Below are positions 1 through 64,000 of a stretch of 64,000 nucleotides of DNA, one piece after another. The stretch is from Lachnospiraceae bacterium. GTDB taxonomy: Bacteria; Bacillota; Clostridia; Lachnospirales; Lachnospiraceae. The notes under the pieces were generated by a model. It ran no database searches. It was not told where the DNA came from and was given only the letters and a program-made list of their open reading frames with translations. How positions within the stretch are numbered: position 1 is the stretch's first letter; each line of letters begins with the position of its first letter. The DNA lies in contig CAJTBF010000001.1 in the NCBI GenBank assembly GCA_910574195.1, positions 124,001-188,000 on the forward strand, given 5' to 3'. Made by a program: the position numbers and the translations under genes.

Positions 1-332
1 AGCCTGGTCTTATATCGTGCTTCTTCCTCTACCAACTGTTCATATGCTCTCCCGACATATAACAGACACCGTAAAGGCATGTTCGGATTGATACTACTTT
101 GATGTTCCCCAAACACAATGATCTTTTCGTCCACTCCAAAAGAAATATCATTTTTAAAATTCTTATATAAGATGTCATCTATTTTTATTTTCTGAATAAT
201 TCCCTCATCCTGATAATCTGTATCATGTAATGCATTATACAAACTTAGCAAATTCTTTTTCGCTGTTTTATCCTGATAAAACAAGTCTACAAAAAGACTG
301 TCCTTATACTCTCGATTTTCTTTTTCTATCAC
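1..332 (-). CDS. Rpn family recombination-promoting nuclease / putative transposase (3' end outside window)
   Basis: About 110 codons read leftward from a GTG start at 332 and run off the window edge. An in-frame stop lies a few codons upstream of the GTG, and the ribosome site is weak. The translation begins MIEKENREYKDSLFVDLF and carries the family segments KNDISFGVDEKII, VFGEHQSSINPNMPLR and YVGRAYEQL. The D...E-x-Q spacing fits the PD-(D/E)XK active site of Rpn/YhgA-like proteins, which are DNA endonucleases often present in many copies in Lachnospiraceae. Only the N-terminal domain is visible, so intactness cannot be judged. It sits beside repeat-rich, eroding sequence, as these genes often do. 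Confidence 0.75.
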   Translation of the reverse strand, partial: MIEKENREYKDSLFVDLFYQDKTAKKNLLSLYNALHDTDYQDEGIIQKIKIDDILYKNFKNDISFGVDEKIIVFGEHQSSINPNMPLRCLLYVGRAYEQLVEEEARYKTR

Positions 333-398
333 AATATACTCACTTTCTCATTATCTGATTTTATAATATCACAATTTAATTGACGTTTCAATGTTTCT

Positions 399-543
399 CG
401 TAACAGTTCAGCCTTCGGCCTCACTGTTACGCAAATCCAGCCCATTTAAAGTTTGCTTTCAGCAAAGGGCTGGATTCTTTGACTGGATTTATACATTCTT
501 ACGGACTTTGCCGCAAGTGCAAAGTCCTGGGCTGAATAGTTAC
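399..543. repeat. Composite intergenic hairpin repeat (modules A, C, B)
   Basis: Three inverted repeats stand in a row. Module A (399-431) pairs CGTAACAGT with ACTGTTACG around a GCC/GGC core. Module C (433-476) pairs AATCCAGCCC with GGGCTGGATT. Module B (496-543) pairs the ends of a unit containing GGACTTTGC and GCAAAGTCC. Each module recurs elsewhere in this window, in a different order or orientation (4781, 6178, 6530, 47489, 48242). The remaining intergenic bases, 333-398 and 544-696, hold no gene that I can support. The open frame at 391-618 is only a by-product of these repeats. Confidence 0.8.
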
Positions 544-696
544 CTGTTTCTCATAAAAGGGAGCCTTTCACTGTTGATTTTTCCTCCTGCCGTCATTATA
601 CTGAAAAGCAGAATGTAACCAAAAAAGCTGACTGTCGAGCTGTTATGTCAGAACTCAAGACAATCGTTTCAAAGGAATTTTCCAGGTGAGGTCTTT

Positions 697-1224
697 ATGA
701 TTTATTTTATAAAATCAAAGAAAAGGCATTTTTCATATGCCCAATGGAATACTTATTTTGAGCAGAACAACGCGCAGCGTCTGCTGATTTCATTTGAAGA
801 TGATCGATTAACGGAAAAAGAAAAAGCATTGATTTTCCCATCTATCTGCCAGTTCGAGCGCGGAGAATATTCTGACGGAAGACATCTGAAAAGAGTGGCG
901 GATCGCTTTGCCGCAGAGACACAGAACAAAGATTATATGCACTGCATCCGATGGTTTATAAAGGAAGAGAATGCACATTCAAACTATTTGAAAACCTATA
1001 TGGAACACTACAATGTCCGTGAAAAAAAGCATGTAATCCTGGATCATATATTTCGGCAGTTAAGAAAACTTGCCGGACTCCGATGCGAGGTTATCGTGCT
1101 GGTGACGGCTGAGATGATCGCATTATCCTATTATGACGCTTTGCAGCATGCCGCAGGATCTCCCGCACTAAAGGCGATCTGCCGGCAGATGCTTCACGAT
1201 GAGATCCCACACATTAGTTCATAA
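697..1224 (+). pseudogene. Ferritin-like diiron protein, 3' end lost
   Basis: The 175-residue product has the helical look of ferritin-like proteins. Acidic/His pairs are spaced as in a diiron carboxylate bundle: FERGEYSDG, then KEENAHSNYL, then TAEMIALSYYDAL, then LHDEIPHI. A ferritin-like bundle should continue past the last D-E-x-x-H-I motif, but here the frame ends two residues later at TAA (1222-1224). That end lies inside the 3' end of the opposing DUF4180 gene. The start has an AGGTGAGG ribosome site. I infer that a deletion joined two convergent genes. Function is unknown; oxygen or iron handling is the family norm. Confidence 0.5.
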
Positions 1225-1435
1225 ACTTTTGCAGAATTTCACCCGCAATTCCCGAACTGAGGATAAAGAAGTCCCCACATATCCTGTTCTTATCAATGAC
1301 AATTCTGTCCGCTCCCGTTTCATATTTTACAGTCATCGCAAAATCCAGCGCGGACTGCGTATCCACAATAATCATCTCATCACCGGAAACAACTGCGATG
1401 TCAATCCCGTTCTTTTTCAAATGTTCTATTTTCAT
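1214..1435 (-). pseudogene. DUF4180 domain protein, 3' end lost
   Basis: The first 73 residues match the DUF4180 pattern, with a GDEMIIVDTQSALDFAM stretch and the conserved GIAGEILQKF. Family members normally continue after an N-Y-R step to about 115-120 residues. Here the frame stops directly after the Asn, at the point where the truncated ferritin-like gene ends on the other strand (the two overlap by 11 bp). A good ribosome site (TTAGGAGGGTAAG before the ATG) shows that the 5' end is native. The role of DUF4180 proteins is not established. Confidence 0.6.
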
Positions 1436-1486
1436 CTTACCCTCCTAAACCAAATCTGCAGTACAAATCCCGGTTGAAAATAGATT

Positions 1487-2410
1487 CTATCGGATTATGG
1501 ATTCATTATCAAGCATTCTCTTCTCTCGATTTCTATATTCCCGCGGTGTGCAGCCATAAAAACGTTTAAATGTTTTCGCGAAATTGCTTGGACTGTCAAA
1601 ACCACATAAAGTTGCTATTTCCGAAATGTTGTTTGCCAGATCCTTTCGCAGCATCTCTGCTCCCTGCATAATCCGATACTTAATCAAATATTGAATCGGA
1701 GAAAGCTGAATTCTTTTTTGAAAACAACGCAGACATTCCCTCTCACTGATATCCGCTGCGCCTGAGATGTCCGACAGGGTCAGCCCATCTGAAAAATTTT
1801 CGTGAATATAGGTCAGCATTTTCCGGATACGGAGATTGTCCTGGTCAGGAGAACCTCCAGACTGATCTATCTTCCCCTGAAATTCCTGATACAGAAAAAA
1901 ACAGATTCGGGATAATTTTTCCCGCACAATAAATTCAAAACCTTCGCAATCGCATGCCAGCGCTTCGAATGCACGGCAAAACCAGTGCGCTGCCTTTTCG
2001 TTCCTCTCTGCCTTTATAAGACTGCCGGAAAAGGATTGACAGGATAAAAGCGGAAATATGTATTTCTTTGCAAACACAAGATCATCATTCCCGGTAATCA
2101 ATACCGGGCTGAAAACAAGAGAGTGTAATCTGCATTCCGAAGCGGCAATTCCATAGTGAAGGATATTGGAATTGATCACGATACAATCTCCTTTTTCCAG
2201 AAGAAAGGATTTCGACGGTATTTTTATCTTCATTCGTCCGCTTTCTATATAGATCATTTCGATCTCTTCATGCCAGTGCCATAGAATCACGTCTTCCTGT
2301 CTGTCCGTATGATAAGAGGAATATCCCGCGCAGGGAAACTGAGGACTTCCATGGGGCTGCAGTTCTTTTGATCCCCTGTTTAAATTTAAACCACATTCTT
2401 GTAATGCCAT
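1487..2410 (-). CDS. AraC family transcriptional regulator
   Basis: This 307-residue protein has an N-terminal cupin-like sensor domain (about 40-150, with an HWHEEIEMIYIESG strand typical of AraC cupins). Its C-terminal pair of helix-turn-helices spans about 200-300, ending in the family signature CGFDSPSNFAKTFKRFYGCTPREYR. The gene is divergent from the MFS transporter at 2525, with promoters that overlap in the 114-bp gap. Regulation of that transporter and of itself is therefore the simplest inference. The ligand is unknown; a cupin domain of this type often binds a sugar or small carbon compound. Start chosen from the AAAGGGGAAAAGG ribosome site. Confidence 0.9.
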   Translation of the reverse strand: MALQECGLNLNRGSKELQPHGSPQFPCAGYSSYHTDRQEDVILWHWHEEIEMIYIESGRMKIKIPSKSFLLEKGDCIVINSNILHYGIAASECRLHSLVFSPVLITGNDDLVFAKKYIFPLLSCQSFSGSLIKAERNEKAAHWFCRAFEALACDCEGFEFIVREKLSRICFFLYQEFQGKIDQSGGSPDQDNLRIRKMLTYIHENFSDGLTLSDISGAADISERECLRCFQKRIQLSPIQYLIKYRIMQGAEMLRKDLANNISEIATLCGFDSPSNFAKTFKRFYGCTPREYRNREKRMLDNESIIR

Positions 2411-2442
2411 CCTTTTCCCCTTTCTTCTGGCGGTCTTTTTAT

Positions 2443-2471
2443 ATTATATGTCCAAAAATATGTTGTATCAA
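2443..2471 (-). promoter_or_regulatory. Promoter of the AraC gene
   Basis: On the minus strand TTGATA (2466-2471) and a perfect TATAAT (2443-2448) are separated by 17 bases. This is a near-consensus sigma-A promoter about 32 bases upstream of the AraC start. Its -35 overlaps the -35 of the divergent MFS promoter. Confidence 0.7.
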
Positions 2472-2491
2472 GCATCATTTGACGATATTCT
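2463..2491 (+). promoter_or_regulatory. Candidate promoter of the MFS transporter gene
   Basis: TTGTAT (2463-2468) and TATTCT (2486-2491) are separated by 17 bases, 33 bases upstream of the ATG. The match is weaker than for the divergent AraC promoter, as expected for an activator-dependent promoter. Confidence 0.45.
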
Positions 2492-2524
2492 TTTGATAAC
2501 AAAAAACACAGGAGGAACCATCTT

Positions 2525-3706
2525 ATGTTTCAACTATTGTTAGTGATTATTTACCTGGCTTTTATCAGTCTGGGTCTCCCGGATTCCATCCTGGGTTCGG
2601 CATGGCCGTCCATGTACCGGGAATTTTCTGTGCCTGTTTCCTATGCGGGCGGACTTTCCATGATTATCGCCGTTGGAACCATTCTTTCCAGCCTGCAAAG
2701 CGACCGGCTCACCAGAAAATTTGGAACCGGAAAAGTAACGGCGATCAGCGTACTGCTGACTGCAGCCGCATTGTTTGGATTCTCCCTCAGTCACTCTTAT
2801 GCTTTATTGTGCCTTTGGGCGGTTCCTTATGGGTTGGGAGCCGGAAGTGTGGATGCCTCTCTGAACAATTATGTTGCGCTTCACTACGCAAGCAGACATA
2901 TGAGCTGGCTGCATTGCATGTGGGGGGTGGGCGCCTCCCTGGGGCCTTATATCATGGGATATGCATTAACAAACGAATTGGGATGGAATGCCGGATATCG
3001 TTTCATCGCGCTCCTCCAGATTGCATTGACCGCCATATTGCTCTTCAGCCTGCCACTATGGAAAAATCAGAAAAATATCGGCGCAGAACAGGCCGGAGAG
3101 GAAAAGAAAAGTCAGCCGCTTTCTCTCACGCAGATTCTGTCTATCCCAGGCGCAAAGGAAGTGATGATTACTTTTTTCTGCTATTGTGCCCTGGAACAGA
3201 CTGCCGGGTTATGGGCCAGCAGTTATCTTGTACTTCACCATCATCTTTCCGCAGAAACTGCCGCCGGATTTGCAAGCCTGTTTTTTATCGGCATTACAGT
3301 CGGAAGAGCTCTGAGCGGTTTTCTGACCATGAAATGGACGGATACGCAGATGATACGGCTTGGGCAAGGACTGATTCTCCTTGGCCTCGTGTTCCTTCTC
3401 CTGCCGTTTGGCAATGGAAGTGCATTGTCAGGACTGATTTTGATCGGTCTTGGCTGCGCTCCCATCTATCCTTCTGTCATCCATTCCACACCTGCCCATT
3501 TTGGAGCAGACAAATCCCAGGCTGTCATCGGGGTACAGATGGCTTTTGCTTACGTGGGAACCTGTTTTATGCCGCCCCTGTTCGGCTTTCTTGCAAACCA
3601 TATCAATATTTCCCTGTTTCCAGGTTATCTGCTGGCAATCTGGATTCTTATGGTCATAATGCATGAAAAAATGCTGCCCAAAGTAGCAGCAGATTTTCCT
3701 CAATAA
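2525..3706 (+). CDS. Major facilitator superfamily transporter
   Basis: This 393-residue, very hydrophobic protein has about 12 predicted membrane segments and a central loop (about 180-200) between the two six-helix halves. The loop between TM2 and TM3 carries SDRLTRKFGTGK, a form of the MFS G-x-x-x-D-R-x-G-R motif. The general layout resembles sugar or drug/H+ symporters, but the substrate cannot be read from sequence. An AGGAGGAACCATCTT ribosome site fixes the start. It is probably controlled by the divergent AraC gene. Its stop overlaps the stop of the DUF1294 gene on the other strand by 7 bp, and its terminator lies inside that gene. Confidence 0.88.
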   Translation: MFQLLLVIIYLAFISLGLPDSILGSAWPSMYREFSVPVSYAGGLSMIIAVGTILSSLQSDRLTRKFGTGKVTAISVLLTAAALFGFSLSHSYALLCLWAVPYGLGAGSVDASLNNYVALHYASRHMSWLHCMWGVGASLGPYIMGYALTNELGWNAGYRFIALLQIALTAILLFSLPLWKNQKNIGAEQAGEEKKSQPLSLTQILSIPGAKEVMITFFCYCALEQTAGLWASSYLVLHHHLSAETAAGFASLFFIGITVGRALSGFLTMKWTDTQMIRLGQGLILLGLVFLLLPFGNGSALSGLILIGLGCAPIYPSVIHSTPAHFGADKSQAVIGVQMAFAYVGTCFMPPLFGFLANHINISLFPGYLLAIWILMVIMHEKMLPKVAADFPQ

Positions 3707-3966
3707 AATAGAAGATAGAATAACAGGATTGCCTGTATGGCCAGCATTGCAGGCAATCCTGTTTTAAAATACACTTTTTTTGTTTTATGTCTGCATACGT
3801 ACATTGCCGCCAGACCGCCGGCCGCACCTCCGACCAGCGACAAGCCCAACAGAGTGGACTCCCGGATTCGCCAATTTCCATGAACCGCTTTCCATTTATC
3901 GATTCCGAACATAGCAAAAGTCAGCAGATTCATTACAAGCAAATATAGAAAAATCATTTTGTCCAT
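3700..3966 (-). CDS. DUF1294 small membrane protein
   Basis: The 88-residue protein matches the DUF1294 layout: an N-terminal membrane helix (about 5-20), the conserved FGIDKWKA segment, WRIRESTLLGLSLVGGAAGG and a final hydrophobic helix. DUF1294 proteins are small membrane proteins of unknown function. It converges on the MFS gene with a 7-bp overlap. An unusual feature is that a 14-bp perfect inverted repeat lies inside its coding sequence, where it can serve as the MFS terminator. The ribosome site is weak, so the ATG at 3957 is an alternative start. Confidence 0.8.
   Translation of the reverse strand: MDKMIFLYLLVMNLLTFAMFGIDKWKAVHGNWRIRESTLLGLSLVGGAAGGLAAMYVCRHKTKKVYFKTGLPAMLAIQAILLFYLLFY
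3722..3765 (+). terminator. Rho-independent terminator of the MFS gene, inside DUF1294 coding sequence
   Basis: AACAGGATTGCCTG (3722-3735) and its exact complement CAGGCAATCCTGTT (3750-3763) form a 14-bp stem with a 14-base loop, followed by TT and an A-rich stretch. It begins 15 bases after the MFS stop. Because it lies in the last third of the DUF1294 gene, the same DNA also encodes protein on the other strand. Confidence 0.65.
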
Positions 3967-3991
3967 TGTTTTCTTTTACCGCTATGGGAAG

Positions 3992-4398
3992 TTACTGCAT
4001 GTTTTTTAAAACATTTTTGTATTGTTTCTCAATGTTGGATTGGAGTTCCTCAAATTCCGGAATAAACTCTGTTATGATCCTGTCCGTCAGTTTTCTTGCC
4101 GCTTCCCCATCATATATATGAGCTGTATTATTCCTTTCTTTTAACATACAAAGCCAGGTTTCCTCATTTATAAAATCAAAACACTAGTACGCCGCCTTAA
4201 GAATCTCCCGGGGCGCCCCGTCCTGTCAACAAGAATCCCTTCATAAATCAGCAATTCCTTCAATACTTTCCATCCCAGTTCAAACTGAATAAAAAATTTA
4301 TCAATAATTCCACTTAGAATAAATTCATTCCTCAAATCCTGTTCCGGAGATTTTCTCAATACAGCCAGATGGCTTGTATAATTATCATATTTTTTCAT
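3992..4398 (-). pseudogene. HepT-like (HI0074-type) toxin / nucleotidyltransferase substrate-binding protein, broken
   Basis: The reading frame begins MKKYDNYTSHLAVL and continues through FIQFELGWKVLKELL, as in the HI0074/HepT family. Near 4214 one G has been lost from a G run, and the family sequence (PREILKAAY) continues in the next frame. That frame has a second lesion, an in-frame TAG right after AAY. It then continues through EETWLCMLKERNNTAHIYDG, which contains the R-x4-H-x-Y motif of HepT RNases, to a TAA at 3992. Two independent lesions make this a clear pseudogene. The start overlaps the antitoxin gene by 14 bp. Confidence 0.8.
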
Positions 4399-4720
4399 AA
4401 ACCACCACCCCATCCCTATCAATCTCCGAAATCAGCTCCGCAGAAACCGGTTCATTCATATCTATTAAATCCATTTGTAAAAGTGTCCATATCTTTTCCT
4501 GCATTGCAAACGAAAACTCTGCAAAATCATGGCAGCCATATATCGCCAGATCCAGATCACTTTTCTTTCGATGCGTTCCCCTTGCCCGGGAACCGAACAG
4601 AATTACTTTCGTCACGTGATGTTTCTCTGACAGCGTGCAGATTTCCCGAAACACCCTTTGAGAAATCCCGGTATTTTCAAGTCTCTTTTTATCCTGTGTC
4701 TCTGTTGCTTCTTTTTGCAT
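4385..4720 (-). CDS. MntA-like nucleotidyltransferase antitoxin
   Basis: This 111-residue minimal nucleotidyltransferase has the motif ILFGSRARG (about 40-48) and DLDLA (55-59), giving the GS-x10-DxD active-site pattern. Proteins of this type act as antitoxins by adding AMP to the Tyr of a partner HepT RNase, or form HI0073/HI0074 pairs. The partner gene follows with a 14-bp overlap and is broken, so this antitoxin now seems unpaired. A GGGAAGGAG ribosome site supports the start. Catalytic residues appear intact. Confidence 0.85.
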   Translation of the reverse strand: MQKEATETQDKKRLENTGISQRVFREICTLSEKHHVTKVILFGSRARGTHRKKSDLDLAIYGCHDFAEFSFAMQEKIWTLLQMDLIDMNEPVSAELISEIDRDGVVVYEKI

Positions 4721-4780
4721 AAACGGCTCCTTCCCTCAGAAACATTTTCAAGATAAACCCTGAAAAACAGTAATCATAGT

Positions 4781-4829
4781 GTAACTATTCAGCCCAGGAC
4801 TTTGCATTTGCTGCAAAGTCCGTAAGAAC
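4781..4829. repeat. Intergenic repeat module B
   Basis: This 49-bp unit starts GTAACTATTCAGCCCAGGAC and ends GTCCGTAAGAAC, with AGGACTTTGCA/TGCAAAGTCC forming a hairpin. It is nearly identical to 6178-6226 (same orientation) and to 496-543 (inverted). Confidence 0.8.
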
Positions 4830-4853
4830 ATATAGCAGCTGCAATTATGAGCT

Positions 4854-5378
4854 CTAATCTAATTGTCCTGCAAGACTTCGTTCCGCCAGCCTTAGTACCG
4901 AGATGACCGGCACGATCAGAATTCCGCAGAAAAAATTACTGACGCCATGTATAAAATCAAAAGGCAGCCCCGCAATAATCCAGGAAATCATCCCCTGAAA
5001 ACTCATCCCAAACAGGATTGCCTGCGCCGGTGCATATAATGTACCGAACAGAAAACCATGCATTGCACAAACCGCCATATATACAAAAGCCCGAATCTTT
5101 TTCGGAAGATGCTCCGGAAGAAGCATCACGGCGCCCCACAGAACAGTCCAGACATAAAGGTAAGGAACCCACCAGGTTGCGAAGCCACTGAAAATACCGT
5201 TTAAAATCACATAGATATAAATAGGGTATAACGCTTTTTTTCTATAAACCACCGTAAATGCAATTGTAAACACCCCCAGCAGGTGAATATTGGGGGCCAC
5301 CTCCATCAGAAGCTTGGACGCGTACATCAACGCGCCCAGCATTGCAAATATCGTAATTTCTCTTGTCGTCGGCTTCAC
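4854..5378 (-). CDS. ECF transporter S component, probably for cobalamin
   Basis: This 174-residue membrane protein has about six hydrophobic segments. It opens with TTREITIFAMLGALMYASKL, the N-terminal helix typical of ECF substrate-binding (S) subunits with an alanine/glycine face. The GTG start overlaps the TGA of the DUF4430 gene by 4 bp, so the two are translationally coupled. No energising EcfA/EcfT genes are nearby, so it likely shares a module encoded elsewhere. The cobalamin assignment rests on context: a DUF4430 partner and a cobalamin riboswitch upstream. Confidence 0.8.
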   Translation of the reverse strand: MKPTTREITIFAMLGALMYASKLLMEVAPNIHLLGVFTIAFTVVYRKKALYPIYIYVILNGIFSGFATWWVPYLYVWTVLWGAVMLLPEHLPKKIRAFVYMAVCAMHGFLFGTLYAPAQAILFGMSFQGMISWIIAGLPFDFIHGVSNFFCGILIVPVISVLRLAERSLAGQLD

Positions 5379-5962
5379 CCTTTTTCCACCTTAAAGGCGT
5401 AGGTGTCTCCTTCCGTGATCTTTGTGGAATCCACCCCCTGTGCAGCATATTCGTCATTGACATAAAACGCCCAATAGACGCCGTCCTTGTCATAATCCGC
5501 GGCGATACCGTTGACTGTTTTTACGAAAAGGCCGTAATCTCCTTCCTCTCCTTCTATCAGTCCCACATCCTGCAGCGCTTCTCCCACGGTCTCCTTATCC
5601 GTGTGAACTTCGAACAGGGTTTCCTCCCCCTCCTGATCCACCACGAGAAAGTCAAACTGTGTCTCTCCTTCTCCCCGTACATTCCGTTCGTTTTCCGTCC
5701 GGGAATCCTTTTGTGCATCCGCATCGGTTTTCGTCTGCGCATCACTCTTTGCATCTGTATCGCTCTCTGTCTGCGCGTCACTCTTTGCATCTGCGTCTGT
5801 TTCTGCCTGCGCATCCGTCTTCGTCTGCTCCTGCACGGCTGCACTCTGATTTCCTTTGTCCTCTTTGTTGCCATTACAACCCGATGCAGACAGTGCCATA
5901 GCCACAATCAGCACGATGCAAAGGAAGAATGACCATTGTTTTTTCATGCATTTCTCTCGCAT
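5375..5962 (-). CDS. DUF4430 lipoprotein, probable cobalamin-binding partner of the ECF subunit
   Basis: The start at 5962 is chosen because AAGGAG lies 10 bases upstream. The 195-residue product has a lipoprotein signal ending in SASGC (Cys at residue 29). A low-complexity linker follows, with a 12-residue repeat built on DAKSDAQT (about residues 46-84). The C-terminal DUF4430 domain includes TVGEALQDVG and DGVYWAFYVNDEYA. DUF4430 is the domain found at the end of transcobalamin-like proteins, where it contributes to cobalamin binding. The lipid anchor would hold it outside the membrane beside the ECF S-component encoded next. Confidence 0.85.
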   Translation of the reverse strand: MREKCMKKQWSFFLCIVLIVAMALSASGCNGNKEDKGNQSAAVQEQTKTDAQAETDADAKSDAQTESDTDAKSDAQTKTDADAQKDSRTENERNVRGEGETQFDFLVVDQEGEETLFEVHTDKETVGEALQDVGLIEGEEGDYGLFVKTVNGIAADYDKDGVYWAFYVNDEYAAQGVDSTKITEGDTYAFKVEKG

Positions 5963-6177
5963 AACTTTGATTCTCCTTCGATTTGTATTTCCTCCGTCAG
6001 CCGGCGCCCGCGGCTGGATATAATGGGAGGATCGTCCTGTCCGGATATTTCGACTTTGGCATGACTGCAAAAGGGCTGCCGCCCAGATACTCTTTGTACC
6101 GTTTCTTTTGCGGCAGTTCCTGACCGGCCTTCTCAGATCATCATATCCAATGGCTTTTCCCTGAATTGTGGCATTTG
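5963..6177. other. Leader region with a possible gene remnant
   Basis: Between the DUF4430 start and repeat B lies an open minus-strand frame of 46 codons, 6137 to a TGA at 5997. It contains YLGGSPFAVMPKSKYPDRTI and ends PAAGAG. It looks like the C-terminus of a former upstream gene, cut off by stops at its left boundary. I do not recognise the family. Confidence 0.3.
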
Positions 6178-6289
6178 GTAACTATTCGGCCCAGGACTTT
6201 ACACTTACTGCAAAGTCCGTAAGAACACATAACAGTTGGAATAGAATCCGGCCTCTTTGCCGTAAGGCAAGCTTCAATAGGCCGGATTC
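6178..6289. repeat. Intergenic repeat modules B and C
   Basis: Module B (6178-6226) repeats 4781-4829 almost exactly. It is followed by module C (6244-6289), a hairpin pairing GAATCCGGCC with GGCCGGATTC that is homologous to 433-476 and to 47489-47530. The unit sits between the riboswitch-like element and the DUF4430 gene. From 6302 to about 6340 another hairpin (CGGACGC/GCGTCCG, module D) follows, which resembles one at 47416-47468. Confidence 0.75.
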
Positions 6290-6339
6290 CGTAATTATTC
6301 AGGTATACTTTATCGGACGCAAAGCGTCCGCTCGCCCGG

Positions 6340-6475
6340 GTGGGCTGTATATCAGGTCAGCAGTCTGTTTTTCGCTGCGGTTTGCAGTTCCGCAAAACGT
6401 AGCTGTTTATGCCTTACGGCGACGGGCTCGTACAGGATTTTCACCTGTTTCCCCGGACAGTCCTTTCTTAAGATA
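6340..6475 (-). promoter_or_regulatory. Cobalamin riboswitch
   Basis: Read leftward, the RNA contains TTAAG, then GGGGAAACAGGTGAAAATCC, then TGTACGAGCCCGTCGCCGTAA (core 6414-6454). This matches the conserved GGGAA...GGTG-AAATCC...AC-G-GCCCG-CGC-GTAA block of cobalamin riboswitches. A GACTGCTGACCTG segment follows where the B12 box is expected. The 3' part is less canonical. The RNA points toward the DUF4430 and ECF S-component genes, which fits cobalamin uptake. Repeats and a gene remnant now separate it from those genes, so it may no longer control them fully. Confidence 0.7.
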
Positions 6476-6498
6476 ATACATTACAGACATTTCGTCAA
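6470..6498 (-). promoter_or_regulatory. Promoter of the riboswitch leader
   Basis: TTGACG (6493-6498) and TATCTT (6470-6475) on the minus strand are 17 bases apart. They lie directly upstream of the conserved riboswitch core. Confidence 0.5.
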
Positions 6499-6520
6499 TA
6501 TCCTTCCCGAAAGAGACAAG

Positions 6521-6557
6521 AAAAAGGGGAACAGTGAGACCGAAGGCGGAACTGTTA
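6521..6557 (-). terminator. Terminator of the GH32 operon (degenerate module A hairpin)
   Basis: On the minus strand AACAGTTCCGCC pairs with GGTCTCACTGTT, and the stem is followed by CCCC and five T residues. It lies 28 bases after the GH32 stop. The stem is a diverged copy of repeat module A, which suggests that a repeat has been taken over as a terminator. Confidence 0.55.
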
Positions 6558-6584
6558 GAAAAAGGCAGAATACCCGGCAGCCTG

Positions 6585-8081
6585 CTACGGGGTATTGGAC
6601 TGAAGTTCATACTTTACGACGTCTATCCTGGCCGTTCCATCCGCAAAAAATGAAATTCCGTCCGCCTCCTGTCTTGTATACATCGTAGCTGACATAACCT
6701 GCTCTCCGTCATTGACAAAGACTTCCACGCTAAAACGATCCAGTATAATCCTAAGCTTCAGCGCTCCCTCCACAGTATTTACCAGGCTGCGTCGTTGATG
6801 GATAATCGCTCTTCTGGAACCGGAGAATTTCCGGTCCACTTTCAGGATCGACTCCCGCGGACGGAAGCTAAGAGAAGTATAATATATATCATCCTGCGCA
6901 AAACGAACCGCAAACTTCTGATACAGTTCCCGCATATCACCCGGACGGACCGTCAGTTCCATATCCAACTTTCTTCCTCTGATCCCATCCAGCTTCACAA
7001 CTCCCGAAACCGCCACATCCGTATATTCTACTTTGTTACATCGCATTGTATCCAGTTCCCTAATCGGACTCTGATACAATCTGCCGTTTTTTACCGACAA
7101 TTCTCTTGGCAAGCTTACCTGGCCAAGCCATGGCGCTTCCGGCGAACGAATGCCGCAGGCATCCCAGTTCTGCATCCAGCCGACCATAATTCTCCTGCCA
7201 TCCGGCGATAATATTGTCTGCGTCGCATAGAAATCAATTCCATAGTCAATAGCCTGGTCATGCGTCTCCTTGAAAGTACCGGATACCTCGTCATAATCAC
7301 CGATCATGCATACAGTCCCATTTCCATTATGATATTCGAAACCCTTCGGCAGCATATCCTGCGGACTGATCATCAACACCCATTTTCCATCCAGTTCGAA
7401 GAAATCAGGACATTCCCACATCTTCCCAAACCGATTGCAGTTTGTAACCAGTACACTTTTGAACTTCCACTGAAATCCATCGGCGCTGGTATACAATAGA
7501 ACCTGTCCACTCCCGTCCGCCGGGCGGTTTCCCACAACACAGGCATACGTACCGTCAGCCTGCTTCCACATCTTAGGATCCCGAAAATCAAATCTGCTGC
7601 CGCCTTCCGGAAGATCCCGATCGTCCAGCACCGGATTCTGTTCATATTTCTCATAATCAATTCCATCGCCCACGGCAAGGCACTGTGTCTGCACTTCTCG
7701 ATAGATGTCCCGTTTCTGATGCTCTCTTAACACACCGGTATACATCAGCAGATGTCTTCCGTCCGGCAATACGACCGCACTTCCGGAAAAACAGCCATCC
7801 TTGTCATAGACTTCATCCGGCGCCAGTGCGCAGGGAAGATATTCCCAATGGAGCAAATCGCTGCTTACCGCATGCCCCCAATGCATGGCCCCCCATTTCG
7901 CTTCATAGGGATAATACTGGTAAAACAAATGATATCGGCCTTTATAATAAGAAAAACCGTTTGGATCATTCATCCAGCCCGCACGTGGAGTCAGGTGGAA
8001 ATCGGGACGCTCTTCTTTACCGATTAATTTTTCACAAGCCTCTTCATATTTTCGCGCTTCACGTAGTGTCTGACTTGTCAT
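6585..8081 (-). CDS. Glycoside hydrolase family 32 beta-fructosidase / sucrose(-6-phosphate) hydrolase
   Basis: The 498-residue enzyme has the GH32 signatures in order: WMNDPNG at 36-42 (nucleophile D39), FRDPK at 166-170 (D168, transition-state stabiliser) and WECPD at 222-226 (acid/base E223). A beta-sandwich domain follows from about 350. There is no signal peptide, so it acts in the cytoplasm on fructosides brought in by the ABC transporter encoded upstream in the same operon. Whether it prefers sucrose, sucrose-6-phosphate or short fructo-oligosaccharides cannot be decided here. The ribosome site is GGAAAGGAAAG. It is the last gene before a terminator-like hairpin. Confidence 0.92.
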   Translation of the reverse strand: MTSQTLREARKYEEACEKLIGKEERPDFHLTPRAGWMNDPNGFSYYKGRYHLFYQYYPYEAKWGAMHWGHAVSSDLLHWEYLPCALAPDEVYDKDGCFSGSAVVLPDGRHLLMYTGVLREHQKRDIYREVQTQCLAVGDGIDYEKYEQNPVLDDRDLPEGGSRFDFRDPKMWKQADGTYACVVGNRPADGSGQVLLYTSADGFQWKFKSVLVTNCNRFGKMWECPDFFELDGKWVLMISPQDMLPKGFEYHNGNGTVCMIGDYDEVSGTFKETHDQAIDYGIDFYATQTILSPDGRRIMVGWMQNWDACGIRSPEAPWLGQVSLPRELSVKNGRLYQSPIRELDTMRCNKVEYTDVAVSGVVKLDGIRGRKLDMELTVRPGDMRELYQKFAVRFAQDDIYYTSLSFRPRESILKVDRKFSGSRRAIIHQRRSLVNTVEGALKLRIILDRFSVEVFVNDGEQVMSATMYTRQEADGISFFADGTARIDVVKYELQSNTP

Positions 8082-8118
8082 AACTGTTTCTTTCCTTTCC
8101 TATAAATACAAATACTGC

Positions 8119-9822
8119 TTATTCCATATTCGATGTACTGGCATTATACGAATCCAGATAGGTCTGGAACAATTCCAGATACTCACTCAATCCATACGCC
8201 TCCAGATCTTTTTGATATTTATCCCAGTCTGCATCGGTAAATCCATTCATGATCCAGTCTGCTTTTTTCGCATTGATCGCTTTCTGGATGTCAGCCTGCA
8301 GATTCGAGAGTTTCTCCGTATCGTCACGGCTCATAAAAATATTCGGGTACACATACTCTGTGTGCATATCCGGCGTATAATATTCTTTGATCCAATCCAA
8401 ACGGTACTGCGCGTCATCCGGACAGGTCACATATACATCATAATATTCATCCAGAATAGCAAGAGGCCCTCCAACTGCTTCTGCCTCTCTTACCTCTACC
8501 GGAGATGCGTTTCCCAATGGCGCGTGCTTCAGCATATCTTCACCATCGGCATTTTTCCCCATCTCAAAAATATCGAAATCATCGTCCTCCCCGTAGGTTC
8601 CCCAGTTGTTCTGCGGAGACTGCAGCGGCGCATACATCTGATCCAGCCATGCGCATACCAGCGCCGGATTTTCCGCGACAGAAGTTACCACACAACGGCC
8701 GCGGTCGAATCCACTGGTAAAGGAACCATTCTGCGGCGTCAGATTCCGGGTATCCGCCGTCAGAACCGGAAGCGGTACCCAATCTTTCAGATTGTCAATA
8801 TTTCCCACGTCCCAACTAAAGCATACTCCATAACGCCCGGACTTTCCTTTAGATACATAAGTGGACCATTCCTGGGTAAAGCTTTCCGGATCAATCAGTT
8901 TTTCTTCATACAGCTTATGCAGCCACTCGATTCCTTTTTTATAGCCCTCCTGCGTCGCCGTACAGATCACCTTCTTATCGTCTGTAACCGCAATATGCCG
9001 GTCCTTATCCGAATCGCCATACCCCTCTCCAAATCCATTGATCAAAATTGCCGGATCCTGGTCGCCGTTATTGACAATACAGGACATGGGAATGATACTT
9101 CCCTCAATTCCAAACTCCTCCTGAAGTTCTTCGGCATGGTCGCGAAACGCGATTAAAACCGCTTCAAATTCCTCCACAGTCTCCGGAACCGCAAGCTGCA
9201 GAAAATCCAGCCATTTCTTATTAATAAAACTCATATTTCCAACCGTCTGTATTGCCGTCTTACCGGAACCAAGCTGTTCGATCCACGGCAGCGCCCAGAT
9301 GTGTCCGTTTACATCCGTACACATCGCACGATATTCCGGGTATCGGTCAAATACAGATTTCAAATTCGGCATATAAGCGTCGATATATTCCTCCAGCGGA
9401 ATAATTGCGCCGTATTCTCCATATTTTAACAGATTACTATCTGTGAATCCAGCGGTAAAGATAAAATCTGTCAATTTATTGGGGTCCGACATATTCAAAG
9501 AGATCTTATCCGGCCACTGGTCCGACTGTATTGCCATCCAGTCGATCTCCACGTTAGTCTGCTCCTGCAGACGTTTAAAGATCGTCCGGTTGTTCGGCTC
9601 TGATTCCGTACTGGGCGGATAGCTGATCATCCCTGTCAGCGTTGTTTTTTCCTTCAGTGGAAACTGCAGTTCTGCCTCGTCTACCGGGCGGAAAGTTCCG
9701 TCATTGATCTTTCTCTTTCCTGCGCAAGCCATAAGGGAAACTATCATACATACTACAAGAAGCGCCGCTGCCATTTGCCTTCCGGTTCTGTATCCGAATC
9801 TGTTTTTCCATTTATTATTCAT
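8119..9822 (-). CDS. Extracellular solute-binding lipoprotein of an LplABC-type sugar ABC transporter
   Basis: This 567-residue protein has a lipoprotein signal ending in LMAC (Cys at 33) and a long family 1 (LplA/LipO-like) binding domain. It would capture the oligosaccharide outside the membrane and deliver it to the two permeases encoded just upstream. Its size above 500 residues is typical of this subfamily. The gene lies between the permease gene and the GH32 gene, so the likely ligand is a fructan oligosaccharide or sucrose (inference). No ATPase gene is present; these systems usually share a multitask MsmX-type ATPase encoded elsewhere. Confidence 0.9.
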   Translation of the reverse strand: MNNKWKNRFGYRTGRQMAAALLVVCMIVSLMACAGKRKINDGTFRPVDEAELQFPLKEKTTLTGMISYPPSTESEPNNRTIFKRLQEQTNVEIDWMAIQSDQWPDKISLNMSDPNKLTDFIFTAGFTDSNLLKYGEYGAIIPLEEYIDAYMPNLKSVFDRYPEYRAMCTDVNGHIWALPWIEQLGSGKTAIQTVGNMSFINKKWLDFLQLAVPETVEEFEAVLIAFRDHAEELQEEFGIEGSIIPMSCIVNNGDQDPAILINGFGEGYGDSDKDRHIAVTDDKKVICTATQEGYKKGIEWLHKLYEEKLIDPESFTQEWSTYVSKGKSGRYGVCFSWDVGNIDNLKDWVPLPVLTADTRNLTPQNGSFTSGFDRGRCVVTSVAENPALVCAWLDQMYAPLQSPQNNWGTYGEDDDFDIFEMGKNADGEDMLKHAPLGNASPVEVREAEAVGGPLAILDEYYDVYVTCPDDAQYRLDWIKEYYTPDMHTEYVYPNIFMSRDDTEKLSNLQADIQKAINAKKADWIMNGFTDADWDKYQKDLEAYGLSEYLELFQTYLDSYNASTSNME

Positions 9823-9879
9823 CGTCTGCCTCCTTCTAATTATTACCGTCTATAACCATTTTGCAGTATTGTTTCCTGA

Positions 9880-10782
9880 TTATCCCTTTACGGCACCGGC
9901 CATGATTCCGCTGTCAAAATATTTCTGGAAGAACGGATACATAATCAGAAGCGGCAAACTGGAAATAATAATCGTTGCATATTTCAAAAGTTCTGCCAAC
10001 TGCGCACGTGCCGCCGTACTCTGCATATCCGCAATCATTCCGGATTCCGGCTGGTTCTGGATCAAGATGGAACGCAGCACAAGCTGCAGGGGCTGCTTTG
10101 CCGAATCATTCAGATAGATCATAGCATCAAAATAACTGTTCCACATGGCAACGAACTGCCACAATACAAGTACGGCAATAACGGGCGTACATACCGGAAG
10201 TAACACTTTAAAGAAAAAGGTCAGTTCGCTTGCGCCGTCTACATCCGCGGCCTCACGAAGCTCCTGCGGGATTCCACGGTAATAGGTTCTCGCGATCGTC
10301 ATGTTCCATACACTAAACGCTCCCGGGAGGATCACCGCCCACATGCTGTCAACAAGCCCCAGATTGCTTACTACCAGATATGTAGGAATCAGGCCGCCGC
10401 CAAAAAACATGGTAATCATGAAGATGACATTAAAAAATCCCTTTCCTTTAAAATCTGTCCTTGACAGCGGATATGCTGCCAGAAGTGTTACTGCCACGGA
10501 AACAACGGTGAATACTACAGAATAGACAACCGCATTTTTAAATCCGATCCAGATCTGGCTGTTCGTCATAACACGTTCATACGCGGTTGTGGTCCATTTA
10601 CTCCAGTCAAAGGTAATTCCTTTATTCTGCAGCGTGATCGGATCCATAAAAGATGCCACGATAATATAGATCATCGGCACGATAATCGCGACCACAAACA
10701 AACCCAACAACACATACCCGGTCGTCAACAGTACCTTATCCTGTCTCGAATATCTTGTGAATACGCCTTTTTTCTTTTTCAT
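9880..10782 (-). CDS. Carbohydrate ABC transporter permease (LplC/YtcP-like)
   Basis: The 300-residue permease has six predicted membrane helices. The cytoplasmic coupling loop is EAADVDGASELTFFFKVLLP (about 189-208), the EAA motif that docks on the ATPase. The C-terminus ending in KYFDSGIMAGAVKG is characteristic of the LplC/YtcP subfamily. It pairs with the permease encoded 15 bases upstream. A ribosome site (AAGGAGGCG) precedes the ATG. Confidence 0.92.
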   Translation of the reverse strand: MKKKKGVFTRYSRQDKVLLTTGYVLLGLFVVAIIVPMIYIIVASFMDPITLQNKGITFDWSKWTTTAYERVMTNSQIWIGFKNAVVYSVVFTVVSVAVTLLAAYPLSRTDFKGKGFFNVIFMITMFFGGGLIPTYLVVSNLGLVDSMWAVILPGAFSVWNMTIARTYYRGIPQELREAADVDGASELTFFFKVLLPVCTPVIAVLVLWQFVAMWNSYFDAMIYLNDSAKQPLQLVLRSILIQNQPESGMIADMQSTAARAQLAELLKYATIIISSLPLLIMYPFFQKYFDSGIMAGAVKG

Positions 10783-10797
10783 TTTGCATACGCCTCC

Positions 10798-11748
10798 TTA
10801 GATTCCCTGTCCGTCATTCATCTTCGCCACGATCTTATTCACGACAAGCAGAAGGATAACGTTAATTACGGTGTTAAACAGGCCTACCGCCGTGGAGAAG
10901 CTATAATCTCCATCAATGAGACCTTTTCTATATACATAGGTTGCAATGATTTCGGAAGCCGGAAGGTTTAAATCGGTCTGCAGGGCATAGGCTTTTTCGA
11001 AGCCGATACTCATAATATTTCCTGCCTGAAGAATAAACTGAATCACTACCATATCTTTAATCGCTGGCCATTCTACCGTTTTAATCTGCTGCAGGATATT
11101 GGCGCCGTCCATGACCGCTGCCTCACGAAGCTCCTGACTTGCATTGGACAGGGAAGCCGTATACATAATAGACGCCCATCCTGCACCCTGCCAGATACCG
11201 CTGATAATATAAATAGAGCGGAACGCCTCCGGCATGGTCATAAAATTAATGTCTGTTCCCATTAGCAGATTCAAAGGCCCTGTCACGGAAAGAAAAATTC
11301 TCACAATACCGCAAAGTACGATGACGGATACAAAATTGGGAAGATAGAGTACCAACTGGATCTTCTTCTTGATCCCTGCACTCTGAATTCGGTTCAGCAA
11401 AAGCGCCAGTATGATTGGAACCGGAAAGCCCCAGAGTAAACTATATACGCTCAGCTTCAATGTATTCACCAGATATCTCATAAAATCTGGAGATGATAGA
11501 AACCGTGTAAAATGCTTGAATCCCACCCACTCACTTCCTGAGACTCCTTTAAACGGATTATAGTCCTGAAACGCGATCAGAATGCCGCTCATAGGAGCAT
11601 ACTTAAAAATCAGTGTAAGCAGCAATGCCGGCATCAGGAAGAACAAGTAGAGCTGCCAGTGCTGCCTGATATATACCAGTGTATTGTGAAACCCTGTATC
11701 CTTGCTTCCCTGTCTTCCATATGAAACAGTTTTTGAATTCGTTGTCAT
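10798..11748 (-). CDS. Carbohydrate ABC transporter permease (LplB-like)
   Basis: This is the first gene of the leftward operon. I place the start at 11748 (MTTNSKTVSYG) because AAAGGAGGATGTT precedes that ATG; an upstream ATG at 11787 has no such site. The product (316 residues) has six membrane helices and the EAA-type loop EAAVMDGANILQQIKTVEWP. It also has the APMSGILIAFQDYNPFKG segment typical of LplB. Together with the second permease it forms the membrane pore for the sugar bound by the lipoprotein. Transcription starts from a promoter at 11877-11905 and is probably repressed by the divergent LacI protein. Confidence 0.92.
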   Translation of the reverse strand: MTTNSKTVSYGRQGSKDTGFHNTLVYIRQHWQLYLFFLMPALLLTLIFKYAPMSGILIAFQDYNPFKGVSGSEWVGFKHFTRFLSSPDFMRYLVNTLKLSVYSLLWGFPVPIILALLLNRIQSAGIKKKIQLVLYLPNFVSVIVLCGIVRIFLSVTGPLNLLMGTDINFMTMPEAFRSIYIISGIWQGAGWASIMYTASLSNASQELREAAVMDGANILQQIKTVEWPAIKDMVVIQFILQAGNIMSIGFEKAYALQTDLNLPASEIIATYVYRKGLIDGDYSFSTAVGLFNTVINVILLLVVNKIVAKMNDGQGI

Positions 11749-11823
11749 AACATCCTCCTTTCTGTCAAATCCCTCCATTTTCTGCACTTCTTTTCTCTCA
11801 TATCCTTTTCACTCCTCCTTTTA

Positions 11824-12047
11824 ATTTGTGCATTTGTAAAATACATCATTTTTTAATTTGAGATTTGCATATTGTATGTATATCATTTATTTTACATTTA
11901 GTCAATAATTTTTTTGCTATTTGTACATTTTAATTTTTACATTTCTATTTTATTGTACATTATGAATAAATTGGCCGCATTGATTTTATGCTCATATAGT
12001 TTTTAAATTTTTTTATTTTTACATTTGACACATATTGATTTGTGCAT
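11824..12047. promoter_or_regulatory. Candidate LacI operators: repeated ATTTGTGCAT motifs
   Basis: The very AT-rich gap between lplB and the LacI gene holds two exact copies of ATTTGTGCAT (11824-11833 and 12038-12047). There are also two one-mismatch copies, ATTTGTACAT (11919-11928) and TATTGTACAT (11951-11960). One exact copy lies downstream of the operon promoter. The other fills the spacer of the LacI gene promoter. The placement suits repression and autoregulation. The rest of the 472-bp gap holds no gene that I can support. Confidence 0.4.
11877..11905 (-). promoter_or_regulatory. Promoter of the sugar transporter/GH32 operon
   Basis: On the minus strand TTGACT (11900-11905) and TATACA (11877-11882) are separated by 17 bases, giving a leader of about 120 bases before the lplB start. 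Confidence 0.6.
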
Positions 12048-12053
12048 TATAAT
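12025..12053 (+). promoter_or_regulatory. Promoter of the LacI regulator gene
   Basis: Perfect TTGACA (12025-12030) and perfect TATAAT (12048-12053) are separated by 17 bases, about 160 bases before the ATG. An ATTTGTGCAT repeat fills most of the spacer, which suggests autoregulation. Confidence 0.75.
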
Positions 12054-12220
12054 AAAAACAGAATCTAATTATAAGAACGGAAAGCCGTGCGAATATAAAT
12101 CTGTAGTTCATATCATTTTTAAAACAAAGGGCTGGTCAAGCGAAAAATCAGATACTGAAAAAACGGAAGAACACGAGAATATTACCAGATAATAAAGAAT
12201 GCGATAAAAAGGAGAACTAT

Positions 12221-13291
12221 ATGGGTAACAGAGTTACGATTCAGGATATTGCCGACGAACTTGGAATTTCCCGCAACACTGTTTCAAAGGCAATCAATAA
12301 CACCGGCATCCTGGCTGATGCCACCAGAGACAAAGTATTAAAAAAAGCTATGGAAATGGGGTACAAACAATTTTCTTATATAACGGCTGTAAAATCCGGA
12401 AATGCCGTGTTCTCTGTCCCCACGCCAGGGGAGAAAACTGAAATCGCCGTCTTTCTTACTAATTTCGTAGGAGGCTCCCATTTTTCGCTCGTTATGCTGG
12501 ATAAGTTCCAGAAAGAACTTATCAGTCTGGGATACAGCCTTACCATGCACCGAGTCCTTGCGGAAGAGCAGGAAAACCTGAAACTTCCCGCCTCTTTTTC
12601 TTTGGAGCGAACAGCCGGTATCCTCTGTATCGAAATGTTTCATTATGAATATGACCGACTGCTCTGCGGTCTGGACTTACCGGTCTTATTTGTAGACACA
12701 CCGGTGACCTGTCTGAAAAAACCGTTGAAAGCAGACATTCTCTGTATGGATAATCAGACCGGGATTTATTCTTTTATAGAAAGGATGGCCAGAAGGGGAA
12801 AAACAAAGATCGGATTTATCGGAGAATATATGCACTGCCGCTCCTTCTTTGAGCGGTATATGGCCTACCGAAACGCCATGCATTTGATGGGACTTTCCTG
12901 CCCGGATGAATATCGTATCATATGGAATAAGGGGGGGATTTTTCAGCCGTCCTCGGAAGACTATCAGGAGTATCTGACCGAAAGCTTTCAGAAACTTTCC
13001 CATCTGCCGGAAGTTTTCTTATGCGCCAATGATTTTGTCGCTCTGGATGCTTTACAGGTATTAAAAAAATTGGGCTATTCCGTCCCGGATGATGTATGGC
13101 TGTGCGGATTTGATGATGCCCCTGAATCAAAAATCGTAACGCCCTCTCTTACTACTATTCATATACACAGTCAGATCATGGGATTTTCCGCGGTGAATCT
13201 GTTAATGTCCCGTATCAGTGAACCTTCTCTGAATTATCGTACTGTGTATACGGAAACAGATCTGATCTATCGGGAATCTACGGGAGATTGA
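12221..13291 (+). CDS. LacI family transcriptional regulator
   Basis: This 356-residue protein has a LacI helix-turn-helix at the N-terminus (VTIQDIADELGISRNTVSKA, residues 4-23) followed by a hinge. Its periplasmic-binding-like effector domain (about 65-350) includes CANDFVALDALQVLKKLGY and LCGFDDAPES. The AAAAGGAGAACTAT ribosome site fixes the start. It is divergent from the sugar transporter/GH32 operon. By family precedent it represses that operon until a sugar or sugar phosphate binds. Confidence 0.92.
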   Translation: MGNRVTIQDIADELGISRNTVSKAINNTGILADATRDKVLKKAMEMGYKQFSYITAVKSGNAVFSVPTPGEKTEIAVFLTNFVGGSHFSLVMLDKFQKELISLGYSLTMHRVLAEEQENLKLPASFSLERTAGILCIEMFHYEYDRLLCGLDLPVLFVDTPVTCLKKPLKADILCMDNQTGIYSFIERMARRGKTKIGFIGEYMHCRSFFERYMAYRNAMHLMGLSCPDEYRIIWNKGGIFQPSSEDYQEYLTESFQKLSHLPEVFLCANDFVALDALQVLKKLGYSVPDDVWLCGFDDAPESKIVTPSLTTIHIHSQIMGFSAVNLLMSRISEPSLNYRTVYTETDLIYRESTGD

Positions 13292-13344
13292 TCTTATTGT
13301 AAAATTCCCGAATATTTACTATCTCTAATCTCAGGAGGAATATT

Positions 13345-13989
13345 ATGCGTAATCTATTTAACTTTGACGGCCCGGTTCTGCAATTCATTCACAAAATTGT
13401 ATACAGTGTCTATCTGAATATCCTGTGGTTCCTCTGCTGTATTCCGATTGTCACAGTTGGTGCATCCACTACTGCGCTTTTTTATGTCACATTAAAAATG
13501 TCAAAAAATGAAGAGGGCAATATCACGAAAGCATTTTTTCATTCTTTCCGGGAAAATCTGAAACAGGGGACTTTGATTTGGCTGATTCTTCTCGCCCTGG
13601 GCATTCTCCTTGGCATTGACGGATATGTCCTGTATCACATGCGTTTTGAAAATATATTCTGGACACTTTGTACCGCAGTTTTCTGTGTTGCCGCAGCCGC
13701 TTACGCCATTGTCCTCATGTATATCTTTCCGCTTCTTGCAAGATTTGACAATACGATCGGCGCTATGTTCAAAAACGCACTGTTTATCGGAGTCCGTTTT
13801 CTGTTCTGCACCGCATTGATGGCAGCCATTTACTTTGGGATGCTACTGGTTGTAGTCCGCATCTTTACCCCGGCTATTATTTTTGGAGAAGGATTCTGTG
13901 CGTTATTCTGCTCGTATCTGCTGTCTAATGTTCTGAGGCTCTGTCAGGAAAAGACCGAAGAACATGCGGACACCGTCTCCGGCATATAA
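13345..13989 (+). CDS. YesL family (DUF624) membrane protein
   Basis: The 214-residue protein has about five membrane helices and the DUF624 opening FNFDGPVLQFIHKIVYSVYL, followed by LWFLCCIPIVTVGASTTALF. YesL proteins are nearly always encoded beside LplABC-type oligosaccharide transporters, as here, but their role is unknown. It follows the LacI gene with a 53-bp gap and has an AGGAGGAATATT ribosome site, so it may share the LacI transcript. Confidence 0.9.
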   Translation: MRNLFNFDGPVLQFIHKIVYSVYLNILWFLCCIPIVTVGASTTALFYVTLKMSKNEEGNITKAFFHSFRENLKQGTLIWLILLALGILLGIDGYVLYHMRFENIFWTLCTAVFCVAAAAYAIVLMYIFPLLARFDNTIGAMFKNALFIGVRFLFCTALMAAIYFGMLLVVVRIFTPAIIFGEGFCALFCSYLLSNVLRLCQEKTEEHADTVSGI

Positions 13990-14003
13990 GAAAAGAGAAT
14001 GTT

Positions 14004-14741
14004 ATGAATACCAGAAAACAGGCTCTTTCAGGCAGAAAATGCCTGAAACACCTTCATGGAAAACAAAAAATACAGTATATTTGGGATTATTATAAGCTGC
14101 CGATCCTACTCGGCCTGCTCTTTGTGTATATCATCGGCTACACGATACATGGTTATTTTTCCAAAAAGGAAATCCTGCTTTATACCGGCCTTGTAAACGT
14201 AACCGCAGGCGAACAGCTCACCGATGAATTAAGCGGCGGCTTTCTGGATTTTCTGAATGCCGATGCATTCAAGGCGGATCTAAAGCTATATCCCGGATTA
14301 TATCTCACAGATGATAAGGATGATCCCAATCAGGAATACGCCTATGCTTCCCGTATAAAAATAATTGCTTCCATTGATGAGGAACAACTGGACGTGGTGC
14401 TCATGAATAAGGAAGCATTTGACGCATTCTCACAAAACGGATACCTGTATAATATGAAAGAACTGCTTCAGGATCTGGATGCGGAAGACGCAGCGGAATG
14501 GGAACCATACCTTGTGACTAACATCGCCATACTGAAAGACAATGCAAAAGATCTGCTGTCAGACAACACGCTTTCTTATCAGGCAGTCACGGAGGAATCC
14601 CCCATGGGACTTCTTCTGTCACAAAATGGAGTTTTTAAAAAAGCCGGTTTCACGGAAGATGTATATCTTGGTGTAATCAAAAATTCTCCTCGAACAGATA
14701 TGGCGGCAGAGTATATAAAATATCTCTGCTCTGAACCGTGA
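14004..14741 (+). CDS. Membrane-anchored extracytoplasmic protein of unknown function
   Basis: The 245-residue protein has a basic N-terminus (1-32), a single membrane helix (about 33-52) and a soluble outer domain of about 190 residues. That domain contains ITSIDEEQLDVVLMNKEAF-like alternating strands and a KNSPRTDMAAEYIKYL ending. Similar short anchored proteins occur beside YesL in Lachnospiraceae. The segment around DVVLMNKEAFDAF, then DNLYNMKELL-like text, recalls part of a solute-binding fold, which would fit an accessory role for the transporter. No function can be assigned. It lies 14 bases after yesL, probably in the same transcript. Confidence 0.75.
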   Translation: MNTRKQALSGRKCLKHLHGKQKIQYIWDYYKLPILLGLLFVYIIGYTIHGYFSKKEILLYTGLVNVTAGEQLTDELSGGFLDFLNADAFKADLKLYPGLYLTDDKDDPNQEYAYASRIKIIASIDEEQLDVVLMNKEAFDAFSQNGYLYNMKELLQDLDAEDAAEWEPYLVTNIAILKDNAKDLLSDNTLSYQAVTEESPMGLLLSQNGVFKKAGFTEDVYLGVIKNSPRTDMAAEYIKYLCSEP

Positions 14742-14826
14742 AACGGGTACCTCCCTGACAACAGATTCCTTCTGTTCTTTTCTCTGACGGCATTCCCGGC
14801 CGTTCCCTGCTCTATAAATTTTATTT

Positions 14827-16227
14827 TTATATTTCTCCGAGAAATACTCTTCCCTGTACATCCGATACATTCCCAAAACGGATCGCTGCCTTGTCTCTCT
14901 TCCTCCTGGCAGCCAGATACAATCTGCCTTTTCCTGCTTCCGCCGTACAGGCAAATGTTCTGCGCTCTTTCCTTTTCCACCCTTTTATCCGGAATTCCAA
15001 TATCCTTGAGCCGGGTATGCCTCTGTTGTCCACATATTCCAGACAAAGTTCTGCTTCCTGGTACCCTCCCGCAAAACCTGTATTCTCTATTTCTATTTCT
15101 ACGAAATATTTTTCCCTTTTTTCCTTTCTCACACGGACACCTCGCACCAGAAAACGATATCCCAAATGCGCACTCACATAATCATAAAAACTTTTTCCCG
15201 CCCATACGCCTGTTCCCGGATACTTCCATTCTTTCCATACTTCCAGCATTCTTGTATCATGGGCCCGGTTCAAATACGTAACCTGCATCCCGATAAGAAG
15301 TTCTTTCACCGCCGCCGGATATAATTCCCGCAGATAATCAGGGCTATATACCACTTCCCCTCCATTGGGCGCGTGACATCCAATCTCTGCTTCAAATGAA
15401 AGTTCGTCCGACCGTCTCCACGGGCTGTTCCATGCCGCACATGTCCTGCACTGTGTCCCGAAAGTCCCCAGATTACTCTTTGAACCCAGAATCCCGTCGT
15501 CAAAAATCCCCATATCTTCTGCCGTGACCGGCCGTTTTCCCTTCTGGTCCCCGTGCAACATTCTCCAGTATACCGGACGCCGGACAGCCAGATACGTTTG
15601 TTTTCCCCGGTATCGGCGCAGGATTTCTGCCATTTGACACAACTGGGGTTCCGACAAAAAACGGGAGGAATGCATTTCCCCCCAACTGCCCACCAGCATT
15701 CCCTGCAATACATAGACGGTATCTGTAAACTGTGCCATAAGCGGCCCGATCTGTTCCAGATGGGACTTCACCTGTGAAAAAGAAAAGGGTTCCCCCGCAG
15801 ACGCCCTGCCCTCATGGTCATAGACAATTCTTACGATACAGTCATAGCCCCTTGTTCCAAAAAAAACGAGGATACGGCTGATTCTCTCCAAAGCCTCCCT
15901 GTCCAGATCTCTGTCCCGGAAATGCCCGATATCAATCAGTAAAAATGCCAGTGTATCCTCCGGATGCAGACACCATCTTAATTCTTCAAAATCCGGCTCC
16001 CGTTCCGCAAAAAAAGTATGGATCTGATACCATCCCCTGGCAGGATTGGAACATTCTGCCGTAGATTCCTCCAGATCCGCCGCCTGAAAATTATCGCGTT
16101 TTCCATTTTCCTCCAGATGATCGTCCTGTTTCAAATTGTCATCCTGTTCCGGATTGTCTGTCTGCTCCAAATTGTCATCCTGCTTCGGATTGTCTGTCTG
16201 CTCCGAATTGTCCGTCTTATCACGCAT
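14827..16227 (-). CDS. DUF4874/DUF4832 protein with hexapeptide-repeat N-terminus
   Basis: This 466-residue protein begins with five copies of a hexapeptide [EK]Q[TD]DN[PL] (residues 9-38, encoded by an 18-bp tandem repeat at 16114-16203). From about 60 (NPARGWYQIHTFF) it has the TIM-barrel-like DUF4874 domain, then DUF4832, with a final beta-rich domain at about 375-466. Such proteins resemble glycoside hydrolases and appear in surface-polysaccharide loci. No signal peptide is visible, which is odd for an enzyme that should meet an extracellular glycan. It starts 3 bases after the GT2 stop, with the ribosome site inside the GT2 end. Confidence 0.8.
   Translation of the reverse strand: MRDKTDNSEQTDNPKQDDNLEQTDNPEQDDNLKQDDHLEENGKRDNFQAADLEESTAECSNPARGWYQIHTFFAEREPDFEELRWCLHPEDTLAFLLIDIGHFRDRDLDREALERISRILVFFGTRGYDCIVRIVYDHEGRASAGEPFSFSQVKSHLEQIGPLMAQFTDTVYVLQGMLVGSWGEMHSSRFLSEPQLCQMAEILRRYRGKQTYLAVRRPVYWRMLHGDQKGKRPVTAEDMGIFDDGILGSKSNLGTFGTQCRTCAAWNSPWRRSDELSFEAEIGCHAPNGGEVVYSPDYLRELYPAAVKELLIGMQVTYLNRAHDTRMLEVWKEWKYPGTGVWAGKSFYDYVSAHLGYRFLVRGVRVRKEKREKYFVEIEIENTGFAGGYQEAELCLEYVDNRGIPGSRILEFRIKGWKRKERRTFACTAEAGKGRLYLAARRKRDKAAIRFGNVSDVQGRVFLGEI
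16114..16203 (-). repeat. 18-bp tandem repeat encoding hexapeptides
   Basis: Five in-frame units encode EQTDNP, KQDDNL, EQTDNP, EQDDNL and KQDDHL. They form a higher-order 36-bp repeat with few differences. Copy number could change by slippage without shifting the frame. Confidence 0.8.
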
Positions 16228-16230
16228 ATG

Positions 16231-17223
16231 TCATCTCCTTGTCTCCAGCTTTCTTTCCATCCTTTTATAATAGATCCTGCAGCGTTTCCAATGCCCTTCG
16301 ATCAGCTGCCGTTCCATCCCAACGATTTCCCGATGATTCTTTAGAAACAGCCACAGCATGATAAAATAATAAGGCGAGAAAAATCGAAGCAGCCTTACAA
16401 CATAACTGGGATTTGCTCTTGCTGCCGCGGATTTTTCCTGCAGAAAAAGCAGCGCTCTGAAAAAAACGGAGTCCTCCGACTTCTGTTCCTCCCGGCACAA
16501 CTGCGCGACCTCCCGGTTGTGGAGACGTCTGTTTGGACTGCGAAAGTTGGATATGGAAGTTTCCGATATCCGATATAAAATGAACGGACGATTTACATAG
16601 CACACCCTGAGATTTCTGTTGTCATCCACTATTTTCTGAAAGCAGGCCCGGTCATTGACGGTTTGAAAACGAAGAATAAAATCAAATACCGCTTCCGTCA
16701 GCAATTCCTTCCGGTACACTGCCGTCCCCATAATCGCACAGCCAAGTTTTATAGAACAGCATAGTATTTTTCCACGGATAAAATTCTGCAGGACCACATC
16801 CAGATAGGTGGAATAAGACCGGATCATTTCTCCGGAACCGGTAAATTTGAGAAACGCCGTGCATACAATATCGTGGGTATCCAGCAGTTCCGTAATTTCG
16901 AACAGATTATACGGCGAAAACAAATCGTCGCCGTTGAGGACCACAAAACGTTCTCCCGCGACAAGCCGCAGGGCTTCTACATAATTTTTACAGATCCCGG
17001 CATTTTTCTTCCGAAAAAGCCGGTCAATCCTCTCAAAAATATCCCCGTTCTTCCTGATCCAACGTTCGATCACTTCCCGGCTGGAATCTCCGGATCCATC
17101 GTCCGCAACGACCAACTGAAACTTTTGTCCCTTTCCAAATCTGCGGATCTGATACCGGATACTCTCCAGTGCATAGGACACAACCGCCGCCTGATTATAA
17201 CATGTAACTACAAACGTAAACAT
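16231..17223 (-). CDS. Family 2 glycosyltransferase
   Basis: The 330-residue protein has the GT-A opening FTFVVTCYNQAAVVSYALES, then LVVADDGSGDSS (about 37-48) and FVVLNGDDLFSP (about 93-104). GDD stands in for the usual DxD metal-binding motif. The C-terminal part is a helical tail of the kind seen in cytoplasmic GT2 enzymes of polysaccharide loci, with a hydrophobic stretch near YVVRLLRFFSPYYFIMLWLF. It would add a sugar to a lipid-linked glycan. It is encoded between the SpoIID-like and DUF4832 genes, all leftward. Confidence 0.88.
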   Translation of the reverse strand: MFTFVVTCYNQAAVVSYALESIRYQIRRFGKGQKFQLVVADDGSGDSSREVIERWIRKNGDIFERIDRLFRKKNAGICKNYVEALRLVAGERFVVLNGDDLFSPYNLFEITELLDTHDIVCTAFLKFTGSGEMIRSYSTYLDVVLQNFIRGKILCCSIKLGCAIMGTAVYRKELLTEAVFDFILRFQTVNDRACFQKIVDDNRNLRVCYVNRPFILYRISETSISNFRSPNRRLHNREVAQLCREEQKSEDSVFFRALLFLQEKSAAARANPSYVVRLLRFFSPYYFIMLWLFLKNHREIVGMERQLIEGHWKRCRIYYKRMERKLETRR

Positions 17224-17294
17224 GGCTTCCCCTCTTTTCTGTGCCTTCTCATTTGATCATTCATCAATTCGATCCCTTCTCACTTTTCGGCTTT

Positions 17295-18611
17295 TTATTC
17301 CTCCGTTTCCAGCTTTACATTCGGAAAGAAAAGCGCCAATATCTCCTCACAGCTTTTCCCTTGCTTTGCCATCTCATTGGCACCGTTCTGACTCATGCCG
17401 ATTCCATGCCCAAATCCTCCTCCCTGAATCACGAACAGATCTCCTTCTTTTTCCACGGTAAAAAACGCGCTGGGAAGCAGCGCCGTCCCTGGTTCGATGG
17501 AGCCGTCCTGCCGGATCACTTCGGCGCCGGTACCGCCCAATACCTTCCGTATCTTATTTTCTGTGTCCACTGTTATGGAACCCTGCTCGCCGGTAATCCT
17601 GATCTGAAGTGCAATCCCGCCGGCTCCGGTTTCGGTAATCTCTATATCCTGTATGATACCGATATCCGTATTCGTATTCGTACATACCTGCGCGGACAAG
17701 GTTTTTACCGGTACTTCGATCTTCCAGCGGTACCACGGTAACTCTGCCTCATAATCTCCATTCTCCCCCTTTACCGCCACGGTTTTCAGATACCTGCCGG
17801 CCGGATCCTTTTCTGTTCCCCAGGCTTCCAGACCGGCCGTATACCCGCAGGATGTGGAAAAATAGAGAATCGTAGCCAGTCTGCCCCTGTATCGAAGTAC
17901 CCGGTTCTTTGTCTCTTCCACCGCCCGATTGGTTCCTTCATCCTCCTGACAGTCCCCGTACACCTGATAGCGGGTACTGTCGTCCAGATGGGCTTCGTAT
18001 TGGGGATACCCCGGTTCTTTGATCTGCTGATAGGCAAAATTCCTTGCGCAGACCGCCTGCGCTTTCAACGCTTCCAGTTCATAATAAAACGGCATCTCGC
18101 TGGGAACCACCCTGCACAGATATTTTTCCAGCGGAAGTTCATTGATGATCACAAGTCCTTCCTTTTCTGCACGCAGTTCTATCGTCCCCGCGTAGGAGGG
18201 CGTCCCATAGGCACGCTGTATACTGTGCAGGGTAAGCTCTCCGCCATTCTTTGCGGTGAGCCTGATACGGCCCCCATCCTGAAACCCTGGATCATCCGGC
18301 ACAAATTCCGCCATCTCTCCTGCTGCCGTCTCCTGTTCCTCTTCCCCATAACAGATCCGCATTCCGCCTTCTGCCGAAATCCGCACAGATGGGTGAAAGA
18401 TCTCTGCAAATGCGTCTGTCTTGATTACAACCCTCAGATCCGGATTATTGATCGGCGGTTCATCCCATGAGAGTTTCCGGATCACAACATCAAAAACGAG
18501 AATCAGGAAAAGCAGGAGCAGAACCACCGCCCAATATCCGAACTGAATTCCGGCGGCTTTCTGAAAGAAAGAATGTCCGCCTGTCTTTTTCTCTGTATCC
18601 AATTTCTTCAT
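17295..18611 (-). CDS. SpoIID/LytB-domain peptidoglycan lytic protein
   Basis: This 438-residue protein has one N-terminal membrane anchor (about 27-46) and an extracellular SpoIID domain. The motifs are LPLEKYLCRVVPSEMP (with the catalytic Glu of SpoIID lytic transglycosylases at about 172), EALKAQAVCARNFAYQ and GGGFGHGIGMSQNGANEMA near the C-terminus. SpoIID cleaves glycan strands that lack stem peptides. Among glycosyltransferase genes, rather than in a sporulation cluster, it more likely opens or remodels the wall for a surface polymer (inference). A GTG at 18614 precedes the chosen ATG. Confidence 0.88.
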   Translation of the reverse strand: MKKLDTEKKTGGHSFFQKAAGIQFGYWAVVLLLLFLILVFDVVIRKLSWDEPPINNPDLRVVIKTDAFAEIFHPSVRISAEGGMRICYGEEEQETAAGEMAEFVPDDPGFQDGGRIRLTAKNGGELTLHSIQRAYGTPSYAGTIELRAEKEGLVIINELPLEKYLCRVVPSEMPFYYELEALKAQAVCARNFAYQQIKEPGYPQYEAHLDDSTRYQVYGDCQEDEGTNRAVEETKNRVLRYRGRLATILYFSTSCGYTAGLEAWGTEKDPAGRYLKTVAVKGENGDYEAELPWYRWKIEVPVKTLSAQVCTNTNTDIGIIQDIEITETGAGGIALQIRITGEQGSITVDTENKIRKVLGGTGAEVIRQDGSIEPGTALLPSAFFTVEKEGDLFVIQGGGFGHGIGMSQNGANEMAKQGKSCEEILALFFPNVKLETEE

Positions 18612-18666
18612 CACTCCTTTTTTAATCAGATTATGCCCTCTCCCGGATTTCCCCTGTCACTTAACG

Positions 18667-18698
18667 AAGCGGTTACTATTCACGGTCTGGTAAGCCGC
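18667..18698. repeat. Imperfect inverted repeat between divergent genes
   Basis: AGCGGTTAC and GTAAGCCGCT flank a 13-base loop that contains TATTCACGG. The GTTACTATTC core resembles module B of the dispersed intergenic repeats. It lies between the divergent SpoIID-like and GT2 genes. Confidence 0.4.
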
Positions 18699-18746
18699 TC
18701 AAACGTTACGATTCACACCGCACCGGGCACAGTACCCAATTCTTTA

Positions 18747-18775
18747 TTGCTTTTTCACAAAATCTACACTATATT
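18747..18775 (+). promoter_or_regulatory. Candidate promoter of the rightward GT2 gene
   Basis: TTGCTT (18747-18752) and TATATT (18770-18775) are separated by 17 bases, 54 bases before the ATG at 18830. Confidence 0.45.
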
Positions 18776-18829
18776 AGAAATATAATATAGATTCTTGCGA
18801 CAATTCTAAGAAGAGAAAGGTTGTTGAAA

Positions 18830-19861
18830 ATGATTTCCGTGATAATCCCTGTCTACAATACAGAAAACTATCTTCACCGCTGTATCGACTCTGTTTTAAA
18901 TTCTGCCTGTGATGATTTCGAAATCATTCTGGTCAATGACGGTTCCACCGACAACAGTCCTGCCATATGTGAAGAATATGCCCGGCGGGACGGCCGTATC
19001 CGCGTTATTCATCAGGAAAATTGCGGTGTATCCTCCGCCCGGAATAAAGGTCTCGACCATTGTCGGGGCGAATGGATTGTATTTGTCGATTCCGATGATT
19101 TTATTTCCAGAGATTTTCTTGGTCTCATCGCTCAAAAAAGCAATCCGGACCAGGATCTGCTGCTCTTCGATTTTGCCAAATGCAAAAACGGGCAGGTCTC
19201 CGCGGACTATCCAGTCCATACATTGACATGGAAAGGAAACGAAATGCGGCAATTGATCCGGCGGATCCTGGTGCCGCAGCCTTTCTATGCAAACGGAACG
19301 GCCGATTTCCGTTCTCCTTGTGCAAGAGCCTATAAAAAATCCATTCTGGACCGCTATTCCATCCGTTTCGCCCCCGGCCTGGCCGTCGGGGAAGACCTGT
19401 TATTTAATATGGAATATCAGTTGAGATCCAGATCCTGTACCTATCGTTCCATTCCCGTTTATTTTTATGATATCCACGCAGGTTCCGCAACCCATGGTTT
19501 CCGGTCCGGGCTTCTGCCAAATCATGCCCGGCTGCAGCAACTGCTGAAAAAACGGTTGGAACAATGCCGCATGTTTCCTCTTCTGAAAAAGGAGTATGCT
19601 TCCTATTGTCTGGAAAATCTAACCTATGTCCTGATCTGGGAAGTATTCAGTCCCTTAAATCCTGGTTCCTACCGCTCCAAATGCCGGATGTGCGCCAAAA
19701 TGCAGCACAATCCGATCTACAAAGAAGCGATGAAATCCAATCGGAAAACCGGGATTCTGCCCAGAAAAATCCTGGTATTCTTCTTTCGCCTGCACTGTTA
19801 CCGCCTCACGAGCCTGTTCTGCCGGATCAGTTATCTTCACCTAAAAGGAAATGATTTCTAA
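18830..19861 (+). CDS. Family 2 glycosyltransferase on the opposite strand
   Basis: The ATG at 18830 is preferred over two upstream TTG codons because GAAAGG lies 9 bases upstream. The 343-residue product has the GT-A core: ISVIIPVYNTENYLHRCIDS, then VNDGSTDNSP (35-44) and FVDSDDF (85-91), where DSDD binds the metal-nucleotide sugar. The C-terminal 150 residues are basic and helical. It is the only rightward gene inside the locus and has its own promoter. Its stop overlaps by 4 bp the stop of the leftward GT2 gene. That arrangement suggests a later insertion or separate control. Confidence 0.88.
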   Translation: MISVIIPVYNTENYLHRCIDSVLNSACDDFEIILVNDGSTDNSPAICEEYARRDGRIRVIHQENCGVSSARNKGLDHCRGEWIVFVDSDDFISRDFLGLIAQKSNPDQDLLLFDFAKCKNGQVSADYPVHTLTWKGNEMRQLIRRILVPQPFYANGTADFRSPCARAYKKSILDRYSIRFAPGLAVGEDLLFNMEYQLRSRSCTYRSIPVYFYDIHAGSATHGFRSGLLPNHARLQQLLKKRLEQCRMFPLLKKEYASYCLENLTYVLIWEVFSPLNPGSYRSKCRMCAKMQHNPIYKEAMKSNRKTGILPRKILVFFFRLHCYRLTSLFCRISYLHLKGNDF

Positions 19862-20874
19862 TTTTTTTCTTTTCTGCCGGCTATTTTTCGATAAACAGGA
19901 TAGAGGTTCTCTTCCACCCATCCATTTACAAACCAGTGCCAGAGAATCTCCTTCCCTGCTTCGCCTGCACGGAATCCGCCGCACCTGTGAAGCCAATATA
20001 ATGCGCGGATTGCGGCTTTCTTGCGTCCGTATTTCAGGGCAATCCGATATCTGCGCCGCGCTTTCCAGCAGAGGATCCGCTCCCGGGATTCCCTGTCTGT
20101 AATTCCACAGTTCTCTGCAATCTCATCCACCAGTTTTTCATAATCCCTGTACTTTTTTTCTTCCTGCGCCTGCGTCAACGTCCTTCTGGAATGACTGCCC
20201 TCCCTGACCGCCACCCCGTACAGCTCTTCTTCAATCGTAGGACATGCATGGCGGTACAGAAACGGCAGCAGCATCTGAAAGTTCTGTCCCACCTCATACT
20301 CCGGTATCCGCCGCATTGGGTAAACCGCAAAAAAGTCTTTCGTCCGCAGCATATAACATCCGCAGCAGACAAAGGTTTTCAATTCCAGGACATCCCAGAA
20401 CAAATCCTGTTTTTTCAGATCTCCTCTCTGCTCATCCGCTTTTTCGCTTCTGTCTCCTGTCTTCGCGTCAAAATAATAGGAAAGCGACCGGACGCACGCA
20501 TACTGTGGGTGCTCCTGTAAAAATTCCACTCTGCGCCGGACGGACTCCGGTTCCAGATAGTCGTCGCTGTCCGGCCAGATCAGATATTCCCCCGTCACAT
20601 ACACAAGTCCTCCATTGAGAGCCGCGGACGCATTCCTGTGTTCCGCCCGTACAACGCGGTATCCGTACCCCTTTGCCGCAAATTTTTCACAATAGCTTTG
20701 TGCCACCCGAACGGTCCCGTCCGTCGAGCCGTCATCCACAAGAATCATCTCTATGTCCGGATAGGTCTGATGCAGTACGGAATCCAACATTTGGGACAGA
20801 TATTGTTCTCCGTTATAGACCGGCGTCACAATCGACACCAGGCCCTCATGATATTCCTGTTGTTTTTCTTTCAT
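19858..20874 (-). CDS. Family 2 glycosyltransferase
   Basis: This 338-residue GT-A enzyme has VSIVTPVYNGEQYLSQMLDS, LVDDGSTDGT (about 45-54) and IWPDSDDYLE (DSDD at 102-105). The C-terminal region is rich in Arg/Lys and Trp, as in cytoplasmic polysaccharide GT2 proteins. It is the last gene of the apparent operon that starts at the pel promoter, 4 bases after the ABC exporter gene. It probably extends or decorates the repeat unit; the sugar is unknown. Confidence 0.88.
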   Translation of the reverse strand: MKEKQQEYHEGLVSIVTPVYNGEQYLSQMLDSVLHQTYPDIEMILVDDGSTDGTVRVAQSYCEKFAAKGYGYRVVRAEHRNASAALNGGLVYVTGEYLIWPDSDDYLEPESVRRRVEFLQEHPQYACVRSLSYYFDAKTGDRSEKADEQRGDLKKQDLFWDVLELKTFVCCGCYMLRTKDFFAVYPMRRIPEYEVGQNFQMLLPFLYRHACPTIEEELYGVAVREGSHSRRTLTQAQEEKKYRDYEKLVDEIAENCGITDRESRERILCWKARRRYRIALKYGRKKAAIRALYWLHRCGGFRAGEAGKEILWHWFVNGWVEENLYPVYRKIAGRKEKN

Positions 20875-20878
20875 TTGT

Positions 20879-22582
20879 TCATCTCACCCGTATAATCTTC
20901 TGATCTGCAATTCGATATACCACGTCACATTCCCTGGCCAGACTCATATGATGCGTTACCATAATTAATGTTTTATCCGCTTTGATCTGACGGATGGAAT
21001 CAATCACTGCCTTCTCCGTTTCCATATCCAGCGCAGCCGTAGCTTCATCCATGACCAGAAGTTCAAAATCTTTATAAAGCGCCCTTGCCAGTGCGATCCG
21101 CTGTCTCTGCCCCCCGGAGATAGTCACGCCCCTCTCCCCGATGACCGTGTGCATCCCTTCCGGCATTTTCTGAATATCCTCCCAGATCTGGGCACAGCGA
21201 AGGCATTCCGCCACCCGGTCGTCGTCAATCTGTTCCTCCTCCTCGAAAAAGGCCACATTATTTCGAATCGTTTCCCCATTCAGATAGACCGTCTGGGGGA
21301 TATAACTGACCATTGCTCCCAGATTGGCCTTACAGGGCCCCTTCCCGTCCGACCGGGTGACAATGTCATAATCGTCAAAAAAGATCTGTCCGCCCTGGGG
21401 CCTCAAAAGCCCCAGCAGCAGATCCACAAAGGTGGTTTTTCCCACTCCCGATGCCCCGATCACCGCGATGGAGCGACCCACCGGAATCTCAATGGAAGCA
21501 TTCTGAAAAATGAGGGCATTGTCAGAATAACCGAAAGTCAAATTTCTGACAGAGACCCCCTTTTGAAGGGTAACCTTTTTCTCCCGGACCGTCCGGGCGC
21601 GCTGTTCCTCTTCTTTCAGCAGCGTATAGTCCGCCATAGCCTCCCTTACGGCCTCATAAGGTTTTTTCGCAAATTCGATTCGATGCATTGCATTCAGAAT
21701 GTTGTAGGCCATCGGCAGCATACGCACCAGCGCCGTAATATACACTACCATGGGCGCAAGAACGGCCGCAAGATTCGTTCCGAGCACCAGAACCGCCGCA
21801 AGAACCGCAAACATGGCCGCCATAATCAGGTTTTGCAAAATCACCGCAATACTGCTGATCTTATACTTAAATTCCCCCTGGATCTGCGCGAATGCCTGAC
21901 TTGCATCCTCATACTTCCGAAGCACAAAGGCGAAGCGGTCGTCAATCTTCATTTCCTTAAAGGAACCGTATGCAATGGTGATCTGCGAGTTTGCCCTGAT
22001 CGAACAATCTCTGCTTTTTTCTCCATATTCCTGCATCCGTTTCCGCATCCGAAAGAAAATCACAGCCATGAGAAGCAGCAGGATTACACAGCTTACCACT
22101 CCAAGCCATTTTGATACGCAGATCAGTACCACGGCAAATCCGGCCATCGTGATTCCGTTGATCCCTGCTTCAATAAAATCTACGATAATTTGGATGCTGT
22201 TTGTCGTATCGTTGCGAACGGTATTCATGGCCTGCATAACGCTTTTTTTATTGTGTTCCATCAGATCTTCTTTGAGCAGCAATTCATAAATCTTCATGGA
22301 CAGCTTCTGCGCGCCGTCATACACGAACCGGTTTGCAAGTTTGCTTTTGTACAGTTCAAACAGGCATTTCAAAATAGAAACCAGTACCATAAAAAATGTG
22401 AATGCCGTCAATCCCGGATCTGCCTCGTTCTCACGCACGACAATATTTATAATATAAATAATTACAGAAAAGCTGAAAATATCCACAACCGGACTAATGA
22501 AACTGAAAACCGCGTAGATTTTCCACATTTTCTGTTCTTTTCCATCCAGAATTCCCGTCAAATATTGGAACATTTCTCTCAT
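20879..22582 (-). CDS. ABC transporter, fused permease and ATPase (type IV exporter)
   Basis: The 567-residue half-transporter has six membrane helices (about 25-300) and a nucleotide-binding domain. The domain carries Walker A GASGVGKTT (376-384), signature ISGGQRQR (488-495), Walker B LLVMDEA (508-514) and the H-loop histidine at about 545. The architecture is that of MsbA/PglK-like lipid or lipid-linked glycan flippases. Within this locus it may flip a lipid-linked glycan or lipid-phosphate sugar (inference). It overlaps the preceding FrhB-like gene by 4 bp (ATGA). Confidence 0.92.
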   Translation of the reverse strand: MREMFQYLTGILDGKEQKMWKIYAVFSFISPVVDIFSFSVIIYIINIVVRENEADPGLTAFTFFMVLVSILKCLFELYKSKLANRFVYDGAQKLSMKIYELLLKEDLMEHNKKSVMQAMNTVRNDTTNSIQIIVDFIEAGINGITMAGFAVVLICVSKWLGVVSCVILLLLMAVIFFRMRKRMQEYGEKSRDCSIRANSQITIAYGSFKEMKIDDRFAFVLRKYEDASQAFAQIQGEFKYKISSIAVILQNLIMAAMFAVLAAVLVLGTNLAAVLAPMVVYITALVRMLPMAYNILNAMHRIEFAKKPYEAVREAMADYTLLKEEEQRARTVREKKVTLQKGVSVRNLTFGYSDNALIFQNASIEIPVGRSIAVIGASGVGKTTFVDLLLGLLRPQGGQIFFDDYDIVTRSDGKGPCKANLGAMVSYIPQTVYLNGETIRNNVAFFEEEEQIDDDRVAECLRCAQIWEDIQKMPEGMHTVIGERGVTISGGQRQRIALARALYKDFELLVMDEATAALDMETEKAVIDSIRQIKADKTLIMVTHHMSLARECDVVYRIADQKIIRVR

Positions 22583-23724
22583 ACCGCTCCTCCGGTTGTC
22601 TTCCTGTGTATTCTCCCAAAAAGCGCGCGGACGATCGCCGCCGCCCTATACAGCATCTGAAAGATAGAAAAAGGGAGTTTTCTGTAAAACAGCATAAAAA
22701 TTCTGCGGTTTCCGGAGACCTCTGTGGGACCCGATAGCCGCGGCTGAAGCACATCCTTCTCTTCGCAGGCAAACCAGAACAAATCTTTTTTGACTTCTTC
22801 CCATATTTCCCTTGCTTTCTCTGTATGGAGAATGACCATGGAAGTTCCCATGCCATCGTCCATCTCCGGTTTCACTTTTTCTATGCCCCAGAAATCCCCG
22901 ATGGTGAAATCTCCGTTTCTCTCCACGGTACAGAATCTACATGTATGGCAGGAAGGACGCAGGATCAGATTGGAAAAGTACATACTGCAGTAAAGATCCT
23001 CATATAGGGAATATGCATACTCTTTTCCTTCGATCACATAAGAACAGGTATGTCCATGATCATGCTTCCTCTTATCCCGGAAAGAAAAATCCGTCATTTT
23101 CCCGTCATATTTTTGTTCAAGCCATTTCACATAGTCCCTCCAGATTCCGGGGGACGGCACGCCGTAACAGACCAGATTCACAAGAAGCAGCCTGGGTTCC
23201 TCCCGATTCAGATAGAGCAGTAACCCCTGTACCTGACAGGGGGTTCCGCAGAACAGAACCCACCGTTCCTGCCGAAGCCGCCTTTCTATGCTTCGGTAGA
23301 TTCCTTTCAGGCTGCTCTGGACATACTTTGTTCTCTGGATCGCTGCAAGATCCTCCCGGCGGCTGATTTCCTGATGCGTCACCTGCATTCCCCGCCCATA
23401 CGCGGCGCCATACACAACGCCTTGTCTCTCCAAAACAAATTCTGCCAGAACCGGGAACATGCCGCCGGAAGAACTGGATGAACGCAGTTTCTCCTCCTTT
23501 GCCCGTACACCAAAATATCGGCGGGACACTCCCCTTTCCACACGGCGGTTTTTCACAGGACATACCTGGACACACCGCTCGCAATGGATACATCCCTCTT
23601 CCGTCCTCCTCGGATAACGAAACCCCTCCCGATCAACTGTCATCCGAATCGCACCCTCCCGGCATACGTCCGCACACGCGCCGCAGCCGCAGCACGCCTC
23701 CTTCCTTTTATATAACTGCTCCAT
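22579..23724 (-). CDS. FrhB-like ferredoxin protein linked to polysaccharide pyruvylation
   Basis: This 381-residue protein starts with two 4Fe-4S motifs: CGCGACADVC (about C12, C14, C17, C21) and CIHCERCVQVC (C45, C48, C51, C55). A coenzyme F420 hydrogenase/dehydrogenase beta-subunit-like domain follows (SSGGMFPVLAEF, then FCGTPCQVQGL, then FTIGDFWG). Proteins of this family are commonly encoded next to polysaccharide pyruvyl transferases in exopolysaccharide loci, as here, yet their reaction is unproven. Additional cysteines near 235-245 (RPSCHTCRFC) could hold another cluster. It is probably a redox enzyme acting on the glycan or its precursor. Confidence 0.85.
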   Translation of the reverse strand: MEQLYKRKEACCGCGACADVCREGAIRMTVDREGFRYPRRTEEGCIHCERCVQVCPVKNRRVERGVSRRYFGVRAKEEKLRSSSSSGGMFPVLAEFVLERQGVVYGAAYGRGMQVTHQEISRREDLAAIQRTKYVQSSLKGIYRSIERRLRQERWVLFCGTPCQVQGLLLYLNREEPRLLLVNLVCYGVPSPGIWRDYVKWLEQKYDGKMTDFSFRDKRKHDHGHTCSYVIEGKEYAYSLYEDLYCSMYFSNLILRPSCHTCRFCTVERNGDFTIGDFWGIEKVKPEMDDGMGTSMVILHTEKAREIWEEVKKDLFWFACEEKDVLQPRLSGPTEVSGNRRIFMLFYRKLPFSIFQMLYRAAAIVRALFGRIHRKTTGGAV

Positions 23725-23803
23725 ATTGCATCCTTTCTCGGTATTTTTTCATCACCTGTACCTCCTGCTTTGCAGTACATTTTCCGTTTCTGTTCCTACT
23801 GCA

Positions 23804-25951
23804 TCAGTGCGCTTCTATATTTTTCAGAAGGAATTCTCCCGATACCCTCACATACTCCTCTCTTTTCTGTCTCACGGTTTTCCAGTCTATGGGCGCATGG
23901 ATATCGCTTTGTTCTTTCTCCTCGCACAGTCGTTCCTCTAATCCGTGAATTTTCAGAATATTTCGAACCCGTTCTCCGAGATGACTGTGTACAAATGTCA
24001 GAAACTGCTTCTCATACAGGATACTAAACGCAACCGCATGGAACGAATTCGAAACCACGTATGCCGCCTTATGGATATATCCAAGCAATTCTGCCGGGCC
24101 GGCCGTATAATCTATTTCAAATCCAACCTCTTTTTCCTGCCCTCCGGCGCACACTTCGAGAACCGGCAGACCCATCTCCTGTGAAAGTCTTTTCACATAA
24201 TCCGTCATAACCTGATTGGGTTCCGTCACATAAAGCAGAATATAGTCTCTGTTTTCCGTCCATTTCGGTATCCGCTCCACTCTCTCCCAGGATTCTTTCT
24301 CCAAAAAGAACACCGGATCCAGAACCGCCGTCACCTCTTTTCCGGAAAGTCTCTCCACATAAGGAACCGCAGCTTCCTCCCGCACCGATATGACGTCCAC
24401 ATACCGAATTAATTTTGAAAATTTCGATTCCTCTTTGTCCGGAAGGTTCGAACTGCCGAAGCTTGCCGCATAAGAGATCACTTTTTTCTTCCACAGATTG
24501 CGGAATGCGCCAAAATATGCTTTTCGCAATCCGCAGGTAATCTCCGGATTCCAGATCTGGTCACTCCCCACGATATAGAATGCATATTTCAGTCTGTGCA
24601 GTCCCAGGGACGACAAGATTTTCCTCTGTTTTTTCTCCACCAGACAGGTATAGCGAAAATCGTTCATGTTCCGGCGCTGCCGGGAAAAAGCTTCCCTTGT
24701 CCGCAGATGGGCACAGAAGCCTTCCCACAGATGAAAGAGACCCCAGATCCGTCCCCTGACTCCCCGGATGGGCGCATAGGGAATCCACCAGTGTCTGCCC
24801 GTCATATAGATCGGTTCATAACGGACAATCTCCGCCGCTTTCCCGTTTCTGCGTAGAAAAGTCTTCAAACCATACGCCTGCAGCATGGCGCCAAAATTAT
24901 TGGAGCAATGAAACGTAAGAATCCCGATCGCAGCCTGCTTTCTTCTCATCACAAGCGCCTCCTTCCATTTTAATAGCCGGGGAATTTGCCGATTCACCGG
25001 GACATAGACGGGATAACAAAAAAAACAAAGGTAGTACAGCAGCTTCTCACTCCAGAGAAGCCGCTCAAACATCGGATGCCGCCTTTCTTCCGCCGCGGTC
25101 TTTCGCAAACTTCTGTACTCTGCCCGGTTCCCTGCATTTCTCTGCATCTCATAGTTTTGCTCTATCTGTCTGACACAAAACCTTTCCCACGTCAGCGCAA
25201 AATCGACTCGTCCCTTTTGGTACTCCCTCTCCCGGATCCTCCGGCTGCTTTCAAAATAGCGCTTTCCTTTTCTCATCCCGGAAGACTGTGTCACACTCTC
25301 CGGATGAATCCTGTAATAATACCAGGCTTTCTGCAGATAGACAGCCCGTATCTTCCGGCAGATAAAATCATACAAAAACAGGGTGTCCTCTCCATTGAGC
25401 AGGCTTTCGTCAAATCGCAGAGATCCAACGGAAGTCCTGCGCAGCAGTTTTCCGCCGATGCCGGACAGTTCATTTACATATTTCCTGTGAAACCAGATTT
25501 CTGTTTCTGTCCCTTCCGCTGTCTGCCGCCGGATACGGAAATTTTTTCCCGGATCTGCCCCCGCCGCCGCGCTGAATTCTTTCCAATCCATTTTCCTGTA
25601 ACCACAAAATACCAGATCTGCCCTCTGTGTTTCCGCCTGCCAGAACAACTTCTCAATCAGTGCCGGGTGAATCATGTCATCGCTGTCCAGGAAAAACAGA
25701 TAGTCTCCCACCGCCATTTGCATCCCCTGGTTCCTTGCCGCGGATACTCCTCTGTTCTCCTGGCGGTACAACCGGATCCTTTCGTCACTGCGCGCCGTCT
25801 CTTTGCAGATTTCCGGACCACAATCCGTAGAACCGTCGTCCATCACAAGGATTTCCAGATCCTGAAACGTCTGTCTCCGTACGGAATCCAGACACTGTCC
25901 GATGAATTTTTCCGAATTATACATCGGAATGATAACCGATACCTTTTTCAT
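23804..25951 (-). CDS. Fusion of a GT2 glycosyltransferase with a polysaccharide pyruvyl transferase
   Basis: The 715-residue product has two enzymes. Residues 1 to about 330 are a GT2 domain: VSVIIPMYNSEKFIGQCLDS, then MDDGSTD and FFLDSDDM, with DSDD at 89-92. From about 337 to 710 it is a pyruvyl transferase of the CsaB/WcaK type: GILTFHCSNNFGAMLQAYGL, then YIVGSDQIWN, AYVVSNSFHAVAFSILYEK and the final helices. Pyruvyl transferases move pyruvate from PEP to a sugar as a ketal. A Met at 335 begins the second domain, so fusion of two adjacent genes by stop loss is likely. It overlaps the upstream GT2 gene by 4 bp. Confidence 0.9.
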   Translation of the reverse strand: MKKVSVIIPMYNSEKFIGQCLDSVRRQTFQDLEILVMDDGSTDCGPEICKETARSDERIRLYRQENRGVSAARNQGMQMAVGDYLFFLDSDDMIHPALIEKLFWQAETQRADLVFCGYRKMDWKEFSAAAGADPGKNFRIRRQTAEGTETEIWFHRKYVNELSGIGGKLLRRTSVGSLRFDESLLNGEDTLFLYDFICRKIRAVYLQKAWYYYRIHPESVTQSSGMRKGKRYFESSRRIREREYQKGRVDFALTWERFCVRQIEQNYEMQRNAGNRAEYRSLRKTAAEERRHPMFERLLWSEKLLYYLCFFCYPVYVPVNRQIPRLLKWKEALVMRRKQAAIGILTFHCSNNFGAMLQAYGLKTFLRRNGKAAEIVRYEPIYMTGRHWWIPYAPIRGVRGRIWGLFHLWEGFCAHLRTREAFSRQRRNMNDFRYTCLVEKKQRKILSSLGLHRLKYAFYIVGSDQIWNPEITCGLRKAYFGAFRNLWKKKVISYAASFGSSNLPDKEESKFSKLIRYVDVISVREEAAVPYVERLSGKEVTAVLDPVFFLEKESWERVERIPKWTENRDYILLYVTEPNQVMTDYVKRLSQEMGLPVLEVCAGGQEKEVGFEIDYTAGPAELLGYIHKAAYVVSNSFHAVAFSILYEKQFLTFVHSHLGERVRNILKIHGLEERLCEEKEQSDIHAPIDWKTVRQKREEYVRVSGEFLLKNIEAH

Positions 25952-26730
25952 ACGACTTTATCCACACTCAAAAGACCGACGCCCTCGTCCATTTTCAAAA
26001 CTTTCACCCGGAACAGCACGACCATTACACTGAACAACACCCGAAGCATATACCAGAACGGTTTCAGTCCCGAATGCATACTCTTCCCTTCTTTCCTCGT
26101 ATGCATCACTGCCGGAATCTCCACTACCTTAAACCGAACCAGCATCATGAGAATCAACATATTGGCATCCGGATATTTGTCGTCAAAATGATCATATTTG
26201 GAATAGTAAAGAAATGCTTTTCGGCTTAATCCCTGCAGTCCCGTGGTCGGATCCGCGATTTTCTGCCCTGTCGCCGCCCATATGAGAGTGCGAAACAGGG
26301 AATAGACGATTCGTTTCGGAAGAGAAACCGGAAAATCGGTGCTGTCTTCCATAAATCTTGCTCCAAGCACGATATCCGGACACCGCCCGTCGGCATCTTG
26401 TTCTTTGAGTTTCCGATAGATGACGGGCAGATTACACACGTCATGTTGTCCGTCCCCGTCCATCTGAATCACATATTGATATCCTCTTCGCACCGCATAT
26501 TTATAACCGGTCTGCAGCGCGCAGCCATATCCCATATTATAAAGTTGAGAAAGCATGGGATACTGCATCTTTTTTACAATCCAGTTTGTCGCATCCGTGG
26601 ACGCATCGTTTACAATCAGAATATCTGCCTGCTCTTTCATTTCCAGTTGTTCTAGTTGTGTCAGTAGTTTTAAGATATTCTTTCCTTCATTGTAAGCCGG
26701 TATCATAATCAATAATTCTTTTTTCTCCAT
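25948..26730 (-). CDS. DPM1-like family 2 glycosyltransferase (polyprenyl-phosphate sugar synthase)
   Basis: This 260-residue enzyme has LLIMIPAYNEGKNILKLLTQ, VNDASTD and QMDGDGQHD (DxD at about 93-98), plus GARFMEDSTD and the PTTGLQGLSRKAF segment. These are the marks of dolichyl/polyprenyl-phosphate mannose or glucose synthases. It would make a lipid-phosphate-linked sugar for use outside the membrane. A DUF2304 protein, a frequent partner of such enzymes, is encoded two genes upstream. A GT-C-like protein that could use the product is encoded in the same operon. The start overlaps the GT4 gene by 44 bp. Confidence 0.88.
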   Translation of the reverse strand: MEKKELLIMIPAYNEGKNILKLLTQLEQLEMKEQADILIVNDASTDATNWIVKKMQYPMLSQLYNMGYGCALQTGYKYAVRRGYQYVIQMDGDGQHDVCNLPVIYRKLKEQDADGRCPDIVLGARFMEDSTDFPVSLPKRIVYSLFRTLIWAATGQKIADPTTGLQGLSRKAFLYYSKYDHFDDKYPDANMLILMMLVRFKVVEIPAVMHTRKEGKSMHSGLKPFWYMLRVLFSVMVVLFRVKVLKMDEGVGLLSVDKVV

Positions 26731-27946
26731 CCTGCTCCCTCCCCGTCAAAACCTGGATCAGCTTCCCGATTTCCTCCTTTTGAGTCATTGTTTTCTTTGC
26801 CGCAGCCTCTCCAAGCCGTTTTCTTTTTTCTTTCTCCTTCAAAAGCGCTGCGATACAATCCGCGATTGCCCGCGGTGTCAGTTCACAAAGCACCCCGTCC
26901 GTCCCATCCTCCACCTGCTCCCTGTTTCCGCTGCAGTCTGAGGCAATCACGGTACACCCCAAAGTCTGTGCCTCCTGGATAGCAATGCTTTTCCCTTCAA
27001 ACCGGGTGGCATGGATATAAAGGTCTGTCTGTACATAATAAGGAAATGGATTTGCCACGGCTCCGAGAAGCACAAAATCTTCTTTTAATCCAAGCGCAGC
27101 AATCTTTTTCTCCAACATCGGCCTCTGCTCTCCCTCGCCCAGTACATACCATCGGACCTGGTATCCCAGGTCTTTCAAAATCCGCAGGGCGTCTATGGCA
27201 ATATCGTACGCCTTTTGGTACGTCAGTCTTCCCACCGTCAGCAGACGCGTTCCCTCATACACATCCTGAAAACCTCCGTCTTCTTTGGCCCGTCTTCGAA
27301 TTGCCTCCTGATCAATCAGATTATGAAAGATGCCGGTTTTAAAAGCGTATTCCGGATACACCGCCAGAAAATGTGTTCTTACCTCCTCGGAAACGGTAAA
27401 GATCCGATCCATCTGCTCCCAGCATCCCTGATCCATCTCCTTTGTATAACCCGCGCTTTCATAATCAATATGTACAAAAGCACATTTCCGATCTGCCGTC
27501 ACATGGTCCGCCACATAGTAAGCAGAAGCCCCTTCCAGATAGGCCACCGCCATATCAAACTTCCTGTCAAAACGCCGGGCGCCGTCGGAAAGCATCCGCC
27601 ACAACAACTTCTCCGTCTGTATTCGCCCGTTCCTTTTCATGCTTCGAAAACTTTCCCGGATAGAACGTAACTTTCCCCACCAGCCGCCGTTTCGAAAAAA
27701 TGCCCAAAGCACGGTGTTTGCCATCCTCCTCTTTCCGCTTTTCGTCAGTACGGACTGCGTATGAAATACCGGATTCAAAAGCCTTACATGGGAGGGCAGT
27801 TGGTCCCGCATCTCCCCTTGTTCCATGATGACATAAAGAAACAGCTCATAGTCCCGCTCATCCAGTCTTTTCAACAATTCCAGAAGCGCCGTCTCCGCCC
27901 CCGCGCGTCCCAGCGTATTCACAACAAACAGAACTTTTTTCCGCAT
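26687..27946 (-). CDS. Family 4 glycosyltransferase
   Basis: The 419-residue GT-B enzyme has an N-terminal glycine-rich acceptor-side loop (VLFVVNTLGRAGAETALLEL). Its C-terminal nucleotide-sugar domain includes LLTVGRLTYQKAYDIAIDAL, then YVLGEGEQRPMLEKKIAALG and the E-x7-E motif in FEGKSIAIQEAQTLG. It transfers a sugar with retention in the cytoplasm. Its start lies 89 bp inside the DUF2304 gene and its end overlaps the next GT2 start by 44 bp. This is unusually tight packing. Confidence 0.9.
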   Translation of the reverse strand: MRKKVLFVVNTLGRAGAETALLELLKRLDERDYELFLYVIMEQGEMRDQLPSHVRLLNPVFHTQSVLTKSGKRRMANTVLWAFFRNGGWWGKLRSIRESFRSMKRNGRIQTEKLLWRMLSDGARRFDRKFDMAVAYLEGASAYYVADHVTADRKCAFVHIDYESAGYTKEMDQGCWEQMDRIFTVSEEVRTHFLAVYPEYAFKTGIFHNLIDQEAIRRRAKEDGGFQDVYEGTRLLTVGRLTYQKAYDIAIDALRILKDLGYQVRWYVLGEGEQRPMLEKKIAALGLKEDFVLLGAVANPFPYYVQTDLYIHATRFEGKSIAIQEAQTLGCTVIASDCSGNREQVEDGTDGVLCELTPRAIADCIAALLKEKEKRKRLGEAAAKKTMTQKEEIGKLIQVLTGREQDGEKRIIDYDTGLQ

Positions 27947-28343
27947 TTTCTTCTTTCTCTCCTTCCTGCACCTTTTCCAGCATCTGCCTCAGCCTGTCAA
28001 GCTCTTTGAGAATCGCCTCGTTCTCCTGATTCAGCAAAGCCACATGCATGGCTATTTCCCGTTCTTTCAGAGTCAACTGGGAGATCGTCACGCTTGTCCG
28101 GAATTCTTCAAACAAAAACAAGGCGCCCACACAGGAAAAGGCCAGTCCGGTCCCGGAGGAGAGCTGTCTGGTCCACTGTGAAAACACAGGGATTACACCG
28201 ATTAAAAGCAGCACAAACCCCAGCAGTTCCCAGATTACCGTATAGTTCACGGTCATCTTTTTATAGGAATGCATCAGAAAACTGACTGCCATAAACGAAA
28301 TTCCAACAAAACCGATTCCAATTCTTATCATATTGCTGTCCAT
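27858..28343 (-). CDS. DUF2304 membrane protein
   Basis: The 161-residue protein has three hydrophobic helices (about 5-25, 33-52 and 64-80) and the LTLKEREIAMHVALLNQENE coiled segment typical of DUF2304. It then runs into a low-quality tail of about 30 residues that overlaps the GT4 start in another frame. The tail is probably not conserved; a lost stop codon is one explanation. DUF2304 proteins are usually encoded beside DPM-like GT2 enzymes and are thought to assist them in the membrane. The gene starts 2 bases after the pelG stop. Confidence 0.82.
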   Translation of the reverse strand: MDSNMIRIGIGFVGISFMAVSFLMHSYKKMTVNYTVIWELLGFVLLLIGVIPVFSQWTRQLSSGTGLAFSCVGALFLFEEFRTSVTISQLTLKEREIAMHVALLNQENEAILKELDRLRQMLEKVQEGEKEENAEKSSVCCEYAGTRGGGDGASGIVEKTG

Positions 28344-28345
28344 CT

Positions 28346-29809
28346 TTAGTTCTCCTCACTTCCCGTTTGCATCCGCCTGTCATAAATCTTTCCCGGCGGC
28401 TGTGTCCCCATGCCCGGCTTCAGGATGGAGCCCACACAAAAGATATGTCGATCCAGGTTTCTTTCTATATGACGCAGGCGGAAATACGCAGCGGCCCACC
28501 CGGAATACGCTCCCACCACCACACCAAGCCCATACCACAGTTCCGGCAGTCTGGAAGCAGCCATACTTCCCAGAAATGTAACGATACAAAAAATCAGGGA
28601 GGTCAGCGCTGCCCCGTTCAGATCGTTGTAATAGTACAAAAAGATGATTTCCGCGTACATCAAAAACACAATAAAATACCCCACAACCAGGCAAGGATAA
28701 ATCCGAAGCGTCAGGCTGGAAAATCCGAACCTGGGCAGAAGCACAACACAGGCCAGATATACGACCGCCGTAATGATAAACTGGATCCGCGCCAGGCTCA
28801 TCAATTCCGTAGACAATTGACGGAACATCTCTTTCCTGGCGATATCAATGTCCCTTCCCCGTCCTCCGATGACGGATTCAGAGTAATTCCTGTACTTTTC
28901 ATGAAAAAACAGTTCTACTCTGGTGATAAAAATGATGGTGGCAGAGATATTGGTAAACATGGCAAGGCATGTGGCCATATCATAGGGCTGATTACAGACA
29001 AATGTCTTTACAAGCACCATCCGCATATCCCTGGTCCAGAATACAAAATTATGGATATACAGTCCCAGAATATAGAAAAAATTCGCCGCGATCAGCTGCC
29101 AGTATTTTTTGAAATACCGCAGTACCGGCAGATACCGGTTACTGTTATGCAGAAAATACCGCTTGACCAGAGCCATTTCCAGAAATGCAATCAGGAAAAA
29201 TCCCGTCGTCAATGCAAACAGCATGCTTTCTCTGATTCCCCATTTCATGACAAACCGCAGAAAAAGAGAGAAGAAAAATGCCCATACCATCCCGATTGTG
29301 TAAAACAAGGAGATTTTCTGATACGCCTTCGCAATGGAAAGATAAATCATCGAATAAAAAACCAACACCAATGCAATATATCCGCAGTATCCTGTAAATA
29401 CATAGAACACATCCACTTTACCCACAAAATGCTCCCACAGGCAGAAGGGAACTCCCAGCAGGCTGCTGAACAGCAGATTGAAAAGCAGTCCCAGATCATA
29501 GCAGGGCCGGATGTCCTGATAACGTTCCTCATAGATCACGTCCGACATATATTTGGACAGAACCGAATTAAACGGAGAACAGGTTAAAAGAGAAAAAATG
29601 AAGATATACAGCACCGAACAGGAGAACAGTTCTCTCTCAATGAGTCCAAGACTGTCAAATTCCAGAAAATACCCCATCAGCAGAATATTCAGAATAATCA
29701 CAAACATGGGAGTTACCGTAGACATGGAGCTGTATACAAATCCGATCAGATACGTTGTGATCGTACTCTTTTCAAAAATCCTGCTTAGTTTGCTCCCGAT
29801 TCCGGCCAT
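28346..29809 (-). CDS. pelG: PelG-like polysaccharide flippase/transporter
   Basis: The start at 29809 (MAGIGSKLSRIFEKS) is set by GAGGAG 7 bases upstream; the open frame before it is PelF sequence in another phase. The 487-residue product has about 12 membrane helices. It carries the PelG hallmark regions TYLIGFVYSSMSTVTPMFVI, LFSCSVLYIFIFSLL and SPFNSVLSKYMSDVIYEERY. PelG belongs to the MOP superfamily and moves the growing Pel chain across the membrane together with PelD, PelE and PelF. It follows pelF by 22 bases. Confidence 0.9.
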   Translation of the reverse strand: MAGIGSKLSRIFEKSTITTYLIGFVYSSMSTVTPMFVIILNILLMGYFLEFDSLGLIERELFSCSVLYIFIFSLLTCSPFNSVLSKYMSDVIYEERYQDIRPCYDLGLLFNLLFSSLLGVPFCLWEHFVGKVDVFYVFTGYCGYIALVLVFYSMIYLSIAKAYQKISLFYTIGMVWAFFFSLFLRFVMKWGIRESMLFALTTGFFLIAFLEMALVKRYFLHNSNRYLPVLRYFKKYWQLIAANFFYILGLYIHNFVFWTRDMRMVLVKTFVCNQPYDMATCLAMFTNISATIIFITRVELFFHEKYRNYSESVIGGRGRDIDIARKEMFRQLSTELMSLARIQFIITAVVYLACVVLLPRFGFSSLTLRIYPCLVVGYFIVFLMYAEIIFLYYYNDLNGAALTSLIFCIVTFLGSMAASRLPELWYGLGVVVGAYSGWAAAYFRLRHIERNLDRHIFCVGSILKPGMGTQPPGKIYDRRMQTGSEEN

Positions 29810-29831
29810 TGTGCTTTCTCCTCTTTCTTTT

Positions 29832-31262
29832 CTATTCTTCCCATTGAAATCCCATGCTGTCTGAAAAATCTTTATAGATGTTCCGGTACTTTTCCCGCAT
29901 ATGTTCCATCTGATATCCGGAAACGACTCTTTGGTATCCGTTTTCCCCCATCTGTAAACGCTTCGGCTCATTCCACGCCAACTCCACCATGGCCTGCGCA
30001 ATCTCTTCCACATTCATAATATGGGTTACGATTCCCGCCTCCCCAAATGTATCCTGCTCTCCGTAGATGAGGCCGTGGCAGTTTCCCACATCCGTCGCTA
30101 TGGCCGGCTTATGCGCGGCGTAACCTTCCAGGATCGTAAGCGGCTGCCCTTCACTGAGACTGGTGAGGATCGTCATGTCCATCCTTCCCAGATAATCCCG
30201 GATGTCAATTTTTCCGGTAAATACCACATCCGTAAGTCCCAGGGCTTCTACCTGTTCCATACATTCCCGGGCATATCCTTCCTCCTCATCCATCGGCCCC
30301 ATAATCCAGAGCTTTAGTTTCGGTTCTCTCTCCCTGGCAAAATGAAATGCCTGGATCAGTGTCTTCACATCCTTGATCGGCGTTACACGGAGTATGGCGC
30401 CCACATTGATCCTGCCCTCATCCTCCGGTGTCTTGCCCGGAAGATTTTGCAGCCTCTCTATGGATACTCCGTTTGGCGTTACCATGGTTTTTTCTACGGG
30501 ACATCCCAGATCAATCTGCAGTTCCCGGGCATATTCATACAGGCTGGTGACAAGATCGGCCTTGTCATATGCCAGTTTCGACATTTTCTTAAACTGATCA
30601 ATCCATATATTTTTATATACTCCCTGCACCCAATCCGCACGGAGCAGTTCTTCCTCCCGTTCTCTTGTATAGATCCCATGTTCGGAAATCAGCAGGCGGC
30701 TGCCATACAGAACCTTTGCCATACTTCCCAGGACTCCCGCATATCCGGTGGCCACGCAGTGGTACAGATCCGCATGCGGAAGCTTCATCTTTAATGCAAA
30801 CAGCAGCGGCAGATACACGGAACGCACCGTCCACAGAAAATCCGAAAAAACAAGTTGACTGTAATGCAGATCATAATATTCTCTTACAATTTTAAGAAAA
30901 TCTTCTCCCATCAGAAACCGGTCCAGAGAAATGGATGTTTCCTGAAACAGACGAAAGATCGTTTCCCAATCCACACGCCGGTTACAGACCAGGCTTCGAA
31001 ATGCCTCATACTCCGACTTACGCAGTCTTCGTTTCTTCCTGCCCTTCCGGTTCCAATCCACATCCTCCAGGTACAGTTCATGCACTTCCGTCACATTTTC
31101 GGGAAGCTGATAGGTAAATTTTCCGCTCAGGGAACGATGACTGATGATCGCTAAAATAATAAATTCCAATTTTGGAAAGGATTGGATCAAACGGTGGACC
31201 CAACTGGAAACGCCGCCTGTCACATAGGGATAACATCCTTCTACTACGATACAGACTTTCAT
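29832..31262 (-). CDS. pelF: PelF-like glycosyltransferase (Pel polymerase)
   Basis: The start at 31262 is set by GGGAAGGGAGAAATCAA before the ATG. The 476-residue GT4 enzyme begins with the PelF-specific DUF3492 region (KVCIVVEGCYPYVTGGVSSW). It contains ISEHGIYTREREEELL, the E-x7-E motif in SEGQPLTILEGYAAHKP (about 373-389) and ATDVGNCHGLIYG. PelF uses UDP-sugars (UDP-GlcNAc/GalNAc in studied systems) to make the Pel chain in the cytoplasm. It lies between the DUF2194 gene and pelG, the expected order for Gram-positive pel loci. Confidence 0.93.
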   Translation of the reverse strand: MKVCIVVEGCYPYVTGGVSSWVHRLIQSFPKLEFIILAIISHRSLSGKFTYQLPENVTEVHELYLEDVDWNRKGRKKRRLRKSEYEAFRSLVCNRRVDWETIFRLFQETSISLDRFLMGEDFLKIVREYYDLHYSQLVFSDFLWTVRSVYLPLLFALKMKLPHADLYHCVATGYAGVLGSMAKVLYGSRLLISEHGIYTREREEELLRADWVQGVYKNIWIDQFKKMSKLAYDKADLVTSLYEYARELQIDLGCPVEKTMVTPNGVSIERLQNLPGKTPEDEGRINVGAILRVTPIKDVKTLIQAFHFAREREPKLKLWIMGPMDEEEGYARECMEQVEALGLTDVVFTGKIDIRDYLGRMDMTILTSLSEGQPLTILEGYAAHKPAIATDVGNCHGLIYGEQDTFGEAGIVTHIMNVEEIAQAMVELAWNEPKRLQMGENGYQRVVSGYQMEHMREKYRNIYKDFSDSMGFQWEE

Positions 31263-31283
31263 TTGATTTCTCCCTTCCCGCAT

Positions 31284-33155
31284 TCAGTAATAATATCTCT
31301 CATCGGATGGTTCCAGCAGAATCGTGACTTCTTTGCTGTCCGCCTCAATCAGATAAGCACCTTCCTCCAGTTCCACAAAACTTCCTCCCTCTACGTCCCT
31401 GATCCGGCCGCCGTGATTCCGGAAAACAAACCATACGGTTCCCTCCACTTTGTCAATCTGAAGATGAACCTGATTTTCCTTCCGGCTGTCCGAGTAGTCC
31501 AATGTCAGGAAATTGCGGATCCTCACATCGCTCTGGGAAATCGTCGTTCTGTCAAATCCCTGAAAGGCCTTTCCATATACATCCGCATTTCTTACAAATT
31601 CTTTTGCAAGTTTATCCCAGGAGTCCTTTTTCCCCCTTGGATAAACAAGGCGCTTCATGTCACAGCACATGTTCAGGTAGCCCAGCGCCGTCTCCACACA
31701 TCTTGCCCGGAAATCTCTCCGGAAAGAATACTCCGGACCGTCCACCACCGCACGCTGCTCGGTAATATGCTCAGAGAGATAGCCCACAGGACTCACGATA
31801 TCTTCTCCATAATCCCTGACCACGGTCCGCACAGAGGAAAGCAGTTCTGCATGAAGCGCGTCCATTGTTTCCTCCGCATCCATATCCGCCCCATAGAAAG
31901 AGGCAAATTCATAACCGCCGACTGCTTCCGTTATAAATTTTTGATCTTCAGAAAGCTTGTCCGACATAGAGATACCCGACACATTGGAACTCGACCAGCC
32001 AATTTCCACTGATTTTTCATGGAAATTTTTCATATATTCCGAAAGCAGCTTCGGATCCGGAAGATTCTGGTCTGTGTAGTCATATTGAGGCGTCATCAGA
32101 CAGGTAATCCCGATCTCATAATCCTGCAGAGCCGTTGTAACATTGGGCCAGACCGTCTCCTGATAGAGATGCCGCATGGGACGTTCATAATATTCTTCCA
32201 TCACTTCCCTGTTCTCATCAGCCAGACCCGGATAACCGGCCAGCACCAGATTCTGGGCATTTACAACCGGATAGAGCTCATAAGAGTACATCTCCGCCGA
32301 CATAGCCGAGAGAATGCCAAGCCCTTCCATTCCTTCCATATATCCGCCGTTTACGGCAAATACATAAGCCGATCCAAAACTTTTTCTCCAGATCACAACA
32401 GGATCCTCTTCCGGATCCGCCTCTTCTTCCTTCGAAATTCCCTTCATATATACTTTGGTTCCGGAGGTCAGCTGATACCAGGGAAAGGTAAGCTCCATAT
32501 CCTGCCATTTTCGTTCCTCTTTTTCTTCCGCCTGATACACCATCTCTCCGCCCAGCAGAAATCCTTCGTACAAATGAATTCCCGATACGGCCGTCTCTTC
32601 CTGCACCACTTCCCGGATACCCAGCAGTTCCCGCACCTGCCTGCAATCTCTTATCACAGATACATCCGGAAGTGTTGCGAATACCAGATGGGTTCCCCCT
32701 TTAATACATCCCAGCAGGAAATCCGTCTCCGTCTCGTTCTCCCAGTCTACATATGCGGAATCAATCACCAGCATCTCCAAAAGTTCTTTGCCTGTTTCCC
32801 CATGGTCACAGGATGCAAGCGTCTGATAACCGGCAAAATCCCGCTTCGTATAGGAAGCCCATTCCCTTACGACTTTGGCGGGCATCCCTCCTTCTTCCCC
32901 AATACATGCCACCCGATTGCGGGAAACCGAGATCGACGCCTCACCGGCTGTCTCGTCCGTGGTTTTCTGTTCTTTCCTTTGCCCGTCCGGAACATAGATG
33001 TTCACTTTGGACGGATAATCTTCCGCCGTCCCGGTCGCAAATGCATTTTCCTTATAATCATTGGAAAAGTCTTTCATGTTGTTGAGAAACATACACAAAA
33101 AAAATATAACCGACATTAATATTGTCATAGTAAAAAAATTCCGGCGCGATATCAT
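31284..33155 (-). CDS. DUF2194 protein, PelA-like extracytoplasmic component
   Basis: The 623-residue protein has an N-terminal membrane anchor (about 9-25) and a long extracellular part. A Rossmann-like region (about 75-290, with LEMLVIDSAYVDWE and VFAVNGGYMEG) is followed by a barrel-like region (about 325-500). A beta-domain closes the C-terminus. This matches DUF2194 proteins, which take the PelA (deacetylase/hydrolase) position in many Gram-positive pel operons. I cannot point to an intact zinc triad of a polysaccharide deacetylase, so activity is uncertain. The ATG overlaps the preceding stop (ATGA). Confidence 0.8.
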   Translation of the reverse strand: MISRRNFFTMTILMSVIFFLCMFLNNMKDFSNDYKENAFATGTAEDYPSKVNIYVPDGQRKEQKTTDETAGEASISVSRNRVACIGEEGGMPAKVVREWASYTKRDFAGYQTLASCDHGETGKELLEMLVIDSAYVDWENETETDFLLGCIKGGTHLVFATLPDVSVIRDCRQVRELLGIREVVQEETAVSGIHLYEGFLLGGEMVYQAEEKEERKWQDMELTFPWYQLTSGTKVYMKGISKEEEADPEEDPVVIWRKSFGSAYVFAVNGGYMEGMEGLGILSAMSAEMYSYELYPVVNAQNLVLAGYPGLADENREVMEEYYERPMRHLYQETVWPNVTTALQDYEIGITCLMTPQYDYTDQNLPDPKLLSEYMKNFHEKSVEIGWSSSNVSGISMSDKLSEDQKFITEAVGGYEFASFYGADMDAEETMDALHAELLSSVRTVVRDYGEDIVSPVGYLSEHITEQRAVVDGPEYSFRRDFRARCVETALGYLNMCCDMKRLVYPRGKKDSWDKLAKEFVRNADVYGKAFQGFDRTTISQSDVRIRNFLTLDYSDSRKENQVHLQIDKVEGTVWFVFRNHGGRIRDVEGGSFVELEEGAYLIEADSKEVTILLEPSDERYYY

Positions 33156-35482
33156 AGTCCCCTCTCCTGCTCTTTCTTTGTCCCCCCGGATCCGTTGTAT
33201 CCATAGTCAATCGCAAAATTATACAGACTATATTCATTTTGTTTTACACGGTAACACACAAACTGATCCGACTCATAGTAGACCTCCATCTCATTGGGAT
33301 AGAGTTCCCGAAAAGCCTGCGCCCAGGCGTACAGATGAGACATCGTGATCCACCGGGCATCCCCGATATAGGGCAGGATTCCCGGCTCCTTAGGGATAGG
33401 TTCTTCCGCACCTTTCTGCGATATGCTTTTTTCCGGCTTTTCCATATTGATGTAATCCCGATACAGAAGCGGTACTTTCTCGATAAAGAAATAGATCGTA
33501 GACGTGGGAATGGTAATCCGGGTATCCTCATCGATGGAACGCATATCTCTTAAAAATTTGATACTTTCATAATGGTAGGCCAGATCATATTCCTCTATCA
33601 TCTGCCGCTCATCGTTGGCAGAACAGATGGTCCATGTCTTTCCCTTATTTTCCTGAATGATATTCTCAAGACAGGTGATGGCTTCGTTGGTCTCATACGC
33701 GCTCACACAGACAGGAGCCCTCACTCCTGTTTTTACCGTCATCACACAGGCCGCCGCAAAGCCTGCAAGAGAACAAAAATGAAGAACCGCTGTCTTTCGA
33801 AACATCAGAAACAATACGCCGTCCACACAAAGGCTCCAGACGACCGGAATTCCATATCCAAGGTACACGGAATAACGGGAAACTTCCAGAATCTGTATGA
33901 TTCCCAGTTCCACCGCCGCCTGAAAAACAGCCATCACCGCCATATAAACACTGACCGATACCAGAATCGCTCCATACTCCGCCTTTCGAAACAGAATCCA
34001 CAAGATTCCCAACACAAAGAGCAGACCGATACTTCCCACGATTACCTGCGCGGTTTCCATATCGTTTGTCACGTAGTAGTCCATCCTGTCCAAAATAGTC
34101 TCCAGCACCGCAGGCCGCTCTTCTTTTTTCTCACTTTCGTTCCTTGCCTGCATCCCCCCGGAAGAGGAAGACTGCCACTGATTCAGTCCCCAGTTCAGAG
34201 ACGCCTGCAAAGGGGTTCCCGTCACAAAAGCCGCTCCCATGGGGAGTATGGCAAGCAAAAGCCCTAATAGTCCCGCCGCCACGATCCTTTTCAGATATTC
34301 CCGGCGAAAGACCCGAAAACAAAATCCCACTCCGATTGAGAGACAAAATAAACCGGTAATGAGGGTATCGTAAAAATGAACCGTAAACGTGAGAGAAACG
34401 CTGATGGCAAACAAAGCCAGATAGAGACCGGAAACTGTCCATCGTTCCGCCGCGCTTCCGCCGCCTGTTTCTGCCACTTGGGAGACCTCTGACAGCTCCG
34501 CCGCATTTCCGGTACCCGGATTCAACGATTCGCCCGAAACGGCCTCTTCCGTGCTTCTCCTTTTCCCCCATGCAAACTGACAGGCCAGATTTTTTTCCTG
34601 CAGAAAAGCCATCGCAAAATAGGCCGCCGGCAGGATAAAGACCATCCCCAGTTCCTGCGGCAGGGTTGCATGATATCGGATATACGTATATTGATAAAAC
34701 CGGTCCGACACAATGTAGATCATGATTCCAATATACGGCGCATATTTGGACTTACACACACTTCGCAGAAATGCCAGCAGCATCAAGTGAATCATCAGCG
34801 TCTGCACCACATAAAAAAGCCGGAGCAGTACATACACAGGGATTCGAAACACCCCATGCAGATAATATAAAAGACAATGCATACCGAACGGATACACCCC
34901 GTCTGCAAAAATATGGTTATGCCCCATCTCGTTAATCCAGTAATTATGCAGTACCATATCCGAGGCGCAGTATCCATAGACATGGAGCGCATTTGTTCCG
35001 TACATATAGACCAACAGCACAATCAAACCAGATACAAATACAATTTCCAATCCAAATTGTTTTACGGATTGCCTGCATTTCCTGCTTATGGCAATGAAAA
35101 ACCGTCCCATCCTTTTTTGCATCCGAAGAAGCAATGTCTTTCTTCCCGTCTCCCCTCCCAGAACAAGCAGAATCCGGCGCAGTCTCTTTTCCAGGTGCTC
35201 TGCAAAAGATCCCCGGTGTTTTCGAACGGCCCTTACCATAAACGGCGCCAGCGTTCCGAAGAACAATGTCACCTGGCAGGATATATGTAACAACTGTAAC
35301 AGGTATACCAGGTTGATGATATAAAAATTTCCAATCAGAAAATAGATCATAAACCTTACCGGCACACAGGCAAAACCGGCAAGCTGTCTGCGGAGAAAAA
35401 GCCAGGGAAGCAGCAATACTACGATAACATAGGCTGCCGCGATTCCACATAACTGCAGAGCAGAAAGTAGTGCCATTGACAT
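33152..35482 (-). CDS. Polytopic membrane protein, possible GT-C glycosyltransferase
   Basis: This 776-residue protein has about 12-14 membrane helices and a soluble C-terminal domain (about 600-776). The first large outer loop (about 161-200) carries Asp and His residues in GYCASDMVLHNYWINEMGH (D175, H179, W182, E185), a pattern like the catalytic first loop of GT-C enzymes that use polyprenyl-phosphate sugars. A cytoplasmic low-complexity insert lies around 310-345. The gene sits between pelE and the PelA-like gene and is not part of the classical pel set. The GT-C function is inference, supported by the DPM-like GT2 in the operon. AAGGAGG fixes the start. Confidence 0.65.
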   Translation of the reverse strand: MSMALLSALQLCGIAAAYVIVVLLLPWLFLRRQLAGFACVPVRFMIYFLIGNFYIINLVYLLQLLHISCQVTLFFGTLAPFMVRAVRKHRGSFAEHLEKRLRRILLVLGGETGRKTLLLRMQKRMGRFFIAISRKCRQSVKQFGLEIVFVSGLIVLLVYMYGTNALHVYGYCASDMVLHNYWINEMGHNHIFADGVYPFGMHCLLYYLHGVFRIPVYVLLRLFYVVQTLMIHLMLLAFLRSVCKSKYAPYIGIMIYIVSDRFYQYTYIRYHATLPQELGMVFILPAAYFAMAFLQEKNLACQFAWGKRRSTEEAVSGESLNPGTGNAAELSEVSQVAETGGGSAAERWTVSGLYLALFAISVSLTFTVHFYDTLITGLFCLSIGVGFCFRVFRREYLKRIVAAGLLGLLLAILPMGAAFVTGTPLQASLNWGLNQWQSSSSGGMQARNESEKKEERPAVLETILDRMDYYVTNDMETAQVIVGSIGLLFVLGILWILFRKAEYGAILVSVSVYMAVMAVFQAAVELGIIQILEVSRYSVYLGYGIPVVWSLCVDGVLFLMFRKTAVLHFCSLAGFAAACVMTVKTGVRAPVCVSAYETNEAITCLENIIQENKGKTWTICSANDERQMIEEYDLAYHYESIKFLRDMRSIDEDTRITIPTSTIYFFIEKVPLLYRDYINMEKPEKSISQKGAEEPIPKEPGILPYIGDARWITMSHLYAWAQAFRELYPNEMEVYYESDQFVCYRVKQNEYSLYNFAIDYGYNGSGGTKKEQERGL

Positions 35483-35484
35483 CC

Positions 35485-36459
35485 TTATCGCCTCCTTGTA
35501 CTGAAAATGCGAATCAGTTCCAACGTCTCACGATCAATCACCACGTCTGACCTTTTCAGGGCATCCAGCGTCTCAAAGAACCGTTTCCTGTCCTGCCTGG
35601 CAAAATAAAGTTTCAGCTTACAGGTGTACGTTGATAATTCTTCCGGATAATGTTCTTCCATGCGCAGACACCATTTTTCGACACTTTCAAAATCTTTCCT
35701 CTCCAGGATCCGCAGACAGACCGCCTCATATCTTTCCAGGGTAATTCTGGAGGCGTCCTTTTCATAAAGCAGCGCGGCAACCTCCTTCATTTCATTTACA
35801 TATTTGTGCTGCTCCTGCTCCGAAAAAACATGCTGCTTTAAAATACTGTCCATATAATCCAGAAGGATCTCCTCACTTTCGGTATCAGAATGTTTTTTTC
35901 CCCGGATCTGTATCAGTTGTTTTTGTACAAAGATACGGAATTTGTTCAGTTCATCGGATAAAACTGCCGCCGCATAGTGGGAAGTCTCCGAATCCTCACT
36001 GTCCAGCGCAAGCGCAAGAGATGCCAGTGAATTCCGGATATCCTCGCGCATTACGTTCACAAACACCGAACGCAGATCCTTTTTCTCATTCACCAGAAGC
36101 GCTTCTTCCAGAGGAATGATATTGCGTTCTGACTCCTCATCCGCTTTTTGATTGGTCTTTACGCGTTCTTTGCTGAAAACCACATCCGCCAGATTTGCAT
36201 CCCTCCAAAATACAAACAGATAGAACAGATGTCCCATCAGAAAGAACAACGGAACGATAACCGGGCACAGAATCATTTCCACGAATCGAATCACATACGT
36301 TCTTCTGTTATCATAGAAAACTTCCGTCTCTTCCTCGTCCGCCAGTGACGCACGAGCCGGAACAATCAGTATTATCCCGGCCAGCAGGTAGAGAAGTGAC
36401 ACCATAAAATTAACGGCAAGAATAATCAAAAAAAAGAACTCTTCTCTGCCCATGGTCAT
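35485..36459 (-). CDS. pelE: PelE-like membrane/TPR protein
   Basis: The 324-residue protein has two N-terminal membrane helices (about 9-35 and 58-88) and a helical cytoplasmic part with TPR-like repeats (about 145-310). The SLASLALALDSEDSETSHYA segment (about 143-162) is the conserved PelE signature. PelE joins PelD and PelF in the inner-membrane synthase complex. The ATG overlaps the pelD stop by 4 bp (ATGA), with GAGGAGG upstream, so translation is coupled. Confidence 0.88.
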   Translation of the reverse strand: MTMGREEFFFLIILAVNFMVSLLYLLAGIILIVPARASLADEEETEVFYDNRRTYVIRFVEMILCPVIVPLFFLMGHLFYLFVFWRDANLADVVFSKERVKTNQKADEESERNIIPLEEALLVNEKKDLRSVFVNVMREDIRNSLASLALALDSEDSETSHYAAAVLSDELNKFRIFVQKQLIQIRGKKHSDTESEEILLDYMDSILKQHVFSEQEQHKYVNEMKEVAALLYEKDASRITLERYEAVCLRILERKDFESVEKWCLRMEEHYPEELSTYTCKLKLYFARQDRKRFFETLDALKRSDVVIDRETLELIRIFSTRRR

Positions 36460-38651
36460 AATACTGCCTCCTCATCAATCCGGCACTCCACACCCAATTC
36501 ATGAAAGCGTTCTATGACACTGCCTGCATTCTCCTTATTTGTATTGGGTAGCAATGCATACAGTTTCCCCTCTTTGAAGAATCCCAGATAATCCGACTGC
36601 CGTATAGTGCTGCCCAACGTACCTGCCACATACTCATAGTTCCATTCACTGGTGAAAATTTCCAGCAGAATATATTCTGTCAGCCCTTTCTCTTTTGCGT
36701 CAAAGAATGCCTTTACCAGATGTGTAAAGGCGCTTTCCTCCAACACGCTTGTTCCTTCCACATAACGCTGGTTTCTGAGTGCATCCAGATAACGGTTGGC
36801 ACGAACGACCGCGTTCTGGATCAGGTAACCTACGATGGTCAGTCTGTTTGCCTCCCCAAGCGTCATACGTTCCCATGGAACACTCCAAAGCATGATGATG
36901 AGCTGCATGGAATCCTCCGAGTACACTGCACTCGCCATCATCGGCATATTTTCTACCATATTCCGGTTAATATATACCCGATGTTCTTTCAATTCTTCAT
37001 ATAATTCCCCCATCCCCGTATATTGAATCGAATTTCCCAATCTGCGTGCTTCCGGCGAGGTGGCGGAAAAGAGCCGCGCATAATCTCTGTTGGCCACGTT
37101 ATATACCGCCACGTCTCTGCAGTTCATTAGATTGGACAGCACCTGCGCCGCATAAAAGAGCACTTCTTCCGGCCCATATCGTTCCAGTGTGGAAGATACT
37201 TCGTAGATTTTCCCCAGGCTTTCCCTGTGATTTACGACCTGGGATTCAAAGTTATGTTTCAATTTGACATTACTCTCATTGATCTCTTCCATATCCTGTA
37301 ACTGTCCGTTCAGATATTGGACTCTGCATCTTCCCTCTTCCCGGATATAGCACAACTGATCCTTCATATATCCCACAACCAGGCCGACAATAAATAGCTG
37401 TGCCATCCAGACGTATGTATTGTAGTCAAGCAATACTTCGAACAGAGAATGTACCGACATCTGCCGGTAACAATAACCGATCACCGAAAGCAATGCTGTA
37501 AAGACGGCCTGCTGCTGTCCGTGTACAACGGAAAACAACAGCACATACAGCAGATAAATGTCCAGTTTCGCCAGAAACGCACTGTCCGCCGCCCTGTCAT
37601 TCAGGAAAAAAGCCAGTGCAAAAACTGCCAGCGATTCCAAAAACGGAAACAATGCTTTGAAAATCCTCCGGACGAGATTCCAGATTTTCAGCGCCATCCC
37701 GCCTCCTTCATCCTCCTCCGACACGAAAGAATGACTGTGGCGTACCATGTAACGGACAACCTGTCTGACTCCCTTTTCACAGTTATGGAAAATCTCATAG
37801 GCAAATTCCTGCTGATATCTGCCGCTGTCCAGAACCTGCCGGCTGCTGGCTCCCACCGTATTGTCAACAATCCTGATACTATCTCCCAACTCTTCCCGGA
37901 TTATCCCGGCAAGCTGCCTTTCATTCACCGTCTCCATGGAAGAGACATGGTAAATTGCATGCTTCTGTTCCTTCGCACACAACACCCGGTATGCCAGTTC
38001 CACAGCATCATTTAGATAAATCAGAGAGAATGCCCTTCTCTCATTGATTGAGATCCGGCCCGTCTTCAAGGCTTCCAGACACATCCGGACACATTCCTGT
38101 TCTTCTGTCTTTTCCTTCCTTGGGATCCAATACAAATGATCAAACCGAAGGATAATCGTATCCGCCCCCTGCGTTCTTCTAAAATTCTCACAGGTCTCCT
38201 CCCCCTGCGCCAGAGCCATGGCCTTAAACCCTCTGGGGGATACCGGTTCCTCCTCGGCAATATTATCAATATAAATATCCCCGAATACTTCCTGGGAAGA
38301 AAGATAGAAAAACTTTCCTCCTTTGACGATACTGTAAGCCGACAGGATATTTACAAGTCCCGACACATAACGCACCGACTCCTGCCTGGCATCCCCCTCC
38401 CAGTCAAAATTCGTATCATACGCCCCCAGAAACAGAACCACGTCCGGCCTGGTACTCTCAAAAATATCCTTGATACTTCCACTGTCATACGGAAAATTAT
38501 ATTTTTCAAATACCCGCTTATAAGAAAAACGAGGATTCTTCTGCCCCGTCAACAGGTATACGCGATGGCCGTTCTTTGTCAGTTTGCCGATCATCTCGTC
38601 CATCAGAACACTTCCACCACCGATCAACAACACAACCATATGAGCCACCAT
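36456..38651 (-). CDS. pelD: PelD-like c-di-GMP receptor with N-terminal SDR domain
   Basis: This 731-residue protein has four parts. Residues 1 to about 310 form an extended-SDR/epimerase-like domain (VVLLIGGGSVLMDEM, FFYLSSQEVFGD, LRFDHLYWIP). About 325-445 hold four membrane helices. About 485-630 form a GAF domain after a coiled coil, and about 640-731 form a degenerate GGDEF domain. In the last, the active site reads KEGKL (693-697) while the inhibitory-site motif RQSD (684-687) keeps RxxD, the c-di-GMP ligand of PelD. The SDR domain lacks the Y-x3-K pair. The exact start is uncertain (38651 or 38639). Confidence 0.9.
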   Translation of the reverse strand: MVAHMVVLLIGGGSVLMDEMIGKLTKNGHRVYLLTGQKNPRFSYKRVFEKYNFPYDSGSIKDIFESTRPDVVLFLGAYDTNFDWEGDARQESVRYVSGLVNILSAYSIVKGGKFFYLSSQEVFGDIYIDNIAEEEPVSPRGFKAMALAQGEETCENFRRTQGADTIILRFDHLYWIPRKEKTEEQECVRMCLEALKTGRISINERRAFSLIYLNDAVELAYRVLCAKEQKHAIYHVSSMETVNERQLAGIIREELGDSIRIVDNTVGASSRQVLDSGRYQQEFAYEIFHNCEKGVRQVVRYMVRHSHSFVSEEDEGGGMALKIWNLVRRIFKALFPFLESLAVFALAFFLNDRAADSAFLAKLDIYLLYVLLFSVVHGQQQAVFTALLSVIGYCYRQMSVHSLFEVLLDYNTYVWMAQLFIVGLVVGYMKDQLCYIREEGRCRVQYLNGQLQDMEEINESNVKLKHNFESQVVNHRESLGKIYEVSSTLERYGPEEVLFYAAQVLSNLMNCRDVAVYNVANRDYARLFSATSPEARRLGNSIQYTGMGELYEELKEHRVYINRNMVENMPMMASAVYSEDSMQLIIMLWSVPWERMTLGEANRLTIVGYLIQNAVVRANRYLDALRNQRYVEGTSVLEESAFTHLVKAFFDAKEKGLTEYILLEIFTSEWNYEYVAGTLGSTIRQSDYLGFFKEGKLYALLPNTNKENAGSVIERFHELGVECRIDEEAVL

Positions 38652-38721
38652 TCTCCTTTTGTCTTTGTGCTTCTGTCCGGTCCTTTCATTGCCCTCTCAT
38701 CCTCTCTTTTCCTGACTTATT

Positions 38722-38750
38722 ATTGTAGACACAAGCCCAAAATATGTCAA
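38722..38750 (-). promoter_or_regulatory. Promoter of the pel operon
   Basis: On the minus strand perfect TTGACA (38745-38750) and TACAAT (38722-38727) are 17 bases apart, giving a leader of about 65 bases. The leader is too short for a c-di-GMP riboswitch, so c-di-GMP control is expected at the protein level through PelD. Confidence 0.75.
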
Positions 38751-39013
38751 TATGCTAGAAATTAGTAATATCTTCTCCAAAACAATTCCTTACGTTTCCC
38801 AACCTGCGGGCATACACAGAAACGGCTGTCAGTCCATTGGAAGCTGCTTTTAGCTCTGCTGTTTTCCTGCCGTTTCTCCGTCTGCCGACAACCGGGAAAA
38901 TGAATACATTATATTTTAGGAACGATTTGACGATATATTAAGGAAGAAATTACAAAGAAGAATGAAAAAAGAGCGTAACCATAAATAGATTGTAGTAGAA
39001 TGGGAGAAATATT
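38751..39013. other. Intergenic region between the pel promoter and the PfkB gene
   Basis: I see no gene here. A weak stem (AGCTGCTTTTAGCT region near 38840-38860) and A-rich sequence upstream of the kinase gene are visible, but nothing strong enough to name. The kinase promoter could not be fixed with confidence. Confidence 0.5.
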
Positions 39014-39958
39014 ATGGAAAAAAAAGAGACGTTTCTTATTATCGGTGCTTCTGTTCTGGATATTCTGGCACAGCCTGTCGACACAGACGTCTTTCAGATC
39101 GGCTCGGTTTGTGCGGAGCACTCCCGGATGCATACCGGCGGAGACGCTTTAAACGAGGCCACCGTACTGTCTGCGCTGGGCGCTGACGTACGGCTGATCA
39201 GTAAATGGGGAACCGACTATGCCGGGAATTGTATACAGGTACACTGCCGTAATCACGGAATCGATACTTCCTTTGCACGCATAGAAAGTTCTCTGGAAAC
39301 CGGGATCAATCTGGTATTGGTGGATTCTTCCGGCGAACGGCATTTCATTACTTCAAAACATGGCAGTCTGCGGAAACTTCATCCACAGGATATCCCAGGG
39401 GAAGCCCTGTCGGGCAGACAGTATCTTTGCTTTGCCAGTATTTTTGTCTTCCCGGCGTTTGATGATACTGCTCTGGCAAAACTGTTTGCAAAAGCAAAAT
39501 CCCAGGGATTGATTCTCTGCGCCGATATGACAAAACGAAAAAACGGCGAGACTTTGTCCGATATGAAACGCAGTCTCGCCCTTCTGGATTTTGTTTTTCC
39601 CAATTATGAAGAAGCCCGTCTTCTGACCGAACAGACAGACTATGATGACATTGCCGACGCTTTTCTCTCCTGCAATGTGGGATGTGTGGTGCTGAAAGCC
39701 GGTGCAAAGGGCTGTTTTCTTAAAACAACCGGCGAACGGCATTGGATTCCACCCTACCCAAACGCACACTGCCTGGACACCACCGGCGCCGGGGACACTT
39801 TTACCGCCTGTTTTTTATACGCTCACAGCCTGGGGATGTCCCTGAGAGAATGCGGACAATTTGCAAACGCCGGCGCTTCCATCTGTATTGAACAGATCGG
39901 AGCAACCGGCGGCATCCGCGACGCGCAGCAGGTATGGGAACGCTATCGGAATTGCTGA
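39014..39958 (+). CDS. PfkB family carbohydrate kinase
   Basis: The 314-residue ribokinase-like enzyme has the N-terminal glycine motif around HTGGDALNEATVLSALGADV (about 37-56). Its C-terminal signature is LDTTGAGDTFTACFLYA (about 255-271), with the catalytic Asp in GAGD. It phosphorylates a sugar or sugar-like substrate with ATP; fructose, ribose or a nucleoside are all possible. The nearest neighbours give no clear pathway. The ribosome site is GGGAG, 9 bases upstream. It is divergent from the pel operon and convergent with the aldo/keto reductase gene. Confidence 0.9.
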   Translation: MEKKETFLIIGASVLDILAQPVDTDVFQIGSVCAEHSRMHTGGDALNEATVLSALGADVRLISKWGTDYAGNCIQVHCRNHGIDTSFARIESSLETGINLVLVDSSGERHFITSKHGSLRKLHPQDIPGEALSGRQYLCFASIFVFPAFDDTALAKLFAKAKSQGLILCADMTKRKNGETLSDMKRSLALLDFVFPNYEEARLLTEQTDYDDIADAFLSCNVGCVVLKAGAKGCFLKTTGERHWIPPYPNAHCLDTTGAGDTFTACFLYAHSLGMSLRECGQFANAGASICIEQIGATGGIRDAQQVWERYRNC

Positions 39959-40053
39959 GAGCGTTTCCACCCGGGTCTTTCCCGGCGGCAGACCGGCCGC
40001 AGCCTCCGCATTCAAAAATATCACGGAGCAGACCGGGACAAGTGATACGTGTC

Positions 40054-41022
40054 TTATAATGTATCCCTTTGCAGATCCAGATACTGTACTTCCTGCTCGC
40101 TTAACTTTCGGTACATCGCATCAATATTCTGCTGCATTCGTTCTGCTTTGGAACTGCTGACCACCGCAAACGTATTCAGATTCTGATTGTAAATCCAGGC
40201 CATGGCAATCTCCGGCACGGTACAATGCTTCTCGGCCGCCAGTTCCTCACACCGGCGCAGCCGTTCAAAATTCTCCGGACAGCCGTATCCCTTCATAGCC
40301 GGAGCATCCATCACCTCTTTTGCTTTCTCCGGTTCGCTGCTCTTCACCCGTCCGGAAAACAATCCATGCCCCAGACTGGAATATGCGATCACCGGCATCC
40401 GGGTATCCTGATACCATGCCCTTGCGTCTGCATGGGACGGACCGGAAATGGTTACACAACCGCCTCCCCACGGGTCCTGTACCTGGTCTGCCAGACCAAA
40501 ATTGGGACTGGATACCGCAAACGGAATCAACTGATGCTTTCGGGCATATGCATTGGCCTCCTCGATTCTCTGATGGGTCCAGTTGGAACCGCCAAACGCC
40601 CCAATCTTCCCTTCCTCATGCATGGCATTGAGCAACTCCACAATGCGGCCTGCTTCTACCTCCGGATCATCCCGGTGCAGCAGATAGATGTCTATGTATT
40701 CTGTCTTCAAATAATCGGCCGATTTTGCAAAATCTTCCCGTATCTCCTTTTCATTGACACGTTTCCTTCCAAACACGTCCGGGTGTGCACACTTGGAGAG
40801 TAACACAACCTCTTTTCGGTTTCCTCTCTTTTCCATCCAGTTTCCCAGGGATTTTTCTGCTTTGTTATATACCCTTGCCGTGTCAAACGTATTGATCCCC
40901 ATTGCGTATACCGCATCCAGCAGGTCATCCCCGTCTCCGCCCTCCATAAAGGGGGAGATTGCTGTTCCATAAAGAATCCGTGAAATCTTTTTGTCCACAT
41001 AAGGAATTTCTACATACTCCAT
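40054..41022 (-). CDS. Aldo/keto reductase
   Basis: The 322-residue TIM-barrel oxidoreductase has the AKR tetrad in sequence: Asp in GINTFDTARVYNKAE with Tyr six residues on, Lys in VVLLSKCAHP and His in YLLHRDDPE. The C-terminal AVVSSSKAERMQQNI segment binds the NADP(H) phosphate. It reduces carbonyls or oxidises alcohols or sugars; the substrate is not evident. A GAGGAGAAGAAC ribosome site supports the start. It stands alone, convergent with the PfkB kinase gene. Confidence 0.92.
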   Translation of the reverse strand: MEYVEIPYVDKKISRILYGTAISPFMEGGDGDDLLDAVYAMGINTFDTARVYNKAEKSLGNWMEKRGNRKEVVLLSKCAHPDVFGRKRVNEKEIREDFAKSADYLKTEYIDIYLLHRDDPEVEAGRIVELLNAMHEEGKIGAFGGSNWTHQRIEEANAYARKHQLIPFAVSSPNFGLADQVQDPWGGGCVTISGPSHADARAWYQDTRMPVIAYSSLGHGLFSGRVKSSEPEKAKEVMDAPAMKGYGCPENFERLRRCEELAAEKHCTVPEIAMAWIYNQNLNTFAVVSSSKAERMQQNIDAMYRKLSEQEVQYLDLQRDTL

Positions 41023-41316
41023 GTTCTTCTCCTCTTTCTCCGTTTTTTATTCTATTTTCCGCATGATCTCCGGAATATTGTTCTGATCCGGGGATCTATA
41101 TCAGCGGGAACCGAATCCTGTCTCTATTATATCTATGGAAAAGAATTCCGTCAACCATTCCTGTATTCCCTGAAATTTACAGAAATAAGTATAACATTTC
41201 TGTTTTTGGGAATTCTGATTTTTATACAGCAAAAGCTGTCCGCCCGCCTCGTCAGAGGCATGAGTTCCAAGATGCCCAAAGGGCATATTTTAGAATAGAG
41301 GAGGATGATGAAGAAT

Positions 41317-41484
41317 ATGAAAAAATATATCTGTGAACCTTGCGGATATGTATATGATCCCGAGGTTGGGGATCCGGACAACGGAATTGCTCCCCACACT
41401 GCTTTTGAAGATCTCCCGGAAGACTGGACCTGTCCGGTCTGTGGGATGGGAAAAGAAGAATTCTCCCTGGCAGAACATGAATAG
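41317..41484 (+). CDS. Rubredoxin
   Basis: The 55-residue product begins [19 protein letters not shown] and ends with [14 protein letters not shown]. The two C-x2-C pairs (C6/C9 and C39/C42) hold one iron. The [13 protein letters not shown] stretch is diagnostic. It is a small cytoplasmic electron carrier, often serving peroxide and oxygen reduction in anaerobes. Two further in-frame ATGs at 41305 and 41308 lie closer to the AGAGGAGG ribosome site (41297-41304), so the native start may be 41308. A perfect 15-bp palindrome (41272-41286) lies just upstream of the ribosome site. Confidence 0.93.
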
Positions 41485-41546
41485 ACACCATCGGAAGAGG
41501 ATCGAATCAAAGTCATATAGCTCAGCCGGGAGAAATGAATGTTATT

Positions 41547-41858
41547 TTAAAGATTTTTCCAGACTTCCTGTACCTCTTCCAGTGTCATCTGTTTTTCAAT
41601 CTGTGTGACGATCTGCGTGCTGCTCACATTCGCGATTTTTGTTTCGCTGGACTCCATCCATACAAAACAAATAAAACAGAGTATCCCCAATGTAAGCCGG
41701 TAAAAAAAAGTATTTTCCGGATAGGGGGACTCTTCCTCATATAGCTCCCGATACAGATTTCCATATCTCGGATGAATAGCCGGCACAGATCGTCCGTCGT
41801 CATAAAGTTTTCGTGTTCTTTGCAGAAGTTCTCTGCGGCGTGCTTCGGAATCATTCAT
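41547..41858 (-). CDS. Small single-pass membrane protein of unknown function
   Basis: The start at 41858 (MNDSEARRREL) is chosen from AAAGGAG 8 bases upstream. The 103-residue product has a charged N-terminal half (about 1-50), one membrane helix (about 52-68, FFYRLTLGILCFICFVW) and a short outer tail with TQIEKQMTLEEVQEVWKNL. I do not recognise a family. The gene lies between a bidirectional terminator and the rubredoxin gene, so it needs its own promoter or read-through. Confidence 0.6.
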   Translation of the reverse strand: MNDSEARRRELLQRTRKLYDDGRSVPAIHPRYGNLYRELYEEESPYPENTFFYRLTLGILCFICFVWMESSETKIANVSSTQIVTQIEKQMTLEEVQEVWKNL

Positions 41859-41884
41859 TTTAACTGCTCCTTTTCCGCTGGCAT

Positions 41885-41925
41885 AAAACATAGGGTATGG
41901 CATCTTCTACCATACCCTATGTTTT
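41885..41925. terminator. Bidirectional rho-independent terminator after the his operon
   Basis: AAAACATAGGGTATGG (41885-41900) and CCATACCCTATGTTTT (41910-41925) form a perfect 16-bp stem with a 9-base loop. T runs occur on both strands (six on the plus side, four on the minus side). It lies about 96 bases beyond the stop of the last his gene. Confidence 0.85.
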
Positions 41926-42021
41926 TTCTTTCCTTTTTAGAACCTTTCCCACAATATTTAACCCCCGGGAAAACTGTTGAAAAAAACGGCACAAGTGAAT
42001 TCCTCTGCGTCAGATCCGGCA

Positions 42022-43305
42022 CTACCGGTCGGCTAATTCTTTGGTAATATCCTCCCATGTAATCCCACGCTCCACCATCAGAACCATGATGTGGTACATA
42101 AAATCTGAGATCTCATATTTAATCTCTTCCGTATTGGGATTTTTGGCGGCAATCACAATCTCGGTGGCCTCCTCACCCACTTTCTTTAATATCTTATCAA
42201 TTCCTTTTTCGAACAGATAATTGGTATAGGAACCTTCCTTGGGATTCTGCCTCCGGTCCACAATCGTTTTATACACGGCCTCAAAAACCTGAAGCGGATT
42301 CTTCGCATCATAATCACTGCCCACAATGGTCTGGAAAAAACAGGTCTTATTCCCGGTATGGCAGGCTGCGCCGATCTGCTCTACCTTTGCCAGCAGTGTG
42401 TCCTTGTCGCAGTCTACGGTCAGCATTTTTACAAACTGGTAATGCCCGGATGTCTCTCCTTTTACCCAGAGTGTTTTCCGGCTTCTGCTGTAATACGTCA
42501 TTTTTCCGGTTTTGATCGTATGTTCAAAAGCCTCCTCATTCATGTAAGCCATCATCAATACTTCGTTTGTTTTATAGTCCTGCACCACCACCGGAAGAAG
42601 TCCGTCCTGATTCAGTTTAAACTCTGCAAAATCCATAATACTCTCGAAGGAGGTCATTTTAATTCCTTCGTTCGTACAGATTTTTTTAAACCGGTTAAAA
42701 TCCATCCCTTCCTGATTGATAAACAATCCGGAAACCCCTTTCGCACCGCTGGATTTCAGAATTTTGAGAATTTCTTCCTGCTCCATGGTATCCGTCACAA
42801 CCACACAGGGAACTTTGGTGACGTTTACCACGGAATTCAAATCCAGCCTGTGCATAAATACAATTTCTTTGCAATACTGCTCGATCAGATGCTGCTGCTT
42901 AAACAACGAATCAAAATCATTCAATGAAGCGGCGATTCGTTCTTTTCCAAAACGCTTGGATACTTCCTCAATCAATTTCACGGAATCCGGCTTTGACAGA
43001 TTGATCATGGCATACTTGGCGCCGGCATAGAGGATCTTTTTCACATCTTCCGGCCGCCGGACATTGCCGCCGGCAATCATAGGAATACTGATCACCCGGT
43101 TGATTCGCTTCATCAGATCAATGGCTGTCTCGTGTTCCTCGTCTGAGTTAGATAAATCAAAGACCAGTAGTTCATCCGCCCCACGATCCCCGTAATGCTT
43201 GGCCAGGGCGACCACGTCGTCCGCAACCACCGTTTTATCATTAAACCAACGGACAGCCTTTCCTTTGTCAATTAAAATGCAGGGTGTTAATCGTTTATAA
43301 CTCAT
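42022..43305 (-). CDS. hisIE: HisIE bifunctional enzyme with an N-terminal HisF-like domain
   Basis: The 427-residue protein has three parts. Residues 1 to about 218 resemble HisF/HisA barrels (TPCILIDKGKAV, HYGDRGADELLVFDLSNS, PMIAGGNVRRPEDVKKIL). About 225-325 is HisI, the phosphoribosyl-AMP cyclohydrolase, with zinc-site cysteines C299, C315 and C322. About 338-427 is HisE, the phosphoribosyl-ATP pyrophosphatase, with VGEEATE. Aligning C9 and G15 with HisF puts Leu at the place of the catalytic Asp11, so the barrel is probably not an active synthase. HisI and HisE catalyse steps 2 and 3 of histidine synthesis. AAAGGAG fixes the start. Confidence 0.9.
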   Translation of the reverse strand: MSYKRLTPCILIDKGKAVRWFNDKTVVADDVVALAKHYGDRGADELLVFDLSNSDEEHETAIDLMKRINRVISIPMIAGGNVRRPEDVKKILYAGAKYAMINLSKPDSVKLIEEVSKRFGKERIAASLNDFDSLFKQQHLIEQYCKEIVFMHRLDLNSVVNVTKVPCVVVTDTMEQEEILKILKSSGAKGVSGLFINQEGMDFNRFKKICTNEGIKMTSFESIMDFAEFKLNQDGLLPVVVQDYKTNEVLMMAYMNEEAFEHTIKTGKMTYYSRSRKTLWVKGETSGHYQFVKMLTVDCDKDTLLAKVEQIGAACHTGNKTCFFQTIVGSDYDAKNPLQVFEAVYKTIVDRRQNPKEGSYTNYLFEKGIDKILKKVGEEATEIVIAAKNPNTEEIKYEISDFMYHIMVLMVERGITWEDITKELADR

Positions 43306-43317
43306 CTTTTCTCTCCT

Positions 43318-43908
43318 TTACAGACTTCCCTTGGTAGACCATACTTCCGACATCCTGGGCTCTTTCATTGTGGCCGCATCCAGCGCTTTTCCAAAGGCCT
43401 TGAACAGCGCTTCCGCCATGTGATGGTTGTTTCCCGGTTCCAGAATCTTCAGATGTAGATTCATTCCTGCGCTGTAAGAAACCGCATAGAAAAATTCCCG
43501 GATCATTTCCGTATCCAGCCCGCCAAGACGCTCCGCCGTAAAGACCGCATCATACCGAAAATATGGCCGTCCCGATAAATCAATGGCACAAAGCGCCAGC
43601 GTCTCATCCATCGGCAGAATAAAACTTCCGTACCGTTTGATTCCGGCTTTCTCCCCCAGCGCTTCCGCAAGGGCCTGGCCCAACACGATCCCGGTATCTT
43701 CCACGGTATGGTGACAATCCACTTCCAGGTCTCCTTTGGCCGAAACCTCCAGATCAAACAGTCCATGCCTTGCAAACCCGTTCAGCATATGATCAAAAAA
43801 CGGAATTCCGGTCCCGATCTGATTTCTTCCGCTTCCATCCAGACGAATCGATAACGAAATCTCCGTCTCCTTTGTTTTTCGTACACAACTTCCCATCCGT
43901 TCACTCAT
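43318..43908 (-). CDS. hisB: Imidazoleglycerol-phosphate dehydratase
   Basis: The 196-residue enzyme has the paired metal-binding motifs of HisB: FFDHMLNGFARHG, CHHTVEDTGIVLG and the symmetric EPGNNHHMAEALFKAFGKAL. It removes water from imidazoleglycerol phosphate to form imidazole-acetol phosphate. The start at 43908 is chosen because CAGGAGG precedes it and the ATG overlaps the hisD stop by 8 bp. It is a monofunctional dehydratase, without the phosphatase domain seen in enterobacteria. Confidence 0.95.
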   Translation of the reverse strand: MSERMGSCVRKTKETEISLSIRLDGSGRNQIGTGIPFFDHMLNGFARHGLFDLEVSAKGDLEVDCHHTVEDTGIVLGQALAEALGEKAGIKRYGSFILPMDETLALCAIDLSGRPYFRYDAVFTAERLGGLDTEMIREFFYAVSYSAGMNLHLKILEPGNNHHMAEALFKAFGKALDAATMKEPRMSEVWSTKGSL

Positions 43909-45250
43909 GAGACTTCCTCCTGTCTTCCTGTTCCCTCTTTGTTCCATCCGCACAAGTCTCTTTCTCAAAACGTACCCGAATGGAATTGGCATGCGCCGTC
44001 AGATGTTCCGCCTCGGCAAACTGTTCAATATCCGAATGAATCTCTGCAAGCGCTTCCCTGGAATACGCAATGATACTTGATTTCTTCAAAAAGTCTTCTA
44101 CGGACAACGGAGAAAAGAACCTGGCGGTTCCGTTGGTGGGCAGGATATGATTGGGGCCTGCAAAATAGTCTCCCAGCGGTTCACTGCTGTATGTCCCAAT
44201 AAAAATCGCCCCGGCATTCCGGATCTTTGTCATAACCTGATACGGATCTGCCGTCATAATCTCCAGGTGCTCCGATGCAATCTCATTGGCGGCATCGATG
44301 GCATCTTCCAGTGTATCCGCCACAAAAATGTGTCCGTAATTGTCCAGAGATTTCCGAATGATCTCCCCGCGGGAAAGTTCCTGTGCAAACGCTTCCGCCT
44401 CCGCAGACACCTTTTCGGCCAATTTCCTGCTGGTCGTGACCAAAATGGCAGACGCCAGTTCATCGTGCTCTGCCTGGGAGAGAAGATCTGCCGCCACATA
44501 GCGCGGATTGGCCGTCTCATCCGCCAACACCAGAATTTCACTGGGGCCGGCAATGGAATCAATACTGACATGACCGTACACGGCCTTCTTTGCCAGCGCC
44601 ACATAGATATTCCCCGGGCCCACAATCTTATCCACCTTCGGGATACTTTCCGTTCCATAGGCAAGTGCTCCGACGGCCTGCGCTCCGCCTACTTTGTATA
44701 TGGCGGCAGCCCCGGCTTCTTTTGCCGCAACCAATGTGGTCGGGTTCACTTTTCCGTCTTTTCCCGGAGGCGTCACCATCACGATCTCTTCCACACCTGC
44801 CACTTTGGCCGGCACAATATTCATCAATACGGACGAAGGATAAGCTGCTTTTCCGCCGGGGACATATACCCCTACTCTCTGCAAAGCCGTCACTTTTTGT
44901 CCCAGCATAGTGCCGTTCGGCTTACTGTCAAACCAACTATACTGCATCTGCTTTTGGTGATAGACTTCTATATTATGCAGCGCTCTGCGGACGATCCGAA
45001 GCAGTTCTTTGTCAACCTGCGCATAGGCCTCCTGTATTTCCTCCTCCGTGACGCGAATCGTCTCCGCCGTAATTTTTGCCCCGTCAAACCGTTCCGTATA
45101 GGAAAACACTGCCGCATCCCGTTCTTTTTGGACCGTCCGCAGAATCTCCTGCACCCGTTCTTCATATTGTCCGTAACTGTTGGGACTGCGTTTCAACAAA
45201 TCTTCCAACAGATTCTTTTTCGTAGTTTCATCCAATGTTTCGATTCGCAT
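43901..45250 (-). CDS. hisD: Histidinol dehydrogenase
   Basis: The 449-residue enzyme has the HisD motifs YVPGGKAAYPSSVLMNIVPA, KIVGPGNIYVALAKK, SIAGPSEILVLAD and AEHDELASAILVTTS, where the zinc and catalytic histidines lie. GPNHILPTNGTARF is near the C-terminus. It oxidises histidinol to histidine with NAD. The start at 45250 is set by TTGGAGGAAAAAC; codons upstream of it do not look conserved. A 160-base gap separates it from hisG, unusual in an operon where the other joints are 12 to 18 bases or overlap. Confidence 0.95.
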   Translation of the reverse strand: MRIETLDETTKKNLLEDLLKRSPNSYGQYEERVQEILRTVQKERDAAVFSYTERFDGAKITAETIRVTEEEIQEAYAQVDKELLRIVRRALHNIEVYHQKQMQYSWFDSKPNGTMLGQKVTALQRVGVYVPGGKAAYPSSVLMNIVPAKVAGVEEIVMVTPPGKDGKVNPTTLVAAKEAGAAAIYKVGGAQAVGALAYGTESIPKVDKIVGPGNIYVALAKKAVYGHVSIDSIAGPSEILVLADETANPRYVAADLLSQAEHDELASAILVTTSRKLAEKVSAEAEAFAQELSRGEIIRKSLDNYGHIFVADTLEDAIDAANEIASEHLEIMTADPYQVMTKIRNAGAIFIGTYSSEPLGDYFAGPNHILPTNGTARFFSPLSVEDFLKKSSIIAYSREALAEIHSDIEQFAEAEHLTAHANSIRVRFEKETCADGTKREQEDRRKSHE

Positions 45251-45410
45251 GTTTTTCCTCCAATTTCCGGAAATATAACGGCCTTTCCTTCCTGAATCCC
45301 GGCAGACAGCCGAGCAGATACCCGTCGTTTTTGTTTCTATATTTACACCCTCCCGGGCATCCCGCATCACATGTGCTTTACACAAGTGGACAGCTAACGG
45401 ATTCCCTCGT

Positions 45411-46043
45411 TCACAACGCACGCAGCCGGACAATCAAATCCTTAATCCTGTCATTTTCCATCCGCATGCTGACCGGATTTACGATCATCCTTGCAGACAG
45501 CCGACACACTTCCTCCAGCACTACAAGACCGTTTTCCTTCAGTGTGGAACCGGTCTCCACAATATCCACAATCACTTCGGACAGCCCCACAATGGGCGCC
45601 AGCTCAATGGAACCATTCATCTTGATCAATTCCACGGTCTGATGCTTCTTGTTGTAAAAATAATCTTTGGCAATGCGTGGATATTTGGTGGCTACACGAA
45701 TCAGCTCCCGATGTTTCAACAGTTCCGCCGCTTTTTCATAACCGCAGACACACATCCGGCATTCTCCAAATCCCAGGTCCAGAACTTCATGCACTTTCCG
45801 GCCTTCCTCTATAATCGTATCCTTGCCGGCCACCCCGATATCTGCGGCGCCGTACTCCACATAAGTGGGCACGTCCGGTCCTTTGGCAAGAAAAAATTTC
45901 AGTTTCAATTCTTCGTTTACAAAAATCAATTTTCGGGAATTTTTGTCCTTCATTTCCTCACAGGTGATACCAAGCTGTTCCAGCATCTCCAGTGTTTTTC
46001 TGGCAAGCCTGCCTTTTGTCAGTGCAAATGTCAAATATCTCAT
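45411..46043 (-). CDS. hisG: ATP phosphoribosyltransferase, short form catalytic subunit
   Basis: The 210-residue protein is the short form of HisG, lacking the C-terminal regulatory domain. It begins MRYLTFALTKGRLARKTLEM and has the phosphoribosyl-diphosphate-binding region VDIVETGSTLKENGL near 160. It catalyses the first committed step of histidine synthesis, joining ATP and PRPP. The short form needs HisZ for activity and feedback control, and hisZ lies immediately upstream (18 bases). A GGGGAGGGG ribosome site supports the start. Confidence 0.95.
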   Translation of the reverse strand: MRYLTFALTKGRLARKTLEMLEQLGITCEEMKDKNSRKLIFVNEELKLKFFLAKGPDVPTYVEYGAADIGVAGKDTIIEEGRKVHEVLDLGFGECRMCVCGYEKAAELLKHRELIRVATKYPRIAKDYFYNKKHQTVELIKMNGSIELAPIVGLSEVIVDIVETGSTLKENGLVVLEEVCRLSARMIVNPVSMRMENDRIKDLIVRLRAL

Positions 46044-46061
46044 CGGCCCCTCCCCGTCTTT

Positions 46062-47312
46062 TCAGTTGTTTTCACGAGCCGGCACCACTTTCCGGACTCC
46101 CGTTTCTAAATTCGTCATCTCCAGGCTTCCGTCCTCATACAGCCAAAGCATACTATATGCCTGCATCCGTTTTCCATATTCCAGAACACTCTCCCTGGAA
46201 TCCCCGTCCTCCTTTTTGATCAATTCCACACAGCGGTTCTTCCCGCGGAATTCCCGCGCAAGAGAGACGGCCCATTTTAACGTCTTCTCCGTATAGACAA
46301 TCAGATGCTGCCGTTTGGTTTCCACGGAAATCTTCTGCCGGCTCAGCGCGCTGGTCAGGTCATCCACAATCATAGCAAACCCAATGGAGGGGGTACTTTT
46401 CCCGAACTTCTCCAGCAGGTGATCGTAACGTCCTCCCCGCACCACTGCATCCCCGGTGCCATATGTATACGCCCGGAAAATGATTCCGGTATAATACATG
46501 TAATTTCCGCACATGCTCAGATCAAAAGATACATGCCCGTCCACCCCGTAATACTGCAGAATCCGATAAATACGCTGCAAACGTTCCACTGCCGTCTTTG
46601 CATGCATACCGGGCGCAATCTCCGCCGCCTTTTCCAGCACTTCCACACCGCCGACCAGTTCCGGAAGCATACGAAACGCTGCTTTTATCTCTTCGGCGGC
46701 TCCTTCCTCCTCCAGAATCTCTTCCACACCAAAGTAATTTCGATTCGTGATCAAAGAACGAATCTCCTCCGTTGCTTCCTCACACAAACCGGTTGCATCC
46801 AACAATTCCCGGATAAAATCCACATGTCCGACCATCACCTGGAACTCCGGAAACCCGATTTTTTTCAATCCGTCCACCACCATGGACAACAACTCCGCGT
46901 CCGCCTCCACGGTGTCCGCCCCAATCAGTTCCGCCCCCAACTGGGTATTTTCTTTTAAGCGTCCCTGATAGCTGGAATGATTGATGAAGGTATTTCCCAC
47001 ATAACACAGGCGGATGGGAAAATCTTCTTCCTCAAACAACGTAGCGGCCGCACGGGCGATCGACGGCGTAATGTCCGGGCGCAATACCAGCGTATTCCCC
47101 TCCCGGTCAAAAAATTTATAAAGTTCTTTCGAAGAAATCGTTCCGATCTCCTTCCGAAAGACGTCAAAATACTCAAACGTAGGAGTCTGGATATCCTGAT
47201 AACCATACAGATGCAGCAGATCATGGAGCTTCTCCTGTACGGCAAGTTTTTTCCTGCATTCTTTCGTATAAATATCCCGGACTCCTTCCGGCGTATGTAA
47301 TTTCTGTTCCAT
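46062..47312 (-). CDS. hisZ: ATP phosphoribosyltransferase regulatory subunit
   Basis: The 416-residue protein is a class II histidyl-tRNA synthetase paralogue: LHTPEGVRDIYTKEC, DIQTPTFEYFDVFRKE and LVLRPDITPSIARAAATLF, then a glycine-rich region VVRGGRYDHLLEKFGKSTPS. HisZ lacks tRNA charging; it forms a hetero-octamer with short HisG and senses histidine. It is the first gene of the operon. The leader is only about 33 bases from the promoter at 47352-47380, and GGAG lies 8 bases before the ATG. Confidence 0.93.
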   Translation of the reverse strand: MEQKLHTPEGVRDIYTKECRKKLAVQEKLHDLLHLYGYQDIQTPTFEYFDVFRKEIGTISSKELYKFFDREGNTLVLRPDITPSIARAAATLFEEEDFPIRLCYVGNTFINHSSYQGRLKENTQLGAELIGADTVEADAELLSMVVDGLKKIGFPEFQVMVGHVDFIRELLDATGLCEEATEEIRSLITNRNYFGVEEILEEEGAAEEIKAAFRMLPELVGGVEVLEKAAEIAPGMHAKTAVERLQRIYRILQYYGVDGHVSFDLSMCGNYMYYTGIIFRAYTYGTGDAVVRGGRYDHLLEKFGKSTPSIGFAMIVDDLTSALSRQKISVETKRQHLIVYTEKTLKWAVSLAREFRGKNRCVELIKKEDGDSRESVLEYGKRMQAYSMLWLYEDGSLEMTNLETGVRKVVPARENN

Positions 47313-47351
47313 AATACTGCTCCATTCTGCCGCCGCTGCGGTATCTGTTAT

Positions 47352-47412
47352 TTTATACTAATTGGACTACTAATGTCCAATTAGGTATACTTATTGGACT
47401 ACTAATGTCCAA
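47352..47412 (-). promoter_or_regulatory. Tandem palindromic promoter/operator of the histidine operon
   Basis: On the minus strand TTGGAC (47375-47380) and TATAAA (47352-47357) are 17 bases apart. The spacer contains the second half of the palindrome TTGGACATTAGTAGTCCAA. A second copy 32 bases upstream has the same palindrome, with TTGGAC at 47407-47412 and TATACC at 47384-47389. The operator therefore overlaps both -35 boxes. A repressor binding there would block transcription; a TrpR-like HisR/YerC protein is one candidate, not shown in this window. Confidence 0.65.
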
Positions 47413-47415
47413 TAA

Positions 47416-47564
47416 GGTATGCCTTGTCGGACAGTGTAAACTGTCCGACTGCCCCGGATAAGGCATCCCTCATCAGAATACGTTTTCAGCCGCCCCCCTG
47501 CCGCGGGCAAACTTTCAATGGGGCGGATTTACGTAACAGTGAGGCCGGAGGCTGAACTGTTACC
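47416..47564. repeat. Composite intergenic repeat (modules D, C, A)
   Basis: Module D (47416-47468) is a nested hairpin, with GTCGGACAGT/ACTGTCCGAC inside ATGCCTT/AAGGCAT. It resembles 6302-6352. Module C (47489-47530) pairs GCCGCCCC with GGGGCGG and is homologous to 433-476. Module A (47532-47564) is the inverse of 399-431. The element fills most of the gap between recU and the his promoter. The remaining bases to 47653 show nothing I can name. Confidence 0.75.
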
Positions 47565-47653
47565 AGGTATTTCTGTCCCGACGGACGGAAAATCACTTTA
47601 TCTCATTACTCCACTAAAATCCCTAGTTATTATACGCAGTTTCTCCACTGCTG

Positions 47654-48187
47654 TCAATCCCTGTCATCCAAATCCTTCTGAATATAATCCAGATAGGGAA
47701 CAAAACTGTTCCTCTGCAGTGTCATAACATATGCCTCGTCCAGTTCTTCAAATCGAAAACTTTTTCGGCCTCCCTCCCGGGCGCGATCCCAGAATCTTCG
47801 AATTTCCCGGTATCGCATATAATACAGCAGATTCTTCGTGCTGTAATACAGAATCAGAAAGGAAATCCCTCCCTGCTTTTCAAACTGTTCCATAAAATGG
47901 ATCTGGTGTTCATGAACATTTTGCAGTGGAAACGTATCCACGGAACATTCCTTTGCGTCAAAACAGACAGGAATCCCCTGCACTGCCCCGATATAATCTA
48001 CGGTACTGATCTTATCAAAATAGGCCAGCGTAATATGTCGGTGTTCCTTGTCGATCTGCACCGGTGTGATCGGCGTCGGAATCTTCTGAATTAACGCCAG
48101 ATTCCGCTGCGCATACTGTTCGTTCGTCCGATTGATCAAGTCCTCCAGTGTAGATCCCCGTAATCCACGGGAATTCCATGTCGCCAT
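47654..48187 (-). CDS. recU: Holliday junction resolvase RecU
   Basis: The 177-residue protein matches RecU closely: WNSRGLRGSTLEDLINRTNE at the N-terminus, KISTVDYIGAVQGIPVCFDA with the active-site Asp, AKECSVDTFPLQNVHEHQI with Glu/Lys, and the stalk-forming and C-terminal regions. RecU cuts four-way DNA junctions during recombination repair and also acts with RecA in Firmicutes. It lies between the RluA-type synthase gene and the his operon, flanked on both sides by hairpin repeats. The ribosome site (GAGGAG) is about 13 bases from the ATG, a longer gap than usual. Confidence 0.93.
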   Translation of the reverse strand: MATWNSRGLRGSTLEDLINRTNEQYAQRNLALIQKIPTPITPVQIDKEHRHITLAYFDKISTVDYIGAVQGIPVCFDAKECSVDTFPLQNVHEHQIHFMEQFEKQGGISFLILYYSTKNLLYYMRYREIRRFWDRAREGGRKSFRFEELDEAYVMTLQRNSFVPYLDYIQKDLDDRD

Positions 48188-48241
48188 ACTGTAACAGACA
48201 CTCCTCTCTTCGTATCTTGTTTCCTCACCTGGCTGATTCCG

Positions 48242-48274
48242 CGTAACAGTTCAGCCTGCGGCCTCACTGTTACG
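48242..48274. repeat. Intergenic repeat module A
   Basis: This 33-bp unit begins CGTAACAGTTCAGCC and ends CTCACTGTTACG. It differs from the copy at 399-431 at only one position in the loop. It lies between recU and the RluA-type gene. Confidence 0.85.
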
Positions 48275-48301
48275 ATTCTGCCCTGCCGGATCTTTTTGTT
48301 C

Positions 48302-49303
48302 TTATTCCCTTTTATGCAGGCGTCCCTCAAAATCCAATCCTTCTTCCGCACAAATCCTTTGAAAGACCGCCGGAAGCGGGGCTGTAAACAGGTTCCCTGA
48401 CAGATATCCCAACGCTCCTTCTGTCTCTGGCATACACAGTTTCCACGCATGAAGCAGTTGAGACTGCAGCCCGTAACGTTGTTTATACCGGTCATTGATC
48501 TTCCGGTTCCCATATTTATAATCCCCCACAATGGGATACCCCCGGGAGGCCAGATGTGCCCGAATCTGATGGGTTTTCCCGGTGATCAGATGGACCTCCA
48601 GAAGTGTGACGCCGTTCCCAAAAGCCAACGGCCGGTATGTTGTTTCAATCTTTACACCGTCGGGTTGTGCCCGGTCGGAAACTTTTACACGATTGGAACG
48701 ATCGTCCTTTTGCAGATAACCACAGACGGACGCCGTCTCTTTCACCTGCCCCGCCACAAGACACAAATAATATTTTTTTATAGTACGTTCTTTAAAAAAA
48801 CGGCTCAGCTCCTGAAGTCCGACCATGCTTTTCCCCGCCGCCAATATTCCGCTGGTGTTCCGGTCCAGCCGGTTACAGACCGCCGGATGAAAGGTTTTCA
48901 AATCTTCTCTGGTCAGACCGCCGGATTCCAGCAGATATCCGGTCAGATACTCCACCGCCGAAACATCTGTATCCTTCGCCTTCTGGGACAGCATTCCCAC
49001 CGGTTTATTACACAGAAGAATATGCGCGTCCTCATAAAGAATCTCCGGCGGTTCACCCTGATACGCGCGGACCACCGGTTCTTCCCCGGAAAACTTTTCC
49101 AGTGTTTCCTCAGAAAAAAACAGGCTCACCCGGTCGCCTTCCCGGAGTTTTTCTTTCCCGGAAGCTTTCTTTTTGTTCAGCGTAATGTTTTTCTTCCGAA
49201 GCATTTTATAGAGAAACCCTTTCGGCGCTTTCTGTAAATATTTTTCCAGCAGCTTATCCAGCCGCTGCCCTGCTTCCCGTTCTGTGATTCGAATTTCCTG
49301 CAC
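48302..49303 (-). CDS. RluA family pseudouridine synthase
   Basis: I choose the GTG at 49303 because AGGAGG lies 5 bases upstream; a GTG at 49369 has no such site. The 333-residue protein has an S4 RNA-binding domain (about 1-60, EAGQRLDKLLEKYL) and the synthase domain. The latter holds the catalytic Asp in HPAVCNRLDRNTSGILAAGK, then KKYYLCLVAG and LITGKTHQIRAHLASRGYPI. It converts specific uridines of rRNA or tRNA to pseudouridine. RluC/RluD-type specificity cannot be settled. Confidence 0.92.
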   Translation of the reverse strand: MQEIRITEREAGQRLDKLLEKYLQKAPKGFLYKMLRKKNITLNKKKASGKEKLREGDRVSLFFSEETLEKFSGEEPVVRAYQGEPPEILYEDAHILLCNKPVGMLSQKAKDTDVSAVEYLTGYLLESGGLTREDLKTFHPAVCNRLDRNTSGILAAGKSMVGLQELSRFFKERTIKKYYLCLVAGQVKETASVCGYLQKDDRSNRVKVSDRAQPDGVKIETTYRPLAFGNGVTLLEVHLITGKTHQIRAHLASRGYPIVGDYKYGNRKINDRYKQRYGLQSQLLHAWKLCMPETEGALGYLSGNLFTAPLPAVFQRICAEEGLDFEGRLHKRE

Positions 49304-49403
49304 GCTGTCCTCCTGTTTATTCTTTTTATTGTATACACGCACACCGCTCTTTTCTTTTTCACGGTACACTTTTTTCTCTCATGAATCAGCAAAAAGCGAT
49401 CGG

Positions 49404-49982
49404 TCACAACGAAAGATTTAAGATCAGTTCCGCAATCCGCTGCTCGCATCCCGTGGGACTTTCCTTTTCCACCGCGGCAATATTTTCCAGTCCTTCCGCC
49501 CTGGTAAGAAAGGTCTGGTACTGGTCGAATATTTTTACCGAAATCCCGGTCATCTCACTCTGCCGCAACATCTCCCGGACATGGGACGCCGCGTACTGCG
49601 GATTCACTTTTTTCCCCGAAGTATAGCCAAAGACCGTATTGCCAAAAATCACCATGCAGTCAATCGGCATAATTTTTTCCGTACTGGTCAGAATCAAATC
49701 GTATATCACCGTCAGATGCGGCGTCTTTGCGGCGATTTCCTGCGCCAGCGCCCCGTCGATCGTATGATAGGGAATCCGGGTAAGGACACCGACCAACGCT
49801 TTACTGGCGGGAAGACATCCTACCACGGCCACCACGGTCAACAAATTCTTCCTGGTATGCGTCTGGCTGTAACCCAGGAAGAACACTCCTGCCACGATTG
49901 CAAAATAAAGGAGAGTACGCAAAATTTCCATTTTCAATTTTTCATGAAGATATCCCGGATTTCCTTTCACACACTTTTTCAT
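49404..49982 (-). CDS. Conserved membrane protein of unknown function
   Basis: The start at 49982 (MKKCVKGNPGYLHEKLKMEI) follows AAAAGGAG by about 12 bases; the longer open frame upstream is low-complexity. The 192-residue product has two closely spaced membrane helices (about 20-55) and a soluble cytoplasmic domain with EKIMPIDCMVIFGNTVFGYT and a C-terminal helix. I have the impression of a conserved Lachnospiraceae family but cannot name it. It lies between the RluA-type synthase and an SDR gene in a housekeeping run. Confidence 0.7.
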   Translation of the reverse strand: MKKCVKGNPGYLHEKLKMEILRTLLYFAIVAGVFFLGYSQTHTRKNLLTVVAVVGCLPASKALVGVLTRIPYHTIDGALAQEIAAKTPHLTVIYDLILTSTEKIMPIDCMVIFGNTVFGYTSGKKVNPQYAASHVREMLRQSEMTGISVKIFDQYQTFLTRAEGLENIAAVEKESPTGCEQRIAELILNLSL

Positions 49983-50094
49983 AAACCACTGTTCTCCTTT
50001 TCCATCCTGTTTTTCCTGCCGCAGATCTTGTCCGTTCCCTGTCTCTGCCGCAAGGTTCCTGCCATCATTCCGGTTTCCTGTCTCTGCCGCGCTC

Positions 50095-50901
50095 TTATTT
50101 TTCTGTTTCGCTTTGTTCAACCGCCGCTTTGTTCTTTTTTCCTGCCCGGCTCATCCATGAAAGGAACAGGCACCGCGGCAAAATCTTCGTAACAACATGG
50201 ACTGCTTTCATTGGAAGACCATATACCGACACCTCTTTTCCCGCCCGGCTGTCCAGTAACGCCCTTTTTACCACATTGGACGCCTGCACCATGGTCAATC
50301 TTTTCAGCGGATTTCCCGGCATTCCCGACACCGCAAAAAAGGCGGTGTCCACCGGTCCCGGACAGACTGCGGTGACAAGGATTCCCTTACTTCTTAGTTC
50401 CGCTCCCAGACTCCGTGAAAAACTGAGCACATAGGATTTTGTCGCCGCATAGACGGCAAACCCGGGCTGAGGGCAAAAGGCCGCCGCGCTGGCCAAAAAC
50501 AGAATCCGGCTCCCCCTGGAAAGATAGGGAAGACAGCAGAACGTCACTCTGGAAAGCGCCACGCAGTTCAGATCTATCATTTCCAACTGTGTCCCCCGGC
50601 TCTCCTCCAGAATTTCCTCTACGGTGCCGCTCTTTCCGAATCCGGCGGCATTGACCACCATGCGGATATCCGGCCGTTCTCTTTCCAGCATGTCTCTTAG
50701 TTTATCATAAACGGGGCGGTGAAGAAGATCTCCCGGCAGAATACGGACCGGAACTTTGGAGATGCGTTCCAGTTCTTTGAGCTGCTTCTCCCGGCGGGCA
50801 ATCACCCAGATCTCATCCAGCGAACGATAACAATGCCCCAGCTGTTTTACAAATTCTTTTCCCATCCCGGAGGATGCTCCGGTCACAATGGCAATTTTCA
50901 T
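50095..50901 (-). CDS. Short-chain dehydrogenase/reductase
   Basis: The 268-residue SDR has the NAD(P)-binding glycine motif in AIVTGASSGMGKEFVKQLG (residues 4-22), NAAGFGKSG (about 93-101), the Ser of LFLASAAAFCPQPGF and the catalytic Y-x3-K in YAATKSYV. All catalytic residues are present. The substrate is unknown; close relatives are called SDR family NAD(P)-dependent oxidoreductases. The ATG overlaps the preceding YgiQ-family stop by 4 bp. The C-terminus has a hydrophobic stretch (about 235-255) and a basic tail. Confidence 0.9.
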   Translation of the reverse strand: MKIAIVTGASSGMGKEFVKQLGHCYRSLDEIWVIARREKQLKELERISKVPVRILPGDLLHRPVYDKLRDMLERERPDIRMVVNAAGFGKSGTVEEILEESRGTQLEMIDLNCVALSRVTFCCLPYLSRGSRILFLASAAAFCPQPGFAVYAATKSYVLSFSRSLGAELRSKGILVTAVCPGPVDTAFFAVSGMPGNPLKRLTMVQASNVVKRALLDSRAGKEVSVYGLPMKAVHVVTKILPRCLFLSWMSRAGKKNKAAVEQSETEK

Positions 50902-52847
50902 GAAAATTTTCCCTTTCTTTTCTCGGAAGTCCCCTGTTTCCTTCCGCCTGCTTTTCTGTTTTTCGTCTGTGCTTTCTGCTTTTCTTTCCCGGCAATTTTG
51001 CCGGCCGTTCTTTTTTCGCCCTGTTTCTTTTGCTTCTTTTGTCCGGCAAACTGCCGGGATGGAATCAGACATTTTTTGTCAAAACCGATCAGATCCGTCC
51101 TGCCCGCTTTTTCCAGCGCCTCTTTGACCAATGCATAGTTTGCCGGATTCCGGTACTGAATCAGCGCTCTCTGCATGGCCTTCTCGTGAGGATTTTGGGG
51201 GACATAAACCGGTCTCATCGTCCGGGGATCCAATCCCGTATAGTACATGCAGGTGGAAATTGTGGACGGGGTAGGATAAAAGTCCTGCACCTGTTCCGGC
51301 ATATACCCCAGATCCCGGCAATACTCCGCCAGCTCCACGGCTTCCTTCAGCGTGGAGCCCGGATGGGAAGACATCAGATACGGCACCAGATACTGCTTTT
51401 TCCCCAACCGTTCATTCATCTGCCGGAATTTGCGGCAGAACGCCGTATAGACCTGGTTTTTTGGTTTCCCCATCTTCTCCAGAACCGAATCCGATACATG
51501 CTCCGGTGCCACCTTTAACTGTCCGCTCACGTGATGCAGACAGAGCTCTTTTAGAAAGGCAGAATCCGGATCGGCAAGCAGATAATCAAAACGAATGCCG
51601 GAACGGATAAATACTTTTTTCACTCCCGGAAGTTTTCGAAGACTTTGCAGAATCTCCACATATTCCCGATGGTCCGCTTTCAGATTCTTACATGGTACAG
51701 GAAACAGGCACTGCCGCTTCGGACAGACTCCCTTCGTCCGCTGCTTCTCGCAGGAAGGCAGCCGGAAATTGGCGGTGGGGCCCCCCACATCATGAATATA
51801 TCCTTTAAATCCTTCCTGCTCTCTCATTTTCCGCGCTTCCAAAAGCAGTGATTCCTTGCTCCGGCTCTGCACAATCCGTCCCTGATGAAACGTCAGCGCA
51901 CAAAAATTGCAGCCTCCAAAGCATCCCCGGCTGCTGGTCAGACTGAACTGTACTTCCGCAATGGCAGGTACCCCGCCTGCTTCCCGATAGGAGGGATGGA
52001 AGGTCCGCATAAAAGGAAGCGCATAAATATCGTCCATCTCCAGACGGCTCAAGGGCTTTGCCGGAGGATTCTGCACCACATAGAGATGCGCTCCGTAAGG
52101 CTCCACCAGTCGTCTCCCTGTATACGGATCCGTGTTGCAGTACTGCACATAAAAACTCTCCGCATACTTGCGCCTGTCGTTCTTCAGTTCTTCAAAGGAC
52201 GGAAGAAACAGCGGATCGTACACCGCCCCCGGATCGATCACTTTTCCCACGGTTCCTTCTATATAAGTAAGATCCTGCACCGCGATCCCTGCATCCAGCG
52301 CCTCCGCAATCTCCACAATGGAACGTTCCCCCATACCGTAAGACACCAGATCCGCCCCGGAATCCAACAGGATGGACCGCTTTAATTTATCGGACCAATA
52401 GTCATAATGGGCCATACGGCGCAGGCTGGCCTCAATGCCTCCCAAAATGATCGGGGTATGCTTATAGGTTCTGCGAATCAGATTCCCATATACCACCGCC
52501 GCATAATCCGGCCGTTTCCCCATGACCCCTCCGGGGGTGTAGGCATCCGTTTTTCTCCGTCTTTTGGAAACCGCGTAATGATTGACCATGGAATCCATAT
52601 TCCCGGCGGATACCAGAAAGGCGAGACGCGGCTCTCCATAGACGGCAATGCTCGTCTCATCCTTCCAGTCTGGCTGTGAGATAATTCCCACGCGAAATCC
52701 CCTGCTTTCCAGAAGCCGGCTGATGATGGCATGTCCGAAGGAAGGATGATCCACATAAGCATCTCCGATCACATACACGAAATCCACCTGGTCCCATCCG
52801 CGCGCTTCCATATCTGCCCTGCATATCGGTAAAAACTGCTGCTCCAT
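50898..52847 (-). CDS. YgiQ family radical SAM protein
   Basis: The start at 52847 (MEQQFLPICRADMEARGWDQ) follows GGAG by 6 bases and sits one base after the HAD stop. The 649-residue protein has the YgiQ N-terminal domain (YVIGDAYVDHPSFGHAIISR) and a radical SAM cluster motif C309-x3-C313-x2-C316 in SSRGCFGGCNFCALTF. A long C-terminal region ends in a Lys/Arg-rich tail. It should bind a 4Fe-4S cluster and S-adenosylmethionine. The reaction of YgiQ proteins is unknown. Confidence 0.92.
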   Translation of the reverse strand: MEQQFLPICRADMEARGWDQVDFVYVIGDAYVDHPSFGHAIISRLLESRGFRVGIISQPDWKDETSIAVYGEPRLAFLVSAGNMDSMVNHYAVSKRRRKTDAYTPGGVMGKRPDYAAVVYGNLIRRTYKHTPIILGGIEASLRRMAHYDYWSDKLKRSILLDSGADLVSYGMGERSIVEIAEALDAGIAVQDLTYIEGTVGKVIDPGAVYDPLFLPSFEELKNDRRKYAESFYVQYCNTDPYTGRRLVEPYGAHLYVVQNPPAKPLSRLEMDDIYALPFMRTFHPSYREAGGVPAIAEVQFSLTSSRGCFGGCNFCALTFHQGRIVQSRSKESLLLEARKMREQEGFKGYIHDVGGPTANFRLPSCEKQRTKGVCPKRQCLFPVPCKNLKADHREYVEILQSLRKLPGVKKVFIRSGIRFDYLLADPDSAFLKELCLHHVSGQLKVAPEHVSDSVLEKMGKPKNQVYTAFCRKFRQMNERLGKKQYLVPYLMSSHPGSTLKEAVELAEYCRDLGYMPEQVQDFYPTPSTISTCMYYTGLDPRTMRPVYVPQNPHEKAMQRALIQYRNPANYALVKEALEKAGRTDLIGFDKKCLIPSRQFAGQKKQKKQGEKRTAGKIAGKEKQKAQTKNRKAGGRKQGTSEKRKGKFS

Positions 52848-52848
52848 C

Positions 52849-53523
52849 TTATTCTCCACAAATATCAAAACGATTGGTCCAGATTTCCTCGTAGTCCCGG
52901 ATATAATAATCTGCCAGCCGGCGTTTTTCCGCTTCCTGCGGCACGGAAAACAGATCGTGAACCGCGCAGACCTTCATTCCGGCGCTCTTTCCCGCCCGGA
53001 TCCCGTTGGGAAGATCTTCAAACACCAGGCAATTCCCCGGATCCACCTGGAGTTCCCGGGCAGCCAGCAGATAGACGTCCGGCTCCGGTTTTCCGCGGGG
53101 TACTTCATTGGCCGTACAGACCGCGGAAAAATACGATCGAACCCCCAGCGCTTCCAGGACGGCCAGCGCCAGTTCTTTCGTATTACTGGTGGCAATCCCA
53201 AGCAGCACCCCCTGTTCCCGCATCCGACGCAGGAATTCCCTCGCTCCCGGTTTTAACTGCACCTGCGTCTGGTAAAGTTCTATCGTCATCTCGGTCCACT
53301 CCCTGCAGACCTCTTCCCTAGTACACGTAAGGGTAGGAAACGTATCCAGAAAATACTGCGCCGTCTCCACGAAACTCATTCCTTCAATGTCTTTGTGCAA
53401 TGTATCCGGTTCCGTCAGATGGTATTTCCTCATATATTTTTTGTCCACTTCCGTCCAGATCCACATGGAATCCACAAGCGAACCATCCATATCAAACAAA
53501 ATTGCTCTGATCTCATTCAGCAT
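52849..53523 (-). CDS. HAD family phosphatase (beta-phosphoglucomutase-like)
   Basis: The 224-residue protein has the HAD motifs: AILFDMDGSLVDS (nucleophile Asp at about 11, acid/base Asp at 13), GIATSNTKELA (motif II), KPEPDVYLLAA (motif III Lys) and VFEDLPNGIRAGKSAGM (motif IV). The helical cap after motif I places it with the phosphoglucomutase/phosphatase subgroup. It hydrolyses a small phosphorylated metabolite. The start overlaps the stop of the RsuA-type gene by 7 bp. Confidence 0.9.
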   Translation of the reverse strand: MLNEIRAILFDMDGSLVDSMWIWTEVDKKYMRKYHLTEPDTLHKDIEGMSFVETAQYFLDTFPTLTCTREEVCREWTEMTIELYQTQVQLKPGAREFLRRMREQGVLLGIATSNTKELALAVLEALGVRSYFSAVCTANEVPRGKPEPDVYLLAARELQVDPGNCLVFEDLPNGIRAGKSAGMKVCAVHDLFSVPQEAEKRRLADYYIRDYEEIWTNRFDICGE

Positions 53524-54224
53524 AATAAATCCAACTCACTTTTCTTTAACGCCCGGTATTCTCCCGGTTTTAATGTATCATCCAATGACAGCGTCCCCAT
53601 GCGCAGACGTTTCAGGTAAAGCACTTCTTTTCCCACCGCCCGGAACATCCGTTTCACCTGATGGAATTTTCCTTCCCGGATCGTCAGCAAGATCTCCGAT
53701 TCCTCCCCTGCGCGCAGAATGGAAAGTTCTGCCGGAAGCGTCGGCTTTTCTTCTCCGATCTCCACGCCTCTGTGAAACAACTCCACATCCTCCTGCGTGA
53801 CCCTTCCTCTGATTCTGGCATAATAAACCTTGTCCACATGCCGGTTTGGCGCCAGAAGACGATGGGCCAGGGCCCCGTCGTTGGTAATCAAAAGAAGACC
53901 TTCCGTATCCCGGTCCAACCGCCCCACCGGAAACAAATCCCGGCGCTGCCGGCTTTGAATCAAATCCACCACGCAGGGTTCCCGGGCATCCTCCGACGCC
54001 GAAATAATTCCGGACGGTTTATACAGCATATAATACTCCATCCTCACGTAAGAAACCACCGCCCCGGCATAGGACACCCGGTCTTCCTCTGTATCTACTT
54101 TATATTCCGGCTGGCAGACTATCTGTCCGTTTACCTGTGCAAGTCTTTTACGAATCCCTTTTTTTACTTCACTTCGGGTACCGATCCCCATCTCTGCCAG
54201 ATACTTATCCAGACGCAGCTTCAT
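53517..54224 (-). CDS. RsuA family pseudouridine synthase
   Basis: The start at 54224 (MKLRLDKYLAEMGIGTRSEV) follows AAAGGGAG. The 235-residue enzyme has an N-terminal S4 domain (1-60) and the synthase core with the catalytic Asp in LFPVGRLDRDTEGLLLITND. The TIREGKFHQVKRMFRAVGKEV segment marks the RsuA/RluB/E/F group. It makes a pseudouridine in rRNA, probably 16S. It is encoded between the RsmF-type methyltransferase and the HAD gene, a run of RNA-modification and housekeeping functions. Confidence 0.92.
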   Translation of the reverse strand: MKLRLDKYLAEMGIGTRSEVKKGIRKRLAQVNGQIVCQPEYKVDTEEDRVSYAGAVVSYVRMEYYMLYKPSGIISASEDAREPCVVDLIQSRQRRDLFPVGRLDRDTEGLLLITNDGALAHRLLAPNRHVDKVYYARIRGRVTQEDVELFHRGVEIGEEKPTLPAELSILRAGEESEILLTIREGKFHQVKRMFRAVGKEVLYLKRLRMGTLSLDDTLKPGEYRALKKSELDLLC

Positions 54225-54319
54225 CGTTTCTCCCTTTCTCTTCGCCGCTCTTCTCCTGCCTGATATGGTTTCCCATTTCCATTTCCGTTCTCCGCTCTGA
54301 AAAGGGGGCCAAAAACGAT

Positions 54320-55708
54320 TCAGGCCATCCACCGCCATCCCGGCAGATATTTGTTTTTCAAACTCTGTCCCGCAAGCTTTCCAAAACCCAGCGGATAACC
54401 GTCCACACAGACCAGATACCATCCTTTCTCTCCGGGAGAACATACATCCTCCACCAAAAGCGTCTCGCCTTTTAAGTACCGGATTATCCGCGGGTCCTCC
54501 ACGGAAAAATTCAATGTTCTGGCATACTCTTCCTTTTTCAGGCACATGGCCAGCGCCTGACTCGGCTCAAACCGATTCTTCTTCCGTTCTCCAAGCAACA
54601 AGCCGGAGCGCAGAAAACGAAGCCCCGTAAGCCCCGAAATACCGGAAGGCATATAGTACACCCGGTCCTCTCGAATCTCCAATCGACTTTTATCGACCTT
54701 CCAGGAAAGATCCTGCAAAAATTGCGTCAGTTCTTCCGGCAGTTTTCTCCCGCCTGCGGTTCTCTTCTTCTGTGGTTTCCCGTTTGTACCGGCCTGTCCT
54801 TCCTTTCTCAGCAATGCAAGGAAATGTCCCTCCCCCTGCATCCGATGCGGAAAGATCCGAACGGTTTTTCTGTACTTTGGGTCTTTACTCTCTGTAAATT
54901 CCGGCCGGCCCTCACAGAAGCCCTCGTACCCTTCCATCTCACAGATTTCGAATTCCGGACGGTTTTTCAGCAGATATTCGATGATCTGTTCGTTTTCCTG
55001 TGTGTCGAACGTACAGGTCGAATACAAAAGCAGCCCGCCCGGTTTCAGCATATCCGCCGCCTGCGTCACGATACTTTTCTGGAGTTTGGAAAAAAAGACC
55101 GGCCCATGCTCCTCCCAGGCCCGAATCATCTTCCTCTCCTTCCGGAACATCCCCTCTCCGGAACAGGGCGCATCGATTAAGATCTTGTCGAAAAATTCCG
55201 GAAAATAAGACGCCAGCTTCCCCGGTTCCTCACTGCTGACCAGCACATTGCCGATTCCGGACAACTCCAGATTCTTCAAAAGTCCTCTGGCTCTGGAATA
55301 ACTGATGTCATTCGCCACCAGAAGCCCTCTATCCAGAAGCTTCGCACCCAGTTCCGTTGCTTTCCCTCCCGGCGCGGCACACACATCCAGCACAAAATCT
55401 CCAGGTTCTACCTCCAGGCGGCTGGCCGGCGTCATGGCGCTTGGTTCCTGCAGATAGTATAAGCCCGCATAATAGTAAGGATGTTTTGCAGGCTGTACTT
55501 TTTCCCCGTCATAATAAAAACCGTTTGGAATCCACGGTATCGGCGTCAACGGCCAGGGAGCGATCTTCTGGAACTCCTCCGCGGATATTTTCTTTGTATT
55601 CACACGCAGTCCATAATAGCGCGGTTCCTCAAAACATTGCAGATATGCCGTATATTCCTCCTGCAAAAGTTTTTGCATCTTCTCTTCAAATAATGCCGGT
55701 AACTTCAT
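54320..55708 (-). CDS. RsmF/RsmB-type rRNA (cytosine-C5) methyltransferase
   Basis: The 462-residue enzyme (start MKLPALFEEKMQKLLQEEY) has the SAM-binding motif VLDVCAAPGGKATELG, the motif IV LIDAPCSGEGMFRK with the Cys-resolving step, and LLYSTCTFDTQENE with the catalytic Cys. The C-terminal 150 residues are a PUA-like RNA-binding domain of the RsmF kind. It methylates a cytosine of 16S rRNA. The ribosome site is weak for this ATG; an in-frame ATG at 55741 is the alternative. Confidence 0.9.
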   Translation of the reverse strand: MKLPALFEEKMQKLLQEEYTAYLQCFEEPRYYGLRVNTKKISAEEFQKIAPWPLTPIPWIPNGFYYDGEKVQPAKHPYYYAGLYYLQEPSAMTPASRLEVEPGDFVLDVCAAPGGKATELGAKLLDRGLLVANDISYSRARGLLKNLELSGIGNVLVSSEEPGKLASYFPEFFDKILIDAPCSGEGMFRKERKMIRAWEEHGPVFFSKLQKSIVTQAADMLKPGGLLLYSTCTFDTQENEQIIEYLLKNRPEFEICEMEGYEGFCEGRPEFTESKDPKYRKTVRIFPHRMQGEGHFLALLRKEGQAGTNGKPQKKRTAGGRKLPEELTQFLQDLSWKVDKSRLEIREDRVYYMPSGISGLTGLRFLRSGLLLGERKKNRFEPSQALAMCLKKEEYARTLNFSVEDPRIIRYLKGETLLVEDVCSPGEKGWYLVCVDGYPLGFGKLAGQSLKNKYLPGWRWMA

Positions 55709-55755
55709 TCCCTGCCTGCCTTTTTCCTGTTTTTTCTCCATAAATGTCCTGCTTT

Positions 55756-55794
55756 GGTTACTATAAGCGGCCTCCCAGTCCGTAAATAGTAACC
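55756..55794. repeat. Inverted repeat related to module B
   Basis: GGTTACTAT and ATAGTAACC flank 21 bases that include CCCAGTCCGTAA. The ends and the GTCCGTAA word resemble module B. It lies between the M23 and RsmF-type genes. Confidence 0.5.
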
Positions 55795-55827
55795 TGCTTT
55801 GCACTCTGTCAGTTCTTTCTCCCCGTC

Positions 55828-56799
55828 TCATTCCGTCGGATAGGCGCATCGAATTTTCCGGTCCTCCAGAAAACGAAGCGCATAATAAGGATTGTAGCTG
55901 ATCTCTTCTCCGTCTAACACAAGATAAATCCCCACATGTAAATGTACCGGAAAATTTCCTGTCGTCCCCTCTACCTTACTGTATCCGGTATCCCCCATGA
56001 ATCCCAGGAGATCTCCCGCCTTCACAGAATCCCCTTCTTCCAGATCCGCATAGGAATCCAGATGCGCATAGTAGAAATATGCGCCGCCCGGCGCAACAAT
56101 TCCCAACCGATATCCCCCTTTTTCCAGCCAGCCCTTATGCCGGATCACCCCGTCCGTCATACTGACAACCGGATACCGGCCGCGTTCGTCAACCGCAGCC
56201 ATAATATCGGTTCCTTCGTGTCCCCGCTTTCCTCCGTAACTGCGCTCAAACATCCAGGAATCCACGAAGGATACTCCGGCCTCTACTCCATTGGAAGGTT
56301 CCGGTACCGGAAAATAAGTCAGATCGTTCCAGAGCGCCTCGCATACTTTCCGATAGGCTTCCCAATCCTGACTGCCTTCCCAGTCTTTTTTCAGTTTCTG
56401 AAAAGTCTGCAGATCATAAGGATTCAAAAATTCTTCCTGGGAAAAGGCTGTCTCCAGCCAGTAAAGTCCCAGAAATTCTCCCGGTTTCTCTGTGGTTTTG
56501 ATCAGTTCCAGCATTTGAGAATCCATCCACTGTTTTCGGAAAGAATCCGACTTTACCACCGTGGTTTTTAGTCTGCTCTCCCGGCTCTCCTCAAAAAGCC
56601 TGCGCGTCCCCAGCACCAGAAACAGACAGAGAAGAAAGCAAAACAGCAAATAGCGCACTCCCCTTCTCCCGGCTGCACGCAGACGCTCCACGAAAGGCAT
56701 CCCGGAAAAATAATTTGCTTCTTCTCCTGTGTGCTTCTTCTGTAAAGCTTTGTATCTTTTATGATAATACATTGATGTGATCCAGTCGTTTTTCTTCAA
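55828..56799 (-). CDS. Membrane-anchored M23 family peptidase
   Basis: The start codon is TTG at 56799, with GGGAG 7 bases upstream. The 323-residue product has one membrane helix (about 48-65) and an extracellular M23 domain (about 185-300). The zinc ligands are in KRGHEGTDIMA (H-x3-D), with the HLHVGI motif near 280 and FYYAHLDSYADL between. M23 enzymes cleave peptidoglycan cross-bridges; some anchored ones have structural roles. With all metal ligands visible, activity is likely. It is followed by the methyltransferase gene 120 bases on. Confidence 0.88.
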   Translation of the reverse strand: MKKNDWITSMYYHKRYKALQKKHTGEEANYFSGMPFVERLRAAGRRGVRYLLFCFLLCLFLVLGTRRLFEESRESRLKTTVVKSDSFRKQWMDSQMLELIKTTEKPGEFLGLYWLETAFSQEEFLNPYDLQTFQKLKKDWEGSQDWEAYRKVCEALWNDLTYFPVPEPSNGVEAGVSFVDSWMFERSYGGKRGHEGTDIMAAVDERGRYPVVSMTDGVIRHKGWLEKGGYRLGIVAPGGAYFYYAHLDSYADLEEGDSVKAGDLLGFMGDTGYSKVEGTTGNFPVHLHVGIYLVLDGEEISYNPYYALRFLEDRKIRCAYPTE

Positions 56800-56873
56800 A
56801 AAAATCTCCCTGTGATCCGATTTCTTCTACTATATGAAGGGGACATGCTTCCTATACAAAAAACATCTTTCGC

Positions 56874-58316
56874 CTATTTACATAATTTCAATATTTTCTG
56901 CAGCACCGCCCAGATCCTCTGGGTAGATGCAATCTCCAATCGCTCCCGGAAAGAATGCACATCCTGCATATTCGGGCCGAATGAGATACAATCCAGTTCC
57001 GGCTTTTTCCCACTGAGCAGGCCGCATTCCAGACCGGCATGAATCGTTGTCACCACCGGACGTTTTCCGAACACTTCCTCAAATGCCTGTAATGCGATGG
57101 GGCGAATGCGGGATTCCTCCCGAAACGCCCATGCCGGATAGGCGCTGTCTTCCTGCCAGGTTCCCCCCAGCATTTCAGCCAGACCGGCCAGCTTCTCTTT
57201 AAACTCCACAAGTTTGGAAGCCTTCCCGCTTCTGGTCAGAACGACAAACCGGACACTTTCTTTCTGCATCTCCACCACGCCAAGATTATCCGAAGTCTCC
57301 ACCAGCCCTTCCAGAGAACGACTGTATTCGTCCACCCCATTGGGACAGTGCAGCAAAAAGCAGATCACCCGCTTGGCAGACTCTTCCTCCAGAACCTGAT
57401 ATTCTTTTTCTCCCAGTTCCGTCACCCGGATATCCAGCCCCGGTTCTTCTTTTCCAAATTCCTGCCGCCAGATCTCCTTCATGGCATCAATCTCTTTTAA
57501 CACGGTTTCCTTTTCCTGTACCACCAGAACACTTCGGTTTCCCGGTGTAATCACATTATCCTTGCTTCCACCGTTCATCTCTGCCAGCAGTACCTTCTGC
57601 TGCCGGCACAAATGATGCAAAAGCCGGCCGGCCAGTTTATTGGCATTTCCCCGCTGCTTATGAATCTCCACACCGGAATGTCCTCCCTGAAGTCCGCAGA
57701 TCTCCACCGCAAGTCCAGTTCCCAGGCGGGCCACTCTCTGCACCGGCAGGGTACAGGCAAATCGGAATCCTCCTGCACATCCGGCAATCAGTGTATCATC
57801 CTCCTCGGAATCCAGATTGAGCAGCATCTTTCCTTTCAGTCCGGAAAGATCCACATTCGCCGCTCCGTCCATCCCGGTTTCTTCGTCCGTCGTGAACAAC
57901 GCCTCAATCGGCGGGTGTTCGATGGAATCACTGTCCAGGAGGGCCAGCGTCATCGCAATGGCAATGCCGTTGTCCGCTCCCAGGGTAGTATCCTTTGCTG
58001 TCACATACCCATCCTCTATCAAAAGCGAAATCGGGTCTTTCAAAAAGTCATGCGTCGAATCCGGCGTCTTTTCGCATACCATATCCAGATGGCCCTGCAG
58101 AATCACCGGCTCACTCTCCTCATACCCTTTTGTTCCGGGCTTTTTGATGATCACATTATTCCAGGCATCCTGCATCACTTCCAGCCCCCGGTCTTTTGCA
58201 AATCTGACACAGTAATCGCTGACAGCTTTTGTATTTCCGGTTCCTCTTGGAATCCGGCTGAGTTCTTCAAAGAAGTAAAACACTTCTTTTGGTTCGGTTT
58301 GTGCTAAAACGGACAT
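56874..58316 (-). CDS. pepD: Aminoacyl-histidine dipeptidase (peptidase D, M20 family)
   Basis: The start at 58316 (MSVLAQTEPKEVFYFFEELS) follows AAGGAGG. The 480-residue enzyme has the M20 metal motifs in LQGHLDMVCEK (His and Asp), TLGADNGIAIAM (bridging Asp) and FTTDEETGMDGA (catalytic Glu-Glu). The dimerisation lid and C-terminal AGLECGLL with the last metal His/Glu follow. It hydrolyses Xaa-His dipeptides such as carnosine and other dipeptides in the cytoplasm. It is divergent from ylbJ. Confidence 0.93.
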   Translation of the reverse strand: MSVLAQTEPKEVFYFFEELSRIPRGTGNTKAVSDYCVRFAKDRGLEVMQDAWNNVIIKKPGTKGYEESEPVILQGHLDMVCEKTPDSTHDFLKDPISLLIEDGYVTAKDTTLGADNGIAIAMTLALLDSDSIEHPPIEALFTTDEETGMDGAANVDLSGLKGKMLLNLDSEEDDTLIAGCAGGFRFACTLPVQRVARLGTGLAVEICGLQGGHSGVEIHKQRGNANKLAGRLLHHLCRQQKVLLAEMNGGSKDNVITPGNRSVLVVQEKETVLKEIDAMKEIWRQEFGKEEPGLDIRVTELGEKEYQVLEEESAKRVICFLLHCPNGVDEYSRSLEGLVETSDNLGVVEMQKESVRFVVLTRSGKASKLVEFKEKLAGLAEMLGGTWQEDSAYPAWAFREESRIRPIALQAFEEVFGKRPVVTTIHAGLECGLLSGKKPELDCISFGPNMQDVHSFRERLEIASTQRIWAVLQKILKLCK

Positions 58317-58418
58317 GATTTCTTCCTCCTTCATTTTCTATCATTTTGTCACAGTGCACATAAAAAATCAACTTATTTCATATATCTTTCCTAAAAGAAA
58401 CGTAAAAAGGTGGTTCGG

Positions 58419-59330
58419 ATGCAGAATCTGAAAGGACTGGGAATCGTTCTGCTTTTTACTGTCATGCTTGTCTCTCCGAAGGCAGTCTTTACCGGCGCCA
58501 GTGAGGGACTGTTACTATGGTTCCAGATCATTCTCCCTACATTATTCCCCTTTTTACTTGTCTCGAATCTGCTTCTGACTACCGGAAACATGCATCTGAT
58601 CAACCGTGCGCTGGGTACTTTTCTTACCCGTTTTTTCCGTGTGTCCCAAAACGGCAGTTTTGCTGTCGTCACCGGCTTTCTGTGCGGTTACCCTATGGGC
58701 GCCAAAGTTGCTGCGGATCTGACGGTATCCGGTTACATCTCCAAAGAGGAAGGACAATATCTGCTTTCCTTCTGCAATAATTCCAGTCCGGTGTTTATTT
58801 TAAATTTTGTCGTATGGAAAACACTGGGCATGGAACGGCTGCTGCTCCCGACTCTGCTCATTTTATTGATCTCTCCTGTCATCGTCAGCCTGTTCACACG
58901 GAAAAGGGCGCCTTTTCACAACGAAAAAAAAAGCCGACAGCATCGAACGGCCTGGTCTCTTGCAGAGGTCGACGCCTGTATCATGGACAGCTTTGAAACC
59001 CTTGTAAAAGTGGGCGGATATATCATTCTGTTTTCCGTTCTGCTTGCCCTGTGCCAGTCTCTTCCGTTCTCTCTTCCTGTACTTTCCGCCCTACTTCCCC
59101 TTCTGGAGGTGACAAACGGACTGATGCTGCTTCGGGAAATGCAGCTTCCCCTGCACATCCTGTATCCCGCTGTACTTGGGCTTACCTCCTTCGGTGGTTT
59201 CTGTGCCGCCGCGCAAACCCAGTGTATGGTGCAGAAAGCAGGCTTCCCCTTGCTTCCCTATCTCATGCAAAAACTGGCAGCCGCACTGACCGCCAGTCTA
59301 CTTGGTATCTTGTATCTGTTCCTGCTCTAA
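58419..59330 (+). CDS. ylbJ: YlbJ-like sporulation integral membrane protein
   Basis: The ATG at 58419 follows AAAGGTGG by 5 bases; a GTG at 58410 is part of the ribosome site. The 303-residue protein has about eight membrane helices with two nucleoside-recognition (Gate) repeats: ILPTLFPFLLVSNLLL with GFLCGYPMGAKVAADL, and a C-terminal half with AVLGLTSFGGFCAAAQTQC. YlbJ is needed for spore formation in Bacillus and is conserved in Clostridia. The rightward direction is opposite to its neighbours. Confidence 0.88.
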   Translation: MQNLKGLGIVLLFTVMLVSPKAVFTGASEGLLLWFQIILPTLFPFLLVSNLLLTTGNMHLINRALGTFLTRFFRVSQNGSFAVVTGFLCGYPMGAKVAADLTVSGYISKEEGQYLLSFCNNSSPVFILNFVVWKTLGMERLLLPTLLILLISPVIVSLFTRKRAPFHNEKKSRQHRTAWSLAEVDACIMDSFETLVKVGGYIILFSVLLALCQSLPFSLPVLSALLPLLEVTNGLMLLREMQLPLHILYPAVLGLTSFGGFCAAAQTQCMVQKAGFPLLPYLMQKLAAALTASLLGILYLFLL

Positions 59331-59392
59331 CCGGATATTCCTGCCTTTGCTCCTGCTTTTTCGCCGAGGCATACAGAGCAATCCGGGGGATC

Positions 59393-59971
59393 CTACTGCG
59401 CTCCTCCCTGTTGGTCATATCCCTCCTGTCCCGGAATGGACAGTTCCGCACGATTGGTACGAACCACATCATAACATTCCTGCAGCGAATTGATCAATCC
59501 GTCGTACTTGGTGGAATAGCTATCCAGCGTATGACCGATGATGCTCTCCGCATTGGCCAGCAAATCATCGGTATACTGAATGGCTCCAATCCGAATGGCA
59601 TTGGCATCCTCCGTGGCGTTATCAATAATCTCCTGTGCCTGGGCCGTTGCCTGTGTGACAATCTCATTGGCCTGGGCATAAGCCTGCTGCATAATCTCGT
59701 GTTCACTTACCAGTTCATTGGTCTGTACCTGCGCCTCCTCAATCATGGCATCCGCCTTTGTCTGAGCATCCGCCAGAATGGCATCCCGGTTGGAGATGAT
59801 CTTCTGATAGCGCTTGATCTCATCCGGAGTCTTCATACGGAGTTCCCGCAAAAGCTCATCCAGATGTTCTTTATTTACAATGATCTTTGTCGTCGATAAG
59901 GGCTGATACTTACAGTCTCTGTCAATATACTCTTCGATCTCTTCGATAATCTGCTCGATACGGCTGCTCAT
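59393..59971 (-). CDS. Coiled-coil protein of unknown function (ATPase-like annotation)
   Basis: The 192-residue protein is largely one long alpha-helix (about 55-165). It is rich in Ala, Glu and Gln, with a heptad pattern in AQTKADAMIEEAQVQTNELV and AYAQANEIVTQATAQAQEII. No membrane segment is present. Conserved proteins of this length in Lachnospiraceae are often labelled vacuolar-type ATPase subunit or DivIVA-like only because of the coiled coil. It starts 2 bases after the coaD stop, so the two are probably co-transcribed. A role in division or envelope organisation is possible but unsupported. Confidence 0.75.
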   Translation of the reverse strand: MSSRIEQIIEEIEEYIDRDCKYQPLSTTKIIVNKEHLDELLRELRMKTPDEIKRYQKIISNRDAILADAQTKADAMIEEAQVQTNELVSEHEIMQQAYAQANEIVTQATAQAQEIIDNATEDANAIRIGAIQYTDDLLANAESIIGHTLDSYSTKYDGLINSLQECYDVVRTNRAELSIPGQEGYDQQGGAQ

Positions 59972-59973
59972 AA

Positions 59974-60465
59974 TTACACTCTCCTTTTTGCTTTCATCTT
60001 CTCCACCAGCATCCCGGCAACTGCTTCCGGTACAAACTGCGAGATCTCTCCGCCAAAAGCGGCAATCTCCTTCACCGTTGTGGAGCTCAAGTAAGAATAT
60101 TCAATGCTTGTGGTCAGAAACATCGTTTCCACATCCGGCTCCAATTTATGATTCGTCTGGGACATCTGCAATTCATATTCAAAGTCCGTGATCGCACGCA
60201 GGCCCCGGATGATCAGTCCTGCTTCCATCTTCTTGGCAAAATCCACCAACAATCCGTCGAAAGGTACAATCACGACATTCGTAAAGTCTTTCGCGACTTC
60301 CTTTAACATTTTAACACGTTCTTCCACAGAAAACAACGGCATTTTCGCATTATTATTCAATACTCCGACAACTAATTCATCTACGATTTTGCTGGTTCTT
60401 TTCATAATATCCAGATGTCCGTATGTCACCGGATCAAAACTTCCCGGATAAATCGCTCTCAGCAT
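59974..60465 (-). CDS. coaD: Pantetheine-phosphate adenylyltransferase
   Basis: The 163-residue enzyme has the nucleotidyltransferase HxGH form [18 protein letters not shown] (with the T-x-G-H at about 14-17), [20 protein letters not shown] and the ISSTxVKE-type segment [17 protein letters not shown]. It adenylates 4'-phosphopantetheine, the fourth step of coenzyme A synthesis. Its start overlaps the rsmD stop by 7 bp, the standard rsmD-coaD arrangement. Confidence 0.97.
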
Positions 60466-61028
60466 ATCTCTTCCTTTCCCGTTTTTTCCAGAAAAACGTG
60501 CTTGTTTGTCTTATAAACTTTCTCTTTCAGAAGCGTAAAACCAAGCTTTCCCACATAGGAAAAATCGGTATCCTTTGCGGCTTCCACAATAATCACCGTA
60601 TCTTCATATACCAGGGACGAACCGGCCAGATAATCCAGAACCTCCTTCTCCAGTTCCTGCCGATAAGGCGGATCCAGAAAAATGTAATCAAATGTTTTTG
60701 TTCCTTCCAGCTGCATCATCGCCATCCGTACATCCTGGTTCATAAGAACGGCCCGCTTTGTCAGACCGGTGTGTGTCAGATTTTCCCGAATACAAGCCAT
60801 CGCTTTGGGATTCTTTTCGACAAATACCGCCTCCTTCGCTCCCCGGCTCAGCGCTTCAATTCCAATCCCGCCGCTGCCGCTGAACAAATCAAGAAAAATG
60901 CAGCCATACAGATAGGGAGCGATCATATTGAACAGCGTTTCTTTGATCCGATCCGTTGTAGGTCTCGTATCCATACCGTCCAGAGTCTTCAATTCCAATC
61001 TTTTTGCGCTGCCTGCAATTACTCTCAT
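60459..61028 (-). CDS. rsmD: 16S rRNA (guanine966-N2)-methyltransferase RsmD
   Basis: The 189-residue enzyme has [18 protein letters not shown], the [15 protein letters not shown] segment, the SAM motif [20 protein letters not shown] and the catalytic LDPPY. It methylates G966 of 16S rRNA. The position before coaD and downstream of recG and a spore-protein gene is the usual Clostridial order. Confidence 0.95.
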
Positions 61029-61169
61029 CTACCATACCTCTTCCTAAAATACAAACGTGGATACTTGATCTCTTTCGCATCTTTTTTCTCCCGCCGTTCT
61101 CCATCTTCCGGTTAAAAATAAATCGGCCGGAGAGAAAAACAGAAAATGAACTAGAAAAAATTTTAGCAG

Positions 61170-61205
61170 AAAAAAGCACTCAGGTCAAATCCTAAGTGCT
61201 TTTTT
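61170..61205. terminator. Terminator after the SASP gene, functional on both strands
   Basis: AAAAAAGCACT (61170-61180) pairs perfectly with AGTGCTTTTTT (61195-61205) around a 14-base loop. On the minus strand it begins about 54 bases beyond the SASP stop and separates that gene from rsmD. Confidence 0.85.
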
Positions 61206-61258
61206 CCTGTTTTTTCTGTTTTACTGCAAAAATAACTCTGGTTTTGCAAACATTTTTG

Positions 61259-61465
61259 TTATTTTCCAGCCATCTGCTTTTCCTGCTGCTCGATCATTTT
61301 CTTCACCATATAACCACCCACAGAACCATTCTGCTTGGAGGTCAGGTCACCGTTATAACCTTCTGTCAGCGGTACTCCCAGTTCGTTTGCTACCTCATAC
61401 TTAAATTTGTCCATTGCACCCTTTGCTTCAGGTACTGCTGTTCGATTAGATGAACGACTTGCCAT
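61259..61465 (-). CDS. Alpha/beta-type small acid-soluble spore protein
   Basis: The start at 61465 (MASRSSNRTAVPEAKGAMDK) follows AAAAAGGAGG. The 68-residue product carries the family cores FKYEVANELGVPL, where the Glu-Val bond is cut by the GPR protease at germination, and GSVGGYMVKKMIEQQE. SASPs coat and protect spore DNA. Expression is expected in the forespore under sigma-G. It stands alone between a terminator and a tandem hairpin array, which shows that the organism is, or recently was, a spore former. Confidence 0.96.
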   Translation of the reverse strand: MASRSSNRTAVPEAKGAMDKFKYEVANELGVPLTEGYNGDLTSKQNGSVGGYMVKKMIEQQEKQMAGK

Positions 61466-61492
61466 TTTTCGTTTCCTCCTTTTGCAACTTTT

Positions 61493-61653
61493 TGTAACTT
61501 TATCGTTACATTCTTCTTTTTTGTTTTGCTGTAACAACTTTCTTTGCTACATTCATGTTTTGGTGTAACAACTCTCTGTGTTACATTTCTGCTTTGCTGT
61601 AACAATCCTTTGTGTTACATTCCTGCTTTGCTGTAACAACTCTTTGTGTTACA
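61493..61653. repeat. Tandem array of TGTAAC-N10-GTTACA hairpins, 34-bp period
   Basis: Four 22-bp inverted repeats start at 61530, 61564, 61598 and 61632, exactly 34 bp apart, joined by spacers such as TTTCTGCTTTGC. A shorter fifth unit lies at 61493-61510. Arms are TGTAAC and GTTACA, with one mismatch in the first full unit. The array occupies most of the 240-bp gap between recG and the SASP start. Its position suits a regulatory region for the SASP gene or an insulating terminator-like array after recG. Confidence 0.85.
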
Positions 61654-61705
61654 TCCATAGTATGTGGAGGAATTATTGTTTTACACTGGAAGTTTCTGGA
61701 AAATC

Positions 61706-63766
61706 TTATAATGTCGCCTCAAACGCATTCTGCTGCCAATTCCGACGCAGCACTTCTCTTATGTTTTTATATTTCGGCTTTTCCAAAACCGGATCTTCTT
61801 CCAGAATCCGGTTCGCGGCCTTTCCGGCTGCCTGCAAAAGCCCGGCATCCTGAAATACATCTCCCAGCCGGAAATCCAGAATCCCACTCTGCCGTATGCC
61901 GAACAGATCTCCCGGACCACGCAGGCGCAAGTCCTCTCCTGCAATAAAGAAGCCATCGTTGGAATGATTCAAAATCTCCAGCCTCTCCTTCGTCTCTTCC
62001 GACCGGGATGCGCTCATAAAAATACAATAAGACTGGTGCTTTCCCCGACCCACACGGCCGCGAAGCTGGTGAAGCTGCGCAAGTCCAAAGCGTTCCGCAT
62101 TCTCGATCATCATTACAGACGCATTGGGCACATCAATTCCCACTTCAATGACCGTTGTGGACACCAGGATTTGAATTTTATTTTGGGAGAAGGCTTCCAT
62201 AATCTCATCCTTTTCCGACTGTTTCATCTTTCCGTGCAGACAGCGGACCACATAGCCGCTTCCCAAAATTTCGGATAGATTTTCGGTATAATCGACCACA
62301 TTTTCTACCTCTAATGTATCGCTCTCCTCCACCATCGGACAGATGATATAGCACTGCCTTCCCATCTGTATCTGTTTTTTCATAAACCGATACGCCGTAT
62401 CCCGGTATCCGGTATCTACCACACAATTTTTGATGGGAAGTCGATTTTTCGGCAGCTCATTGATCACGGAAATATCCAGATCCCCATACACAATCATCGC
62501 CAGCGTGCGTGGAATCGGAGTCGCGCTCATCACAAGAATATGAGGGCATTCCCCCTTTTGCCTGAGCTTTTCCCTCTGTCTCACCCCAAACCGGTGCTGC
62601 TCGTCGGTCACCACCAGCGCCAGGTTCCGATAGATGACGTTCTCCTGAATCAATGCATGAGTCCCGATAATCAACTGCACTTCTCCGGCTGCAATGCGGC
62701 TGCAGGCTTCCCGCTTTTCTTTCGCTTTCATAGAACCGGTCATCAATTCCGGCCGAAGCGAAATCCCATATTGTGCAAACATCCGGCATATGGTGTCAAA
62801 ATGCTGTCTTGCCAATACTTCCGTAGGCGCCATCAAAGCGGCCTGATACCCGTTCAATCCGGCGAACAGCATGGCCAGAAGCGCCACCACCGTCTTTCCG
62901 GAACCCACATCCCCCTGCACCAGCCTGGACATCACATGAATCCCGCACATATCCTGCCGGATCTCCTGCCAGACGGCTTTCTGCGCCCCGGTCAATTCAT
63001 AGGGAAGCTGCTCCAGAAAACGCGCAATCCGGGGGTGTTCCCGAAAACAATACGGATTTCGTACCTGCTCTTCCCGCCCTCTCCTTACGCGGAGCGCCAG
63101 AATGAACAACAAAAATTCTTCAAAAACCAACCGTTTCCTTGCCGCAAAAACAACGTCCTTATTCTCCGGAAAATGAATACCCGAAACGGCCTCTTTAAAA
63201 TCTGCCAGTTCCTGACTTTTCCGCAATTCTTCCGGCAGCAGATCCTCCGCAAAATCTGTTTTCTCCACCGCCTGCTTTACCGCCTTTAGCACGGCATGGT
63301 TCGTAAGCCCTGCCGTCAGCGGATAAACAGGCTGCAGGGAATTTCTTTTTTGTTCGTATTTTACCGCGGGATAAAAAATCTCCGGTTGTTCCATGACAAG
63401 CATCCCCCGCTTTTGTGCGATTCGTCCGCGCAGAGTAATCACACCGCCGCCGGACAGCGTATTTTGCAAAAACGGCATCCGGTACCAGATTACCTTCAAG
63501 GTTCCCGTCAGGTCTTTTACATGGAGCGTTGTGATCTGCATCCGTGGATTTCCCCCTACCTGCACCCTGCCGTAGATCGCACCGGACACCGTCATGATCC
63601 GCCCTTCCTCAAGTTCTGCAACCGTCACCGGATCTTCATAGATATCATATCCCTTTGGATAATAGCGGAGAAGATCTCCTACAGTGCAGATTCCTGCCCT
63701 CTGGAAGATCTTCTCCGACTTTTCCCCGATTCCTTTTAATTCCCGAATCCCGGAACTTTCTTTCAT
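61706..63766 (-). CDS. recG: ATP-dependent DNA helicase RecG
   Basis: The 686-residue protein has the N-terminal wedge/OB region (about 1-170, GIREL KGIGEKSEKIF then ITLRGRIAQKRG) and two helicase domains. Walker A is GDVGSGKTVVALLAM, the DEQH box is VVTDEQHRFGVRQRE, motif III is MSATPIPRTLAM, and motif VI is LHQLRGRVGRGKHQS. RecG regresses stalled forks and processes branched DNA. It lies directly downstream of fakA (23 bases), the common Firmicute order. Confidence 0.97.
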   Translation of the reverse strand: MKESSGIRELKGIGEKSEKIFQRAGICTVGDLLRYYPKGYDIYEDPVTVAELEEGRIMTVSGAIYGRVQVGGNPRMQITTLHVKDLTGTLKVIWYRMPFLQNTLSGGGVITLRGRIAQKRGMLVMEQPEIFYPAVKYEQKRNSLQPVYPLTAGLTNHAVLKAVKQAVEKTDFAEDLLPEELRKSQELADFKEAVSGIHFPENKDVVFAARKRLVFEEFLLFILALRVRRGREEQVRNPYCFREHPRIARFLEQLPYELTGAQKAVWQEIRQDMCGIHVMSRLVQGDVGSGKTVVALLAMLFAGLNGYQAALMAPTEVLARQHFDTICRMFAQYGISLRPELMTGSMKAKEKREACSRIAAGEVQLIIGTHALIQENVIYRNLALVVTDEQHRFGVRQREKLRQKGECPHILVMSATPIPRTLAMIVYGDLDISVINELPKNRLPIKNCVVDTGYRDTAYRFMKKQIQMGRQCYIICPMVEESDTLEVENVVDYTENLSEILGSGYVVRCLHGKMKQSEKDEIMEAFSQNKIQILVSTTVIEVGIDVPNASVMMIENAERFGLAQLHQLRGRVGRGKHQSYCIFMSASRSEETKERLEILNHSNDGFFIAGEDLRLRGPGDLFGIRQSGILDFRLGDVFQDAGLLQAAGKAANRILEEDPVLEKPKYKNIREVLRRNWQQNAFEATL

Positions 63767-63789
63767 AGTAACCCCATTTCGCTGCTGTT

Positions 63790-64000
63790 TTATTCCACAG
63801 AAATAATATAATAATAAATTGGCTGTCCGCCGCTGTGCATATCCACGTCCGCATCCGGATAAAGTTCTGCAATCTCCTGCGCAAACTTCTGCGCATCCTC
63901 TTCCCGGACATCCTCTCCATAATACAGACTGATCAATTCCGTCTCTTCGTCCGTCATCTGTGCCAGCATCTCTTTCGTTGTTGCCTCCAGAGAACGTCCC
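63790..64000 (-). CDS. fakA: DAK2 domain fatty acid kinase subunit FakA (C-terminal end only)
   Basis: The last 69 codons of a gene that enters from the right edge are visible. They contain GRSLEATTKEMLAQMTDEET, LISLYYGEDVREEDA and the ending YPDADVDMHSGGQPIYYYI. This C-terminal pattern, with the G-G-Q-P-x-Y-x-Y motif, belongs to DAK2/YloV (FakA) proteins. FakA with FakB phosphorylates exogenous fatty acids for phospholipid synthesis. Position before recG agrees with the usual order. Confidence 0.88.
   Translation of the reverse strand, partial: GRSLEATTKEMLAQMTDEETELISLYYGEDVREEDAQKFAQEIAELYPDADVDMHSGGQPIYYYIISVE

Follow-up and report, generated by a model that had tools for sequence, protein, structure and literature searches.

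A Pel-type locus of gut Lachnospiraceae with a predicted GT-C glycosyltransferase and a PelA homologue lacking deacetylase motifs

Gene content and organization of the locus

The DNA analyzed here is a 64-kb stretch (the window) from a Lachnospiraceae genome of 3.96 Mb. Thirteen genes lie between positions 38651 and 19858, all on the minus strand, and an ORF check confirmed every frame, unbroken, at the coordinates listed below. Transmembrane (TM) statements come from plain hydropathy scans.

38722..38750, minus strand: promoter-like site TTGACA-17-TACAAT (11 of 12 consensus bases), 71 bases upstream of pelD
36456..38651, minus strand: PelD, with N-terminal degenerate SDR, TM region, GAF-like part and degenerate GGDEF with RxxD (RQSD), by sequence analysis
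35485..36459, minus strand: PelE, two N-terminal TM-like stretches and a soluble remainder (profile family common with PelE of CotH-type loci; hydropathy scan)
33152..35482, minus strand: GT-C fold membrane glycosyltransferase, 776 aa (predicted structure; D175, H179 and E277 invariant in 56 sequences)
31284..33155, minus strand: PelA (PelADA) homologue, PF09960/DUF2194, without deacetylase motifs MT1 and MT2 (profile, alignment, fold)
29832..31283, minus strand: PelF, GT4 polymerase (NCBIfam NF038011, 382 bits, cut-off 100; tree)
28346..29809, minus strand: PelG, exporter (PF16933, 478 bits, cut-off 29, from residue 69)
27858..28343, minus strand: DUF2304 small membrane protein, domain of GacJ/WpsB-like proteins (PF10066, 36.9 bits, cut-off 25.5; two TM-like stretches)
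26687..27946, minus strand: GT4 glycosyltransferase, conserved with the locus (profiles, locus survey)
25948..26730, minus strand: DPM-like GT2, candidate undecaprenyl-phosphate-sugar synthase (PpgS, 71 bits, cut-off 370; DPM synthase 5mlz, E 2.5e-6)
23804..25951, minus strand: GT2 fused to a polysaccharide pyruvyltransferase, genus-level extra (profiles, locus survey)
22579..23724, minus strand: FrhB-like iron-sulphur protein, genus-level extra (profiles, locus survey)
20879..22582, minus strand: ABC exporter, genus-level extra (best NCBIfam model the PglK lipid-linked-glycan transporter, 239 bits, cut-off 1000)
19858..20874, minus strand: GT2, genus-level extra (profiles, locus survey)
14827..16227, minus strand: DUF4874/DUF4832 hydrolase-type protein without N-terminal TM stretch, which in relatives usually adjoins the DPM-like gene

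If PelG starts at 29809, overlaps or gaps of at most 22 bases make up 11 of the 12 joints, and the widest, between the GT2-pyruvyltransferase and FrhB genes, is 79 bases. The alternative PelG start at 30013 is a probable over-extension; residue 69 of that longer frame is a Met and marks the beginning of the PelG domain, which makes 29809 the most likely start. By their profile scores, the identities of PelF and PelG are certain, and the two genes are adjacent, as in Gram-positive Pel operons. The original prediction of a single leftward run of Gram-positive Pel type, with most joints overlapping or shorter than 25 bases, was thus borne out, as was the absence of outer-membrane genes: no PelB/PelC-type match was listed for the 13 proteins in Pfam/NCBIfam profile searches, and no Wzy- or chain-length-type family either. 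The strong promoter also predicted is represented by the site before pelD, but the number of promoter-like sites in the region (24) equals that in shuffled sequences (mean 24.1), so that this candidate is backed by its score and position only.

PelD and PelE had likewise been called recognizable, together with PelF and PelG. The latter two stand on strong profiles, but PelE has no match in Pfam or NCBIfam, and PelD and PelE were placed only through profile families that cover both the window copies and the PelD/PelE genes of CotH-type pel loci. PelE also occupies the expected position. For PelD, the SDR part, in which the YxxxK motif is lost, is the only region above cut-off in Pfam/NCBIfam, DUF4118 falls below cut-off and the PDB profile match with a diguanylate cyclase reaches E 0.25 only; the GAF assignment is suggested by homology with other PelD copies and by the published description. 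Taken in this way, the protein has the TM region, GAF and degenerate GGDEF of a Gram-positive PelD. Its RxxD is likely a c-di-GMP-type site that acts as a switch, making the predicted c-di-GMP control likely as well, and five GGDEF and two EAL regions across the genome make c-di-GMP turnover plausible. In two loci of other families of the phylum (L119 and L122), the order is PelD-PelA-PelE-PelF-PelG. In five stretches (L097, L099, L101, L103, and L107), PelG lies in open frames of 1,085-1,108 aa and scores roughly twice as high against the profile, which would fit a fusion of two PelG domains.

DUF2194 had been taken for an inserted gene. This was rejected: PF09960/DUF2194 is the PelA deacetylase family, the protein has the CE26/PelADA fold with a whole-length match of middling Z, and it is a fifth core gene, which completes the Gram-positive pelDEAFG core. 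Its N-terminal domain is also matched by unrelated GH42 and ThuA-like rows. The sole true insert in the core is the membrane protein between pelE and pelA, which the predicted structure places in the GT-C fold, in keeping with the GT-C-like label it had been given. It carries an extracytoplasmic acidic motif, as do the GT-C enzymes of multi-component transmembrane glycosylation systems, and its invariant D175 is, from its place, presumably the catalytic Asp. The fold itself tells neither donor nor acceptor.

Conservation of a nine-gene unit among relatives

A search for PelG was positive in 33 of 195 relatives, 72 of the 397 genomes sampled from the family (70 above the cut-off) and 17 of the 398 sampled from the phylum (13 above it). 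One hundred stretches of up to 20 kb each were annotated; the profiles used were built on the window proteins and on four genes taken from other loci. Not included were PelG places on contig-end pieces or with weak matches in G011, G103, G183, G263, G419, G469, G521, G742, G758, G813, G829, and G868, and PelD frames below 480 aa. Of the 94 stretches with PelF and PelG, window included, 45 have two or more genes of the set GT-C, DPM-like GT2 and DUF2304, and 28 have two or more of the set CotH, PPP and DUF4956. No stretch combines the two modules, and 21 have neither, some of them being truncated at a contig end. When single genes were counted, with three overlapping stretches (L128, L033, and L129) dropped, CotH and GT-C occurred together in one locus only (L045), which corresponds to one of the 28 CotH-bearing loci and one of the 48 GT-C loci.

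In a PelF tree of 91 rows, all GT-C loci fall into one clade of 50 rows (SH-aLRT 99, branch length 0.34). Named gut isolates that belong to the clade are Anaerobutyricum hallii, Blautia luti, Roseburia porci, Lacrimispora saccharolytica, and Schaedlerella arabinosiphila. One GT-C-type locus (L059) belongs to another family of the same order, and none was found among the phylum-sample stretches from other families (L119-L127).

GTDB genomes were also scanned with the GT-C alignment, giving 347 relatives of which the best 80 were kept (the named loci); some organisms occur both here and among the unnamed stretches, so that counts from the two sets cannot be treated as independent. Among these best 80 of 347, 73 carry PelF or PelG, and six of the other seven end with the contig. 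Gene order, read on same-strand genes only, was exactly PelD-PelE-GTC-PelA-PelF-PelG-DUF2304-GT4-DPM in 52 of the 63 loci with at least 9 kb behind GT-C, which are mostly Lachnospiraceae by title. The five loci titled Roseburia (L150, L159, L169, L176, and L188) match the window's type over the length that their contigs cover. The seventh locus without PelF or PelG (L172, with L225) is a split one, with GT-C and the PelA homologue on one contig and PelD, PelE, PelF, PelG, and a hydrolase gene on another; DUF2304, GT4 and DPM-like genes are on neither of the two stretches examined from this genome.

Conservation therefore covers a unit of nine genes that starts with PelD and ends with the DPM-like GT2; the remaining four are extras of the lineage. 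Separate conservation of parts had been named as a check on the 13-gene operon, and the result is divided, the nine being conserved together but the last four only at genus level. The four recur in the same order in three same-genus stretches (L034, L042, and L047), in which an oppositely directed hydrolase gene stands between the DPM-like and pyruvyltransferase genes, and the first two also occur in L073. PelG occurs at three places in the same-genus genome G003 and at two each in the same-genus genomes G006 and G007, and the pel loci concerned differ in composition (L034-L036, L040-L042, L044, L046, and L047).

The DUF4874/DUF4832 hydrolase-type gene lies outside the interval first described, and is the only DUF4832 region in the genome. 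The genes that separate it from the operon encode a GT2 and a SpoIID/LytB-type protein (16231-18614, minus strand) and, in the opposite direction, another GT2 (18821-19861, plus strand). In 49 of the best 80 of 347 loci, a DUF4874/DUF4832 gene stands directly behind the nine. Residues E184, D244, and E291 are invariant in 87 members of the family from both architectures. GT-C loci hold two paralogues, one in operon direction and one on the opposite strand: with organisms overlapping between the named and unnamed sets, 70 of 83 copies in operon direction are without an N-terminal hydrophobic stretch, and 35 of 40 in the opposite direction have one, as do 14 of 17 copies in CotH-type loci. The window keeps only the form without the stretch, which is apparently cytoplasmic.

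Loss of the deacetylase motifs in the PelA homologue

In B. cereus PelADA, the key residues are D262-D263 (MT1), H350xxxH354 (MT2), and R458 and H488 (MT5) (PMC13254593). The window protein has neither the Asp-Asp of MT1 nor the HxxxH of MT2, and is for this reason filed as a homologue and not as a deacetylase. In an alignment of 94 PelA proteins (frames below 450 aa or 250 bits left out), MT1 and MT2 are both missing from every one of the 45 encoded in loci with the GT-C module (L129 being a duplicate), and 24 of 28 from CotH-type loci keep them. Sorted by GT-C alone, 48 of 48 copies (47 loci) are without both motifs, and 35 of the 44 copies without GT-C beside them keep both. All 71 copies of at least 520 aa in the best 80 of 347 loci, shorter frames being left out, are also without both. 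Other residues are invariant in the homologue.

The nine copies that lack one or both motifs in the absence of GT-C comprise four of GYNQ type, a form of the HGYNH motif (L070, L101, L103, and L107), three from a small separate clade of the PelF tree (L069, L116, and L117), and two from inside the GT-C clade (L046 and L106). In L101, L103, and L107, the GYNQ-type copy stands beside an intact one. In two loci (L148 and L156), the core is without a PelA homologue and GT-C lies behind PelG.

As all GT-C loci in the tree form one PelF clade, 48 of 48 amounts to about one evolutionary event and is no statistical proof; an independent-pairs test of GT-C against motif loss found 3 pairs and no significance. 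The loss is thus about one old change kept throughout a diverse clade, and not many independent ones.

A probable decorated Pel-like polymer and its alternatives

The Pel core, the PelA homology with its motif loss, the GT-C fold, the gene order, and the kept RxxD and hydrolase residues are best explained, with a probability of about 60%, by a Pel-like backbone under c-di-GMP gating that, in place of deacetylation, acquires side chains on the outer side of the membrane. PelD, PelE, PelF, and PelG would form a Pel-type synthase that extrudes the backbone, with the RxxD site of PelD as its likely switch. The PelA homologue at the exit, having lost its motifs, would no longer deacetylate and is probably a polymer-binding scaffold. 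From fold, family and co-occurrence, the DPM-like GT2 and its DUF2304 partner would charge undecaprenyl phosphate with a sugar that may then be extended by the GT4, and the GT-C enzyme would attach this sugar to the emerging backbone, so that side-chain glycosylation would take the place of deacetylation. The GT2 and DUF2304 domains are present in the window, and their activity as an undecaprenyl-phosphate-sugar pair is a candidate one; against the named equivalogs, both the DPM-like GT2 and the ABC protein score far below cut-off. No flippase is found in the conserved nine genes. In this genus it could be the PglK-like ABC protein, and elsewhere a flippase would act in trans; the window genome also has four GtrA regions elsewhere. 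A probable role of the distal GT2, pyruvyltransferase, FrhB, and ABC genes is to vary the side chain or to add pyruvyl groups to it. The original prediction had offered a modified Pel polymer or a c-di-GMP-controlled glycan; a modified polymer is the probable outcome, decorated and not deacetylated, since the lost motifs speak against deacetylation and the operon has a built-in membrane module for attaching sugars.

Both P. aeruginosa and B. cereus depend on the deacetylase activity of PelA to make Pel, and catalytically dead PelADA abolishes Pel in the latter (PMC13254593). A window-type synthase must therefore have lost that dependence, or our reading is wrong. An unlikely but serious competitor is a polymer unrelated to Pel, capsule or teichoic-like, with PelF using another donor sugar and GT-C, GT4, and GT2 helping to build the main chain. 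Whitfield 2020 raised this for the Roseburia clusters (PMC7112168), and the branch (length 0.34) on which the GT-C clade stands in the PelF tree, the lost PelA motifs and the general capsule type of the distal genes are all in its favor. However, PelF and PelG keep strong family scores, the Wzy- and chain-length-type families are missing from the listings, and a DUF4874/DUF4832 gene with intact acidic residues stays with the locus, in the 49 named loci noted above; a member of this family, SIR_1591 (DUF4832), disrupts aggregates of the GalNAc-rich polymer of S. intermedius.

It is improbable that the locus makes ordinary Pel while the GT-C, GT2, and GT4 genes serve an independent wall polymer under a shared promoter. 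Operons can combine genes of different pathways, and a second, stronger DUF2304 region (G000:C3:227922-228236, L220; 113.9 bits) lies away from pel, but in the 52 exact-order loci GT-C is placed within the core, flanked by pelE and pelA; it is almost absent from CotH-bearing loci, and is accompanied by loss of the deacetylase motifs wherever it is present. A decayed, non-functional locus, to which the lost deacetylase and YxxxK motifs and the split core-gene frames of a few loci (L095, L142, and L179) might point, is very improbable given the order kept in most long loci, the invariant residues in GT-C, the PelA homologue and the hydrolase, and the unbroken frames of the window.

The decorated polymer has relatives among described systems. 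B. cereus pelDEADAFG (PMC7112168, PMC13254593) shares with the window the five core genes in the same order, a PelD with degenerate GGDEF, and a PelA family protein with one N-terminal TM stretch; unlike it, the window has lost the PelA motifs, has GT-C between pelE and pelA and DUF2304, GT4, and DPM-like GT2 genes appended, and bears an N-terminal degenerate SDR on PelD. This SDR and a DUF4832-type hydrolase are shared with the CotH/PPP/DUF4956/DUF4832 pel loci of streptococci and clostridia (PMC7112168, PMC12345266), but CotH, PPP, and DUF4956 are not in the window. The Roseburia clusters (S7 Fig, PMC7112168) also hold the pel core in a larger cluster with GT1, GT2, and DUF genes; they were read there as capsule or teichoic-like, and left open, and the excerpts of that paper make no mention of deacetylase loss or a GT-C module. 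The Gram-positive pel operon and the degenerate SDR are in print (PMC7112168). Since accessory modules on such loci and the larger Roseburia cluster had also been published in 2020 (PMC7112168), the statement that known Pel systems are simpler does not hold.

In streptococci and lactococci, DUF2304/GT2 pairs make undecaprenyl-phosphate sugars, and the GacI/GacJ/GacK/GacL and WpsA/WpsB/WpsJ systems resemble the window by family and domain in having a GT2 for this sugar (in the window, a candidate), a DUF2304-type small membrane protein, and a GT-C enzyme (PMC8035078, PMC8327497, PMC10821137). Their acceptor is a rhamnan or teichoic acid, whereas that of the window would be the PelF/PelG polymer, and, unlike them, the conserved nine genes include no flippase. 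In the excerpts of the literature, no account was found of the deacetylase-motif loss in the GT-C clade, of the GT-C assignment, or of the parallel with the Gac system.

A broader proposal, to which we give somewhat less than an even chance, is that a whole gut-Lachnospiraceae branch of Pel-type loci swapped deacetylation for extracytoplasmic glycosylation: the former deacetylase would have become a non-catalytic partner of GT-C, GT-C would graft undecaprenyl-phosphate-borne sugars onto the nascent backbone, and the Pel-hydrolase family would have gained another member at these loci, apparently a cytoplasmic one. If true, the product would be a synthase-dependent exopolysaccharide that receives its side chains from a Gac-type system. 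The analysis would give a role to an unnamed GT-C family, and it corrects the reading of DUF2194 in the genomes of the GT-C clade. As a large clade keeps the synthase and drops the catalytic residues, the role of deacetylation and its possible replacement become testable, and the named gut isolates in this clade point to a c-di-GMP-controlled surface glycan of gut commensals.
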